Below, one piece after another: positions 1 through 43,720 of a stretch of 43,720 bases of DNA (position 1 is its first letter; each line of letters begins with the position of its first letter). Under the pieces are notes generated by a model, which made no database searches, was not told the origin of the DNA, and saw nothing but the letters and a program-made list of their open reading frames with translations. The stretch is from NCBI GenBank assembly GCA_902772455.1, contig CACYAW010000021.1, positions 1 through 43,720 on the forward strand, in the 5' to 3' direction. The position numbers and the translations under genes were made by a program. The DNA is from an uncultured Bacteroidales bacterium (GTDB lineage Bacteria > Bacteroidota > Bacteroidia > Bacteroidales > Muribaculaceae).

Positions 1-250
1 GGGTTACAAGGGCAACTGGAACCTGTTCGACCAGATCATCTTCACCGATTACTTCTTGAAGAACTACGACAGCAAGGACAAGCCCACCTTGACCTTCTCG
101 CGTGCCGAGGTGCTCAACCGCAAGTTCTTGCGCAGCAACGAGGGCGACCGCCAGGGTTATCCCCTGCGCACCTACTCGGCTGGCATCTTCCTGAACGGTT
201 ACAGCGACCACTTCCCCACCATGATTTATCTGGTTAAGGAAATCAAGTAA
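1..250 (+). CDS. Endonuclease/exonuclease/phosphatase family protein (3' end only)
   Basis: The gene runs in from the left edge; the open frame is already readable from base 2 and ends with TAA at 248-250. About 82 C-terminal residues are visible. They include a segment reading GYKGNWNLFDQII and, near the end, GYSDHFPTMIYL. In the endonuclease/exonuclease/phosphatase (EEP) fold the last motif is S-D-H-x-P, where Asp and His belong to the catalytic metal site; here it is SDHFP. Bacteroidales encode many secreted or cytoplasmic EEP proteins ending in this way. The substrate (nucleic acid, sugar phosphate or lipid phosphate) cannot be told from this piece. A strong hairpin follows the stop codon, so this is the last gene of its transcript. 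Confidence 0.8.
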   Translation, partial: GYKGNWNLFDQIIFTDYFLKNYDSKDKPTLTFSRAEVLNRKFLRSNEGDRQGYPLRTYSAGIFLNGYSDHFPTMIYLVKEIK

Positions 251-271
251 CCCGTTCATCAACCCGTCAAC

Positions 272-304
272 AAAGGGCAGCCACCATTACAGCGGCTGCC
301 CTTT
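272..304 (+). terminator. Terminator hairpin after the EEP gene
   Basis: An 11-bp perfect stem (AAAGGGCAGCC at 272-282 with GGCTGCCCTTT at 294-304) and an 11-base loop lie 22 bases after the stop codon. The right arm ends in TTT and runs into ATTATC, a short U-rich tail. It should end the EEP transcript, and it separates that gene from the repeat element that begins at 327. Confidence 0.8.
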
Positions 305-326
305 ATTATCTCATGACTGCGGCCAC

Positions 327-443
327 GCCCCGGCACAGTAGACCGTGCCACACGGGAGTGATGCAAGAGGAGTGATGCAAGAAGTGTGATGCAAGGGAGG
401 GCGCCAGGCCGTTTGCCTGTGTCGCGGCTCTGCCGCGGCCGTT
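327..443. repeat. REP-like 117-bp repeat, left copy
   Basis: This copy matches 1493-1609 at all but three of 117 positions, in the same orientation. It holds three short hairpins: GGCAC/GTGCC around a loop containing GTAG; CAGGC/GCCTG; and CGCGGC-TCT-GCCGCG near the right end. Between them are three imperfect tandem copies of GTGATGCAAG. The right end overlaps the last base of the transposase stop codon (443-445), so on the minus strand the repeat starts directly at the stop and could act as a 3' stem-loop. Confidence 0.85.
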
Positions 444-1408
444 CATTGAGTGTTCTTGAGGCAGATTGCCTGTGCCATCTTGTTGAGGTCGAGGCACTGG
501 TCGCGCCTTATGGTTCGCTTGTCGTTGTGGTGCTCCCAGGGAGCGAGCATGAGCAGGCGACCTTGGGCACAGGCATCAAAGCGGCGGCCTCCAGGCTTGG
601 CCAGGGGTGCAAAGCCGTTTTCATGAAGAATAATGATAGGATAACCTTGCTCAAAGGCAGCGCGCATCACGGCTTTCTCCCCTGGGCTGATGCTTGGCGA
701 CACGAGAACAGCACCATCACGGGCTCGTGACAGGAAATATCGAACGGTGGCTTGAATTTGCTCCTGTGTGATTTTGCGTGAACATTGCACTTGTAGCAGC
801 AGGGGCGCATCAAGCAGGAAAATGTTGCCGAGAGCGGCAAACGTGTAGCCGCCTGTCTGGATGTTGCGTTGGACCTGGAACAAGTCAGGATGGCTCCGCT
901 TGATGGCCAGCCGTCGTGGGTTGTCAAGGATGTACGCCTTCATGCCCCGTAATTGCCCTTCATGCTCGAGAATCCTGTCATTGTAGCCTTCCTCCCACAA
1001 GCTTGGCAGGTCACTGTTGACGAGTTCCCTGTAAGCGCGGTTGCAAGCCACTTTAAACCCATTGATGACCGTCCCAAGGTGGACGGGAATTCGTTGTTTA
1101 ACGAAAATGATGGCATGCAGGTGGTCTGGCATCAGCTGGTGAGTCCAGATGTCAATCTCGGGGTAGAATCGGGGAATGCTGACAAGTGATTGGATAACCG
1201 CTTGGCCTAGTGGGGTGGGCTGCACGATGGCAGGCTGGATATCGCCGTCACCGGTGAGGGTGCCAAGAAGATGCCGGCGCTCCTTGACGACAAGAGTAAT
1301 CATGTAGATGCACCGCTCCAGGTAGTCATGGCCCACACGGCGTCGCTTCATGGACGGCTTTAAGTCTCCCGCCCATTTCTTCTTGCTCTTGTACCTCTCC
1401 CAATCCAT
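443..1408 (-). CDS. REP-associated tyrosine transposase (Y1/HUH family) with C-terminal extension
   Basis: A 321-residue protein. Residues about 25-175 form a Y1 transposase domain of the IS200/RAYT type: the HUH motif is HLH (His96, His98) in MPDHLHAII, and the likely catalytic tyrosine is Tyr142 in EEGYNDRIL, followed by the usual AYILDNPRR segment. Such enzymes nick single-stranded DNA next to hairpins through a 5'-phosphotyrosine link. Typical RAYTs are shorter. Here residues about 190-321 form an extra domain with LVSPSISPGEKAV, an alternating hydrophobic strand IIILHENG and LLMLAPW, which I read as a possible Rossmann/DprA-like fold; this is inference. A promoter lies so close to the ATG that the mRNA may be leaderless. 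The gene is complete and shows no frameshift, so it may be active. Confidence 0.85.
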   Translation of the reverse strand: MDWERYKSKKKWAGDLKPSMKRRRVGHDYLERCIYMITLVVKERRHLLGTLTGDGDIQPAIVQPTPLGQAVIQSLVSIPRFYPEIDIWTHQLMPDHLHAIIFVKQRIPVHLGTVINGFKVACNRAYRELVNSDLPSLWEEGYNDRILEHEGQLRGMKAYILDNPRRLAIKRSHPDLFQVQRNIQTGGYTFAALGNIFLLDAPLLLQVQCSRKITQEQIQATVRYFLSRARDGAVLVSPSISPGEKAVMRAAFEQGYPIIILHENGFAPLAKPGGRRFDACAQGRLLMLAPWEHHNDKRTIRRDQCLDLNKMAQAICLKNTQ

Positions 1409-1412
1409 GACG

Positions 1413-1443
1413 CAAATTTACCCCCATTCCCATCACCTTGCAA
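1413..1443 (-). promoter_or_regulatory. Promoter of the RAYT gene, probably leaderless
   Basis: Read on the minus strand: TTG (1441-1443), a 20-base spacer, then TAAATTTG (1413-1420), a perfect TAnnTTTG box. The box ends only four bases before the ATG (1406-1408), which puts the expected start of transcription at or within a base or two of the start codon. Confidence 0.65.
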
Positions 1444-1492
1444 GCAATTTAGTAAAAATCATCATGCCCGTGCCGCAAAATGCCGAGGCAAA

Positions 1493-1609
1493 GCCCCGGC
1501 ACAGTAGACCGTGCCACACGGGAGTGATGCAAGAGGAGTGATGCAAGAAGAGTGATGCAAGGGAGGACGCCAGGCCGGTTGCCTGTGTCGCGGCTCTGCC
1601 GCGGCCGTT
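1493..1609. repeat. REP-like 117-bp repeat, right copy
   Basis: Direct repeat of 327-443 with three substitutions; the three hairpins and the GTGATGCAAG triplication are kept. Its right end falls inside the stop codon of the VWA gene (1608-1610), just as the left copy ends at the transposase stop codon. An extra short inverted repeat (TGCCG 1481-1485 with CGGCA 1497-1501) straddles its left end and is missing from the other copy. Confidence 0.85.
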
Positions 1610-2789
1610 ACAGGCCGGTGATGCGCACGACGGGACCGAATGGCTTGAGGTTGTCCTCGTTGCCGCCCTGGGTGGTGAGAATCCAGGCCAGAGGTTTGTG
1701 GCGCTTGTCGTCGGGCAGTTTGGGGACGGGGGCATAGCCGTCGGTCAGGAAGACCAGTCCGTCATATTCCTCGTGCTCGTAGTAGAAATCGATGGCTGGT
1801 TGGAAATTGGTACCGCCGCGACCGTTGACACGGATAGTGTTGGAGGCCTGTTTGAGCAGGATGGGTTTCTCGGTCGTGATTTTACTGTCAAACTCGATGA
1901 CCTCGATGCTCTCGATGCCCTGTTTGAAGAAACGGTTGATCACTGCAAGGAACTTGCGGATGTCCTCGTCGGGCACGCTGCCGCTCACGTCCACAGCAAC
2001 CAGCAGGCGGGTGCTGTAGGCATACTGGCTGCCCATAGCGTCGAAACCGTAACGACGGTTGGGACGCATACGCGTCAAGTGGCGTTTGGTGCTCAGGATG
2101 CTGGCACGGAATTGACTCAGGATGGCGCGGAAGTTCTGTTTGCTCACCAGCGAACTCTCGATGAGTGCTTTGAGGTCTCCACTCAGCGAGCCCCACTGGT
2201 TACTCCGTTGGGCGTTCTCAATCTCGTGATTGACCTTCTCGCTCATCAACTCGTCCTCCTCCCACAGCGAGGCGCCGGCATCGGCTTTCAGCAGGTCATC
2301 GGTCAAACTATCACCTTTGCCTTGTCCGCTACTTGGCGAATCCATGTCGATGGGGATGTCGCCATCCTGTTCGAGCTGAACAATCTGGCCCGCCATCAGC
2401 GAGTAATATTGCTCAAAGGCCTGGTCGCGCGGGATGTCGAAAATGCGCGGCGGCTCCAGCCCGATGGTATCCATGCCCTCCAGATTGTCGCACAGCGTGA
2501 GGTCACTCGACAGCCTCATCACGTCGCGGCGCGGATTGTAGGGCTGGCGCTGGTAGGGGTGCTTGAGGATGATGCGCACCAGCTCGGCCTTGAGGCGCAG
2601 CGCCAGCTGGATGTCATCAAAGTGTTCCAGCCGCTCGGGATTGTATTCGATGAGCCCTTTGCCGCACCGCATGTCGCAGCCCATGTTGTCGTTGCGCTTA
2701 ATGGCATGGGTGCACAGCACGGCAAACAGGAGCGGCTCGGTCAGGAACCAGTCCTGGGAAATCGTTTTTATGCGCTCGCCGACGGTCAT
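1608..2789 (-). CDS. VWA-like domain protein (DUF2201 type)
   Basis: A 393-residue protein with no signal peptide. The N-terminal third (PLLFAVLCTHAIKR, then MRCGKGLIEYNP) resembles the inactive metallopeptidase-like domain of DUF2201 proteins. The C-terminal third is a von Willebrand A fold with a MIDAS metal site: DVSGS at residues 267-271, GRGGTNF around 318-325 and FLTDGY around 343-348. The start codon overlaps the stop of the MoxR-type gene by four bases (ATGA), a sign of coupled translation. MoxR ATPases paired with VWA proteins are known to act together in metal-cofactor insertion or protein remodelling, as in RavA-ViaA of E. coli; the substrate here is unknown. A REP-like repeat begins inside the stop codon. 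Confidence 0.85.
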   Translation of the reverse strand: MTVGERIKTISQDWFLTEPLLFAVLCTHAIKRNDNMGCDMRCGKGLIEYNPERLEHFDDIQLALRLKAELVRIILKHPYQRQPYNPRRDVMRLSSDLTLCDNLEGMDTIGLEPPRIFDIPRDQAFEQYYSLMAGQIVQLEQDGDIPIDMDSPSSGQGKGDSLTDDLLKADAGASLWEEDELMSEKVNHEIENAQRSNQWGSLSGDLKALIESSLVSKQNFRAILSQFRASILSTKRHLTRMRPNRRYGFDAMGSQYAYSTRLLVAVDVSGSVPDEDIRKFLAVINRFFKQGIESIEVIEFDSKITTEKPILLKQASNTIRVNGRGGTNFQPAIDFYYEHEEYDGLVFLTDGYAPVPKLPDDKRHKPLAWILTTQGGNEDNLKPFGPVVRITGL

Positions 2790-3856
2790 AGGTTGGCAAT
2801 CATCTGGTTAATGAGTTGCAGCGCATCGCGGCAATCCATCATGATATAGGCGTTGGCATTGGGGTAGGTAGCGTTCTCAAAGAACGATGCGAAATGAGCG
2901 ATAGCCTCTTGGCGGCCGTTACTCAGCATCCAGTGGATGTAGCGCACAAGATTGCGACCCACGGTTTCTTTTTCGTCTTTGCTCACACCCAGTTCCAGCA
3001 TCTGGTAGATGCCCTCGTTGATGATGGCGATTTGGGGCATGGTGTAGGTGGCCAGGTCGTTCTGGCACGAGACAAAGTCATGAAGGACTTCGCGTGCGGT
3101 GAGCATGCGCGATTGGTTGAGCGACTGCATGAACATCGATGCCGAGCGGGCACCAATCACACCGGTGATCATTTTGGCCAGGCGGTTCATGTCGGTGATG
3201 TTGCCGCTGGACTGCAGCAAACCTGACACGCGAACCCATGCGCGGCGGTCGGGCGTCTTGTCAAAGGTGCCCTTGTTGATATCCACGTTTTTCTCGAGTT
3301 CATCGGGGTGCTCCTCGATAAAGGTGATCACACGCTGGTCGATGCCGTTCTGCTTGGCCCAGAAGAGCCATTCGCCCACCGTGGGACTGAAGAAATACAC
3401 GTTGAATCGTGATACCAGTGCGGGGTCCAGGTCGGTCAGCTGGTATTCCTCACCATCGTTCACCGCGGCAATGACACGGCTGCCAGGGGGCAATGAACGG
3501 CCTGCCAGTTTGCGGTTTAGCGACAGGTCCATGACCGATTGCAGGATTTCGGGTCGGGCACGGTTCATCTCGTCCAGGAACAGCACCACGGGCTTGTCGT
3601 CCATGGGGAACCAGTAAGGGGGCATGAACTCGGTCTTGCCGGTGGCCTCGTCCTTGTTGGGCAGGCCGATGAGGTCGCCCGGGTCACTCATTTGACCCAG
3701 GAACAGGGCGATAACGGGGATGCCCTGGTCCTCGAAGTGACGTGTGATGATTTCGCTCTTTCCGATGCCGTGTTTACCCACGAGCAGGATGTTTTGTGTC
3801 GATGGCGTGGTCTCAAGGATGGTTTTGAGGTCGCCGGTGTTGATTGTAATAGCCAT
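2786..3856 (-). CDS. MoxR-family AAA+ ATPase
   Basis: A 356-residue cytoplasmic AAA+ protein. Walker A is GKHGIGKS (27-34), Walker B VVLFLDEMN with Asp95 and Glu96, and sensor 1 is VIAAVND around residues 128-134; PALVSRF follows as the likely arginine-finger region. The MDDKP-VVLFLDEMNRARPEI pattern is typical of MoxR-type chaperone ATPases. It lies between an unknown protein and a VWA protein in one minus-strand operon and overlaps the VWA gene by four bases. The ATPase very likely uses the VWA protein as its substrate adaptor. The start at 3856 is preceded by a CTAA-type heptad array. Confidence 0.9.
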   Translation of the reverse strand: MAITINTGDLKTILETTPSTQNILLVGKHGIGKSEIITRHFEDQGIPVIALFLGQMSDPGDLIGLPNKDEATGKTEFMPPYWFPMDDKPVVLFLDEMNRARPEILQSVMDLSLNRKLAGRSLPPGSRVIAAVNDGEEYQLTDLDPALVSRFNVYFFSPTVGEWLFWAKQNGIDQRVITFIEEHPDELEKNVDINKGTFDKTPDRRAWVRVSGLLQSSGNITDMNRLAKMITGVIGARSASMFMQSLNQSRMLTAREVLHDFVSCQNDLATYTMPQIAIINEGIYQMLELGVSKDEKETVGRNLVRYIHWMLSNGRQEAIAHFASFFENATYPNANAYIMMDCRDALQLINQMIANL

Positions 3857-3923
3857 ATTTAGATTTTAGTTGTTAGTTTCTCTCCACTCTAAACTCTAGA
3901 CACTAGACTCTAGACTGCGGGCT
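3857..3923 (-). repeat. Heptad array before the MoxR gene, both orientations
   Basis: The whole 67-base gap upstream of the ATPase start is heptad-like. Read on the coding (minus) strand, stop-proximal units look like GTCTAGA and GTTTAGA, and start-proximal units like AACTAACAACTAAAA, ending directly at the ATG. The two halves are roughly reverse complements, so the RNA could form an imperfect hairpin between the two genes. A separate small hairpin (GCGGGC 3917-3922 with GCCCGC 3929-3934) holds the stop codon of the upstream gene in its loop. Confidence 0.7.
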
Positions 3924-5075
3924 TTATTGCCCGCTTTTAGCGGTAATCCATTCTGCCTTCTTAAGGGGGCCGATAAGGCGGTAAGGGAACATATTGCCCA
4001 GCTCAACCAGCCGGGGGATGTAAGCGATGTCATGCTTGAGCCGTTCCTCGATGTTACCGCACTGGTTCAAGTCGATGACCATGGCGCGGCCGCGGTTCAG
4101 CCTGATGTGTAACAGGTTTTGGCCGGTTTCTTCGTCCTCGGTCAGGTGATACTGAATGTGTTTGCCCTCAAAGAAAGCGTCGATGCTGCGTTGCAGCGGT
4201 GATTGGACTTGGGGGACGGGGTTCGCTTCGCTGTCATTGCCGTTAAACAGACGTTTCAGCCAGCCTTTTATGCCGCTGGGACGCTCTGGCTTCACTGTGG
4301 GCTCATTGCTTGCAACAGGGGCCGTCTGCCAGTCGTCGCGCGCCTCGCCGCGCACGGTGAAACGTCCGTCGCGGGCCATATAGGCAAATTCCACCATGTG
4401 AGGCTTCACTAGGTCCAGATGGTTGATGAAATCGTCGTGAGGGATGGGCAGGTCCAGCGTCTTGTAGGCATTGAGGCGCACCATCAGGTGTGACTTGTGG
4501 CCGTCAACGTGCCGTTTGTCAAACCAGTAGGTGATACCTGTGCCGTCAAAGTAGCGGGTCAGATAGGCGTCCATGTTGTTCATGGCCATGTTGCGCATCT
4601 TCACGCCCTTGCTGTCGGCCTTAAAGGCTGCGGCAATCTGTTCGCGCCACTGGGCTGCATGTTCCAGGAACACTTGGCTGGCCTCCACCACGCGGCTGCG
4701 GTCAATCACCTCCATGGGGGCACCGTTCCACTGCTGGTGGTAGTGCATCTCCTCGATGTCGAGGTTGGTGGTGACGGTGTTACCTTGCACAGCATGACAT
4801 AATGTCAGTCCGCATGGGGATTTCACATTCATCCCCACGCTGTAATTGCCGTTGTCAACCAGCTGTATCATGTCATCGGTAACGATGCCATTGACGAGTT
4901 CTCGATAGGCCGCTTCATACTCCTGTAGCATGCGGGCGCTCAGCAGCGGCCCCGTGCCTTGACGGCCGTTGACCCCTGGTCTGTCGCCAAATGCGGGTTT
5001 CATCACATGGTCAATCTCGCCAGCCACGCGTTGTGACTCGCTCCCTTCTACGTCGGTATAAGTATAGATAAACAT
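3924..5075 (-). CDS. Unknown protein in the MoxR/VWA operon
   Basis: About 383 residues; I recognise no family. I chose the ATG at 5075 (MFIYTYTDVEG) over an upstream TTG at 5093. There is no signal peptide or clear membrane segment, so it is probably cytoplasmic. The protein has two halves, roughly residues 1-235 and 285-383, joined by a Pro/Ser/Lys-rich stretch around 240-285 that includes GIKGWLKRLFNG, a possible amphipathic helix. Both halves contain strand-like segments (SHLMVRLNAYKTL; NLLHIRLNRGRAMVIDL). It is first in the minus-strand operon with the MoxR and VWA genes, so by position it may be a substrate or third component of that chaperone system. Confidence 0.7.
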   Translation of the reverse strand: MFIYTYTDVEGSESQRVAGEIDHVMKPAFGDRPGVNGRQGTGPLLSARMLQEYEAAYRELVNGIVTDDMIQLVDNGNYSVGMNVKSPCGLTLCHAVQGNTVTTNLDIEEMHYHQQWNGAPMEVIDRSRVVEASQVFLEHAAQWREQIAAAFKADSKGVKMRNMAMNNMDAYLTRYFDGTGITYWFDKRHVDGHKSHLMVRLNAYKTLDLPIPHDDFINHLDLVKPHMVEFAYMARDGRFTVRGEARDDWQTAPVASNEPTVKPERPSGIKGWLKRLFNGNDSEANPVPQVQSPLQRSIDAFFEGKHIQYHLTEDEETGQNLLHIRLNRGRAMVIDLNQCGNIEERLKHDIAYIPRLVELGNMFPYRLIGPLKKAEWITAKSGQ

Positions 5076-5118
5076 CACCCTACCAAAAAGCAAAAACCGT
5101 GCCTACTGCCATGTGCCA

Positions 5119-5167
5119 ACCCCTAAAGTCAAAAAACCTAACCCCTAAAACCTAACAACTAAAAACT
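5119..5167 (+). repeat. CTAA-type array upstream of the MBOAT gene
   Basis: Degenerate units such as CCCTAAA, ACCTAAC, CCCTAAAACCTAAC and AACTAAAAACT fill the divergent gap. Unlike the other arrays, a TAnnTTTG box follows it, so this array lies where the -33 region would be and not in the leader. Confidence 0.65.
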
Positions 5168-5173
5168 ATTTAC

Positions 5174-5181
5174 TACCTTTG
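5174..5181 (+). promoter_or_regulatory. TAnnTTTG box for the MBOAT operon
   Basis: TACCTTTG at 5174-5181, ten bases before the ATG at 5192, matches the Bacteroidota -7 consensus. I see no TTTG at the usual distance upstream; that position is occupied by the CTAA-type array. Confidence 0.55.
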
Positions 5182-5191
5182 CGACCGAGTT

Positions 5192-6589
5192 ATGCAATTC
5201 GACACCTATACATACGCCCTGTTCTTGCCTCTGGTGTTTTTCATCTACTGGGGGCTGCGCCGCCACCTCAAGTGGCAAAACCTGTTCTTGCTGGTCGCCA
5301 GCTATGTTTTCTACGGCTGGTGGGACTGGAAGATGCTGGGCCTCATCGTGCTCACGTCGGTGTCAACATTTGGCACGGCGCTGATGATGCGCGGCGACCG
5401 TTCACGGCATGACCGCTCATGGGCTGCAGCCAACATTGTACTCAACCTGGGCATCCTGGCGGTGTTCAAGTATCTGAACTTCATGCGGGACAGTTTTGTG
5501 CACCTGTTGGGACTCTTCGGGGTGAACCCCGACTGGCCCACGTTACACATCCTGTTGCCCGTGGGCATTTCATTCTATACGTTCCAGGCTATCAGTTACA
5601 CCATCGACGTGTATCGGGGCGATGTCAAGCCCACGCGCGATGTGGTGGCCTTTGGCGTGTTCATCGCCTTTTTCCCGCAGCTGGTGGCAGGCCCCATCGA
5701 GCGTGCGACCAATCTGTTGCCCCAGTTCTTGAGGAAGAAGGAATTTGACTATGACACGGCAGTGATCGGCATGCGCCAGATACTGTGGGGACTTTCCAAA
5801 AAGATTATCGTTGCCGACAGCGTGGGCTACTATGTGGACCAGCTGTTGTACAATCCCTATTATTATGCCGCGCCCAGCATGATTTGGGCGGGTCTCTTGT
5901 TCGCTGTGCAGATCTATGCCGACTTCTCGGGTTACAGCGACATCGCCATCGGTTCGGCACGCCTGTTGAACATCAGGCTTCAGCCCAACTTCCGTTACCC
6001 GTTCTTCTCCCGCAACATGAAGGAACTGTGGCAGCGCTGGCACATCTCGTTGATGACCTGGTTCCGCCACTATGTCTATTTCCCCTTGGGCGGTTCGCGG
6101 CGAGGCAAGTGGCGCACGGCCTTGAACGTGATGATCGTCTTTGCGCTCTCCGGTCTGTGGCACGGTGCCGACTGGACGTTTGTCATCTGGGGCACGGTCA
6201 ACGGCCTGTTGCTGTTGCCCTATGTGTTCCTGCCCCGCAAACGGCTCAGCGAACACGCCACGTGGCCCGAGTTGCCGCAGTGCCTGCTCACGTTCTTCCT
6301 GTTTGCCATGGTGTTCATCGCCTTCCGTGCCAACGGCATCACCCACTTGGGTGAGATCTGTGACGTGATTGTGAACGGCTCATGGACCCAGCGGCCCGTC
6401 TTCGGCCAGCCCATTTTCTACATCGTGCCGTTCTTCATCATCGAGTGGCTGGGACGCAAACAGGAGTTCCCCATGAAGCGGATGCCTTTCCCCACCGTTG
6501 TGCGGTGGATCATTTACTGGGGCCTGCTGGCGGGCATCTCCATTGCCAGCCTTGACCGCAACATGCAGTTCATCTATTTCCAGTTCTAG
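5192..6589 (+). CDS. MBOAT family membrane O-acyltransferase (AlgI/DltB-like)
   Basis: A 465-residue multi-pass membrane protein with about ten hydrophobic segments. It carries the family hallmarks: FPQLVAGPIER (161-171), ELWQRWHISL with His284, and GLWHGADWTF with the invariant catalytic His324. MBOAT enzymes of the AlgI/DltB type move acyl groups, usually acetyl, across the inner membrane onto an exported glycan or another envelope acceptor. The next gene starts three bases after the stop and encodes an SGNH-like protein, the usual partner that finishes the transfer outside the membrane (compare AlgX/AlgJ or DltD). No glycan synthesis genes lie nearby, so the acceptor is unknown. Confidence 0.92.
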   Translation: MQFDTYTYALFLPLVFFIYWGLRRHLKWQNLFLLVASYVFYGWWDWKMLGLIVLTSVSTFGTALMMRGDRSRHDRSWAAANIVLNLGILAVFKYLNFMRDSFVHLLGLFGVNPDWPTLHILLPVGISFYTFQAISYTIDVYRGDVKPTRDVVAFGVFIAFFPQLVAGPIERATNLLPQFLRKKEFDYDTAVIGMRQILWGLSKKIIVADSVGYYVDQLLYNPYYYAAPSMIWAGLLFAVQIYADFSGYSDIAIGSARLLNIRLQPNFRYPFFSRNMKELWQRWHISLMTWFRHYVYFPLGGSRRGKWRTALNVMIVFALSGLWHGADWTFVIWGTVNGLLLLPYVFLPRKRLSEHATWPELPQCLLTFFLFAMVFIAFRANGITHLGEICDVIVNGSWTQRPVFGQPIFYIVPFFIIEWLGRKQEFPMKRMPFPTVVRWIIYWGLLAGISIASLDRNMQFIYFQF

Positions 6590-6592
6590 AGT

Positions 6593-7642
6593 ATGGGCGG
6601 TCAATCAGGCATCAGGAAATTTGTGTGTCGCTCGTTGCTGGCGTTGCTCCCGGTAGCGGCATTTGTCGCATTGTACCTTGTTGTGGACCCTTTCAAGGTG
6701 GTGCATTCCTATGACGGCATTTCAATCGCTCCAGGCGAGACGCTTGAGCGTATGCCCAACAAGCGCTATGTGGCTGTCGAGGGCTTGAAATATTACAATC
6801 CCACCCGGCATTACGATTCATTCATCTTCGGATCCTCGATTTCTTCTAATTTCACTGCTGCCGCTTGGGCCCGGAATCTGCCTGACAGCGCCAGTATCTA
6901 TCACTTCACGGCAGGAGCCGAGACTTTGTCGGGAATACGTGACGAATTGCGCTACCTCATTGACAACGGCATTCCTGTGCGTCATGCCTTGATGATTATG
7001 GAAGAGGAAATGTTCCGTCGTCCCAAGCGCTACGAGGAGATGCCGTTTGTGCCGCATTATGACGTGTCCCCCGCCATTACAAGGCTCCATTTCCATCGCT
7101 TGCATTTCAACGCTTTCCGCGACCCGTACATCTTCCTGTATAAATTGTGGCCCACACAGGGCTTAGCCAACAAGTTGGTCGAGGACGGCAAGATGTCCAC
7201 CATTCCCAGCGGACGTGATGAGTTGATTAACGAGGATTCCAGCCGCGGACTGGATTCTCTCATCCAGGGAAACCCCGAGCAGTATTACGGCGAGAGAATG
7301 TGGCTGGTGAATATGGTTCCCACACCCGACCCCAAGCCGTTAAGCATCGACGCTGAAGCACAGCAGACCTTGCGAGAGATTGCCGATATGGTGAACAGCC
7401 ACCACATCGACTGTGTGGTGATTGTGCCGCCGCAGTTCCGCAAGTCGGAGCTTTCACCCATCGACCATGCGGTCCTGTGCGAAATCATGGGTGAAGATAG
7501 GGTTAACGACTTCAGCGGCGACGACGAGCTCATCCATGACCTGCACAGCTACTATGACGGCGTGCACATTCTTACATTCCGTTGTTCGCAGCTCATCGAC
7601 CGCTGCTATTCACGCCGCGATAAACCCCTTATTCTGCAATAA
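6593..7642 (+). CDS. SGNH/DltD-like partner of the MBOAT acyltransferase
   Basis: A 349-residue protein with an N-terminal membrane anchor (about residues 12-31) and the rest probably periplasmic. It shows SGNH-hydrolase features: FIFGSSISSNF with the likely nucleophile Ser81 or Ser82, and near the end YYDGVHILT with Asp322 and His325, the usual D-x-x-H pair. DltD, AlgJ and AlgX have the same layout and work with an MBOAT protein to acylate envelope polymers. The gene starts three bases after the MBOAT stop. The family assignment rests on motifs and gene order, since overall similarity to named members is low. Confidence 0.75.
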   Translation: MGGQSGIRKFVCRSLLALLPVAAFVALYLVVDPFKVVHSYDGISIAPGETLERMPNKRYVAVEGLKYYNPTRHYDSFIFGSSISSNFTAAAWARNLPDSASIYHFTAGAETLSGIRDELRYLIDNGIPVRHALMIMEEEMFRRPKRYEEMPFVPHYDVSPAITRLHFHRLHFNAFRDPYIFLYKLWPTQGLANKLVEDGKMSTIPSGRDELINEDSSRGLDSLIQGNPEQYYGERMWLVNMVPTPDPKPLSIDAEAQQTLREIADMVNSHHIDCVVIVPPQFRKSELSPIDHAVLCEIMGEDRVNDFSGDDELIHDLHSYYDGVHILTFRCSQLIDRCYSRRDKPLILQ

Positions 7643-7677
7643 ACATCAACCAGGCTGGATAGCCGATGATAAGACAA

Positions 7678-7713
7678 CGAGGGTGCGCCACACATGCAGT
7701 GGGCGCACCCTCG
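7678..7713. terminator. Bidirectional hairpin between convergent genes
   Basis: A 12-bp perfect GC-rich stem (CGAGGGTGCGCC 7678-7689 with GGCGCACCCTCG 7702-7713) lies between the SGNH-like gene (plus) and the C10 peptidase gene (minus). There is no long T tract on either side, but the position and stem strength fit a shared terminator. Confidence 0.7.
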
Positions 7714-7738
7714 ATATCGCTTATCGGTGCTGGACTGA

Positions 7739-10700
7739 TTACCAGGTGCCTAACAGCAGGAAGTCGATCAGTATAGTGACGTCCGTGAGATTGACCTCAC
7801 CGTCAATATGGCAGTCGGCAGCCATGGTGTCGATGTCGGTTGATTCGGGATTAAGCAGGTAGTCAACCAGTGCTGTGACATCCAAGATGCTGATGCGGCC
7901 ATCCCTGTCCACATCGCCGCGCACGTAGCTGGGAGCATCCTCGGCATTCTCGTCAAGGACAATCTGCAACTGGGTGGCATTGCTGTTTTCCGATACATTG
8001 TCAGCGTACGCCTCAAATGCTTTCACAGTGCCTTGGGCAGCTTTCACGAAGTGACTGCCGGCAGCGTTCAGGAAGTAGGCGTTTTCGATGTCCTTCTGGA
8101 CAAAATCTCCCACAACCATGTGGTAGGTGCCGCTCGTGATGGCCGAGGGATTGGGCTTCACGGTCACGTTATGACCGCTGAAGACGAAGGTCTTGCCACG
8201 CATGTCGGTACCGTTGGCGCCATCATAGGGAGCCACGAAATAGGGCACGTTGGGCTCAAGTTCATTGCCCATGTACTCGGCCAGCAGCTGTGCGTCGTCA
8301 GAGGTGTCCTCTTCCTGGTCAAAGTCGCATACCCACAACCCCTTGGGGTCGGTCTTGCTGTGCATCCAGTCGATAGCCTCGCCATCGGCGGTGACACTGG
8401 TTGCGGCAAAGGGCAGTACCATGGTGTTCCAGCCTCCTGCTTGGCCGGCATGGCGGCCGTTGGTGAAGGTGCGCTCATAACTGATGTTGTCAGCCTTGAA
8501 GCGGTAGGGAGCATAGAAGTCGTAACCGTGCTTTAATACGATATCCGTTTGGGCGACATGGTTCTTGATGATGTTCTTGGCTTCGAGGCCTGCAGGGGTG
8601 TATTTCTCTTCGTTCCCGATGTAATACAGTGCATTGGGATTATCATTAGGAATGAGAGAGGTCAGGTTGAGGCCTTCGAGACTCACGGCTGCAGCATTGT
8701 CGGGAACACGGATGCCGTTGTAAGGTTTATAACCCACACGGTTGCCGTTACCGTCCCAAACCACCATACCGCGGTTGATGGTATAGTACTTGGATTCACC
8801 GGGTTTCACGAGGTTCTTGGTGGAGTCGTTCTCGTTGCGGCCGAAGATGTTGAGTGCATAGACCGAACCGAAGGCCAAGTTATCGAACTCGAAGTAGAAC
8901 GTCTGCGTCTCGCCGGCGGGGATGACCACGTTACGGCTCAGGTAGGTCACCATTGTGCCATGACCGTTCTCGTCAACGTAGAACAGGGGAGCCAGAATAT
9001 AGCGGTTGTACTCGCCCTCGGTGTTGTTGTTGGTCACATCTACCTTGAACTTGATGTGGCTGTCATAGATGTTCATGTCCTCATCGGCGTTCAGGGCATT
9101 GATGTCCACGCTTAGGTTCATCGGGTAGGTTACTGAGCCGGCGATGGATACCGAGCCAGTGCCGGGAACGGGATCGCTCCAGGTGTTGTCAAAGGTGGAA
9201 ATGTAAGCATTCTTGGTGCCGGCATTCTTCGGGGTGAAGTTAAAGGTCACCACCTTGGTGCCGCCGGCGGGAATCTCGGCCTCGACAACGGTGGTATATT
9301 CGGCGTACTCGTCCATCGGCTCATTGCCCACATAGAGGAACAGCCTGCCGCTGTAACGGTCGGTGCTGTTGTTCTTGACAGTAACGTGGCATTGCTCGGC
9401 AAGTCCCACTTTCTCGCCTCCAGAGAATTCAAAGTTGGTGGCTTGGAGGTTAACAACAGGATGGTCGGCCATCGTCATCCAGTTGCCGTTGATGGTAGCC
9501 TCGATATAATAACGGTCGCTCTCAATCATGGGATCCCACACGTTGCTGCCGGGAATGCTGCTCACAGGAACAATCTTGTAGGTGCCGTCGGGGAGATTCT
9601 TAGCGAACGGATAGGTAACCGAGCTCTGGTTATCGGGCCAGCTGTCGGTAATGGAGAGAAAACTTGAACCATAATAGGTCTGGGCAATGATCTCGATGAA
9701 GTTGTCGTCCATGTCATACAGAGCGATGCCGCGCAGATACTTCGTGCCATCGTCGATGTGGTCCTCGGCAGTAACCTTGATATAGCGGCGCTTGGTGAGC
9801 TTGAACGAGCCGTCGTCGCTGCGCTCAAAGGTGCGAGTGCCTGTATAGTACATGTTCCAAACGGTCAGGCAGTGGTCAACCTGTTCGGGTACACCGCTAT
9901 AACCTGGCTGGATGCCGATGACGGCCGTCTGGTCGATGTTGTAACCTTCCAGGCTGGTTGTGGAACCGATGCCTCCGGCATAGGGGTTGAGCACCGACAG
10001 CACGAAGTAGCCGTCTCCCAGGCCACCCCAGCCCCAGTTGATGTGGAACAGGTCTCCATAAGCATAGCCGTCGCACACAAACGAGTGTCCGCCACCCGTG
10101 CCGGCTCGGCCGTTATAAATCATGGGACGGCCTTCGACCAACTCTTGGTAAATCATGTCTTCCCAGTCGTCCTGCTCATAGTCGCTGCGGTAAACCAGCT
10201 TGGCGTCATAGTTGAAGTACTCGTTCAAGGCGGTGGGGATGTAGGGGTCACTGGTGCTCGATGCGTTCAGGCCATACTGCATGTGGGCGGCACAGCCGGC
10301 ATAGAGCATAAGCCAAGCAACGGCGTCTTTCTCGGCCGGGGTCTCGGCACCGGTATAGTTGTCGCGCATGTTGTCCCAGTCAAACATGATGGGATGAAGC
10401 GGGTCGGTGTCAAATGCACCATACTCCTCATGCCAGTAGAAGGTGACAACATAGGAAGGAATCGTCTGCGTGCAATATAGGGGGTGCTTGTAATAGTTCA
10501 TGATCTGTGCCATCGACGTGGCCACACAACCCGTGTAAGCCAGTTCGCCAATGGTATCGCCATTCTCGTCGATGTCCATGAACTCGGGGCAGTGGTCCCA
10601 GTAAGGGCCTGCCTGATCCCAGTGGCTGGTAACCAGCGGGGAGATACTGTTGCGTGTGGGTTTCATGGTGAAGGCTTCGTTATAGGTCTCGGTGATTCCC

Positions 10701-11062
10701 ATCTCATCGAGCGAAGCGATCTGGTCGCTGTAGCTGTCCAGCCAGGCTTGCATGTTGGTGGGCACATGGTTGGGGTCAAACGCACCCTTGTCGATATAAC
10801 CCAGGATGGGTGTGGTGCGGTCGTCACCCGAGACGATAACATAACCCTTGTTGCCCATGGTGTTGAAAATGTAATAACTGGGTGCCTGATGGCTGTTACC
10901 TTTCATTTTGGGGGTCTGTACAGGTGTGGACTTTAAGGTGGCACCTGGTCGGTGTTGAAGCAAGAATTTGCTTGCTGACTGCATGGCCTGTTCAGGCAAG
11001 ACAGGGGCAGCAAATGTTGCTGCTGCAAGCAGCAGTAGTGCTAATAAAGCGATTTTTCTCAT
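7739..11062 (-). CDS. Secreted C10 (streptopain-like) cysteine peptidase with dockerin-like C-terminus
   Basis: An 1107-residue protein. Residues 1-19 are a signal peptide. About 20-135 form the inhibitory Spi-type propeptide. About 140-360 form the C10 peptidase, with the catalytic cysteine in AYTGCVATSMAQI (Cys179) and the catalytic histidine in GGGHSFVCDGY (His326); HINWGWGG is also typical. A long middle part with repeated beta-rich stretches follows, probably surface adhesion or Ig-like domains. Residues about 1043-1107 carry two EF-hand-like calcium loops of dockerin type (DVDRDGRISILDV and the weaker second loop DCHIDGEVNLTDV), ending LLLGTW. It should be exported, with the zymogen activated by cleavage of the propeptide. 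A promoter is visible upstream. The Omp28-like protein at 19734 ends with the same type of module. Confidence 0.9.
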   Translation of the reverse strand: MRKIALLALLLLAAATFAAPVLPEQAMQSASKFLLQHRPGATLKSTPVQTPKMKGNSHQAPSYYIFNTMGNKGYVIVSGDDRTTPILGYIDKGAFDPNHVPTNMQAWLDSYSDQIASLDEMGITETYNEAFTMKPTRNSISPLVTSHWDQAGPYWDHCPEFMDIDENGDTIGELAYTGCVATSMAQIMNYYKHPLYCTQTIPSYVVTFYWHEEYGAFDTDPLHPIMFDWDNMRDNYTGAETPAEKDAVAWLMLYAGCAAHMQYGLNASSTSDPYIPTALNEYFNYDAKLVYRSDYEQDDWEDMIYQELVEGRPMIYNGRAGTGGGHSFVCDGYAYGDLFHINWGWGGLGDGYFVLSVLNPYAGGIGSTTSLEGYNIDQTAVIGIQPGYSGVPEQVDHCLTVWNMYYTGTRTFERSDDGSFKLTKRRYIKVTAEDHIDDGTKYLRGIALYDMDDNFIEIIAQTYYGSSFLSITDSWPDNQSSVTYPFAKNLPDGTYKIVPVSSIPGSNVWDPMIESDRYYIEATINGNWMTMADHPVVNLQATNFEFSGGEKVGLAEQCHVTVKNNSTDRYSGRLFLYVGNEPMDEYAEYTTVVEAEIPAGGTKVVTFNFTPKNAGTKNAYISTFDNTWSDPVPGTGSVSIAGSVTYPMNLSVDINALNADEDMNIYDSHIKFKVDVTNNNTEGEYNRYILAPLFYVDENGHGTMVTYLSRNVVIPAGETQTFYFEFDNLAFGSVYALNIFGRNENDSTKNLVKPGESKYYTINRGMVVWDGNGNRVGYKPYNGIRVPDNAAAVSLEGLNLTSLIPNDNPNALYYIGNEEKYTPAGLEAKNIIKNHVAQTDIVLKHGYDFYAPYRFKADNISYERTFTNGRHAGQAGGWNTMVLPFAATSVTADGEAIDWMHSKTDPKGLWVCDFDQEEDTSDDAQLLAEYMGNELEPNVPYFVAPYDGANGTDMRGKTFVFSGHNVTVKPNPSAITSGTYHMVVGDFVQKDIENAYFLNAAGSHFVKAAQGTVKAFEAYADNVSENSNATQLQIVLDENAEDAPSYVRGDVDRDGRISILDVTALVDYLLNPESTDIDTMAADCHIDGEVNLTDVTILIDFLLLGTW

Positions 11063-11154
11063 GTCAAAAATTTAGTGTTAATGTTTAATGTTATGGTTGG
11101 TAGTTGATGTATCAAATGGGTGCTTCAGGTAAACGCTAGTGAACTAAAAGCATG

Positions 11155-11185
11155 CAAAAATATAAATTTTTTTACAAATATACAA
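11155..11185 (-). promoter_or_regulatory. Promoter of the C10 peptidase gene
   Basis: On the minus strand TTG (11183-11185), 20 bases, then TATTTTTG (11155-11162), which matches TAnnTTTG. The leader would be about 90 bases long and AT-rich. Confidence 0.6.
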
Positions 11186-11221
11186 TTTTAGGCACGAAAT
11201 TTATCCTTCGTGCCTAAAATT
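11184..11221 (-). terminator. Terminator of the yitT-like gene
   Basis: A 15-bp perfect stem (11184-11198 with 11207-11221; core TTTAGGCACGAA) with an 8-base loop lies 42 bases after the YitT stop codon on the minus strand. It overlaps the -33 element of the next gene, so termination and initiation are packed together. Confidence 0.7.
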
Positions 11222-11263
11222 TTTTGATTTTGGTAGCAAAATGTGCTAAAAACTTGATTTTTG

Positions 11264-12082
11264 TTATTCTTTTTTATCTGTGTTGGGGACGGTGGCATTG
11301 GTTGCCCGTTCTGTATCGTGTTTCTTGACGCGCACTTTCAATTCGTCAAAACCAAAGCCGTACACACCGTTGACGTTGCTCTGCGTGATGATGGCCTTGC
11401 GATCGGTCTCCTTGATGATGCGGAAGATGTTCACGCTCTCGTGCTTGCGGCACATGACCATGACAATCTTGACAGCGTCCTTGGTGTACCAGCCGATGCC
11501 GTCAAGGATGGTGCAGCCGCGGTGTGCCACATTATTAATATTATCAGCAATCTCTTCCCACTTCTTACTGATGATGAGGAACTGCACGCTCTGGCGTGTG
11601 TTGTTGATGACACGGTCGGCAGCCACCGAGTAGATGACCATGAAGATGAGACCGTATACAATCTTGTCAATCGAGTGGAACAACAGATAGGACGAGCAGA
11701 TGATGAGCACATCGCAGTACATCATGGTACGACCAAAGGATATGGTGCTGTGTTTGGCGACCATTGCAGCAATGATGTCGGTGCCACCGGTACTGCCTCC
11801 ATGAGTGAACACCACGCCCAGGCCCAATCCGCATAGCACAGCGCCCAGGATGACGTTCATGAAGGTCTGCTGCTCAACAATGGGTTGGGGAAACATGGGC
11901 TGCAACACGCCAATGAAGAGTGTGCTGATGCTGGCACCGATGATGGTGCGCAACACAAACTGCTTGCCCATCTTCTCGGGAAGGATGAAGGCGGTGAAAC
12001 CAAATGCGTAGGTGAACAAGCCCAATGTGATCATCACGTAGTCTTGGGCCAACTTGATGTATTTTCTAGTCGTATCGGTCAT
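11264..12082 (-). CDS. YitT family membrane protein
   Basis: A 272-residue protein with about five hydrophobic segments in the first 170 residues (starting YVMITLGLFTYAFGFTAFI), including the loop GVVFTHGGSTGGTDIIA, which is characteristic of the YitT/DUF161 family. The C-terminal soluble part (about 195-265), with GCTILDGIGWYTKDAVKIV and a VNGVYGFGFDEL ending, is the DUF2179 domain that follows the membrane part in this family. The biochemical role is not established. The gene stands alone between its own promoter and terminator. Confidence 0.9.
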   Translation of the reverse strand: MTDTTRKYIKLAQDYVMITLGLFTYAFGFTAFILPEKMGKQFVLRTIIGASISTLFIGVLQPMFPQPIVEQQTFMNVILGAVLCGLGLGVVFTHGGSTGGTDIIAAMVAKHSTISFGRTMMYCDVLIICSSYLLFHSIDKIVYGLIFMVIYSVAADRVINNTRQSVQFLIISKKWEEIADNINNVAHRGCTILDGIGWYTKDAVKIVMVMCRKHESVNIFRIIKETDRKAIITQSNVNGVYGFGFDELKVRVKKHDTERATNATVPNTDKKE

Positions 12083-12103
12083 AATGATTGCATATTAACT
12101 CGG

Positions 12104-12111
12104 CAAAATTA
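12104..12111 (-). promoter_or_regulatory. TAnnTTTG box of the yitT-like gene
   Basis: TAATTTTG on the minus strand, 22 bases upstream of the ATG. A matching -33 element is not clear. Confidence 0.5.
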
Positions 12112-12156
12112 CTGAAAAAATCATTTTTTTCCTCAGTTTTGGCTAAATATTGACGC

Positions 12157-12182
12157 TTGTAACAGAAAAAATAGTACTTTTA
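12157..12182 (+). promoter_or_regulatory. Possible promoter of the holin-like gene
   Basis: TTG (12157-12159), 15 bases, then TACTTTTA (12175-12182), one mismatch from TAnnTTTG. The spacing is short. It lies upstream of the heptad array that forms the rest of the leader. Confidence 0.35.
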
Positions 12183-12202
12183 GCGTGCCTTTTTGTCAAA
12201 AA

Positions 12203-12235
12203 GACTAAGGACTAACAACTAAGGACTAACAACTG
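12203..12235 (+). repeat. CTAA heptad array before the holin-like gene
   Basis: Nearly perfect alternation of GACTAAG/GACTAAC and AACTAAG/AACTAAC heptads, which reads as a 14-base repeat present about twice. It ends three bases before the ATG at 12239. Confidence 0.8.
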
Positions 12236-12238
12236 ATT

Positions 12239-12580
12239 ATGGTTACAAGACTTATTATCTCGGCACTTGCAGTGCTCATCACTTCTCTCACACTCGATGG
12301 CGTGAACGTGGATCCCTGGTGGTGGTCGGTCATCATTGCCGTCGTTCTCGGCTTCATTAACTCGTGGATACGGCCGCTGGTCAAGCTGCTGGCGTTACCC
12401 ATCAATCTGCTGACTTTGGGTTTGTTCACCTTTGTCATCAACGCTTTGATGGTGATGCTGTGTTCATGGCTCGTCGGGCCGCACTTCGAGGTAGATGGCT
12501 TTGGATGGGCGCTGGGATTCAGCATTGTGCTCACGCTGGTGAGCTGGATGCTGCACTTGTTCTTCACCCCCAAGAACTAA
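12239..12580 (+). CDS. Phage-holin-family (YvlD-like) small membrane protein
   Basis: A 113-residue protein that is almost entirely membrane: four hydrophobic segments at about 3-18, 27-45, 50-75 and 85-108. The PLVKLLALPINLLTLGLF stretch is the signature of the phage holin 4 / YvlD-type family found in most Bacteroidota chromosomes. Despite the family name, nothing around it is phage-like. It is convergent with thymidine kinase, with only 14 bases between the stop codons. The function of the chromosomal copies is not known. Confidence 0.85.
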   Translation: MVTRLIISALAVLITSLTLDGVNVDPWWWSVIIAVVLGFINSWIRPLVKLLALPINLLTLGLFTFVINALMVMLCSWLVGPHFEVDGFGWALGFSIVLTLVSWMLHLFFTPKN

Positions 12581-12594
12581 GGGGGAAAATAAAG

Positions 12595-13224
12595 TTATTC
12601 GTCCTCAAATTTGATGGCGCCACGGCTCGTGCTCTCGATGCGGCGGTTGCGCCAGCAACGGCGGCACAGTGACACGTACTTGTCGTCGCCACCGATCTCG
12701 ACTTGACTGCCCTCGGTGACGATGTTGCCGCTACTGTCGATGCGCGCGTTGATGATGGTCTTGCGGCCGCAGGAGCAGGTGGACTTGATCTCCTCGATGG
12801 TGTCGGCAAGTTCAAACAGGCGGCGGGAGCCTTCAAACATGTGGGACTGGAAGTCGGTACGCAGGCCGTAGCACACCACATTCACGCCGTAATCATCGAC
12901 GATGCGAGCCAGCTGGTCGATCTGCGGGGCCGACAGGAACTGGGCTTCGTCAATAAGAATCCAATCCTTGACTACCAGCGTCTTGTCGAACATTTCCTTG
13001 AGCATTTCATACAGGTCGCTCTCGGGGTAGATCCAAGAGCACTTGCGCTCGATGCCGATGCGGGAACGTATCACGTTATCCTTCTCGCGGTCGTCGATGA
13101 TGGGCTTCATGCACAGGTATTGCATGCCGCGCTCCTCAAAGTTGTAGGCTTGGGTGAGTAGCATAGCCGTCTTGGCCGAACCCATGGTGCCGTACTTGAA
13201 ATATAATTTTCCCACTCCGTTCAT
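12595..13224 (-). CDS. tdk: Thymidine kinase
   Basis: Phosphorylates thymidine with ATP in the pyrimidine salvage pathway. With the start at 13224 (MNGVGKLYFKYG) it has 209 residues, normal for the class II enzyme; the frame stays open for another 15 codons upstream, but those residues do not fit the family. The P-loop is GTMGSAKT (12-19), the catalytic Glu is Glu93 in WILIDEAQFL, and the zinc-binding lasso shows CSCGRKT and CRRC near the C-terminus. It stands alone, with its own TAnnTTTG box upstream. Confidence 0.95.
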   Translation of the reverse strand: MNGVGKLYFKYGTMGSAKTAMLLTQAYNFEERGMQYLCMKPIIDDREKDNVIRSRIGIERKCSWIYPESDLYEMLKEMFDKTLVVKDWILIDEAQFLSAPQIDQLARIVDDYGVNVVCYGLRTDFQSHMFEGSRRLFELADTIEEIKSTCSCGRKTIINARIDSSGNIVTEGSQVEIGGDDKYVSLCRRCWRNRRIESTSRGAIKFEDE

Positions 13225-13294
13225 GCTTGTTGTCGGTAAGATGTTAGTTATCAAATTGATATATCCCAACTGCCAGTTGCAGCAAGGCCGACAA

Positions 13295-13302
13295 CAAAGT
13301 TA
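13295..13302 (-). promoter_or_regulatory. TAnnTTTG box of tdk
   Basis: TAACTTTG on the minus strand, about 70 bases upstream of the chosen ATG at 13224. A TTTG lies 24 bases further upstream (13327-13330), slightly beyond the usual spacing. The box lies upstream of the longer open frame too, so it does not decide between the two starts. Confidence 0.5.
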
Positions 13303-13438
13303 CGGTTTTCCCGCCACACTGCCACACAAATTCTCCCAAAAAAGTTATTAACAAACACACCGCCCACGCTTTTGCCCGTTAACCAGCAGAATAACACAAT
13401 TTAAGGATATTTCACGTGGGGATGTCGGGCAAATAGAT

Positions 13439-13446
13439 TATCTTTG
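13439..13446 (+). promoter_or_regulatory. TAnnTTTG box of the DUF4491 gene
   Basis: TATCTTTG, a perfect match to the -7 consensus, 65 bases before the start codon. I see no clear -33 element. Confidence 0.55.
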
Positions 13447-13511
13447 CAGGACATTTTCGGTCAGGGTGCTGTAATGGCCCTGACGTGCGGCAAAAATCAC
13501 ATAAGCGAATG

Positions 13512-13850
13512 ATGGATTTTCTATCAACATATCACCTGCAAGGCCTGGTGCTGGGCCTGTGCTCGTTCTTAATCATCGGCATCTGCCACCCCATCGTCAT
13601 CAAGGGCGAGTACCACTATGGGCAGCCCTTCAAGTGGGTGTTCCTGCTGGCGGGAGTGCTGTTGTGCATCGGCTCGCTGCTGGTGGACAATGTGCTGCTG
13701 TCGGCACTGATGGGAGTGGGGGCGTTCTCGTGCTTTTGGGGCATCAAAGAGATGCGTGAACAGCAGGAGCGCGTGCGCAAGGGCTGGTTCCCGCGCAACC
13801 CCAAGCGCACCTATCCGTGGGACGAGAAGAACGATGAATTAAAAAACTGA
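13512..13850 (+). CDS. DUF4491 family membrane protein
   Basis: A 112-residue protein with three hydrophobic segments followed by a charged tail. The sequence GICHPIVIKGEYHYG and the ending ERVRKGWFPRNPKR match DUF4491, a small membrane family conserved in Bacteroidales. I chose the second of two adjacent ATGs (13509 and 13512), because family members begin with Met-Asx-Phe-Leu. The function is unknown. It lies 28 bases upstream of trmD and may be co-transcribed with it. Confidence 0.85.
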   Translation: MDFLSTYHLQGLVLGLCSFLIIGICHPIVIKGEYHYGQPFKWVFLLAGVLLCIGSLLVDNVLLSALMGVGAFSCFWGIKEMREQQERVRKGWFPRNPKRTYPWDEKNDELKN

Positions 13851-13878
13851 TTTTCAACAACTAACAACTGATGGCTAA

Positions 13879-14559
13879 ATGCGAATCGATATACTGACAG
13901 TAATGCCCGACGCGCTCGAGTCGCCGTTGCACACCTCCATTCTGCAGCGGGCCCAGGACAAGGGCCTGGTGGAGATTCACGTGCACAACCTGCGTGACTG
14001 GAGCCTGCGCAAGCACCGCAAGGTGGACGACTACCCCTTTGGCGGCGAGGCAGGCATGGTGATGCAGATTGAGCCCGTGTGGCGGTGCATGGAGGAACTG
14101 AAGAGCCAGCGCGAATATGACGAGATCATTTTTACCTCGCCCGATGGTGAGCAACTTGACCAACCCATGGCCAATGCACTGTCGCTCAAGGAGAACATAA
14201 TGATCCTGTGTGGCCACTACAAGGGTGTGGACTATCGCATTCGCGAGCATCTGATTACTAAGGAAATCACCATTGGCGACTATGTGCTCACCGGTGGCGA
14301 ACTGCCTGCCGCAGTCATTGCCGATGCAGTGGTACGCCTGCTGCCTGGAGCCATCGGTGACGAGCAGAGCGCTTTGAGCGACTCCTTCCAGGACGGTCTT
14401 ATCGAGGCTCCCGTCTATACCCGCCCCGAGGTCTTCAACGGCTGGCACGTCCCTGAAATCCTGCTCAGCGGCCACCAGGCCAAAATCGCCGAGTGGAAGA
14501 TGCAGCAGTCGCTCGAACGCACCCGCCGCCTGCGTCCCAACCTGTTGAAAGACGACTAA
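13879..14559 (+). CDS. trmD: tRNA (guanine-N1-)-methyltransferase
   Basis: Methylates N1 of G37 next to the anticodon of certain tRNAs, using S-adenosylmethionine, which prevents frameshifting. The 226-residue length is normal. It starts [11 protein letters not shown], has [12 protein letters not shown], and shows the SPOUT trefoil-knot region [11 protein letters not shown] and [14 protein letters not shown] that binds the cofactor; [22 protein letters not shown] is the conserved C-terminal segment. An ATG at 13871 in another frame opens an overlapping eight-codon ORF ending at 13897. A short CTAA-type leader (CAACAACTAACAACTG, 13856-13871) lies in front. Confidence 0.95.
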
Positions 14560-14604
14560 CAACTTAAAACTTAAAACTTAAAACTTAAAACTAAAAACTA
14601 AAAT
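14560..14604 (+). repeat. CTTAAAA/CTAAAAA array between trmD and ftsB
   Basis: Immediately after the trmD stop codon come four units of AACTTAAA (period 8), then CTAAAAACTAAAA (period 7). The array ends two bases before the ATG at 14607 and fills essentially the whole gap. Confidence 0.8.
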
Positions 14605-14606
14605 AC

Positions 14607-14915
14607 ATGTCTCCTTTTAAATTCCAACGTCCCAAGTGGATACCGCGATGGCTCAACATCCCGCTGCTGATTTTCGTCGGCTTTGTGGTGGTGCTGTTGT
14701 TCTTTGGGGACAACAACTACATGCGCATCAGCAAGTACCGTTCCCAAATCAACGACCTCAAGAGCCAAATCAAGAACAACGAGGACTCGGCCGCCATCTA
14801 TGACGCCAAGGTCAACGAACTCAACACCGACAAAGAGTCGCTGGAACGTCTCGTGCGCGAGAAATACGGCATGAAGCGTGTCAACGAGGAAGTTTACATT
14901 ACCGATATCCCTTAA
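14607..14915 (+). CDS. Septum formation initiator (FtsB/DivIC family)
   Basis: A 102-residue bitopic membrane protein: a short cytoplasmic N-terminus, one membrane helix (about 20-37), then a coiled coil (about 45-85, YRSQINDLKSQIKNNEDS) and the motif LERLVREKYGMKR, which is diagnostic for the FtsB/DivIC family. It belongs to the divisome subcomplex that activates septal cell-wall synthesis. The next gene follows after six bases. In this lineage it is not possible to say whether FtsB or DivIC is the better name. Confidence 0.88.
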   Translation: MSPFKFQRPKWIPRWLNIPLLIFVGFVVVLLFFGDNNYMRISKYRSQINDLKSQIKNNEDSAAIYDAKVNELNTDKESLERLVREKYGMKRVNEEVYITDIP

Positions 14916-14921
14916 TAGGTT

Positions 14922-15302
14922 ATGGCAACACAAGACAATAATACTAAAGGCAGCAACCAGCTATCAGACGTTCTGGTGCTCATCGGGTTGCTTATCATGG
15001 CAGTGATGGCCCTGTTGCCGCTGCTCAACATCAATCAAGAGTGGATGCGATGGGCATTTGCCGCCGGTGCCGTCATCGTGCTGGTGGCACGTGTGCTGGG
15101 CGTGTATCGAGGCCCCCATTTGCGCATCAAGCGCCTGCACCGCATCCTCATTTCCAGTGGCATCCTGTATTGTGCCAGTGCCTTGATGATGTTCATCTCG
15201 CAGGGGACCAACGACTGGATTGCCTTCCTGCTGGCCGGTCTCGTGATGCAGGTGTATGCCAGCTGGATGATCGAACGGGAGACCGAGAAAACTGAAAAAT
15301 AA
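14922..15302 (+). CDS. Conserved small membrane protein next to ftsB/divIC
   Basis: A 126-residue protein with four hydrophobic segments (about 18-36, 45-60, 78-92, 98-115) and a charged C-terminus. I do not recognise a characterised family. A small membrane protein in this position between the FtsB-like gene and coaX is, as far as I recall, a common Bacteroidales arrangement. It starts six bases after the ftsB-like stop, so it is probably translated from the same mRNA. Confidence 0.75.
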   Translation: MATQDNNTKGSNQLSDVLVLIGLLIMAVMALLPLLNINQEWMRWAFAAGAVIVLVARVLGVYRGPHLRIKRLHRILISSGILYCASALMMFISQGTNDWIAFLLAGLVMQVYASWMIERETEKTEK

Positions 15303-15413
15303 TCTTCATCGGACGGGTAATTCATTGTAATTGCAAAGTTTGGAGAATTTGGCAACGTCTCAACAAAATCAAAAAATATTGTGCTTTTGTGCTCTACTTG
15401 CACCAATTTTGAG

Positions 15414-15421
15414 TAATTTTG
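15414..15421 (+). promoter_or_regulatory. TAnnTTTG box of coaX, near-leaderless
   Basis: TAATTTTG ends seven bases before the coaX ATG (15429), so the transcript would have a leader of only a few bases. TTTG at 15386-15389 is 24 bases upstream, a little far for a -33 element. Confidence 0.55.
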
Positions 15422-15428
15422 CGGGTTA

Positions 15429-16190
15429 ATGAAAGGAAATCTCACAATAGATAACGGAAACACCTCGGTTAAGGTGGTATTCTTTATCGGTACGCAGGCC
15501 GTGGCCACTAATCGTTTTGTGCGGCGTGATGTGCGGCTGCTCGACCGTTTTATCAGCACCTATAAGCCCGAAACTGCCATTGTGTGCAGTACGGCCTCAA
15601 GCAAAGCAAGTCACCGCATCGAGCAGTTGGTCGAAGAGCGTTGCCGTCGCGTGTTGCATCTCACCCATGAGACGCCCATGCCCATCAAGCTGGGTTACCA
15701 CACGCCCCAAACCCTGGGACGGGACCGCATCGCCACGGCTGTGGGCGCTTGGCTGACGGCGCAGCGCTTGGATAACGCTTGTGATGTGCTGGTCATTGAT
15801 GCCGGCACCGCCATCACCTATGACCTGATAACGAGCAATGGCTGCTTTGTAGGCGGCAACATAGCTCCGGGAATGGCATTGCGTTTCAAGTCACTGCACG
15901 AGCACACCGGATTGTTGCCTCTGGTAAAGGCCGACGGGCCGACGCCTGTCGTGGGCTATGATACCGAGACGGCCATCCGCAGCGGCGTCTTGCTCGGTAT
16001 GCTGGGAGAGATCAAGAGTTATATCGCTGACTTGAAACTGTCTCATCCCAACCTGATGACATTCATCACTGGCGGGGACGGCAAGCTCTTGCACTCCCAG
16101 TTGGACGATGATAGCATCATCTACTATGAACATCTTGCGGCTGAAGGTCTCAACCGCATCTATCTATACAATCAAGCCAATGAACATTAA
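15429..16190 (+). CDS. coaX: Type III pantothenate kinase
   Basis: First step of coenzyme A synthesis: ATP-dependent phosphorylation of pantothenate. The 253-residue length is normal. It is an ASKHA-fold enzyme with DNGNTSVK at residues 7-14 (phosphate 1 loop), TLGRDRIATAVGAW in the middle, and DAGTAITYDLI (phosphate 2 loop, with the catalytic Asp). The GGNIAPGMALRFKSLHEHT segment is also typical. Its last 11 bases overlap the start of the next gene (ATG at 16180), so the two are likely translationally coupled. Confidence 0.95.
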   Translation: MKGNLTIDNGNTSVKVVFFIGTQAVATNRFVRRDVRLLDRFISTYKPETAIVCSTASSKASHRIEQLVEERCRRVLHLTHETPMPIKLGYHTPQTLGRDRIATAVGAWLTAQRLDNACDVLVIDAGTAITYDLITSNGCFVGGNIAPGMALRFKSLHEHTGLLPLVKADGPTPVVGYDTETAIRSGVLLGMLGEIKSYIADLKLSHPNLMTFITGGDGKLLHSQLDDDSIIYYEHLAAEGLNRIYLYNQANEH

Positions 16191-17418
16191 GAAGATATCA
16201 TTTTTCATCATCGCTTTGGCCATCGGCGCTTGCGCCGCTATGGCGCAAATCGTGTCCACCCCCTATTCCAAGATGGGCTATGGCATGCTCAACGACAACG
16301 TGTCGAGCATACAGCGCTCGATGGGCGGTGTGGGTTATGCGATGAAGGGGGGCCGCATCGTCAATGTGATGAACCCTGCCTCGTATGCCAACGTGGATTC
16401 ACTCACCTTCCTGTGGGATGTGGGTGTCGAACTCACTAACCTGTGGAGCAAGGAGCAGGGCAACAAAGGGTATAACTTTGGCGGCGGTCTGGATTATTTG
16501 ACTGGGCATTTCAAGGTGGCTAAGGGCTTGGGTGCCTCGTTCGGTCTGTTGCCCTATGCCTCGGTGGGCTATGCCTTCGGCGGTGATATCGATGGCGGTT
16601 CCGAGGCGCGCAGCGGCAATGGTGGCTTCAACCAGCTGTATGTGGGCTTGGGATATGAACCGGTCAAGAATCTGAGTGTGGGTGTGAATTTTGCTTACCT
16701 GTTTGGTTCCACAAACAATACCACACTCATTTCCTCGACTTCGACCAGTTATTTTACCCGCAATATGAAGATCCGCGACTGGAACACCCAGGTGGGTGTG
16801 CAGTACAGCCTTCCTTTGGCTCACGGACGTGATCTGCTCACGGTGGGCGCCACCTATCAGCCCAAGAAATCTTTCCATGGCAATGCATGGGGTACCACCT
16901 ATGACAGCCAGGACAACAAGATGGACACCATCGGTTACACCTCAATGAGTGGCAATTATGAGCAAGCGGCTTCCATTGGTGTGGGTATGAGCTATAACGT
17001 GAACCGCAAATTAACCGTTGAGGCCGACTATACCTTCCAGAAGTGGAGCAATGCAAAGTATCAGCCTATCAGTGGATTTGAACCCCCTACGATGCGCTTC
17101 GACGACCGCTGGAAACTGGCGGCTGGCGTCCAGTACACGCCCAACCGTCGTGGCAGCTATGTGGGTGCCATGTCGTTCCGGGCAGGCGCGTTCTATAACC
17201 ACGACTATCTGAATTACAGCGGCAACAATTTGCGTGACTACGGCGCTAGCATCGGTGTGGGCCTGCCTGCACCGGGAGGTAAGACGACAGTCAATCTGGG
17301 CCTGGAGTGGCGGCATCGCGTAAGCAGCCCCACGAAGCTCATCACCGAGGATTATTTCAATATCACTCTGGGTGTCAATTTCAACGAACTGTGGTTCTGG
17401 AAGAGCCGCATCCGTTAA
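16180..17418 (+). CDS. Outer membrane beta-barrel protein (OmpP1/FadL-like)
   Basis: About 412 residues. I chose the ATG at 16180 (MNIKKISFFIIALAIGACAAMAQ), which gives a clean signal peptide cleaved after MAQ; a longer open frame runs back into coaX. The mature protein is rich in alternating Gly/Tyr/Ser strands (for example GASFGLLPYASVGYAFG and LYVGLGYEPVKNLSVGVNFAYLFG) and ends with a strand finishing in charged residues. Sequence features resemble the OmpP1/FadL-type channels that take up hydrophobic compounds. It sits between coaX and lptC, a gene order I know from other Bacteroidales. The substrate is unknown. Confidence 0.8.
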   Translation: MNIKKISFFIIALAIGACAAMAQIVSTPYSKMGYGMLNDNVSSIQRSMGGVGYAMKGGRIVNVMNPASYANVDSLTFLWDVGVELTNLWSKEQGNKGYNFGGGLDYLTGHFKVAKGLGASFGLLPYASVGYAFGGDIDGGSEARSGNGGFNQLYVGLGYEPVKNLSVGVNFAYLFGSTNNTTLISSTSTSYFTRNMKIRDWNTQVGVQYSLPLAHGRDLLTVGATYQPKKSFHGNAWGTTYDSQDNKMDTIGYTSMSGNYEQAASIGVGMSYNVNRKLTVEADYTFQKWSNAKYQPISGFEPPTMRFDDRWKLAAGVQYTPNRRGSYVGAMSFRAGAFYNHDYLNYSGNNLRDYGASIGVGLPAPGGKTTVNLGLEWRHRVSSPTKLITEDYFNITLGVNFNELWFWKSRIR

Positions 17419-17421
17419 TCG

Positions 17422-18021
17422 GTGAGATATCTGCTTCACATAGCGCTTGCCATGATCATGGCGCTGGCTGTAGTCTCCTGTAAGGATGACTCGACCAGTG
17501 TGGTCAGTCATGCTACCGACCCCGAGGTGGTACCCACAATGACGACGAGCGACGTTAAGACCGTCATCAGTGACTCGGGACATACGCGCTACCGCATCGA
17601 GGCCAAGCTGTGGAACATGTTTGAGCAGGCCAAGGAACCGCACTGGACTTTCCCCAAAGGGGTGAAATGTGAGGAATTGGACAATAACTTCAATGCGGTA
17701 TCGACCATCAAGTGCGATTCGGCCTACTTTGACAAGGGACAATCCTTGTGGACGCTTACCGGCAACGTGCGCATGACCAATGCCACGGGCGATGTGGTGC
17801 TCACCGACCAGCTGATGTGGGACCAGCGTGCCCACCGGCTGTATAGCGACGCCTTCATCCACATCGAGAAACAGGGACGCATCATCGAGGGCTACGGCTA
17901 TGAGTCCAATGAGCGCCTCACGACCTACCAGTTGCGTCAGGTCGAGGCCATCTTCCCCATCGACGAGAAAAGGATGCCTCATCCTGGCAGCGGCAACCCT
18001 GCGCCGATGACAATGCAATGA
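17422..18021 (+). CDS. lptC: LPS export protein LptC-like lipoprotein
   Basis: A 199-residue lipoprotein with a GTG start at 17422, three bases after the preceding stop. The lipobox is AVVSC with Cys20. The mature part has the LptC/OstA-like beta repeat: VISDSGHTRYRIEAKLWNMF, IKCDSAYFDKGQSLWTLTGNV, VVLTDQLMWDQRAHRLYSDA. LptC passes lipopolysaccharide from the LptBFG inner-membrane transporter to LptA in the periplasm. E. coli LptC has a membrane helix instead; lipoprotein forms are usual in Bacteroidota. It is in the same operon as the upstream outer-membrane protein. Confidence 0.85.
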   Translation: MRYLLHIALAMIMALAVVSCKDDSTSVVSHATDPEVVPTMTTSDVKTVISDSGHTRYRIEAKLWNMFEQAKEPHWTFPKGVKCEELDNNFNAVSTIKCDSAYFDKGQSLWTLTGNVRMTNATGDVVLTDQLMWDQRAHRLYSDAFIHIEKQGRIIEGYGYESNERLTTYQLRQVEAIFPIDEKRMPHPGSGNPAPMTMQ

Positions 18022-18046
18022 ATTAAGTAACAGATTATTATATATT

Positions 18047-19336
18047 TTGGATCCTGTTTATACAACACCGCTGATTATCGCGCTTGTCGCGCTGCTGTGC
18101 TCGGCTTTCTTCTCGGGCATGGAAATCGCGTTTGTCTCGTCCAACAAAGTGCGTGCCGAGATTGAGATGGCGCGGGGCGGCATCATTAACCGCATCCTCA
18201 ACATCTATTACAGCAACCGTGAGATGTTCATCTCCACGCTGCTTATCGGCAACAATATCGCTAACATCGTGTACTCGATGGCTATGGCCAGGCTGCTGAC
18301 CATTCCTTTGCAGCAGTGGGTGCACAACGAGGCCGTGTTGCTGTTGGTGCAGACTCTCATTGCTACGCTGATTATTCTGATTTTTGGCGAATTTGTGCCT
18401 AAAACGATATTCCGCATCAACCCCAATGCATCGCTGCGCACCGCCTCCATCCCGTTATTCATGGTCTATTGCGTGCTGTTCCCCATCTCACGTTTCACCG
18501 AGTGGCTTTCGGCGATGCTGATGAAGTTGTTCGGCATCAAGATAGACACCTCGAGAATGCGCCTGCTCACCGTCGATGAGCTTGACGCTTATTTGCAGGA
18601 GAATATCGACAAGCGTGAAGACGAGAACAAAACCGTGGAACGTGAGGTCAAGATATTTGAGAATGCTCTGGACTTTAGCGACACCCGGTTGAAGGACTGC
18701 ATGGTGCCCCGTAACGAGATTGTCGCCGTCGATGTCGAGGACACCACACGTGACGACCTCGTCAAGCTGTTCACCAGGTCGGGATTGTCCAAGATTGTCG
18801 TCTATAAAGGCAGCATCGATGATGTCATCGGTTTCATCCAGGTGAGTGAGTTGTTCATCACTACGGTGGACTGGAAAACGAGGTTGAAGCCTGTCGTGTT
18901 TGCCCCCGAGGCCTTGCTGGCCCGCAAGATGATGCAGCAGCTCATGGACGAGAAACGATCGATGGCCATCGTCATTGATGAATTTGGCGGCACGAGCGGC
19001 ATGGTGACGCTCGAGGATCTGGTGGAGGAGATATTTGGCGAAATCGAGGACGAGCACGACCGCAACCGTCTCATCGCACGTCAGATCGACGAGAAAACCT
19101 ATGAGTTCTCTGGCCGAATGGAAATTGAGGAAATCAACGAGCGCTTCCATCTCAACATTCCTGAGAGTGATGACTACCAGACGCTGGCAGGTTATCTACT
19201 GGCCGAGGAAGAGGCCATCCCCAACGTGGGTGACGTCATCGATTTGCCTCCTTATCGTTTTACCATCGAACGAAAGACTGCAGCGCGCATCGAACTCATA
19301 CGCATCGAGATTATGGACTCTGACGAGAAAAAATAA
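18047..19336 (+). CDS. CNNM/CorC-type transporter-associated protein (DUF21-CBS-CorC; GldE-like)
   Basis: A 429-residue protein that starts with TTG at 18047 (MDPVYTTPLI); the first in-frame ATG lies inside the first membrane helix, so TTG is the more likely start. Residues about 1-190 form the DUF21/CNNM membrane domain (SAFFSGMEIAFVSSNK). Two CBS domains follow (about 205-330: CMVPRNEIVAVDV, then FGGTSGMVTLEDLVEEIFGEI). The last 80 residues form the CorC/HlyC domain. Homologues are linked to Mg2+ efflux; in gliding Bacteroidota the GldE paralogue supports the motility and secretion machinery. The motility role is not implied here. Confidence 0.88.
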   Translation: MDPVYTTPLIIALVALLCSAFFSGMEIAFVSSNKVRAEIEMARGGIINRILNIYYSNREMFISTLLIGNNIANIVYSMAMARLLTIPLQQWVHNEAVLLLVQTLIATLIILIFGEFVPKTIFRINPNASLRTASIPLFMVYCVLFPISRFTEWLSAMLMKLFGIKIDTSRMRLLTVDELDAYLQENIDKREDENKTVEREVKIFENALDFSDTRLKDCMVPRNEIVAVDVEDTTRDDLVKLFTRSGLSKIVVYKGSIDDVIGFIQVSELFITTVDWKTRLKPVVFAPEALLARKMMQQLMDEKRSMAIVIDEFGGTSGMVTLEDLVEEIFGEIEDEHDRNRLIARQIDEKTYEFSGRMEIEEINERFHLNIPESDDYQTLAGYLLAEEEAIPNVGDVIDLPPYRFTIERKTAARIELIRIEIMDSDEKK

Positions 19337-19398
19337 GGCTTGTCAGGTGGCCAAAAAGTGAAAAAAACACGTTTCTGGAAGAAAAAAATGCCGAATTA

Positions 19399-19431
19399 TT
19401 TGCAGGATTGATATCTTTTGTACTATCTTTG
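19399..19431 (+). promoter_or_regulatory. Promoter of the tRNA-Asp gene
   Basis: TTTG (19399-19402), 21 bases, TATCTTTG (19424-19431): a canonical Bacteroidota promoter with the tRNA 27 bases downstream. Confidence 0.75.
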
Positions 19432-19458
19432 CACCGCATTTCGCCCGAAATGTCAACT

Positions 19459-19532
19459 GGTGTGTTAGTTCAGTTGGTTAGAATACCTGCCTGTCACGCA
19501 GGGGGTCGCGTGTTCGAGTCACGTACACACCG
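19459..19532 (+). tRNA. tRNA-Asp (GTC)
   Basis: A full cloverleaf: acceptor stem GGTGTGT with ACACACC, D arm with AGTTCAGTTGGTTAGA, anticodon stem CCTGC/GCAGG around loop CTGTCAC (anticodon GTC, Asp), T arm GTTCGAGTC, discriminator G at 19532. CCA is not encoded (CAA follows). A perfect intrinsic terminator begins two bases later. The aspartyl-tRNA synthetase gene lies about 2.4 kb downstream. Confidence 0.96.
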
Positions 19533-19533
19533 C

Positions 19534-19563
19534 AAAAAAGGAATCCGAAAGGATTCCTTTTTT
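19534..19563 (+). terminator. Intrinsic terminator of tRNA-Asp
   Basis: Six A, GGAATCC, loop GAAA, GGATTCC, six T: a textbook symmetric rho-independent terminator directly after the tRNA. Confidence 0.93.
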
Positions 19564-19617
19564 GGTTGATGATAGTATGATGAAAATTATAGTTTGTTAC
19601 TAAAAAAGTGGAGTTGA

Positions 19618-19649
19618 TTTGCATTTTTTCCAATAATTGTTTACTTTTG
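19618..19649 (+). promoter_or_regulatory. Promoter of the Omp28-like gene
   Basis: TTTG (19618-19621), 20 bases, TACTTTTG (19642-19649). The leader is about 80 bases and A-rich immediately before the ATG. Confidence 0.75.
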
Positions 19650-19733
19650 TGCATTGTTTAGCGTGACAGCGACATTAGAATCTGAGGAAATGACAATAAA
19701 CCTTTTTAATAACTCATTAAATAACTACCAGTT

Positions 19734-21581
19734 ATGAAGAAATTATTATTACTGTTGTTGGCAGCCTTCATGCTGTCGTTCAATTCGTTGGCCGCAGAGC
19801 TTGCGCCAAATCAGTTACTCATGGGACATTACACCACCGACGATCTTGCTGAGACAGGATTCGGAATGGGCTTCTTGAAAGGTGTTAATCCCATTGCTAC
19901 CGATCTCACTCCCGATGAGATTGCCTTGTTCCAGGGGGGTAAAATCGTCGCCTTCAGGATTGGCCTGGTATCAGAGGCGCCTCTTTCACGAGTGTTTGTC
20001 ATTCCTATTGACCCCAATGGTAATTTGACAGATATGATTGCCGAGTGGCCCTGCAGTGTGACTGGGCAGCAAGGATGGAATGTCGTCGAGCTGGATACTC
20101 CCTATGAGATCAACCTTCCTGAGGGTTACGGTATGAGAATCGGTTTTGACTACGAACAGTTGCTGCCGACTTCCAAGCCGATTTCCGCTGTGAAAGTTGG
20201 GACGATTTATCCATCCTACATTTTGAAGGGTGGCAGCTGGAAGAATTATGGTGTGAACACCTTTGGCAACTTGAGCCTGCAGTGCATTGTGGAGAACGAT
20301 GCTTTCCCACAGTATGTCCTGCGTCTTGCTAACCTGGTTTGCAAGAACACTCTTGTTGTGGGCGATGATCTGTCCTTCTCATTCAATGTGCGTAATATGG
20401 GCGCTGGAGCAATCGCTGCCGGTGAACTCACGATGGACGTCGCCATCGATGGCAATGTGGTAAAAACCATCACTAACCCCATGGATTTGAGCAACGTGTA
20501 TGCCAAGATACAGGACGTAGTGGGTACCGAGGGACTGACGTCAGGCGCCCACACGCTGACGGTGACGACTGTCGCCGTCAAGGGTGAACCCGTTGACAAG
20601 CCCGTTTCTGTTTCCGCAACGTTTAAATGCTTTGACCACGGCTTCACGCGACAGATGCACCTGGTAGAGCAGTTCACCTCGACAGGCTGCACCTGGTGTC
20701 CCACTGGATCTGCCAATCTGCAGAACCTGTGTGAGATGCGTGACGATGTCGCATGGGTGGGTGTGCATGTGTTATTTGGCAATCCTGTAGATCCATTCGC
20801 CTCGGCACAGAACGATTCGATTCAAGCTTACCAGGGAGTTAACGGTTATCCCGAAGGCACCTTTGACAGGACCATGGGCATCGGCAGCGCCAACGAACTG
20901 TTCGCCGTCCTGACAGCGACGACGGGAACAACGATGAGCAACTTCTTTGACTACATTGATGCGAGTGAACCCTCTTGGGCCACAGTGAATGTGAACAGCC
21001 GCTTTGATGCCGAGACGCGCAAAGCAGTCATCACCATTGACGGTGATTTGGTGCCCAACTATGAGGATTTCATGGGTGCCGACAGCAGGCTCACCGTATA
21101 TATTACCGAGGACAACTTGGTGGCACCTCAGCTCGACCAGGGCGTTATTAAGAACAACTATGTACACAACGGTGTCTTGCGCAAGTCACTCGTTTCGGCC
21201 AAGGGTGTCGCCCTTAACAAGGATGGAGACACTTATAAGAACGAGTTCACCTACACCATCCCCCAGAACTGGAATGCCGACAATCTGAACATCGTGGCAT
21301 TCATCAGCCGTCCCCTGAATTCCGGCTCTATAAGGGACCTCTATGTCACCAATACCAACAAGCGCAAACTGGGCGAATTTGATGAGCCCGCTGTTGTGAG
21401 AGGTGATGCTGATGGCGATGGCAAAGCCACCATCGACGATGTGACAACGATGATTGACTGCTTGCTTACTGGCGAAGCTCCGACGGGTGCCGGCGCTGAC
21501 TGTGACGGTAATGGCAAGATGAACATTGATGATGTGACTTCGCTCGTCGACTTCTTGCTGAGTGGCAATTGGACTGAATAA
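19734..21581 (+). CDS. Secreted Omp28-like protein with thioredoxin-type motif and dockerin-like C-terminus
   Basis: A 615-residue protein with a signal peptide (1-20, ending SLAA). The first part (about 25-200) is a beta-rich surface domain and about 205-300 looks Ig-like. Residues about 305-540 match the Omp28 outer-membrane family, with a thioredoxin-like motif TSTGCTWCPTG (Cys319, Cys322). The C-terminus (about 552-615) has two EF-hand loops of dockerin type: DADGDGKATIDDV and DCDGNGKMNIDDV, ending LLSGNWTE. The role is unknown; the CxxC suggests thiol chemistry or a structural disulfide at the cell surface. It has its own promoter and a hairpin after the stop. Confidence 0.82.
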   Translation: MKKLLLLLLAAFMLSFNSLAAELAPNQLLMGHYTTDDLAETGFGMGFLKGVNPIATDLTPDEIALFQGGKIVAFRIGLVSEAPLSRVFVIPIDPNGNLTDMIAEWPCSVTGQQGWNVVELDTPYEINLPEGYGMRIGFDYEQLLPTSKPISAVKVGTIYPSYILKGGSWKNYGVNTFGNLSLQCIVENDAFPQYVLRLANLVCKNTLVVGDDLSFSFNVRNMGAGAIAAGELTMDVAIDGNVVKTITNPMDLSNVYAKIQDVVGTEGLTSGAHTLTVTTVAVKGEPVDKPVSVSATFKCFDHGFTRQMHLVEQFTSTGCTWCPTGSANLQNLCEMRDDVAWVGVHVLFGNPVDPFASAQNDSIQAYQGVNGYPEGTFDRTMGIGSANELFAVLTATTGTTMSNFFDYIDASEPSWATVNVNSRFDAETRKAVITIDGDLVPNYEDFMGADSRLTVYITEDNLVAPQLDQGVIKNNYVHNGVLRKSLVSAKGVALNKDGDTYKNEFTYTIPQNWNADNLNIVAFISRPLNSGSIRDLYVTNTNKRKLGEFDEPAVVRGDADGDGKATIDDVTTMIDCLLTGEAPTGAGADCDGNGKMNIDDVTSLVDFLLSGNWTE

Positions 21582-21619
21582 AACGGTTACAGGCTGAATA
21601 AATAGCCCTGAAAAATGTT

Positions 21620-21656
21620 GCAGGAGCAAGGCCAGTGATTGGCGTCTTGCTCCTGC
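21620..21656. terminator. Hairpin between the Omp28-like gene and tRNA-Pro
   Basis: An 11-bp perfect stem (GCAGGAGCAAG 21620-21630 with CTTGCTCCTGC 21646-21656); the 15-base loop contains a further short pair (CCA/TGG). There is no T tract; it could serve both convergent transcripts. Confidence 0.65.
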
Positions 21657-21693
21657 TAGCATTTATCGGTGATGTGTGTCCTTCTTCTGTTTG

Positions 21694-21768
21694 TCGGGGT
21701 ACCTGGATTCGAACCAGGGACCTCCTGCTCCCAAAGCAGGCGCGCTAACCGGACTGCGCTACACCCCG
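21694..21768 (-). tRNA. tRNA-Pro (TGG)
   Basis: On the minus strand the acceptor stem CGGGGTG pairs with TACCCCG, the anticodon stem CCTGC/GCAGG encloses TTTGGGA (anticodon TGG, Pro), the T arm is CCTGG-TTCGAAT-CCAGG, and the discriminator is A (21694). CCA is not encoded. A TAnnTTTG box lies 21 bases upstream. Confidence 0.96.
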
Positions 21769-21789
21769 ATGCTCTCGTTTTGAGCGGTG

Positions 21790-21819
21790 CAAAGGTACAT
21801 CATTTTTTAGATATGGCAA
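21790..21819 (-). promoter_or_regulatory. Promoter of tRNA-Pro
   Basis: On the minus strand TTG (21817-21819), 19 bases, TACCTTTG (21790-21797). Confidence 0.7.
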
Positions 21820-21882
21820 GTCAAAACCGATGATTTTCATATTTTTTTGGCTTAACCCACTGCTTTTATGGCAAGATTGTAG

Positions 21883-21890
21883 TAACTTTG
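21883..21890 (+). promoter_or_regulatory. TAnnTTTG box of aspS
   Basis: TAACTTTG, 54 bases before the ATG. The -33 region is unclear. Confidence 0.5.
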
Positions 21891-21944
21891 TATGTTTAAT
21901 TCCGCAATAACTAAAACCTATAACATCAATATAACATCAAGACA

Positions 21945-23726
21945 ATGTACAGAACCAAGACTAACGGCGAACTTCGCTTGGCCAATGTGGGCGAAGTCGT
22001 GACTCTGGCAGGATGGGTGCAGCGCACCCGCAAGATGGGTGGCATGACATTTGTGGATCTGCGTGACCGCTATGGCATCACCCAAATCGTGTTTAACAAC
22101 GAGGTGAACGCTGAACTGTGTGAGCAGGCCAATCACCTGGGACGTGAGTTTGTCATCCAGGTCGTGGGAACTGTGGCCGAGCGTTCCAGCAAAAACGCCA
22201 ACATCCCCACCGGCGAGATCGAGATCATTGCCGACAAGCTCAACATCTTGAGCGAGAGCATCACCCCGCCATTCACTATCGAGGACAATACCGATGGTGG
22301 CGACGATCTGAGGATGAAGTACCGTTATCTTGACTTGCGCCGCAACGCTGTGCGCAGCAATTTGGAATTGCGCCACGACATGGCTATCCTTATCCGCAAC
22401 TACTTGGATGATAAGGGATTCCTGGAGGTGGAAACGCCTATTCTCATTGGATCGACCCCCGAGGGCGCTCGCGACTTCATCGTGCCCTCACGCATGAACC
22501 CTGGCCAGTTCTACGCTCTGCCCCAGAGCCCCCAGACGCTCAAGCAGTTGCTCATGGTGGCTGGCTTCGACCGCTATTTCCAGATTGCCAAGTGTTTCCG
22601 CGACGAGGACCTGCGCGCCGACCGTCAGCCCGAGTTCACCCAGATTGACTGCGAGATGAGTTTCGTGGACCAGGAAGATGTCATCGACGTTTTTGAGGGG
22701 TTGGCACGTCACCTGTTCAAGAAGGTGCGTAACGTGGACCTGCCTGAGAAGCTGGACCAGATGACCTGGCACGATGCCATGCGTCTTTACGGCAGTGACA
22801 AGCCCGACCGCCGCTTCGGCATGACCTTTGTCGAGGTGGACGACGTGCTCAAGGGCACTGGCACCTTCCCCGTCTTCAACGAGGCCAATTATATCGGTGC
22901 CATCTGTGCTCCCGGCTGTGCCGACTACACGCGCAAGCAGCTCGATGGACTGGTGGATTTCGTCAAGAGGCCGCAAGTGGGCGCCAAGGGCTTGGTATAT
23001 GTCAAGTTCAACACCGACGGCACGGTCAAGAGTAGCATCGACAAGTTCTACGAGCCCGCCGTATGGCAGAAGCTCAAAGAGAAGATGGGTGCCAACGATG
23101 GCGACCTCGTCCTCATCATGAGCGGTGACAATGCCAACAAGACGCGTGTGCAGCTCTGCACCTTGCGTCTGGAGATGGGTGAGCGTCTGGGCTTGAGGGA
23201 CAAGAACAAGTTCGAGTGCCTGTGGATTATTGACTTCCCCCTGTTTGAGTGGAGTGACGAGGAGCAGCGCCTGATGGCAACACACCATCCCTTCACAATG
23301 CCCAACCCCGACGATATCCCCCTGCTCGACGAGCATCCCGAGAAGGTAAGGGCCAAAGCCTACGACTTCGTGTGCAACGGCATCGAGGTGGGTGGCGGCA
23401 GTCTGCGTATCCATGACGGCAAGCTGCAGGCCAAGATGTTTGACATCCTGGGCTTCACTCCCGAGCGCGCCATGGCACAGTTCGGCTTCCTGATTAACGC
23501 CTTCAAGTACGGTGCGCCTCCTCACGCAGGTCTGGCCTTCGGTTTCGACCGTTTCGTCTCGATCATGGCAGGTTTGGACAGCATCCGTGACTGCATCGCC
23601 TTCCCCAAGAACAATAGCGGCCGCGATGTCATGCTTGATGCTCCCAGCCCCGTGGACCAGAGCCAGCTCGACGAACTCTATATCGACGTGGATCGCGAGC
23701 GCCTGAAAGCCGAGAACAAGATTTAA
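21945..23726 (+). CDS. aspS: Aspartyl-tRNA synthetase
   Basis: Charges tRNA-Asp with aspartate. At 593 residues it is the long bacterial type. The N-terminal OB-fold anticodon-binding domain ([24 protein letters not shown]) is followed by the class II catalytic core. Motif 2 is around [23 protein letters not shown] (written here in part), the bacterial GAD insertion lies between about 290 and 420, and motif 3 is GLAFGFDRF. Nothing unusual is seen. It is flanked upstream by a TAnnTTTG box and downstream by a large inverted pair of heptad arrays. Confidence 0.97.
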
Positions 23727-23732
23727 TTACAA

Positions 23733-23851
23733 AAGTTTTAAGTTCTTAGTTGTTAGTTTTTAGTACGGTTGCTCTCGCCTGAAAATGCGAGTTAAAAGGT
23801 AATATTACTAAAAACTAACAACTAAAAACTAAGGACTTAAAACTAACAACT
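23733..23851 (+). repeat. Inverted pair of heptad arrays between aspS and nif3-like gene
   Basis: After the aspS stop comes a TTAG-type array (23734-23765). A 40-base spacer follows, then a CTAA-type array (23806-23851) ending just before the nif3-like ATG. Bases 23746-23765 and 23806-23825 are a perfect 20-bp inverted repeat, and pairing continues imperfectly outside it. The spacer RNA should fold into a long hairpin that separates two co-directional genes. There is no T tract at the end, so it is not a classical terminator. Confidence 0.85.
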
Positions 23852-23857
23852 CACACC

Positions 23858-24658
23858 ATGCAAATAAAGGAAATCACCGACGCCATCGAGCAATACGCTC
23901 CCTTGAGACTTCAGGAGGAGTGGGACAATGCGGGCATCCAGGTGGGTGACCCCGAGGCCCAGGTCACAGGCATTCTGCTCTGTACCGATGCTACCGAGAC
24001 CGTTGTGGCCGAGGCCATCGAGCGCGGCTACAACCTGGTCATCTCGCATCACCCGCTCATCTTCCGCGGTCTCAAGAAAATTATGGGCCGTACGCCTGTT
24101 GAGCGTACCGTGGCCATGGCCATCAAGCACGATGTCACCATCTACAGCGCCCACACCAATATGGACAGCGCCTGGCAGGGTGTCTCGTTCCGCATGGCCG
24201 AAAAGATAGGCATGACCAATGTCGAGTTCCTCGATAATCATTGTGTGGACTCCTACGGTGACGCGCAATGTACTGCTGCCGGATGCGGCGTGATTGGTGA
24301 CATCGAGCCCAAGCCTGCCCGCGAGGTACTCAAGCTGGTCAAGGATGCCTTCGAGGTGGGTGCCGTGCGCTATAGCGGCGACGGTGACTGCATGGTCAGC
24401 CGTGTGGCGTTGTGTGGTGGCGCTGGAGGATTCCTGCTAGACAAAGCCGTCGAGGCGGGAGCCCAACTCTATGTTACTGCCGACATGCGGTACCACGACT
24501 TCCTGGATAACAGCCAGCGTATCGTTGTGGCTGACATCGGGCATTACGAGAGCGAACATTTCACAAAAGAGATTTTTTTAGAGATTATTCGGAAAAAAAG
24601 TCCTACCTTTGCAGTCGCTTTCGCAAAAAACGAAACGAATCAAGTGAATTATCTATAA
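23858..24658 (+). CDS. Nif3-like dinuclear metal-centre protein
   Basis: A 266-residue protein of the Nif3/DUF34 family, which forms hexameric toroids with two metal ions per subunit. Metal-ligand motifs are visible: ISHHPLIF, HTNMDSA, and near the C-terminus DIGHYESEHF. The length is that of the short form; members of about 370 residues carry an internal PII-like insertion that is missing here. The family is often labelled GTP cyclohydrolase type 2, but the real reaction is not settled. Its 3' end holds a possible promoter (TACCTTTG at 24604-24611) for the next gene. Confidence 0.9.
   Translation: MQIKEITDAIEQYAPLRLQEEWDNAGIQVGDPEAQVTGILLCTDATETVVAEAIERGYNLVISHHPLIFRGLKKIMGRTPVERTVAMAIKHDVTIYSAHTNMDSAWQGVSFRMAEKIGMTNVEFLDNHCVDSYGDAQCTAAGCGVIGDIEPKPAREVLKLVKDAFEVGAVRYSGDGDCMVSRVALCGGAGGFLLDKAVEAGAQLYVTADMRYHDFLDNSQRIVVADIGHYESEHFTKEIFLEIIRKKSPTFAVAFAKNETNQVNYL
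24604..24611 (+). promoter_or_regulatory. Possible internal promoter within the nif3-like gene
   Basis: TACCTTTG lies in a locally AT-rich stretch at the 3' end of the nif3-like coding region, about 130 bases before the zinc-ribbon gene. It could drive that gene independently. A -33 element is not obvious, so this is tentative. Confidence 0.4.
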
Positions 24659-24700
24659 ATTAGGCATTTGGCGATAGGCTTCAGGTGTTAGTAATAACGA

Positions 24701-24736
24701 CCTAAAGTCTAAAGCCTAAAACCTAAAACCTAAACA
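24701..24736 (+). repeat. CTAA array before the zinc-ribbon gene
   Basis: Units CCTAAAGTCTAAAG, CCTAAAA, CCTAAAA, CCTAAAC, ending five bases before the ATG. A partial inverted match (GATAGGCTTCAGG at 24673-24685 against the CTAAAGCCTA part) lies closer to the nif3-like stop codon, so the array again has a weak opposing arm. Confidence 0.75.
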
Positions 24737-24741
24737 ACATT

Positions 24742-25512
24742 ATGGCAACACAGAAGAAAGAACTCACCGTTGAAGAGAAACTCAAAGCGCTCTACGACTT
24801 GCAGCAAAAGCTCTCAGAGATTGACGCCATCAAGACCCTGAGGGGTGAACTTCCCCAGGAGGTGCAGGATCTGGAAGATGAAATCGCCGGTCTGCACACA
24901 CGCATGGCAAAATTTGAGGACGAAGTCGCTGTACAAAAAGAAGAGTTGGCTCGCAACCGCGACATCAAGGCTAAGTCTGAGGAACTCATCGACAAGTACA
25001 CCGCCGACCAGGACAACGTGCGCAACAACCGTGAGTACGACTATCTGACAAAGGAGATTGAATACCAGACCCTTAACATCGAGCTTGCCGAGAAGAAGAT
25101 GAATGAGGCAACACGCCGTGCCGAGGCTCTCAAGAACGAAATCGAGAAAGCCAAGGAGCAGTGCGCCGACCGTGAGCACGCGCTCGAGGAGAAGAAGAGC
25201 GAGCTCAACGAAATCGTATCGGAGAACAAGCAAAAGGAGGAAACCCTGCGTGAGAAAGCCAAGAAACAGGAAAACAAGATTGAAGAGCGTCTGTTGACCG
25301 CTTTCAAGCGCATCCGCAAGAACACCCGCAATGGCTTGGGCATTGTTGTCGTTCAGCGCAACGCCTGCGGCGGCTGCTTCAACCGCATCCCCGCACAGCG
25401 CCAGATGGAGATCAAGATGCACAAGAAGGTCATCGTGTGTGAGTACTGCGGACGCATCCTCATCGACCCCGAGTTGGTAGGTATCGCTCCCGAGGAGGCC
25501 AAGAACAAATAA
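24742..25512 (+). CDS. Coiled-coil protein with C4 zinc ribbon (DUF164/CdsZ type)
   Basis: A 256-residue soluble protein. Residues about 8-190 are almost all heptad-patterned charged helix (long coiled coil, rich in Glu and Lys). The C-terminus has four cysteines in two pairs, CGGC (NACGGCFNRI) and CEYCGRIL, the C4-type zinc ribbon of the DUF164 family. Homologues in many bacteria sit beside Nif3-like genes, as here; chlamydial CdsZ belongs to the same family. A role in RNA or trafficking complexes has been suggested for relatives, but the function here is unknown. Confidence 0.9.
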   Translation: MATQKKELTVEEKLKALYDLQQKLSEIDAIKTLRGELPQEVQDLEDEIAGLHTRMAKFEDEVAVQKEELARNRDIKAKSEELIDKYTADQDNVRNNREYDYLTKEIEYQTLNIELAEKKMNEATRRAEALKNEIEKAKEQCADREHALEEKKSELNEIVSENKQKEETLREKAKKQENKIEERLLTAFKRIRKNTRNGLGIVVVQRNACGGCFNRIPAQRQMEIKMHKKVIVCEYCGRILIDPELVGIAPEEAKNK

Positions 25513-25605
25513 AACCCGGCCCCAAGTGGGCTGAACACCAGAGGATAAGACTCAGAAGCACCAACAACGCTTTAGTATCGAGCCCCTGTCCGCTGCAAGA
25601 AACCG

Positions 25606-25642
25606 CAATGGCAGCGCGCCCCGTGTGGGCACGCTGCCATTG
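25606..25642. terminator. Bidirectional hairpin between convergent genes
   Basis: An 11-bp perfect stem (CAATGGCAGCG 25606-25616 with CGCTGCCATTG 25632-25642), with a further internal GCCC/GGGC pairing. It lies between the zinc-ribbon gene (plus) and the TPM gene (minus). Confidence 0.7.
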
Positions 25643-25676
25643 TCGTAGTTGATAGTAAATGGGGTCGGGTGGGGGA

Positions 25677-26483
25677 TTACCAGCTGCCGCCTCCTCCACC
25701 GCCGCCAAAGGAGCCTCCACCGAAGCCTCCCCAGCCGCCTCCACCGCCGCTCCAGCCACCGCCGCCGCTCCATGACGAGCCGCCACGGCCCCAGTCGTTG
25801 CCGCTGGTGAAGATGATGGGACCGCCCCATGTGCCCGTGTCACGGTTGTTGCGGTTGCCGTTGTTGCCCTGATTGCTCTTGTGGGCAAGGTACATGAAAA
25901 AGGCGAAGATGAGGATGAACAAGATCAAGCCTAGCAAGGCGTCGCCATCGTCCTGCTGGGCGTAGTCCTCCTCGTTGAATTCGCCAGTGGCCAGGTCGCG
26001 CACAACTTGAGCTCCGGCCCACACGCCGCCCAGGTAGTCGTTATCCTTGAAATAGGGTATCATCTCCTGGTTGACGATGCGTGTGCTGGTGGCGTCGGTA
26101 ATGGCGCCCTCCAGGCCGTAACCCGGAGCGATAAAGGCTTCACCCTTGCCCTCCTCGGTCTTGGGCTTGATAAGGATGACAACGCCGTTGTTGTTGCCCT
26201 TCTTGCCCACGCCCCATTGCTCGCCGATGTTGTACGCCATCCAGGCTTTGTCATAGCCGCCAAAGTCGTTCATGGTGACCACGCAGATCTGGTTGCTGGT
26301 CTCCATGGCAATGCGCTCAAGCGAGTCTTCCAGCCATTGGCAGTCGCCCAAGATGCCGGCAAAGTCGTTGACCAGTCGTGGCGGGTTGGGGCGCTCAGGC
26401 ACCTGCGCCATGGCTGCCAGCGCGGTAACGCACAGCAACAGCCCGACAGTCATGAGCCGTCTGGCCTTATTCCATGTTGCCAT
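25677..26483 (-). CDS. TPM-domain exported protein with glycine-rich tail
   Basis: About 268 residues from the ATG at 26483, which overlaps the upstream gene by 17 bases; the frame stays open for 17 more codons. An N-terminal signal peptide ends at about AAMAQ. The TPM (TLP18.3/Psb32/MOLO-1, formerly DUF477) domain spans about 35-165 (LVNDFAGILGDCQWLEDSL, GNNNGVVILIKP, IAPGYGLEGAITD). A membrane helix follows (LLGLILFILIFAFFMYL), then a long Gly/Ser/Trp-rich tail ending GGGGGGGSW. This is the usual layout of TPM proteins encoded next to lemA. The function of bacterial TPM proteins is poorly defined; some act in membrane protein quality control. Confidence 0.88.
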   Translation of the reverse strand: MATWNKARRLMTVGLLLCVTALAAMAQVPERPNPPRLVNDFAGILGDCQWLEDSLERIAMETSNQICVVTMNDFGGYDKAWMAYNIGEQWGVGKKGNNNGVVILIKPKTEEGKGEAFIAPGYGLEGAITDATSTRIVNQEMIPYFKDNDYLGGVWAGAQVVRDLATGEFNEEDYAQQDDGDALLGLILFILIFAFFMYLAHKSNQGNNGNRNNRDTGTWGGPIIFTSGNDWGRGGSSWSGGGGWSGGGGGWGGFGGGSFGGGGGGGSW

Positions 26484-26952
26484 AGTCATCGTTATGATCT
26501 TCATCTTCGTCATCGCCGTCGTCAAAGGTGACATCGTTGCTCAATTCGTTCTCGTCGTCGCGCTCGCCGGGGAAGTATTGTGACAGGCGCTCGCCCATGC
26601 GGGCGATAATGGCACACAGGCCGTCAACGGGTCTGCCTGCCTTCAGATAGCGCGTCAATTCTTCCACTTCACCGTCCCAGAATCCCTCGGGCACAGCATC
26701 ATGAATAGCCGTGTCGCCCAAAATCGCCAGTTTGCGGTCCTCATAAGCAATGAAGATCAGCACCGCGTTTCGGCGCTTGGTGGTGTACAGGTGCAGCCTG
26801 TTAAAGGTCTTGACGGCACGCTTCATCACATTGTAGCGACACCGTGGCGTCACATGGACACAGATTTCTCCGGTCGTGTGACGCTCGGCATCGGTGATGG
26901 CGTCAGCTATGCGCCGTTGCCCTTCGGGTGGAATGAAATCGGCCAGTGCCAT
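26467..26952 (-). CDS. TPM-domain protein with acidic tail
   Basis: A 161-residue protein without a signal peptide. The TPM domain (about 5-125) is recognisable in ADAITDAERHTTGEICVHVTP, RNAVLIFIAYEDRKLAILGD and ERLSQYFPGE. The last 30 residues are nearly all Asp, Glu, Asn and Gly (DDGDDEDEDHNDDYGNME). It lies between lemA and the larger TPM gene, three bases after the lemA stop codon and overlapping the next gene, so the three form one operon. The acidic tail may bind metal or basic partners; this is a guess. Confidence 0.85.
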   Translation of the reverse strand: MALADFIPPEGQRRIADAITDAERHTTGEICVHVTPRCRYNVMKRAVKTFNRLHLYTTKRRNAVLIFIAYEDRKLAILGDTAIHDAVPEGFWDGEVEELTRYLKAGRPVDGLCAIIARMGERLSQYFPGERDDENELSNDVTFDDGDDEDEDHNDDYGNME

Positions 26953-26955
26953 CGG

Positions 26956-27564
26956 TTATTTGCCTTCGCTGGTTCCAAAGTCTACCTTGGGAGCCTTGTC
27001 GGCACCCTCTTGAGCCTGGAAGTAAGGCTTGTCACCAAAGCCGAAGATGCTGGCGATGATGTTGGTGGGGAAGGTGCGGCGCTTGGTGTTATACTCGCGG
27101 GCCACCTCGTTGAACTTGTTGCGCTCAACGGCAATGCGGTTCTCGGTGCCCTCGAGCTGGTTCTGCAACTCCAGGAAGTTCTGGTTTGCCTTCAAGTCGG
27201 GATAGCTCTCGCTCACAGCGATGAGTCGGCTCAGTGCGTTGGTGACTTCACCCTGTGCCTCCTGGTACTTCTTCAAGTCTTCGGGAGTCATGTTCGAGGG
27301 GTCGATGGTCACCTTGGTGGCGTTGGCGCGGGCTTCGATCACGCCTTCCAGAGTCTCCTGCTCATGCTTGGCATAGCCCTTAACCGTCTCAACAAGGTTG
27401 GGAATCAGGTCGGCACGGCGCTGATAAACGTTCTCCACTTGGGCCCATGCGGTCTCAACGCTCTCCTGAGAGCCAACGAGGCCGTTATAAGCGCCCTTTA
27501 CCCATCCAAACAGTGCAAGGGCAATCACGCCCAGGACAATCAGTCCAATACATCCTTTTTTCAT
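26956..27564 (-). CDS. lemA: LemA family protein
   Basis: A 202-residue protein with one N-terminal membrane helix (CIGLIVLGVIALALFGWV) and a helical exported domain. It carries the family pattern YNGLVGSQESVETAWAQVENVYQRR, LIPNLVETVKGYAKHE and FNEVAREYNTKRRTFPTN (each written in part). LemA proteins are conserved and of uncertain function, and they commonly occur with TPM proteins. It is first in the minus-strand operon and has a clear promoter. Confidence 0.93.
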   Translation of the reverse strand: MKKGCIGLIVLGVIALALFGWVKGAYNGLVGSQESVETAWAQVENVYQRRADLIPNLVETVKGYAKHEQETLEGVIEARANATKVTIDPSNMTPEDLKKYQEAQGEVTNALSRLIAVSESYPDLKANQNFLELQNQLEGTENRIAVERNKFNEVAREYNTKRRTFPTNIIASIFGFGDKPYFQAQEGADKAPKVDFGTSEGK

Positions 27565-27609
27565 TGTCTTATTAAATTGATTAAGTTAAATAATGTTTTA
27601 TACAATTGG

Positions 27610-27643
27610 CAAATGTACGAAATACTTGCTAATATCATGCAAA
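27610..27643 (-). promoter_or_regulatory. Promoter of the lemA operon
   Basis: On the minus strand TTTTG (start near 27643), 22 bases, TACATTTG (27610-27617), 45 bases before the ATG. It is back to back with the TolC promoter; the two -33 regions are only a few bases apart. Confidence 0.65.
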
Positions 27644-27645
27644 AG

Positions 27646-27678
27646 TTGTGCCATTTTTTTAAAAAGATAATAAATTTG
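27646..27678 (+). promoter_or_regulatory. Promoter of the TolC/MacAB operon
   Basis: TTG (27646-27648), 22 bases, TAAATTTG (27671-27678). This gives a leader of about 150 bases before the TolC-type gene, long enough to hold regulatory structure, though I recognise none. Confidence 0.6.
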
Positions 27679-27832
27679 CACTGCAATACTTTTTTATGCC
27701 CGACTGGCCCAACGTGAGCAAAAAAGAGGGCCAAACTCATTTTTGTGGCATTTCTGTGAAGCTTTTTGGCGGCTTGATGCGTCTAATGGATGTAAAAAGA
27801 ATACAAAACAACTTAAATATATGTCACATCTC

Positions 27833-29197
27833 ATGAAATCTATCGGTAATTTCATATTGGCAGCATGCCTGGCACTGGTGGCAACTGGCGCGTCAGCCCA
27901 AGCGGGCACCGAGGCAGTCGAGAAGCCTTTCACCTGGACACTGCAGGAATGCATCGACTGGGCCAAGCAGCAGAACATCACCGTTCAGCGCAACAAGGTG
28001 AACGTGCGCACATCGCAAGTCGCATTACAGGATGCCAAGGCAAACCGGTTGCCCACCGTCAACTTCTCTACCAGTCAGTATGTGAGCAACCGCCCCTTCC
28101 AGGAGAGCTATAGCGGCGTGATCGGTACCGAGGTGGTTTCGTTCAGCAACAAGAACAGCTACAGCGGCAACTACAGCGTGGATGCGTCGATGAATCTCTA
28201 TAATGGGGGGCAGACCAAGAATAACATCAGGCTGGCCGAAATCAATTCACAGATTGCCGAATTGCAGGTGCTGGCGAGCGAATTGGGCATCGAGGAGCAG
28301 ATTACGCAGCTTTATATACAGATCCTTTACTCGCAGGATGCCGTGAAGCACGACGATGAACTCATCGCCCTGGCCGAGGCCCAACTCGAACAGGCACGCG
28401 CCCGCAAGCAGGCTGGACTGCTCAACAAGGCCGATGTGTCACAGTTCGAGTCACAACTGGCTCAGGACAAGTACCAGAAAGTCGCCGACGAGACCACCCT
28501 CGACGGTTTCCGCCTGCAGCTCAAGCAACTCATGGAACTTGACGGGGACGAGAACCTGTTGCTTGCCGACCCGCAGTTGTCGGCCAATGTGCTCGCCGAT
28601 TTGCCCGACAAGCAGACGGTGTTCCAAAATGCTGTCGCCTCGCGTCCCGAACTCAAGGCGCATCAGTTGGCGATGGACAAGACCTATATCGACGAGGAGA
28701 TTGCCAAGGCAGGCAAGAGGCCCGTGATTAATGCCAGTGCGGGCATCAGCACCACCAACTCCTCGGGTAACGGCAACATGTTCACCCAGTTGAAGAATCA
28801 GTGGAGCAACGGCATTGGTGTATCGATGATTATCCCGATTTGGGATCATGGCAAGACCAAGAACGCCGTTGCACGTGCCCGTCTGGAACGGGAAAACACC
28901 TACTTGGACATGGTCGAGACACAGAAGAATCTGTGGAAGACCATCGAGAACTACTGGCTGCAGGCACGCAACAGCCAGCAGCGCTATATCGCTGCCCAGG
29001 AAAAAGTGGACTACTGCCGCCAGAGCTACGATCTCACCAGCGAGCAGTTCCGCTTGGGGCTGAAGAATATTGTCGAACTGACGCAGGACAAGACGAACCT
29101 GAGCACCGCCATCCAGCAGATGCTGCAGGCCAAGTATGAAGCCTTGCTCAATATGGCACTGCTCAAGTACTACAACGGCGAGAGCATCAATTTCTGA
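27833..29197 (+). CDS. TolC family outer membrane efflux protein
   Basis: About 454 residues from the ATG at 27833 (MKSIGNFILAACLALVATG); an ATG at 27821 is also possible, but a longer frame further upstream gives no signal peptide. The signal is cleaved near ASAQ. The mature protein shows the two structural repeats of TolC-type trimers, each with long helices (for example VALQDAKANRLPTVNFSTSQ in repeat 1 and DMVETQKNLWKTIENYWLQA in repeat 2). It forms the outer-membrane exit duct for the MacA/MacB-like pump encoded directly downstream; the HlyD gene starts 26 bases later. Confidence 0.93.
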   Translation: MKSIGNFILAACLALVATGASAQAGTEAVEKPFTWTLQECIDWAKQQNITVQRNKVNVRTSQVALQDAKANRLPTVNFSTSQYVSNRPFQESYSGVIGTEVVSFSNKNSYSGNYSVDASMNLYNGGQTKNNIRLAEINSQIAELQVLASELGIEEQITQLYIQILYSQDAVKHDDELIALAEAQLEQARARKQAGLLNKADVSQFESQLAQDKYQKVADETTLDGFRLQLKQLMELDGDENLLLADPQLSANVLADLPDKQTVFQNAVASRPELKAHQLAMDKTYIDEEIAKAGKRPVINASAGISTTNSSGNGNMFTQLKNQWSNGIGVSMIIPIWDHGKTKNAVARARLERENTYLDMVETQKNLWKTIENYWLQARNSQQRYIAAQEKVDYCRQSYDLTSEQFRLGLKNIVELTQDKTNLSTAIQQMLQAKYEALLNMALLKYYNGESINF

Positions 29198-29223
29198 ATC
29201 CAACAACAAAACGATACATCATC

Positions 29224-30381
29224 ATGAAAAAGAGAACAAAAATCATCCTTGCCCTGCTGGCCCTGCTCATTGTTGCAGGCATCATCGCAACGGTTGTCAA
29301 TAAGGGCAAGAACGAGGTTATCAATTTCCAGACAGCCCAAGTGGAGCCTGGCGAAATCTCAACGACCATCACCGCCACGGGAACCATCGAGCCGGTCAAG
29401 ACTGTTGATGTGGGCACACAGGTGTCGGGTATTGTCAAGCGCCTGTATGTGGACTATAACAGCGTCGTCAGGCGTGGACAGGTCATTGCCGAGCTCGACC
29501 GCACCAACCTCTTGAGTGACCTTTCATCGATGCAGGCCCGCTTGCGCTCGGCGCAGATTGAGCTGGATTATCAAAAGAAGAACTACGCACGCTATGCCGA
29601 GCTCAAGCAAAAGGACCTGGTGAGCCTGCAGGAATATGATGTGGCCCTCGAGAACTACCGCAAGGCACAGGAGAGCGTCAGGATTGCCCAGCAGGATGTC
29701 GCACGTGCCAAGACCAACTTGAGCTATGCCACCGTCTATTCGCCCATCGACGGCGTGGTCATCGGTAAGTCGGTCGAGGAAGGCCAGACCGTGGCCTCGT
29801 CGTTCAGTACCCCGTCTATTTGCCGCATCGCCAAGGACTTGACCGACATGCAGTGCATCGCCAAGGTCGATGAGGCCGACATCGGCGAGGTGCGTGAGGG
29901 CCAGCGTGTGACGTTCACTGTCGATGCCTATCCCGACGACGTGTTCTCGGGCAGCGTCAAGCAGGTGCGTCAGAATCCTGTCACAACCAACAATGTGGTG
30001 ACCTATGAGGTGGTCATCAGCGCCCCCAATGCCGACCTTAAGCTCAAACCCGGCCTTACTGCCAACATCACCATCTACACAATGGAACGCAGCGGGGTCA
30101 TGAGCGTACCCGCAGCAGCCTTGCGCTTCACTCCCGAACCCAGTGTCTTCGGCAACAAGTATGTCATCAAGGACACGACAGCCGACCACAAACTGTGGAC
30201 GCTCGACGGCAACGTGCTCACGGCCCACAAGGTGGAAATCGGCGTTACCGACGGCACCCGCACCGAGGTCATCAGCGGCATGAAGGAAGGCGCTACCGTT
30301 ATCCAGAACTTTGAAATCGGCGCTGCCGCGCTGTCCGACAAGAAGGATGCTTCCAAGAAAGACAAAGAAAACAAGAAGTAA
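29224..30381 (+). CDS. MacA-like periplasmic adaptor (HlyD/RND membrane fusion protein)
   Basis: A 385-residue protein with an N-terminal membrane anchor (about 8-27). The lipoyl-like half domain (VDVGTQVSGIVKRLYVDYNS, VVRRGQVIAEL) is followed by a coiled-coil hairpin (about 90-150), the second lipoyl half (VYSPIDGVVIGKSVEEGQTV), a beta barrel (about 200-280) and a membrane-proximal domain. The Lys-rich end (KKDKENKK) is unremarkable. It joins the inner-membrane MacB-like transporter to the TolC-like duct. Only two bases separate it from the ATPase gene. Confidence 0.93.
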   Translation: MKKRTKIILALLALLIVAGIIATVVNKGKNEVINFQTAQVEPGEISTTITATGTIEPVKTVDVGTQVSGIVKRLYVDYNSVVRRGQVIAELDRTNLLSDLSSMQARLRSAQIELDYQKKNYARYAELKQKDLVSLQEYDVALENYRKAQESVRIAQQDVARAKTNLSYATVYSPIDGVVIGKSVEEGQTVASSFSTPSICRIAKDLTDMQCIAKVDEADIGEVREGQRVTFTVDAYPDDVFSGSVKQVRQNPVTTNNVVTYEVVISAPNADLKLKPGLTANITIYTMERSGVMSVPAAALRFTPEPSVFGNKYVIKDTTADHKLWTLDGNVLTAHKVEIGVTDGTRTEVISGMKEGATVIQNFEIGAAALSDKKDASKKDKENKK

Positions 30382-30383
30382 CA

Positions 30384-31130
30384 ATGGCACAAAAACCAGT
30401 CATAGAACTTGAGGGCATCCGGCGCGACTTTGTGGTCGGAGAGGAGACGGTTCACGCCCTGCGTGGCGTCTCGTTCACCATCCGCGAGGGTGAGTTCGTC
30501 ACCATCATGGGTACCTCGGGCTCGGGCAAATCGACACTGCTCAACATCCTGGGTTGCCTAGACACGCCCACAAGCGGCGAATACCGCCTCGATGGGACCC
30601 CGGTACGCTCCATGAGCAAGAACCAGCGTGCTGTGTTGCGCAACCGCAAGATCGGCTTCGTGTTCCAGAGCTACAACCTGCTGGCCAAGACCACCGCGGT
30701 CGAGAACGTGGAACTGCCGCTGATGTACAACAGCGCCATCGGTGCCCGCGAGCGCCGCGAACGCGCTGTCACTGCTCTGCAGCGTGTGGGGCTGGGCGAC
30801 CGTCTGAACCACAAGAGCAACCAGATGTCGGGCGGCCAGATGCAGCGCGTGGCCATCGCCCGCGCCCTGGTCAACGACCCTGCCGTCATCCTCGCCGATG
30901 AGGCGACAGGTAACCTGGATACCCGCACGTCGTTTGAAATTTTGGTGCTGTTCCAGAAACTTCATGCCGAGGGGCGCACCATCATCTTCGTGACCCACAA
31001 TCCCGAAATCGCGCAATACTCGACGCGCACCATTACCCTAAGCGATGGCAAACTGCGTGACGATCGTGTGAATGACCATATTCTGGATGCGGCCGAGAAA
31101 CTCGCCTCGCTTCCCGTCGAGGAAGACTGA
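30384..31130 (+). CDS. ABC transporter ATP-binding protein (MacB-type, LolD-like)
   Basis: A 248-residue nucleotide-binding subunit. Walker A is GTSGSGKST (43-51), the Q-loop is FVFQSYNLL, the signature [15 protein letters not shown], and Walker [13 protein letters not shown], followed by the H-loop FVTHNPEIA. In E. coli MacB this domain is fused to the permease; here the two are separate genes, with a palindromic repeat between them. It drives export of macrolides, peptides or other amphiphiles in relatives; the substrate here is unknown. Confidence 0.94.
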
Positions 31131-31139
31131 AAGTAGCCA

Positions 31140-31208
31140 GTAGAGACGCAAAATCTTGCGTCTCCCAACCGATAGACGAAACCGAGACGCAGGATTTTGC
31201 GTTTCTAC
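31140..31208. repeat. Palindromic GAGACGC element between ABC ATPase and permease genes
   Basis: Two 25-base arms (31140-31164 and 31184-31208) are inverted repeats of each other with two mismatches; each arm is itself a near-perfect hairpin (GAGACGCAA-AATC-TTGCGTCTC in the left one). The arms flank a 19-base spacer. It fills the gap between the ATPase and permease genes. Similar GAGACGC palindromes occur as dispersed repeats in several phyla, as far as I recall; I cannot check copy number here. Confidence 0.8.
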
Positions 31209-31223
31209 AAAGCAAGAACGACT

Positions 31224-32465
31224 ATGAATATCCTTAGTTTATTTAGAATAGCTCTCAAGGCCATCGGTGCCAACAAGATGCGCAGCTTCCTCACCATGCT
31301 GGGCATCATCATCGGTGTGTCGTCGGTCATCATCATGTTGGCGTTGGGTACCGGTTCCAAGGCGACCATCATGCAGGAAATCGCTGATGTGGACCCCGGC
31401 ACATTCATGATCATTCCGGGACCTGACTATGAAGAAGTGGGCGGCAATTGGCTCCCCGAGTATAACCAGGCCATCACCCAGGCCGACTATCAGAGCATTC
31501 TCGAGAAGAACAAATACCTGAAGGCCGTCTGCCCCATGGTTTACTCGTCAGGGCAGTACATCAACGGCAAGAACAACCATAGTTGCACCTTGCAGGGTGT
31601 GAACAATGAATTCCTGGTCATCAACGGACTCTCGATTACCGAGGGGGACATGTTCACCGAGAACGAGATCAAGGGTTCGGCCAAGGTGTGCATCCTGGGA
31701 AAAACGGTCGTGGACAAGCTTTTCTCCAAAGACGCCGATCCCATCGGGACCGTCATCCGCATCAACAATATCCCAGTGAGGGTTGTCGGTGTACTCAAGA
31801 GCAAGGGACGCACCGCCTTTGGCCAGGACCAGGACGACATCGTGCTCATGCCTTACACCACAGTGATGAAGCGCATGACGTCACAGAATTATTTTGACAT
31901 GATTTATGCAGCGGCCACCAGCAAGGCCATGACCTCGCTGGCCGTGGACGATGTGACCGAAATCCTGCGCACCAACCACAAACTCAAGGATACCGACATC
32001 CAGGACTTCAGGATCAATTCGCTCGAGGAGGCCACTTCGATGGTCGATAAGGTCATGAACATCCTTACCTTGCTGCTCTCATGCATCGCCGGCATCTCGC
32101 TGCTGGTGGGCGGCATCGGCATCATGAACATCATGTATGTGAGCGTGACCGAGCGCACCCGCGAGATCGGTCTGCGCATGAGCGTGGGCGCACGCACCGT
32201 CGACATCATGAGCCAGTTCCTCATCGAGGCCATCATGATCAGTGTCACAGGAGGCCTTATCGGTGTCCTCATCGGGGGAGGTATTGCCTATCTGGCCAGG
32301 TTTATCATGATGAACTATACCGATTATCATATCCTCATCTCGGTTGAGCCTTGGTCGGTGCTGCTTGCCTTCATGGTTTGCACCGTCACAGGCATCTTCT
32401 TTGGCTGGTATCCCGCCAAGAAAGCCGCCAATCTCGACCCCATCGAGGCCCTGCGTTACGAGTGA
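31224..32465 (+). CDS. MacB-type ABC transporter permease
   Basis: About 413 residues. I chose the ATG at 31224 (MNILSLFRIALKAIGANKMRS); an upstream TTG start would place nine residues on the palindromic repeat. Membrane helix 1 (about 22-45, FLTMLGIIIGVSSVIIMLALG) is followed by a large periplasmic MacB_PCD domain (about 50-270), then three helices in the FtsX-type region with the conserved GGIGIMNIMYVSVTERTREI motif (about 300-320). It forms the membrane subunit of the efflux pump with the ATPase, MacA and TolC homologues upstream. Confidence 0.94.
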   Translation: MNILSLFRIALKAIGANKMRSFLTMLGIIIGVSSVIIMLALGTGSKATIMQEIADVDPGTFMIIPGPDYEEVGGNWLPEYNQAITQADYQSILEKNKYLKAVCPMVYSSGQYINGKNNHSCTLQGVNNEFLVINGLSITEGDMFTENEIKGSAKVCILGKTVVDKLFSKDADPIGTVIRINNIPVRVVGVLKSKGRTAFGQDQDDIVLMPYTTVMKRMTSQNYFDMIYAAATSKAMTSLAVDDVTEILRTNHKLKDTDIQDFRINSLEEATSMVDKVMNILTLLLSCIAGISLLVGGIGIMNIMYVSVTERTREIGLRMSVGARTVDIMSQFLIEAIMISVTGGLIGVLIGGGIAYLARFIMMNYTDYHILISVEPWSVLLAFMVCTVTGIFFGWYPAKKAANLDPIEALRYE

Positions 32466-32501
32466 ATTTTGTCGAGGGGAAATGTCTTTTTGTCGATAAT
32501 A

Positions 32502-32533
32502 TTTGTTGATGCGTGAAGAGTTGATTATCTTTG
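32502..32533 (+). promoter_or_regulatory. Promoter of the LytS/LytTR operon
   Basis: TTTG (32502-32505), 20 bases, TATCTTTG (32526-32533): canonical. It gives the two-component system its own transcript, separate from the efflux genes. Confidence 0.75.
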
Positions 32534-32549
32534 CGATACATAAACAAAT

Positions 32550-33635
32550 ATGATCGTTGCTATGACTAACGAACTCGAAAAATCCAAACCCAGGTACCGG
32601 TACCTGATCCTGCATCTGCTGTGCTGGTCGGTACTCATTATCGTGCCGTTGTTTTTCCACAGTTCCAACGATGACTGGCTGGTGGTCCGGAACCGCTATC
32701 TGCGCTGGCTCGGCAATCCGTTGGACTATATGATGGTCTTCTACATCAATTATTTGTGGTTGGTGCCGCGCTTGCTGCTCAAGAAGCTGGATTGGAAACT
32801 GTTTATCTTTGCCAATCTGCTGGTCATCACGGTAGGGCTGTGCCTCGTGGATGCTTGGCACTGGTGCGCATTGAAGATCTTGCCTGAGGTCAACGTTGAT
32901 GGGCCTAGGAGGCAGTTCATCAGGTTTCCCCGATACTTCTGGGCTATTATGGCCGATATCCTCATCATCAGCTTGGCAGTGGCGGTGCGCATGTACCAGC
33001 GGTGGCAGCACATCGAGGACGCGCGCAAAGAGGCAGAGGCCGCCCGTGCCGAGGCCGAGTTGAGCAACCTGCGCAACCAGTTGAATCCCCATTTCCTGCT
33101 GAACACGTTGAACAACATCTATGCCCTCATCGCCTTTGACCAGGACAAGGCGCAGATGGCAGTGGGCGAGCTGAGCAAGCTGCTGCGTCATGTGCTCTAC
33201 GAGAACCAGCAGGATTTCGTGCCCCTGTGCAAAGAGGCCGACTTCATGCGCAACTACATCGAACTGATGAAAATCCGGGTGACTGACAATGTGAAGATCC
33301 ATGCCAACATCAATGTGCAGCCCAACGACTCGACACCCGTGGCTCCCCTCATTTTCATCTCGCTCATCGAGAATGCCTTCAAGCACGGCATATCGCCTCA
33401 AGGTAAGGGCGAAATCTCCATCGACCTCAATCAGGTGAACGGTGACATCACCTGCGAGATTCACAACACTTGCTATCCCAAGCGTGAGAACGACAAGAGC
33501 GGGTCGGGAATCGGGCTGGATCAGGTGAGCCGACGCCTGGAACTCATGTACCCCGACCGCTACTCCTGGGACAAGGGCAAGACCCCCGATGGACAGCAGT
33601 ATTATTCTAAAATCATTATCAAGAAGGAGTCATGA
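32550..33635 (+). CDS. LytS-type sensor histidine kinase
   Basis: A 361-residue membrane kinase; ATGs at 32550 and 32562 are both possible. Four membrane helices lie at about 18-36, 58-75, 84-103 and 130-145. A short coiled coil (about 153-172) precedes the His_kinase domain: NQLNPHFLLNTLNNIY with the phospho-accepting His181. The ATPase part has FISLIENAFKHGI (N box) and a G-rich segment SGSGIGLDQV. It phosphorylates the LytTR regulator whose gene overlaps it by four bases. The sensor has no recognisable extracellular ligand domain. Confidence 0.92.
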   Translation: MIVAMTNELEKSKPRYRYLILHLLCWSVLIIVPLFFHSSNDDWLVVRNRYLRWLGNPLDYMMVFYINYLWLVPRLLLKKLDWKLFIFANLLVITVGLCLVDAWHWCALKILPEVNVDGPRRQFIRFPRYFWAIMADILIISLAVAVRMYQRWQHIEDARKEAEAARAEAELSNLRNQLNPHFLLNTLNNIYALIAFDQDKAQMAVGELSKLLRHVLYENQQDFVPLCKEADFMRNYIELMKIRVTDNVKIHANINVQPNDSTPVAPLIFISLIENAFKHGISPQGKGEISIDLNQVNGDITCEIHNTCYPKRENDKSGSGIGLDQVSRRLELMYPDRYSWDKGKTPDGQQYYSKIIIKKES

Positions 33636-34357
33636 TCATCAAGTGTGCAATCGTTGACGACGAGCCGCTGGCTGTGGAGTTGCTGGCGAGCTATGTGAAT
33701 AAAATACCGTTCCTGGAACTGTGTGGCAAGTACACCAATGCTACCGATGCCCTGCATGGCATCGGCGAGCAACCTGTGGACCTGCTTTTCCTCGATATCC
33801 AGATGCCCGAACTCAACGGCCTGGAATTGAGTAAGATGATTCCCGAAAACACCCGCATCGTCTTCACCACGGCCTTCGACCAGTATGCTGTGGATGGCTT
33901 CCGCGTCAATGCGCTGGATTACCTGTTGAAGCCAATCAGCTATGCCGACTTCATGGAGGCCAGCAACAAAGCACTGCAGTGGTTCCAACTCGTGCAGCAG
34001 AACGAGCAACCCGCAACAGCCGCTGCTGCCACCGAGGAGCCGCGCAGCATCTTCGTCAAGAGCGAGTACAAGCTGTTGCAGATCAACCTCGATGACATCC
34101 GCTACATCGAGGGGCTCAAGGACTATGTCAAGATCTACACCGAGCAGTCTCCACATCCCATCCTGTCATTGATGAACATGAAGGCCATCGAGCAGATGCT
34201 CCCCGCATCGCGTTTCATCAGGGTGCACCGCTCCTTCATTGTCCAGAAGAGCAAAATCCGCGAGATCGAGCGCAACCGCATCGTCTTTGGCGACGTCTAT
34301 ATCCCCATCGGTGACAGCTACAAGCAAGCCTTCCAAGACTTCATCAACAACAAATAG
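33632..34357 (+). CDS. LytTR-family response regulator
   Basis: A 241-residue protein. The receiver domain (about 3-118) has the acidic pair Asp9/Asp10, the phosphorylation site Asp55 in LLFLDIQMP, and the conserved Lys in LLKPIS. The LytTR DNA-binding domain (about 140-238) starts IFVKSEYKLLQINLDDIRYI and contains FIRVHRSFIV. It overlaps the kinase gene (ATGA). Such regulators often control nearby efflux operons, so the MacAB-TolC operon is a likely target; the only evidence for that here is position. Confidence 0.93.
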   Translation: MIIKCAIVDDEPLAVELLASYVNKIPFLELCGKYTNATDALHGIGEQPVDLLFLDIQMPELNGLELSKMIPENTRIVFTTAFDQYAVDGFRVNALDYLLKPISYADFMEASNKALQWFQLVQQNEQPATAAAATEEPRSIFVKSEYKLLQINLDDIRYIEGLKDYVKIYTEQSPHPILSLMNMKAIEQMLPASRFIRVHRSFIVQKSKIREIERNRIVFGDVYIPIGDSYKQAFQDFINNK

Positions 34358-34387
34358 AGAATAGACTTGCTTGACGAGTGATATAGT

Positions 34388-34427
34388 GGACGGGTTGGAC
34401 TTAATGTCGCAGCCCGTCCTTTTTTTT
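34388..34427 (+). terminator. Intrinsic terminator after the response regulator
   Basis: Stem GGACGGG (34388-34394) with CCCGTCC (34413-34419), extended by TG/CA pairs, followed by eight T. A clear rho-independent terminator. Confidence 0.88.
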
Positions 34428-34437
34428 CGATTACAAT

Positions 34438-34649
34438 TAATGATAATTCATGGCCATTTCTGCTCATTCGTGTTTTCATTTAACCGGAACGGCCACAAAT
34501 ATCCATCAATGGTCATGAATATTTTATTAATGGTGATTCATGGACATTTCTGGTCATTCGTGTTTTTCATTTAGCAGGAATATTTTATTTATGGTGATTC
34601 ATGGTCATTCGTGTTTCTATATAACATGAATGCTCATGAATATTTTATT
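34438..34649. repeat. AT-rich tandem repeats, three degenerate copies
   Basis: The stretch 34358-34766 has no gene. After the terminator come three related units of about 50-60 bases (starting near 34438, 34529 and 34590). They share GATTCATGG, TGGTCATTCGTGTTT and the tail ATGAATATTTTATT; inverted pieces (CATGAAT/ATTCATG) are scattered through them. The block is far more AT-rich than its surroundings. No coding potential is seen. It stops about 50 bases before the promoter of the ATPase gene. Confidence 0.8.
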
Positions 34650-34696
34650 ATAAGTCTATCGGGAGAAGGGTGAGGATGAAATATTATTTCCAATGA

Positions 34697-34728
34697 TTTG
34701 CGTAATTAAAAAAATATTACGTACTTTG
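34697..34728 (+). promoter_or_regulatory. Possible promoter of the AAA ATPase gene
   Basis: TTTG (34697-34700), 20 bases, GTACTTTG (34721-34728), one mismatch from TAnnTTTG. Confidence 0.5.
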
Positions 34729-34766
34729 CATTATTAAAATTTAATAATGGATTTTCGATAATATTT

Positions 34767-35912
34767 ATGGCAAATAAAAAGTCATTAAAACCAAAGAATC
34801 CTTTTGTGTCCCAGGGGTATGTCAGTCCTGAGTACTTCTGCGACCGTGAGCGGGAGACGGAATTGATGCTCAGTCATTTTGAGAATGGGCGCAATATCAC
34901 TTTGGTTTCTCCACGCAGAATCGGAAAAACAGGCCTTATAAAGAACCTGTTTTATCACATAGAAGGGCAGGACAAGAATGCCATTTGCCTGTATTTGGAC
35001 ATCTATGCGACCAAAAACCTGCAGGATTTTACCGAGATGTTCGGCTCGGTGGTCTTCAATGGCTTTGCCCGCAAGGAGAAGTCGTTCATGCAGAAGGCGG
35101 CGACCCTGCTGGGCAGTCTGCGACCCGTCTTCAGTACCGATCCCTATACAGGTATGCCCAAGATGATGATAACCGTCGATCCCTCGCGGTCCCAGCTGAC
35201 CATCCAGCAGATTTTTGACCTGTTGTCCCAAAGCCGACGCGAGATTTATATCGCCATCGACGAGTTCCAGCAGATCGCTAATTATCCCGAGAGCGGCACC
35301 GAAGCCATGCTGCGGTCGCACATCCAGTTCGCCACCAACGTGCATTTCATCTTTGCAGGCAGCAAGTACCGCCTCATGGCCGAGATGTTCGGGTCACCGC
35401 AGCGCCCCTTCTTCCAAAGCACCGAGATGATGGACCTCCAGCCACTGGACAGGGACGTGTACTATGCGTTTGCTAGCCGTTTCTTTGAAAAAAAGCGGGG
35501 CAGTCTGGACCGCGACACCTTCATGGAACTGTATGACCGCTTCGAGGGACACACCTGGTATATCCAGAGCGTGTTGAACCGGCTGTATGACAGCTGCCTG
35601 CATGTGCGTGGCATCAAGGAGGTGAATCGCGAGACGGTGAACCTGGTAGAGTCGCGCTCGCCGCAATACGAGAGCCTGGCGCAGTTCCTGTCCTCCAATC
35701 AGTTCAATCTCCTCAAGGCCATCGCCATCGAGGGCATCGTCAAGGAACCTACCGGCGCGCGCTTTATCCGCGAGCACAACATGGCCAGCGCGAGCATCGT
35801 CCAGTCGGCCCTGCGTGCCCTGGTCGAGAAGGAAATTGTCTATCGCACGCCGCGCGGCTACATCGTCTATGACCGCTTCATGAGCATCTGGCTGGCGCGC
35901 ACCTTTGGATAA
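34767..35912 (+). CDS. AAA ATPase of the ATPase_2/archaeal-ATPase type
   Basis: A 381-residue protein. The N-terminus (PKNPFVSQGYVSPEYFCDRE) is typical of the group; the P-loop is SPRRIGKTGL (48-57), Walker B IYIAIDEFQQI, and FIFAGSKYRLM is a sensor-like strand. The last 80 residues contain a winged-helix-like segment (LLKAIAIEGIVKEPTG ... SASIVQSALRALVEKEIVY) that may bind DNA. The family (PF01637-like STAND-type ATPases) is widespread in Bacteroidales, often in several copies, and its cellular role is unknown. It stands alone behind AT-rich repeats and may have arrived by transfer; the start of the gene is A/T-richer than the rest. Confidence 0.88.
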   Translation: MANKKSLKPKNPFVSQGYVSPEYFCDRERETELMLSHFENGRNITLVSPRRIGKTGLIKNLFYHIEGQDKNAICLYLDIYATKNLQDFTEMFGSVVFNGFARKEKSFMQKAATLLGSLRPVFSTDPYTGMPKMMITVDPSRSQLTIQQIFDLLSQSRREIYIAIDEFQQIANYPESGTEAMLRSHIQFATNVHFIFAGSKYRLMAEMFGSPQRPFFQSTEMMDLQPLDRDVYYAFASRFFEKKRGSLDRDTFMELYDRFEGHTWYIQSVLNRLYDSCLHVRGIKEVNRETVNLVESRSPQYESLAQFLSSNQFNLLKAIAIEGIVKEPTGARFIREHNMASASIVQSALRALVEKEIVYRTPRGYIVYDRFMSIWLARTFG

Positions 35913-35961
35913 CCTGCTGCTGGCATGGTTTTTGTAATAGAGCCGTTAAAAAGCGGATTCC

Positions 35962-36031
35962 AACTAACAACTAAGGACTAACAACTAAGGACTAAGGACT
36001 AACAACTAAGGACTAATAAACTAAGGACTAA
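35962..36031 (+). repeat. Long CTAA heptad array before the GYF-domain gene
   Basis: About ten consecutive heptads of the form (A/G)ACTAA(C/G), mostly AACTAAG, GACTAAC and GACTAAG, running up to two bases before the ATG at 36033. This is the longest and most regular of the arrays. Confidence 0.85.
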
Positions 36032-36032
36032 A

Positions 36033-36977
36033 ATGGAATTTCATCTGATTAGAAACGGAAAACAGGAAGGTCCGTTTACCGTCGAAGAATTGTCGCAGCA
36101 GGGGATTAGCCCCGAGAGCGAAGTGTGGGCGCCCGGCATGGCCGACTGGATGCAGGCCGGCGACGTGCCCGAGCTGACCGCCGTGCTGCAGCGTGCCGAG
36201 TTTGAGGCCTCGCAGCAGGCCGCCCGTGCCGCCGAGAACCAGGCGACCATGGGCCAGCCCTATGACCCCGTGGTGCCTCCTACCCAGGCGCCGCCTCAAG
36301 TGCCTCCCCGTTGGCCCATTGAGGACGATACGAAGAAGAAAAGCGGCTGCACGCCGTGGCTCATCGCCGCCCTGGTACTGGCCATCCTGTTTGCCACGAT
36401 GGTATTCACCTGCCCCGACCGTCAAGCCCATGAATCTGCCATCCAGGAGGTCACTAAGTCCTGGGTGGATGACAAAGTGGACGAGAACTTGGGCAGCATC
36501 ACCGGCGTTGGCGGTGTGTTTGGCGACCTTATCAACAAGGCCCTCAAGCAACTGACGGGCTTCGGAACCGACAAGGTCATCTCCAATTACCTCGACGTCA
36601 AGAACTATATCGTGTGCTCGGTGGGCCGCATGAGCATCGGCGACAACGAGGACAAGATGGTGTCGCTGGGCGTCTTCGGCCACGTGTTCACCTTCGGCAA
36701 GGAGGATATTGAGAAGGCCTGGACCCGTGCAATGGACGACTACGAGGCCAACCATCACATCACCCCGCCGCCCGCTCCCGCACCTCAGACCGATGAGGAC
36801 CCCGATGCCGATGCGCAGGACGAGGAGGACATGACCGATCCCCGCATGCTGCCTGACAGCGTGATGGGCATCGAGATTCCCGAGGGCATGGACTCCATGG
36901 TCAATCAGATGGCTAACGAGGCTATCCGCATGGCCAAGGAATGGGCCAAGCAGCAAATCGACAACCTGGGCCATTAA
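36033..36977 (+). CDS. GYF_2-domain membrane protein with DUF4359-like region
   Basis: A 314-residue protein. Residues 1-50 are a GYF_2-type domain (HLIRNGKQEGPFTVEELSQQ, WAPGMADWMQAGDVPEL), a fold that binds proline-rich peptides. A Pro-rich linker (about 72-92) and a membrane helix (about 106-124, TPWLIAALVLAILFATMVF) follow. The part after the helix (about 130-235, QEVTKSWVDDKVDENLGSI, FGHVFTFGKEDIEKAW) resembles DUF4359. The tail is acidic, then helical (VNQMANEAIRMAKEWAKQQI). It is convergent with a zinc-ribbon membrane protein, with a shared terminator between. The function is unknown. Confidence 0.8.
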   Translation: MEFHLIRNGKQEGPFTVEELSQQGISPESEVWAPGMADWMQAGDVPELTAVLQRAEFEASQQAARAAENQATMGQPYDPVVPPTQAPPQVPPRWPIEDDTKKKSGCTPWLIAALVLAILFATMVFTCPDRQAHESAIQEVTKSWVDDKVDENLGSITGVGGVFGDLINKALKQLTGFGTDKVISNYLDVKNYIVCSVGRMSIGDNEDKMVSLGVFGHVFTFGKEDIEKAWTRAMDDYEANHHITPPPAPAPQTDEDPDADAQDEEDMTDPRMLPDSVMGIEIPEGMDSMVNQMANEAIRMAKEWAKQQIDNLGH

Positions 36978-36994
36978 GCCGGTTGTCACGACAA

Positions 36995-37038
36995 ACAATC
37001 AAGGGCTTGCATCCATTTGCAGGCCCTTGATTGTTTTA
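36995..37038 (+). terminator. Terminator after the GYF-domain gene
   Basis: A 12-bp stem (ACAATCAAGGGC 36995-37006 with GCCCTTGATTGT 37023-37034), an inner TGCA/TGCA pairing, and a T run (TTGTTTT) at the end. Confidence 0.85.
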
Positions 37039-37076
37039 GCTCGGAAGGGGGTGAGAATGTCGGTCGGGTTATTGCC

Positions 37077-37745
37077 TTATCCGCCGCACGCTTTTATCAT
37101 GAACATGAAGAACATGAAAATCAGTACCATGGTCAGGCAGCTCATCCTGCGCGGTTGAGGACCCGGACGCACGGGACCATTGTCCTGACCGTCAGTTTGT
37201 GGCGTCGTATAGCTGTACATGCTGCGGTGGGGAATGAGAATCTGACGGGGACCGCCGTTGTTGTAGGGGCCGATGGCGCCGCCGGCTTCGAGTTGGCGGA
37301 TGAGCTCGGCTGCCCGCTCGTTGCTGATATGGAAATGGTCGCGCAGCATCATGGGTGTGATGGCCGTGCAGGTCATCAGGAATTGTATTGCATCGTTGTA
37401 GAGCGGGTCGCTGTCGGGGAGGGGCGGCGGCAGCACGGTCACGTCCTCGGGAGCCGTATCAACAGCAGTTGTCGGCGGGGTGGGGGAGGTGTCGAAGCTG
37501 GCACCGCAGTTGGGACAGAAGTGGGCGTTGCTGTTGGCCTCGTGTCCGCACTTGGGGCAGTTGATGGTGTGTGACGGCTTAACGCTGGTGTCCAGGTCGA
37601 GCGACTCATGGGGGATGTAAGCATAGTCGCCCACGATCTGCAGTTCACACAGGCATTGGGGGCAGATGACCTTGTAGTTGCTGTTGATGAGCACCTCGGT
37701 GCTCAGGTCCATCTTTTTACCGCATTTGGGACAGGTGTAGTTCAT
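37077..37745 (-). CDS. Zinc-ribbon membrane protein with FtsK-gamma-like winged helix
   Basis: A 222-residue protein built from distinct parts. Residues 1-40 hold a first zinc ribbon (CPKC at 5-8, CPQC at 28-31). Residues 60-85 hold a second (CPKC at 63-66, CPNC at 77-80). A Pro/Thr-rich linker follows. Residues 112-170 (DPLYNDAIQFLMTCTAI, NERAAELIRQLEAGGAIGP, PRQIL) match the winged-helix gamma domain of FtsK, which reads KOPS sites on DNA. A C-terminal membrane helix (about 203-218) ends in ACGG. No motor domain is present. The FtsK-gamma assignment is from pattern recognition and quite strong; the function is unknown. Own promoter upstream. Confidence 0.85.
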   Translation of the reverse strand: MNYTCPKCGKKMDLSTEVLINSNYKVICPQCLCELQIVGDYAYIPHESLDLDTSVKPSHTINCPKCGHEANSNAHFCPNCGASFDTSPTPPTTAVDTAPEDVTVLPPPLPDSDPLYNDAIQFLMTCTAITPMMLRDHFHISNERAAELIRQLEAGGAIGPYNNGGPRQILIPHRSMYSYTTPQTDGQDNGPVRPGPQPRRMSCLTMVLIFMFFMFMIKACGG

Positions 37746-37765
37746 ATTGTTGTTTTGTTGGGTTA

Positions 37766-37799
37766 CAAAGGTAGTTTAATTATGTGCAAAGCATGCAAA
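37766..37799 (-). promoter_or_regulatory. Promoter of the zinc-ribbon/FtsK-gamma-like gene
   Basis: On the minus strand TTTG (start near 37799), 22 bases, TACCTTTG (37766-37773), 20 bases before the ATG. Confidence 0.65.
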
Positions 37800-37879
37800 A
37801 ACCGTGCCTAATTATTATGAAAAAACGATACTAGATTTAGCAAAATGGCGGGATATTTTAGTTTTTTTAAGAAAAATGC

Positions 37880-37909
37880 TTGTATTTTTTGATTTTATCC
37901 GTATTTTTG
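37880..37909 (+). promoter_or_regulatory. Promoter of the porin operon
   Basis: TTG (37880-37882), 19 bases, TATTTTTG (37902-37909), followed by a leader of about 70 bases. Confidence 0.65.
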
Positions 37910-37986
37910 CAATCAGTTTGTTGGATGGCAAGCGATAGCAAGCATATAACATATAATGATTTTATAAACCTTTTAAACAACAAGTT

Positions 37987-39360
37987 ATGAGCAAGAAATT
38001 ACTGACATTGATGATTGGACTTGCCATTTCCCTAACGGGAAGTGTGTGGGCCCAGGACACCGAAGAGGAAGAGGTGACCTACAATCAGTATGGTGTTCGT
38101 GTCGATCGTGAGGCTCTCCACGCCGAGCAGCGCAACAACATCCTGGTCCTGGAATCAAAGAGCAAGAAGTACAAGGTGTGGTTTGATAACCGTGTACAGG
38201 TGGACGGTGCCACCTTCTTTGGCAAGAACCACTCTGACTACAACCCCATTGGTAATGGTGCGTCGATCAGGCGTGCGCGTTTTGCCGTTAAGGCCCAAGT
38301 GACTCCCGACTGGTATGGTGAGATTGATATGGACATGGCCGACGGTGTGTTCGAGCTCAAGGACGCTATCATCGAGTATGACGGTCTGGAGCACTTCGCC
38401 TTCAAGGCAGGTAACTTCAAGGAGGACTTCTCGATGGAGCAGACCACGACCTCTCGCTACCTGACCTTCATGGAGCGCCCGATGTTGTGTAAGGCACTGG
38501 TGCCCTCGCGCCACATCGGTATCCAGGGTGAGTACCTGCTCGACCACTTCAGGGCATCGCTGGGTATGTTCTTCCAGACGGTGGCCGGCAGTGAGGAGGC
38601 CACCAACGTCCAGGACAACAACAAGGACTTTGGCCGCAGCCAGGGCTATTCGTTCACCGGTAAGCTGGGCTACATGCCCTACAGCAAGGACCGCTACTGG
38701 GGCCTGTACTTGGGCGGCAAGGGTTCTTACCGCACCCCCAAGACCGACGTGGCCACCAATGAGTATGGCGGCATCCGCTACAGCACCCGCAATGCCACGA
38801 GCATTAACCGTAAGAAATACCTTGACACCGATGTGATTCCCGATGTGGATCATGAGTGGCTCTATGGTCTTGAAGGCGCTGCCTATTTTGGCCCTGCCCG
38901 CATCCAGAGCGAGTGGGTCGGAAGCCATGTGAGCGCTGCTAAGAACAGCTATAACTTTGGTGGTTGGTATGTTGCTGCGACCTACCTGCTGCTGGGTGGC
39001 CAGCAACGCTTCAACGTTGCCGAGGGTGAGTTTACACAGCCTTCGAGTGGCCGCAAGTGGGGTGACATTGAGCTGGCCCTGCGCTATGACTATCTGGACC
39101 TGAACAATGGCGACATCTACGGTGGTTCGGGTGAGAACTACACCGCTGGCCTGAACTTCTATTTTGGCAATGCTGTCAAGATTGTCCTCAACTACCAGTA
39201 CAGTAACAATGACCGCTATGCCAACGGCAAGGGCAAACTCTTCATCGGTCACGATGCCACCGGTGCCCCCACTACCGACTACACCAAGGCTGTTGAGGGC
39301 AAGGGCAAAGGCGGTGTGAGCTACCACATGCTGGGCCTGCGTTTCGAGATTGACTTCTAA
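37987..39360 (+). CDS. OprO/OprP-like outer membrane porin
   Basis: A 457-residue protein. The signal peptide is 1-22 (ending SVWAQ). The mature part has the phosphate-selective porin O/P layout: KYKVWFDNRVQVDGATFF, then SIRRARFAVKAQVTPDWYGE and the EIDMDMADG strand, and a barrel ending in LGLRFEIDF, a typical terminal strand for outer-membrane insertion. OprP and OprO of Pseudomonas are phosphate and pyrophosphate channels; Bacteroidota members of the fold are often annotated this way, but their selectivity is rarely tested. Its stop codon overlaps an ATG of the next reading frame; the lipoprotein start proper is 29 bases on. Confidence 0.88.
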   Translation: MSKKLLTLMIGLAISLTGSVWAQDTEEEEVTYNQYGVRVDREALHAEQRNNILVLESKSKKYKVWFDNRVQVDGATFFGKNHSDYNPIGNGASIRRARFAVKAQVTPDWYGEIDMDMADGVFELKDAIIEYDGLEHFAFKAGNFKEDFSMEQTTTSRYLTFMERPMLCKALVPSRHIGIQGEYLLDHFRASLGMFFQTVAGSEEATNVQDNNKDFGRSQGYSFTGKLGYMPYSKDRYWGLYLGGKGSYRTPKTDVATNEYGGIRYSTRNATSINRKKYLDTDVIPDVDHEWLYGLEGAAYFGPARIQSEWVGSHVSAAKNSYNFGGWYVAATYLLLGGQQRFNVAEGEFTQPSSGRKWGDIELALRYDYLDLNNGDIYGGSGENYTAGLNFYFGNAVKIVLNYQYSNNDRYANGKGKLFIGHDATGAPTTDYTKAVEGKGKGGVSYHMLGLRFEIDF

Positions 39361-39389
39361 TGGACAACCACTTTAAAGACATTACGACA

Positions 39390-40223
39390 ATGAAAAAGAT
39401 ACAATTAGCATTCATGCTGCTGGCCGTGGTTTTGCTGGCCTCGTGTGTAAAAGATAACGTATATGAAGGCCCGTCCAAAATCGAAGCCGTTACCATGTCG
39501 CCCGAGGCACCCACCTCGTTTGACGATGTTGTGATCACGGTCAATGTCTCTGGCCTTCAGGCAGTGAAAACCGCCACGCTGAATTATAAAGCAGACGCAA
39601 AATCCGCTAGCCTGCCCATGGCTGGCAACGGCAATACTTATACAGCCACCATTCCCGCCCAACCCGACGGAACCAAGGTAACCTATACCGTGACCATCGA
39701 GAATGAGGTCGGTTACACCACCGTTTCGCCCGAGAAGGAGTTTACCGTGGGCGACAAACCCTCGGACTTCACCAAGCTGGTATTGAACGAGCTGTATGGC
39801 GCCGCCGATGCCGATAAGTTCATCGAGCTGTACAATAACGGTGACGATCCCATCAAGCTGAAGGATGTTGTCATCAAGAAGGATGAGGAAGAGAGCTGGA
39901 GAGGTCTGGACGGCGAAGTCATCATGGGTCACAGCTTCTTCACCATCGTGGGAGCCAAGGGAACCACCCCGCGCGGTTTCTCCAGTGGTTTCTCCAGCAA
40001 GAAGAGCGTGCTCGTTGAGCTCTATGATCCCAACAACAATCTGTTGGATAAGTTCCAGCGCGGCGAGAAGGAAGACGCTTGGGGCAACCAGTCGCTGGCC
40101 AAGGTGTCCGGTTCGTGGAGCCGCTGTCCCAACGGCACCGGCAAGTTCATGATTACCGATACGCCCACCCTGGGTGAGAAGAATCCCGACACCGGTACCG
40201 AGGATCCCACTGTAGTTCAATAA
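39390..40223 (+). CDS. Lamin-tail-domain lipoprotein
   Basis: About 277 residues from the ATG at 39390 (MKKIQLAFMLLAVVLLASC, lipobox Cys19); an in-frame ATG at 39360 gives a poorer signal peptide. Residues about 25-120 look like an Ig-like or FN3-like domain (VTYTVTIENEVGYTT). Residues about 130-265 are a lamin-tail domain (LTD): LVLNELYGAADADKFIELYN, IKLKDVVIKKDEE, SSKKSVLVELYDPNNNLLD. LTD proteins in Bacteroidota are cell-surface or periplasmic and often accompany phosphatases or nucleases. It is probably co-transcribed with the porin and ends at a strong hairpin. Confidence 0.85.
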   Translation: MKKIQLAFMLLAVVLLASCVKDNVYEGPSKIEAVTMSPEAPTSFDDVVITVNVSGLQAVKTATLNYKADAKSASLPMAGNGNTYTATIPAQPDGTKVTYTVTIENEVGYTTVSPEKEFTVGDKPSDFTKLVLNELYGAADADKFIELYNNGDDPIKLKDVVIKKDEEESWRGLDGEVIMGHSFFTIVGAKGTTPRGFSSGFSSKKSVLVELYDPNNNLLDKFQRGEKEDAWGNQSLAKVSGSWSRCPNGTGKFMITDTPTLGEKNPDTGTEDPTVVQ

Positions 40224-40251
40224 TTCAAGTTTCACATGGGTGAAACTTGAA
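40224..40251 (+). terminator. Hairpin directly after the lipoprotein gene
   Basis: A 12-bp perfect stem (TTCAAGTTTCAC 40224-40235 with GTGAAACTTGAA 40240-40251) and a 4-base loop start at the base after the stop codon. There is no T tract, as a TTAG-type array follows. Confidence 0.75.
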
Positions 40252-40301
40252 GTTTAGAGTTTAGAGTTTAGAGTTTAGGGCTTAGAGTTTAGGGTTTAGA
40301 G
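40252..40301 (+). repeat. TTAG-type heptad array (GTTTAGA)
   Basis: Seven consecutive heptads, GTTTAGA with GTTTAGG/GCTTAGA variants. The sequence is the reverse complement of the CTAA type. One matching unit, CCCTAAAC, occurs at 40329-40336 closer to the next start codon. The 166-base gap otherwise holds the hairpin above and nothing else I can name. Confidence 0.85.
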
Positions 40302-40389
40302 ACTCTCTCCACCTTTGGCATCTATTCACCCTAAACAACGAGAAGTAATTACTTAACCATAAATCACTTAATCAAACCAAGAAAACAAA

Positions 40390-41034
40390 ATGGCAAAAGA
40401 AGAATTGAAAATTGGTGAAATTTCAAAGCCCCGCTTTGAGTTCCGCAGTTTCGGACGTTGTTTCTGCGAGGCCAGCAAGCGTATGGCCCGTCTGAGTGTG
40501 CCCGTGCCCGAAAAGGTGTGGGAGCGCCACAGCACCGAGACTTATATCGTGAGCCGCACCAATGACGTGAACAACACCAAGATCCGCAACGGCAAGATGG
40601 ACATCAAGACCTATGTCCAGACCGTTGACGGCCTGGAGCAGTGGAACCCCCTGATGAAGGGCGAGTTCCCCATCGCTGCCCAGGTGCTGCGCGACGAGGT
40701 GTTCCCCGCTTTCAAGGTGGACGGCATGCCCGAACTCACCAAGGACACCTATACCCTTGAGGAGTTCCTGGACATGATCAATGCCCACCCCGACCTGCAG
40801 GCCGTGAGTGTGGAGAAAATCCGCTATGGCTACATGGTCAATGACACCATCTGCGAGACAGGTGACGTCTATATCAACGGTGCCTTGGTCAAGACCATCA
40901 ACTCTGAATCGACCGAGGTCGAGGACATCAAGAAGACCCTGGCTGACCTGGGGCTGGAGGGCGTTGAGAACATCAACTACCTGCAGGCCATCAAGCGTGT
41001 GATTGGTATGATTAACAAACCCTTAGCAAACTAA
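40390..41034 (+). CDS. Divergent CYTH/TTM-like protein
   Basis: A 214-residue soluble protein; no exact family comes to mind. Its pattern fits the CYTH/triphosphate tunnel fold: an early strand PRFEFRSFG (14-22), then ETYIVSR (50-56), KIRNGKMDIKTYV (64-76) and LEQWNPLMKGEFPI (82-95). After a helix come VEKIRYGYMV (141-150), DVYINGALVKTINSES (159-174) and ENINYLQAIKRVIG (193-206). Alternating Glu and Lys/Arg in strands is the mark of such enzymes, which bind triphosphate and metal. It lies six bases upstream of a genuine CYTH gene. The fold assignment is inference. Confidence 0.6.
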   Translation: MAKEELKIGEISKPRFEFRSFGRCFCEASKRMARLSVPVPEKVWERHSTETYIVSRTNDVNNTKIRNGKMDIKTYVQTVDGLEQWNPLMKGEFPIAAQVLRDEVFPAFKVDGMPELTKDTYTLEEFLDMINAHPDLQAVSVEKIRYGYMVNDTICETGDVYINGALVKTINSESTEVEDIKKTLADLGLEGVENINYLQAIKRVIGMINKPLAN

Positions 41035-41040
41035 ACGGAT

Positions 41041-41474
41041 ATGGCAAAAGAGATTGAAAGATCAAGGCCACGCGCATCACTCAGGGATACCTGAGCTCGG
41101 TTCCCGAGCGCACGGTGCGTGTCCGCGTCAAGGGCGACAAGGGTTTCATCACCATCAAGGGCATCGGCAACGCCAGTGGCGCCAGCCGCTATGAGTGGGA
41201 GAAGGAAATCCCCGTCGAGGAGGTGAAGGAACTGCTGCTCATCTGCGAGCCTGGCGTGATCGACAAGACCCGCTATCTGGTTAAGGTCGGCGAATTCACC
41301 TTTGAGGTGGACGAGTTCTATGGCGACAACGAGGGCCTCACTGTTGCTGAGGTCGAGCTGCCCGACGAGAATGCCGCCTTTGAGCGTCCCGACTGGCTGG
41401 GCGAGGAGGTCACCGGCGACCCGCGCTATTACAATTCCATGCTCATGAAGAATCCCTTCAAGAACTGGAAATAA
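41041..41474 (+). pseudogene. CYTH-domain triphosphatase-like gene with N-terminal deletion and frameshift
   Basis: The gene starts ATG, MAKEIER, as CYTH/inorganic triphosphatase proteins do (EIERKF carries the ExExK motif). The Lys and the following residues are missing. From 41061 the family sequence resumes in another frame: IKATRITQGYLSSVPERTV, then RVRVKGDKGFITIKG, YEWEKEIP, KTRYLVKVG, FEVDEFYGDNEGLTVAEVEL and the ending GDPRYYNSML. Compared with relatives, about ten residues and a number of bases not divisible by three have been lost. The start frame stops after 17 codons. Initiation from an internal GTG would give a protein without the metal-binding first strand. It is either a pseudogene or an assembly error. 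Confidence 0.85.
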
Positions 41475-41492
41475 CCGTTTTTAATTAATCCT

Positions 41493-41662
41493 GAGAGTGT
41501 GTCATAATTCAACTGCTGGAATTATAACCGCCCTGCGGGCGGGAAATTATTCAAATTAATTATAAAATTCCTATTATTAAAAATTAATTTTATTAATAAT
41601 TTGTTCAATTTCCCGTGCGTTAGCACGGTTATATTACCGAGTCGTAATTATGACACACTCTC
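41493..41662. mobile_element. 170-bp MITE-like palindromic element
   Basis: Perfect 17-bp terminal inverted repeats (GAGAGTGTGTCATAATT 41493-41509; its complement 41646-41662) bound an AT-rich, nearly self-complementary interior with two GC-rich hairpins: CCGCCC/GGGCGG near 41528-41542 and CCGTGC-GTTA-GCACGG at 41613-41628. It carries no ORF. A T run follows the right end (CCTTTTTT), so it may also terminate transcripts. I see no clear target-site duplication. It separates the broken CYTH gene from the frameshifted transporter. Confidence 0.75.
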
Positions 41663-41690
41663 CTTTTTTCATTAAGACAGAATAACCAAA

Positions 41691-43327
41691 ATGGCTGAGG
41701 AGCGAATAGACCAGCAACAGGCTTTTGACCCGCTGGACATGAACAACTACCGGATTGAGAAACTGCCCAAGATGCAGAAGTCCGGTTTTGAGAAGATATT
41801 ACAACGCATTGGTGCACCGCTGGCAATACTGGCGTTTATCGCCATCTATTGGCTGGCCGACATCCCGTTCATCAACCGCATCGACACCAATAGCGAGACC
41901 ACCACGCTCACCGAGTCGGCCATGCCGAGCAGCAACAGGCCCAGCTCACCGATGCGGCGCATGACAAGTTCATCCGCATCAACTATGCCATGCTGGCCAT
42001 CTTTGTGGCGGCCATCATCCTGTGGATCAGCGAGGCGATTCCCAACTACCTTACGTCGCTACTTGTGATACTGTCGATTGTGCTTACGGGCGTCACCACC
42101 GACAAGACTGCCTATGCCCAGCTGGGGCATCCGGTAATGTGGCTCAACATTCTGTCATTTATTTTGGCGAGTATGCTGGTCAAGACCCAGGTGGCAAAGC
42201 GGTTTGCCCTCTGGTTTGTGCTCAAGTTCGGCAAGAATGCGAGCGGCATCATGATCAGCTTCATCGTCATCAACCTGGTGCTCTCGGCTTTTATCTCGGC
42301 TACGACGGCCAAGGCGGCCATCCTGCTGCCCATCTTCATGGTCATCGCAGCCATTTATGGCGCAACGGGCGGTAAGAACCGCAACAACTTCGGCCGCAAC
42401 CTCATCTTGCAGAACCTGTTCCAGATCAACTTGGGCGCCAACTCGTTCCTGACCGGTTCAGGGGCCACGCTGCTGGCAGGCTCAATCATTGCCGGAGCAA
42501 TGGGATGGGGCGCATTCAGTTATCAGGACTGGTTCAAGGTCGCCTTTCCGATGAACGTGCTGTTGATTTTAATCGGTTGGTTTGTGGGCTCCAAGATATA
42601 CTTCCCGCTCAAGAAGGAAGAGCGTGTGCCGCAGATTCCCGGTGGTATGGACCGCTTGCGTGACGAGCTCAAGAAACTGGGCAAGATGAGGACCGATGAG
42701 TACAAGGCCATCGCCATCTTTGTCGTTGTGCTGTTGTTGTGGGCGACCGATAAACAACACGGCATCAACCAGACTGCTGTGGCATTCATGGGTGCTGTGG
42801 TGGCCCTGTTGCCGGGCATCGGCATCGTCAAGTGGAACGATGTGGACATCCCCTGGCACCTGTTGCTGTTCTCGGCTGGCGCCTATACGTTGGGTGCGGG
42901 CCTTGACGCAACAGGCTTGTCGGGCACGATGGTCGAGGCGTTGTTTGCCGGTCTGGGCATCACGCAGTCCACCCCGTTCTGGACGATATACCTGATACTG
43001 ACGGCGGGCATCCTGTTGTTCTCGCTCGTTTTCGAGTCCAAGACGATGCTCACGCTCATCTTCATCCCCATCGCCATCGGTGTGGCGCAAAAGAACGGCT
43101 ATCCCATCATGAGCTTGGCCTTCCCTGTTGCGCTGCTTGTGGGACACGTCTATGTGCTGCCTTTCAACAGCAAGCCTGCAGCGTTGCTCTATACGACCAA
43201 CCAGTACAGCTGGAGCGATACCTTCAAGTTCGGTATCACGATGATGTTCATCAGCTGGCTCATGATCATCCTGTGGGGTGAGACCGTGCTGCGCTGGTTT
43301 GGTTACACCAGCGGCGTGTTCTTCTAG
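41691..43327 (+). pseudogene. SLC13/DASS-family anion transporter, interrupted by a one-base frameshift
   Basis: The product would have about 545 residues. The first piece (ATG at 41691) gives an N-terminal helix IGAPLAILAFIAIYWLADI and then loses the frame near codon 77 (about 41917-41930). The rest reads on in the next frame, AEQQQAQLTDAAHDKFIRI, and runs from 41924 to 43327. It contains about eleven helices and the SLC13-type features FISATTAKAAILLPIFM, ANSFLTGSGATLLAG and FESKTMLTLIFIPIAIGVA. SLC13/DASS proteins move dicarboxylates, sulfate or phosphate with sodium. A single base is missing; there is no slippery sequence, so programmed frameshifting is unlikely. An ATG at 41990 could still start a truncated 445-residue product. 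Confidence 0.88.
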
Positions 43328-43353
43328 GATAACGGTATTATTCAACGAAAATC

Positions 43354-43383
43354 AGCCCGGTCAGACGTTCGTCTGATCGGGCT
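43354..43383. terminator. Shared hairpin between the transporter and DUF2795 genes
   Basis: A 12-bp stem with one G-T pair (AGCCCGGTCAGA with TCTGATCGGGCT) and a CGTTCG loop; convergent genes on either side. Confidence 0.8.
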
Positions 43384-43413
43384 GTTGTTATCATCTCTCC
43401 AAGAATGACCGGG

Positions 43414-43638
43414 TCAATACTCGTCAGGGTCAAAGAAGAAGTCGTCGTCGTTGGTCGGATAGTCGGGCCAGATATCCTCGATGGATTCATAGGTATCGCC
43501 CTCATCTTCTATTTCCTGTAGGTTTTCGATCACTTCGAGAGGTGCGCCACTGCGCACGGCATAATCGATGAGCTCGGCCTTGGTTGCGGGCCAGGGAGCA
43601 TCCTCGAGTTTTGTAGCCAATTCAAGTGTCCAATACAT
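43414..43638 (-). CDS. DUF2795 family small protein
   Basis: A 74-residue soluble acidic protein, MYWTLELATKLEDAPWPATK, then LIDYAVRSGAPLEVIENLQE and an acidic C-terminus with IWPDYPTNDDDFFF. This matches the small DUF2795 family, common in Bacteroidota, of unknown function. It has its own promoter and converges on the transporter gene. Confidence 0.88.
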   Translation of the reverse strand: MYWTLELATKLEDAPWPATKAELIDYAVRSGAPLEVIENLQEIEDEGDTYESIEDIWPDYPTNDDDFFFDPDEY

Positions 43639-43693
43639 AGTTCTTTCTTGTTCGCTTTTTTATGAAAATATCCTGTGTTTTAAAAATTGTGTG

Positions 43694-43701
43694 CAAAAGT
43701 A
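43694..43701 (-). promoter_or_regulatory. TAnnTTTG box of the DUF2795 gene
   Basis: TACTTTTG on the minus strand, about 55 bases before the ATG. The -33 region is too close to the window edge to judge. Confidence 0.55.
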
Positions 43702-43720
43702 ATACTATTTTTCAATTCTA

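Follow-up and report, generated by a model that had tools for sequence, protein, structure and literature searches.

The window, that is, the whole 43,720-nucleotide stretch of DNA analysed here, carries arrays of tandem seven-base units in the gaps between genes. Pfam identifies the tested genes of the window as an AAA_5 ATPase (MoxR-like), MBOAT, Phage_holin_4_2, DivIC, DUF34_NIF3, Zn_ribbon_9 and GYF_2, which backs the names MoxR, MBOAT, holin-like, divIC, nif3-like, zinc-ribbon and GYF assigned in a preliminary description made from the sequence alone. On the minus strand, a CTAA-sense array (ACTAACAACTAAAATCTAAAT, 3858-3878) located by the array scan precedes the start of the AAA_5/MoxR-like gene (2786-3856), and an AGTYTAG-type array (3880-3916) lies downstream of the gene at 3924-5093. 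The latter array adjoins on its 5′ side a GCGGGC/GCCCGC stem-loop (3917-3934), read from the sequence, that overlaps the stop codon of 3924-5093. All other features are on the plus strand. The array scan placed a CCTAA/ACTAA array at 5137-5168, upstream of the MBOAT gene (5192-6589) as had been described, with the ATG 23 bases further on and, presumably, a promoter in between; it also placed an ACTAAGG/ACTAACA array (12200-12234) before the Phage_holin_4_2 gene (12239-12580) and a CCTAAAA/CCTAAAG array (24702-24734) before the zinc-ribbon gene (24742-25512). An ACTTAAA/ACTAAAA array (14552-14603) fills the intergenic space ahead of the DivIC gene (14607-14915), overlapping the upstream stop, and a further ACTAAGG/ACTAACA array (35961-36031) makes up the leader of GYF_2 (36033-36977). 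Two arms occur before the NIF3 gene (23858-24658): a TTAG-sense arm (23733-23764) following the stop of the gene at 21945-23726, and a CTAA-sense arm (23807-23855) that pairs with it. After the stop of the gene at 39360-40223, a stem-loop of 13 pairs (CAAGTTTCAC/GTGAAACTTG, 40224-40250) is followed immediately on its 3′ side by an AGTTTAG array (40251-40299). Rfam covariance models at gathering score returned two tRNAs only in the window, with no known leader or RNA element. Arrays had been claimed before the ATGs of at least seven genes; those of MoxR, holin, divIC, nif3, zinc-ribbon and GYF were recovered, and the "short form" at trmD was not, the pair scan of the window having found no further adjacent heptads. 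Beside the window ATGs, the sense strand reads CTAA/CTTA. All four gaps for which TTAG-type repeats behind the upstream stop had been proposed do have them, the fourth set, after the NIF3 stop (24660-24692), being degenerate and recognised by eye.

The CTAA/TTAG heptad arrays are real and spread through the whole genome, as the analysis confirmed. Across 843,720 bases from the host, an uncultured Bacteroidota probably of rumen origin, the 454 gaps contain 77 period-7 arrays, whereas 20 dinucleotide shuffles of the gaps gave 1.1 on average and 4 at most, and ACTAANNACTAANNACTAA has 198 overlapping matches across the whole genome, compared with 5 for the reversed-pattern control. Chance or A-richness alone is thus ruled out as the source. 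Heptad arrays within genes are very rare, and a search for the CTAA core at periods of 5, 6, 8, 9 and 10 gave nothing beyond two period-8 arrays. The analysis supports the earlier view of dispersed repeats that evolve fast and make up 5′ leaders.

The strand of an array is tied to its position. In tandem gaps of at least 60 bases in the host genome and a relative (G023), the start is the nearer landmark for 50 of 62 CTNA-sense arrays and the stop for 12, whereas of 52 TNAG-sense arrays 51 are closer to the stop and one to the start (pooled p=1.4e-19, with three unassigned arrays excluded). In the held-out contigs of the host genome alone, the counts nearer start and stop are 15/5 for CTNA and 1/12 for TNAG (p=2e-4). 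An earlier, cruder C-versus-G rule gave 12/2 and 5/15 in the held-out contigs (p=0.0013), 8/2 and 3/15 in G023 (p=0.0033), 23/5 and 13/31 within 40 bases in the first host stretches (p=2.5e-5), and 25/1 and 6/41 in nine sets of relatives (p=7e-13; 25 arrays farther off, three ties and one array in a gene left out). The orientation rule thus extends to the held-out contigs and to relatives whose heptads are different. Random orientation had been named as an outcome that would speak against the preliminary description; the strict ACTAANN arrays number 27, of which 22 are directed at the next start, three are at a stop, two are in divergent gaps, and none is in a convergent gap or in a gene, while the held-out contigs gave 16 forward arrays, two reverse and one at a contig edge. 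Exceptions do occur, as 14 of the 80 arrays nearest a start are TNAG-sense (six RNTTAGR, three TTAGGYN, three AGTYTAG and two other) and 18 of the 78 arrays nearest a stop are CTNA-sense.

The units fall into classes with landmarks of their own: ACTNANN before the ATG, TTAGGYN across the stop codon, and AGTYTAG after a 3′ stem-loop. Of 77 ACTNANN arrays, 57 are nearest a start, and all 57 of these are CTNA-sense, at distances to the start of -4 to 57 (median 4). A stem-loop of seven or more pairs directly precedes 21 of 32 AGTYTAG arrays (four of the 21 being tandem copies at one place, L228) and is found at the other end in none of the 32, against 13% of 1,647 random intergenic positions; the stem-loop at 3917-3934, which has six Watson-Crick pairs, is below this threshold and outside the 21. 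Intrinsic terminators are GC stem-loops with a U tract behind them; behind the present stem-loops, which may yet be terminators, stands the array in place of a U run. A GCTCGC/GCGAGC stem is common to seven of the 21 and absent in 14. The TTAG arrays had been described as the reverse complement of the leader repeats. They are indeed mirrored in sense, but seem to form a separate system, with distinct unit classes at stop codons and after 3′ stem-loops. The candidate GCATCCGC was rejected as the conserved centre of every array; it is a tag following 10 of 34 AGTTTAG-type arrays and 4 of 66 TTAGTYN arrays, and it accompanies none of 32 others.

The association of class with landmark also fits two readings in which a trans-acting partner takes part. 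In the first, which we consider a lesser possibility, the heptads would be binding sites of an RNA- or DNA-binding factor that recognises the five-base core and treats the last two bases as a spacer, and whose specificity would shift by lineage to give genome-specific heptads. In 49 ACTAA arrays, positions 1 to 5 vary in 1 to 11 arrays (position 2 in one), whereas position 6 varies in 40 and position 7 in 26; most of the relatives' genomes in this count had been chosen with the ACTAANN pattern, a choice that favours that core. Each genome has its own flavour at the two final bases (AA, GG or CA in 122 of 139 host units, CC in all 20 units sampled in G290, and TT or CT in 21 of 21 units in G161 and 15 of 15 in G253), but common flavours could also arise by dispersal. 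A binder was proposed for the TAACTGA repeats in the portions of MacGregor 2015 (PMC4679880) considered here. However, the spacing from array to ATG is broad, and a search for RRM_1 proteins, a family apart from cold-shock, S1 and other candidates, found none in any of 30 genomes of the genus, whether rich or poor in arrays (control search positive in 2 of 14; host assembly 87% complete), so that sites for an RRM protein were rejected. The second reading, which we advance tentatively and think has a minor chance of being right, is a lineage-specific punctuation of mRNA, in which heptad classes mark start, stop and 3′ stem-loop throughout the genome, and the heptads of a lineage would change together because a trans-acting factor, either an RNA-binding protein or a repeat-writing template, changes with them.

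The composition of the leaders would suit a role in the initiation of translation. Shine-Dalgarno-like 4-mers precede 47 of 626 starts, in line with the suggestion that this lineage makes little use of such pairing. The array leaders are G-poor, and 69 of them have more A than 1,102 others at -3 (0.70 vs 0.44), -6 (0.59 vs 0.39), -12 (0.64 vs 0.41) and -13 (0.64 vs 0.48). An ATG, GTG or TTG lies within -20 to -1 in 4 of the 69, compared with 468 of the 1,102, where start sites and hence this contrast are approximate because the custom gene-calling script favours upstream ATGs. Following stops, the background mostly has C above G, whereas the 3′ array regions are the opposite, with G above C. 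The predicted unpaired fraction of the start region is 0.665 for native arrays (34 leaders) vs 0.521 in 418 ordinary leaders, which agrees with the unstructured leader envisaged earlier; for the same arrays it falls to 0.434 when reversed and is 0.635 when shuffled (native vs shuffled p=0.02). In Flavobacterium johnsoniae, A at -3, -6, -12 and -13 and low structure are positive determinants, according to the parts of PMC6847099 considered here.

From the position, orientation, class-landmark association, composition, predicted accessibility and unit turnover observed here, we infer that the arrays arose by slippage and have been retained before starts as unstructured leaders for initiation without Shine-Dalgarno pairing, a reading to which we give a probability of roughly 0.5. 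The seven-base tandem repeats, presumably grown and shuffled by slippage, are sited in untranslated gene ends, and their orientation would be set by their action in the mRNA. Before a start, the CTNA strand would give a leader that is poor in G, rich in A and unfolded and has few competing starts, which would suit the Shine-Dalgarno-independent initiation of Bacteroidota, and the opposite orientation would be lost to selection because folding would hide the start region. The mirrored TNAG strand, with its own unit classes, occupies the positions after stop codons and 3′ stem-loops. Accessibility would account for the orientation and for the composition; it leaves the heptad and its conserved core unexplained, because shuffled arrays are nearly as open.

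Where both arms occur in one intercistronic gap, they may pair as a stem-loop between stop and start. That the arrays generally serve as arms of hairpins by which neighbouring genes are coupled, insulated or processed is, in our view, quite unlikely, although certain gaps are predicted to fold. The gap at 23727-23857 has a predicted minimum free energy of -46.2 kcal/mol (z -8.4), and the NIF3 to zinc-ribbon gap that holds the 24702-24734 array one of -26.1 (z -4.5). The arms at the NIF3 locus match their own partner better than arms taken from another species (p=0.0005, n=10), as do those of 16 further gaps (p=0.009) and of the complete set of 37 two-arm gaps (p<5e-5, with one gap entered twice), but this signal across species is confounded by genome-wide flavour, and within the host genome an arm pairs with its own partner no better than with a mismatched one (p=0.13, n=11; p=0.07, n=19; p=0.32, n=15). 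Moreover, fold z-scores of array gaps are like those of non-array gaps (p=0.92), and 5′ and 3′ arrays are not paired per gene (one gene with both observed, 1.9 expected). The hairpin role suggested earlier is thus retained for particular gaps and rejected as a general model, being unsupported in the host genome.

Array content turns over rapidly. Unit number and type at one locus differ between close relatives, which is consistent with the slippage part of the preliminary description. The NIF3 to zinc-ribbon gap is short and free of repeats in 5 of 13 genomes and holds an insert of heptad or related repeats, with differing sequences, in the other eight. At the GYF_2 locus, heptads lie within the last 90 bases before the start in 7 of 30 usable named orthologs and are absent from most of the remaining leaders examined. 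Counting the host genome, ACTAANN arrays occur in 32 of 61 relatives, 78 of 297 family genomes and 82 of 395 phylum genomes. This patchy spread, together with the empty and differently filled NIF3 gaps, would also be expected of a selfish or mobile satellite that is copied from locus to locus and is tolerated in untranslated gene ends alone, with orientation reflecting the purging of harmful insertions. We regard this as rather unlikely, since local slippage accounts for variable unit number; Y1_Tnp, the type associated with REP elements, is present in 30 of 30 genomes, averaging 4.1 matches in the 16 array-rich genomes and 2.9 in the 14 array-poor ones (p=0.09), and therefore has no clear link to the arrays.

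A stop-bearing unit of seven bases gives stops in every frame because seven is not a multiple of three, and the arrays might thus act as six-frame stop cassettes. Stops on both strands are present in 78 of 83 host arrays, compared with 24% of random intergenic heptads. After stop codons, somewhat more single-base variants than expected retain the stop (host sense 56/64 vs 48.7, p=0.015; host antisense 57/64 vs 47.9, p=0.004; relatives sense 50/54 vs 43.6, p=0.011), but before starts there is no such excess (host 30/37 vs 28.5, p=0.36; relatives 22/29 vs 21.6, p=0.52). Cassettes of this kind do not account for orientation, and one array of mostly ACTTACA units is a step toward the stop-free arrays that would speak against them. 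We consider them highly improbable; the candidate was rejected, being unsupported before starts and having a weak signal after stops.

This kind of array is not wholly new, and the preliminary description, which knew of no account of such leaders, has to be corrected on this point. According to the portions of MacGregor 2015 (PMC4679880) considered here, TAACTGA heptamer direct repeats occur in Beggiatoaceae, Cyanobacteria and Bacteroidetes, mostly intergenic and forward, a few bases before the starts of unrelated genes; their distribution over species is patchy, and a role in translation was proposed. In F. litoralis, 12 of 14 sets are intergenic and forward to the start, and one is reverse just after a stop. 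The present arrays are likewise tandem heptanucleotide units in intergenic DNA, forward just before starts and mirrored in the 3′ arrays. Near variants of TAACTGA are rare as repeats, whereas the present units (ACTAANR, ACTNANN and others) show much variety; the arrays are therefore a variant of the MacGregor repeats rather than a member. Unlike TAACTGA as reported in those portions, their classes are tied to start, stop and 3′ stem-loop, 3′ arrays are about as frequent as 5′ arrays (a stop is the closest landmark for 78, a start for 80), and heptad identity changes between genera under an unchanged rule. Among the matches listed for such leaders in Bacteroidales, PMC4679880 alone, in the parts considered, deals with pre-start heptamers, the others being represented by title or abstract opening.

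Other known systems share single features. Accounts of A-rich initiation regions in Bacteroidetes (PMC3155529, PMC6847099) agree in the lack of Shine-Dalgarno sequences, low structure and A at -3, -6, -12 and -13, and in the portions considered make no mention of tandem repeats. Long heptanucleotide SSRs (Mrazek et al. 2007, cited in PMC4679880; Xanthomonas/Nostoc, PMC4692102) have a seven-base unit and are abundant in some genomes, with no gene-end orientation rule given in the parts considered. REP/REPIN elements (PMC3116915, PMC3733652) are, in the excerpts considered, also dispersed extragenic repeats with some hairpins, but ACTNANN arrays are tandem, mostly single-armed and, by inspection, have no common palindrome.

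How start codons are chosen in Bacteroidota without Shine-Dalgarno pairing is unsettled, and the arrays bear on that question, as evolution seems to have built leaders repeatedly from a simple oriented repeat, leaving many natural variants. They also pose the question of what spreads or homogenises heptads. Should gene ends prove to be marked by repeat class and strand, these would offer a sequence-only cue to transcript ends in uncultured Bacteroidota and aid in correcting start calls.

Upstream of the GYF_2 leader, the window contains a sigma-54-like -24/-12 element (TGGCATGGTTTTTGTA, 35921-35936, plus strand), named from what we take to be the sigma-54 consensus, and a loose pattern of this kind lies upstream of 23 of the 30 usable orthologs at this locus.

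The CTAA-type heptad arrays that the preliminary description placed before the ATGs of unrelated genes are present in the window where it located them, and its gene names were borne out for those tested; the short-form array proposed for trmD was not found. The window corresponds to contig C21, and the genome to which it belongs comprises 3,153,659 bases and is 87% complete. A simple hexamer script called 628 genes over 843,720 of these bases, and 47 of the 626 called starts have a Shine-Dalgarno-like 4-mer upstream. The same 843,720 bases contain 59 CTAA-N3 arrays of at least three units, all of them intergenic, and the period-7 cores next in strength overlap the same units. At a higher score cut, arrays of any sequence with period 7 are intergenic in 65 cases and genic in two, compared with 15 and two for period 9 and at most three arrays for each of periods 5, 6, 8 and 10. 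Real gaps hold 77 period-7 arrays, whereas shuffled gaps hold a mean of 1.1. A second period occurs alongside the heptads, a 9-base unit with a palindromic core, TCTAGANNN, which forms ten arrays in the stretches of this genome (C1:19234-19320, C1:35006-35056, C11:25316-25384 and others, on its own contigs).

The arrays are oriented relative to gene ends. Strict ACTAANN arrays point to the next start in 22 cases and to a stop in three, with two in divergent gaps and none in convergent gaps or genes; the mirrored TTAG form is found after stop codons. We scored arrays in tandem gaps of at least 60 bases as CTNA-sense (reading CTNA along the gene) or TNAG-sense (the mirrored form). In the first stretches, CTNA arrays lay nearer the start in 24 cases and nearer the stop in three, against 0 and 26 for TNAG; the counts were 15 and 5 against 1 and 12 in contigs held out from these stretches, and 11 and 4 against 0 and 13 in a related genome, G023. 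The pooled value is p=1.4e-19, for a score defined only after a cruder C-versus-G rule had been applied to the two new sets; that rule gave p=2.5e-5 for the first stretches, p=0.0013 for the held-out contigs and p=0.0033 for G023. Convergent gaps have 24 arrays, 18 of them TNAG-sense relative to the nearer gene; of the nine in divergent gaps, seven are CTNA-sense and one is unassigned. Gaps shorter than 60 bases are often spanned from stop to start, with both forms present. Arrays occupy 56 of 342 tandem gaps versus 4 of 68 divergent gaps (p=0.024), and 8 of 69 convergent gaps.

Different heptad classes are associated with different landmarks, as counted on 158 arrays in 1.24 Mb of this genome, the same data from which the class definitions were derived. 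Among 77 ACTNANN arrays, the 57 closest to a start are all CTNA-sense, and the 20 closest to a stop are divided equally between the orientations. Eleven of 17 TTAGGYN arrays are closest to a stop in TNAG sense, ten of these at -9 to 0, and the entire stop codon lies within the array in eight. AGTYTAG arrays (32) are closest to a stop in TNAG sense in 23 cases, at a median of 27 bases downstream. Eight of 14 RNTTAGR arrays lie at a stop, six of them overlapping the codon; the other six are exceptions to the rule, extending to a start in TNAG sense. Over all classes, CTNA sense accounts for 66 of the 80 arrays closest to a start, and TNAG sense for 60 of the 78 closest to a stop. A stem-loop of at least seven pairs adjoins the 5′ side of 21 of the 32 AGTYTAG arrays and the opposite end of none, compared with 13% of 1,647 random intergenic positions, 0/17 TTAGGYN, 3/14 RNTTAGR and 6/95 remaining arrays. 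Of the 21 stems, seven have a GCTCGC/GCGAGC sequence in common, including four tandem copies at one place; the other 14 differ in sequence and therefore look like the 3′ stem-loops of the genes themselves. We also observed a composite unit, consisting of a GC-rich stem-loop or GCTCGC repeat, an AGTTTAG or related array and, often following it, GCATCCGC, at L228:2544-2812 and on this genome's contigs at C18:7077-7217, C2:57639-57680 and C4:584-613. In L228 and C18 it recurs at intervals of roughly 60 bases, and it may itself be a dispersed element.

Of 61 relatives, 32 carry the ACTAANN pattern, as do 78 of 297 genomes from the family and 82 of 395 from the phylum, with this genome counted in each total and with up to 470 matches. 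The two final bases of the unit are specific to each genome. Under the C-versus-G rule within 40 bases, nine relative sets gave 25 C-rich and one G-rich array before starts, and 6 and 41 after stops (p=7e-13 together); 25 arrays farther away, three ties and one array within a gene fell outside this test. In one genome, G225, six of seven arrays lie more than 40 bases from any gene end. G522, a distant phylum member beyond the home class, has 159 ACTAANN matches. Relatives picked by the reversed control pattern carry the heptad AATCATN, inspection for AATCA-type heptads covering only G199, G232, G259 and G337. Many matches to this control pattern, AATCA-N2, occur in G199, G397, G450, G513 and G654, so the phylum contains further heptad families.

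The preliminary description knew of no such leaders, yet passages of MacGregor (2015; PMC4679880) describe TAACTGA heptamers that likewise lie forward before start codons; the Bacteroidetes cases noted there follow that forward rule too, with a single reverse set located after a stop. The heptad arrays are thus a variant of a known heptamer-repeat type. Among the literature matches listed, we did not meet mirrored arrays at 3′ ends on an equal footing with the 5′ arrays, landmark-associated unit classes, an orientation rule persisting through a change of heptad, or arrays on this scale in uncultured Bacteroidales, and these four features appear new.

According to PMC6847099, initiation in F. 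johnsoniae is favoured by A at -3, -6, -12 and -13 and by low structure; in Prevotella bryantii, structure is reported to have reduced a reporter five-fold. The 69 CTNA-array leaders have more A at -3, -6, -12 and -13, and less G, than 1,102 others. They contain an ATG, GTG or TTG in 4 of 69 cases versus 468 of 1,102, an approximate contrast, as the other leaders include ones overlapping the upstream gene and the start rule favours upstream ATGs. The predicted unpaired fraction of the start region is 0.665 for native arrays, 0.635 for shuffled arrays, 0.434 for reversed arrays and 0.521 for ordinary leaders (n=418). An open, A-rich, G-poor leader would account for the strand and composition of arrays before starts. 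By these folding predictions, openness would leave the conserved heptad core unaccounted for, because shuffled arrays are nearly as open; it also fails to account for the 3′ arrays, whose composition goes against the background. Array variants show no preservation of stop codons before starts and weak preservation after stops, and a search of 30 genomes of the genus for RRM proteins as array binders found none. The earlier suggestion of hairpins between genes holds in particular gaps (window 23727-23857) and not as a general rule.

Array turnover can be followed at two loci. GYF_2 relatives in named records comprise 34 loci from uncultured Bacteroidales assemblies, 27 of which bear RUG (which we take to denote rumen genomes), RGIG or sheep names; 30 begin at the gene's start and were hence usable. 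Seven of the 30 (L161-L164, L169, L183, L188) have heptads no more than 90 bases from the start, and orthologs 91-94% identical have unit types unlike those of the window. A sigma-54-like -24/-12 element precedes GYF_2 (window 35921-35936), and a loose pattern, based on what we take to be the sigma-54 consensus, matched upstream of the gene in 23 of the 30 orthologs (among L161-L194); the leader downstream of this element changes completely among orthologs. In L169 (gap 2391-2500), the leader consists of two arrays, first TTAGGC and then CCTAAAG, which likely form a hairpin. Across 12 genomes with NIF3 at 82-90% identity, two arms lie upstream of the gene in seven and, judged by eye, one arm in two, a CTAGA-type repeat in one and none in two. 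Downstream of NIF3, with the window included, eight of 13 have an insert and five a short gap.
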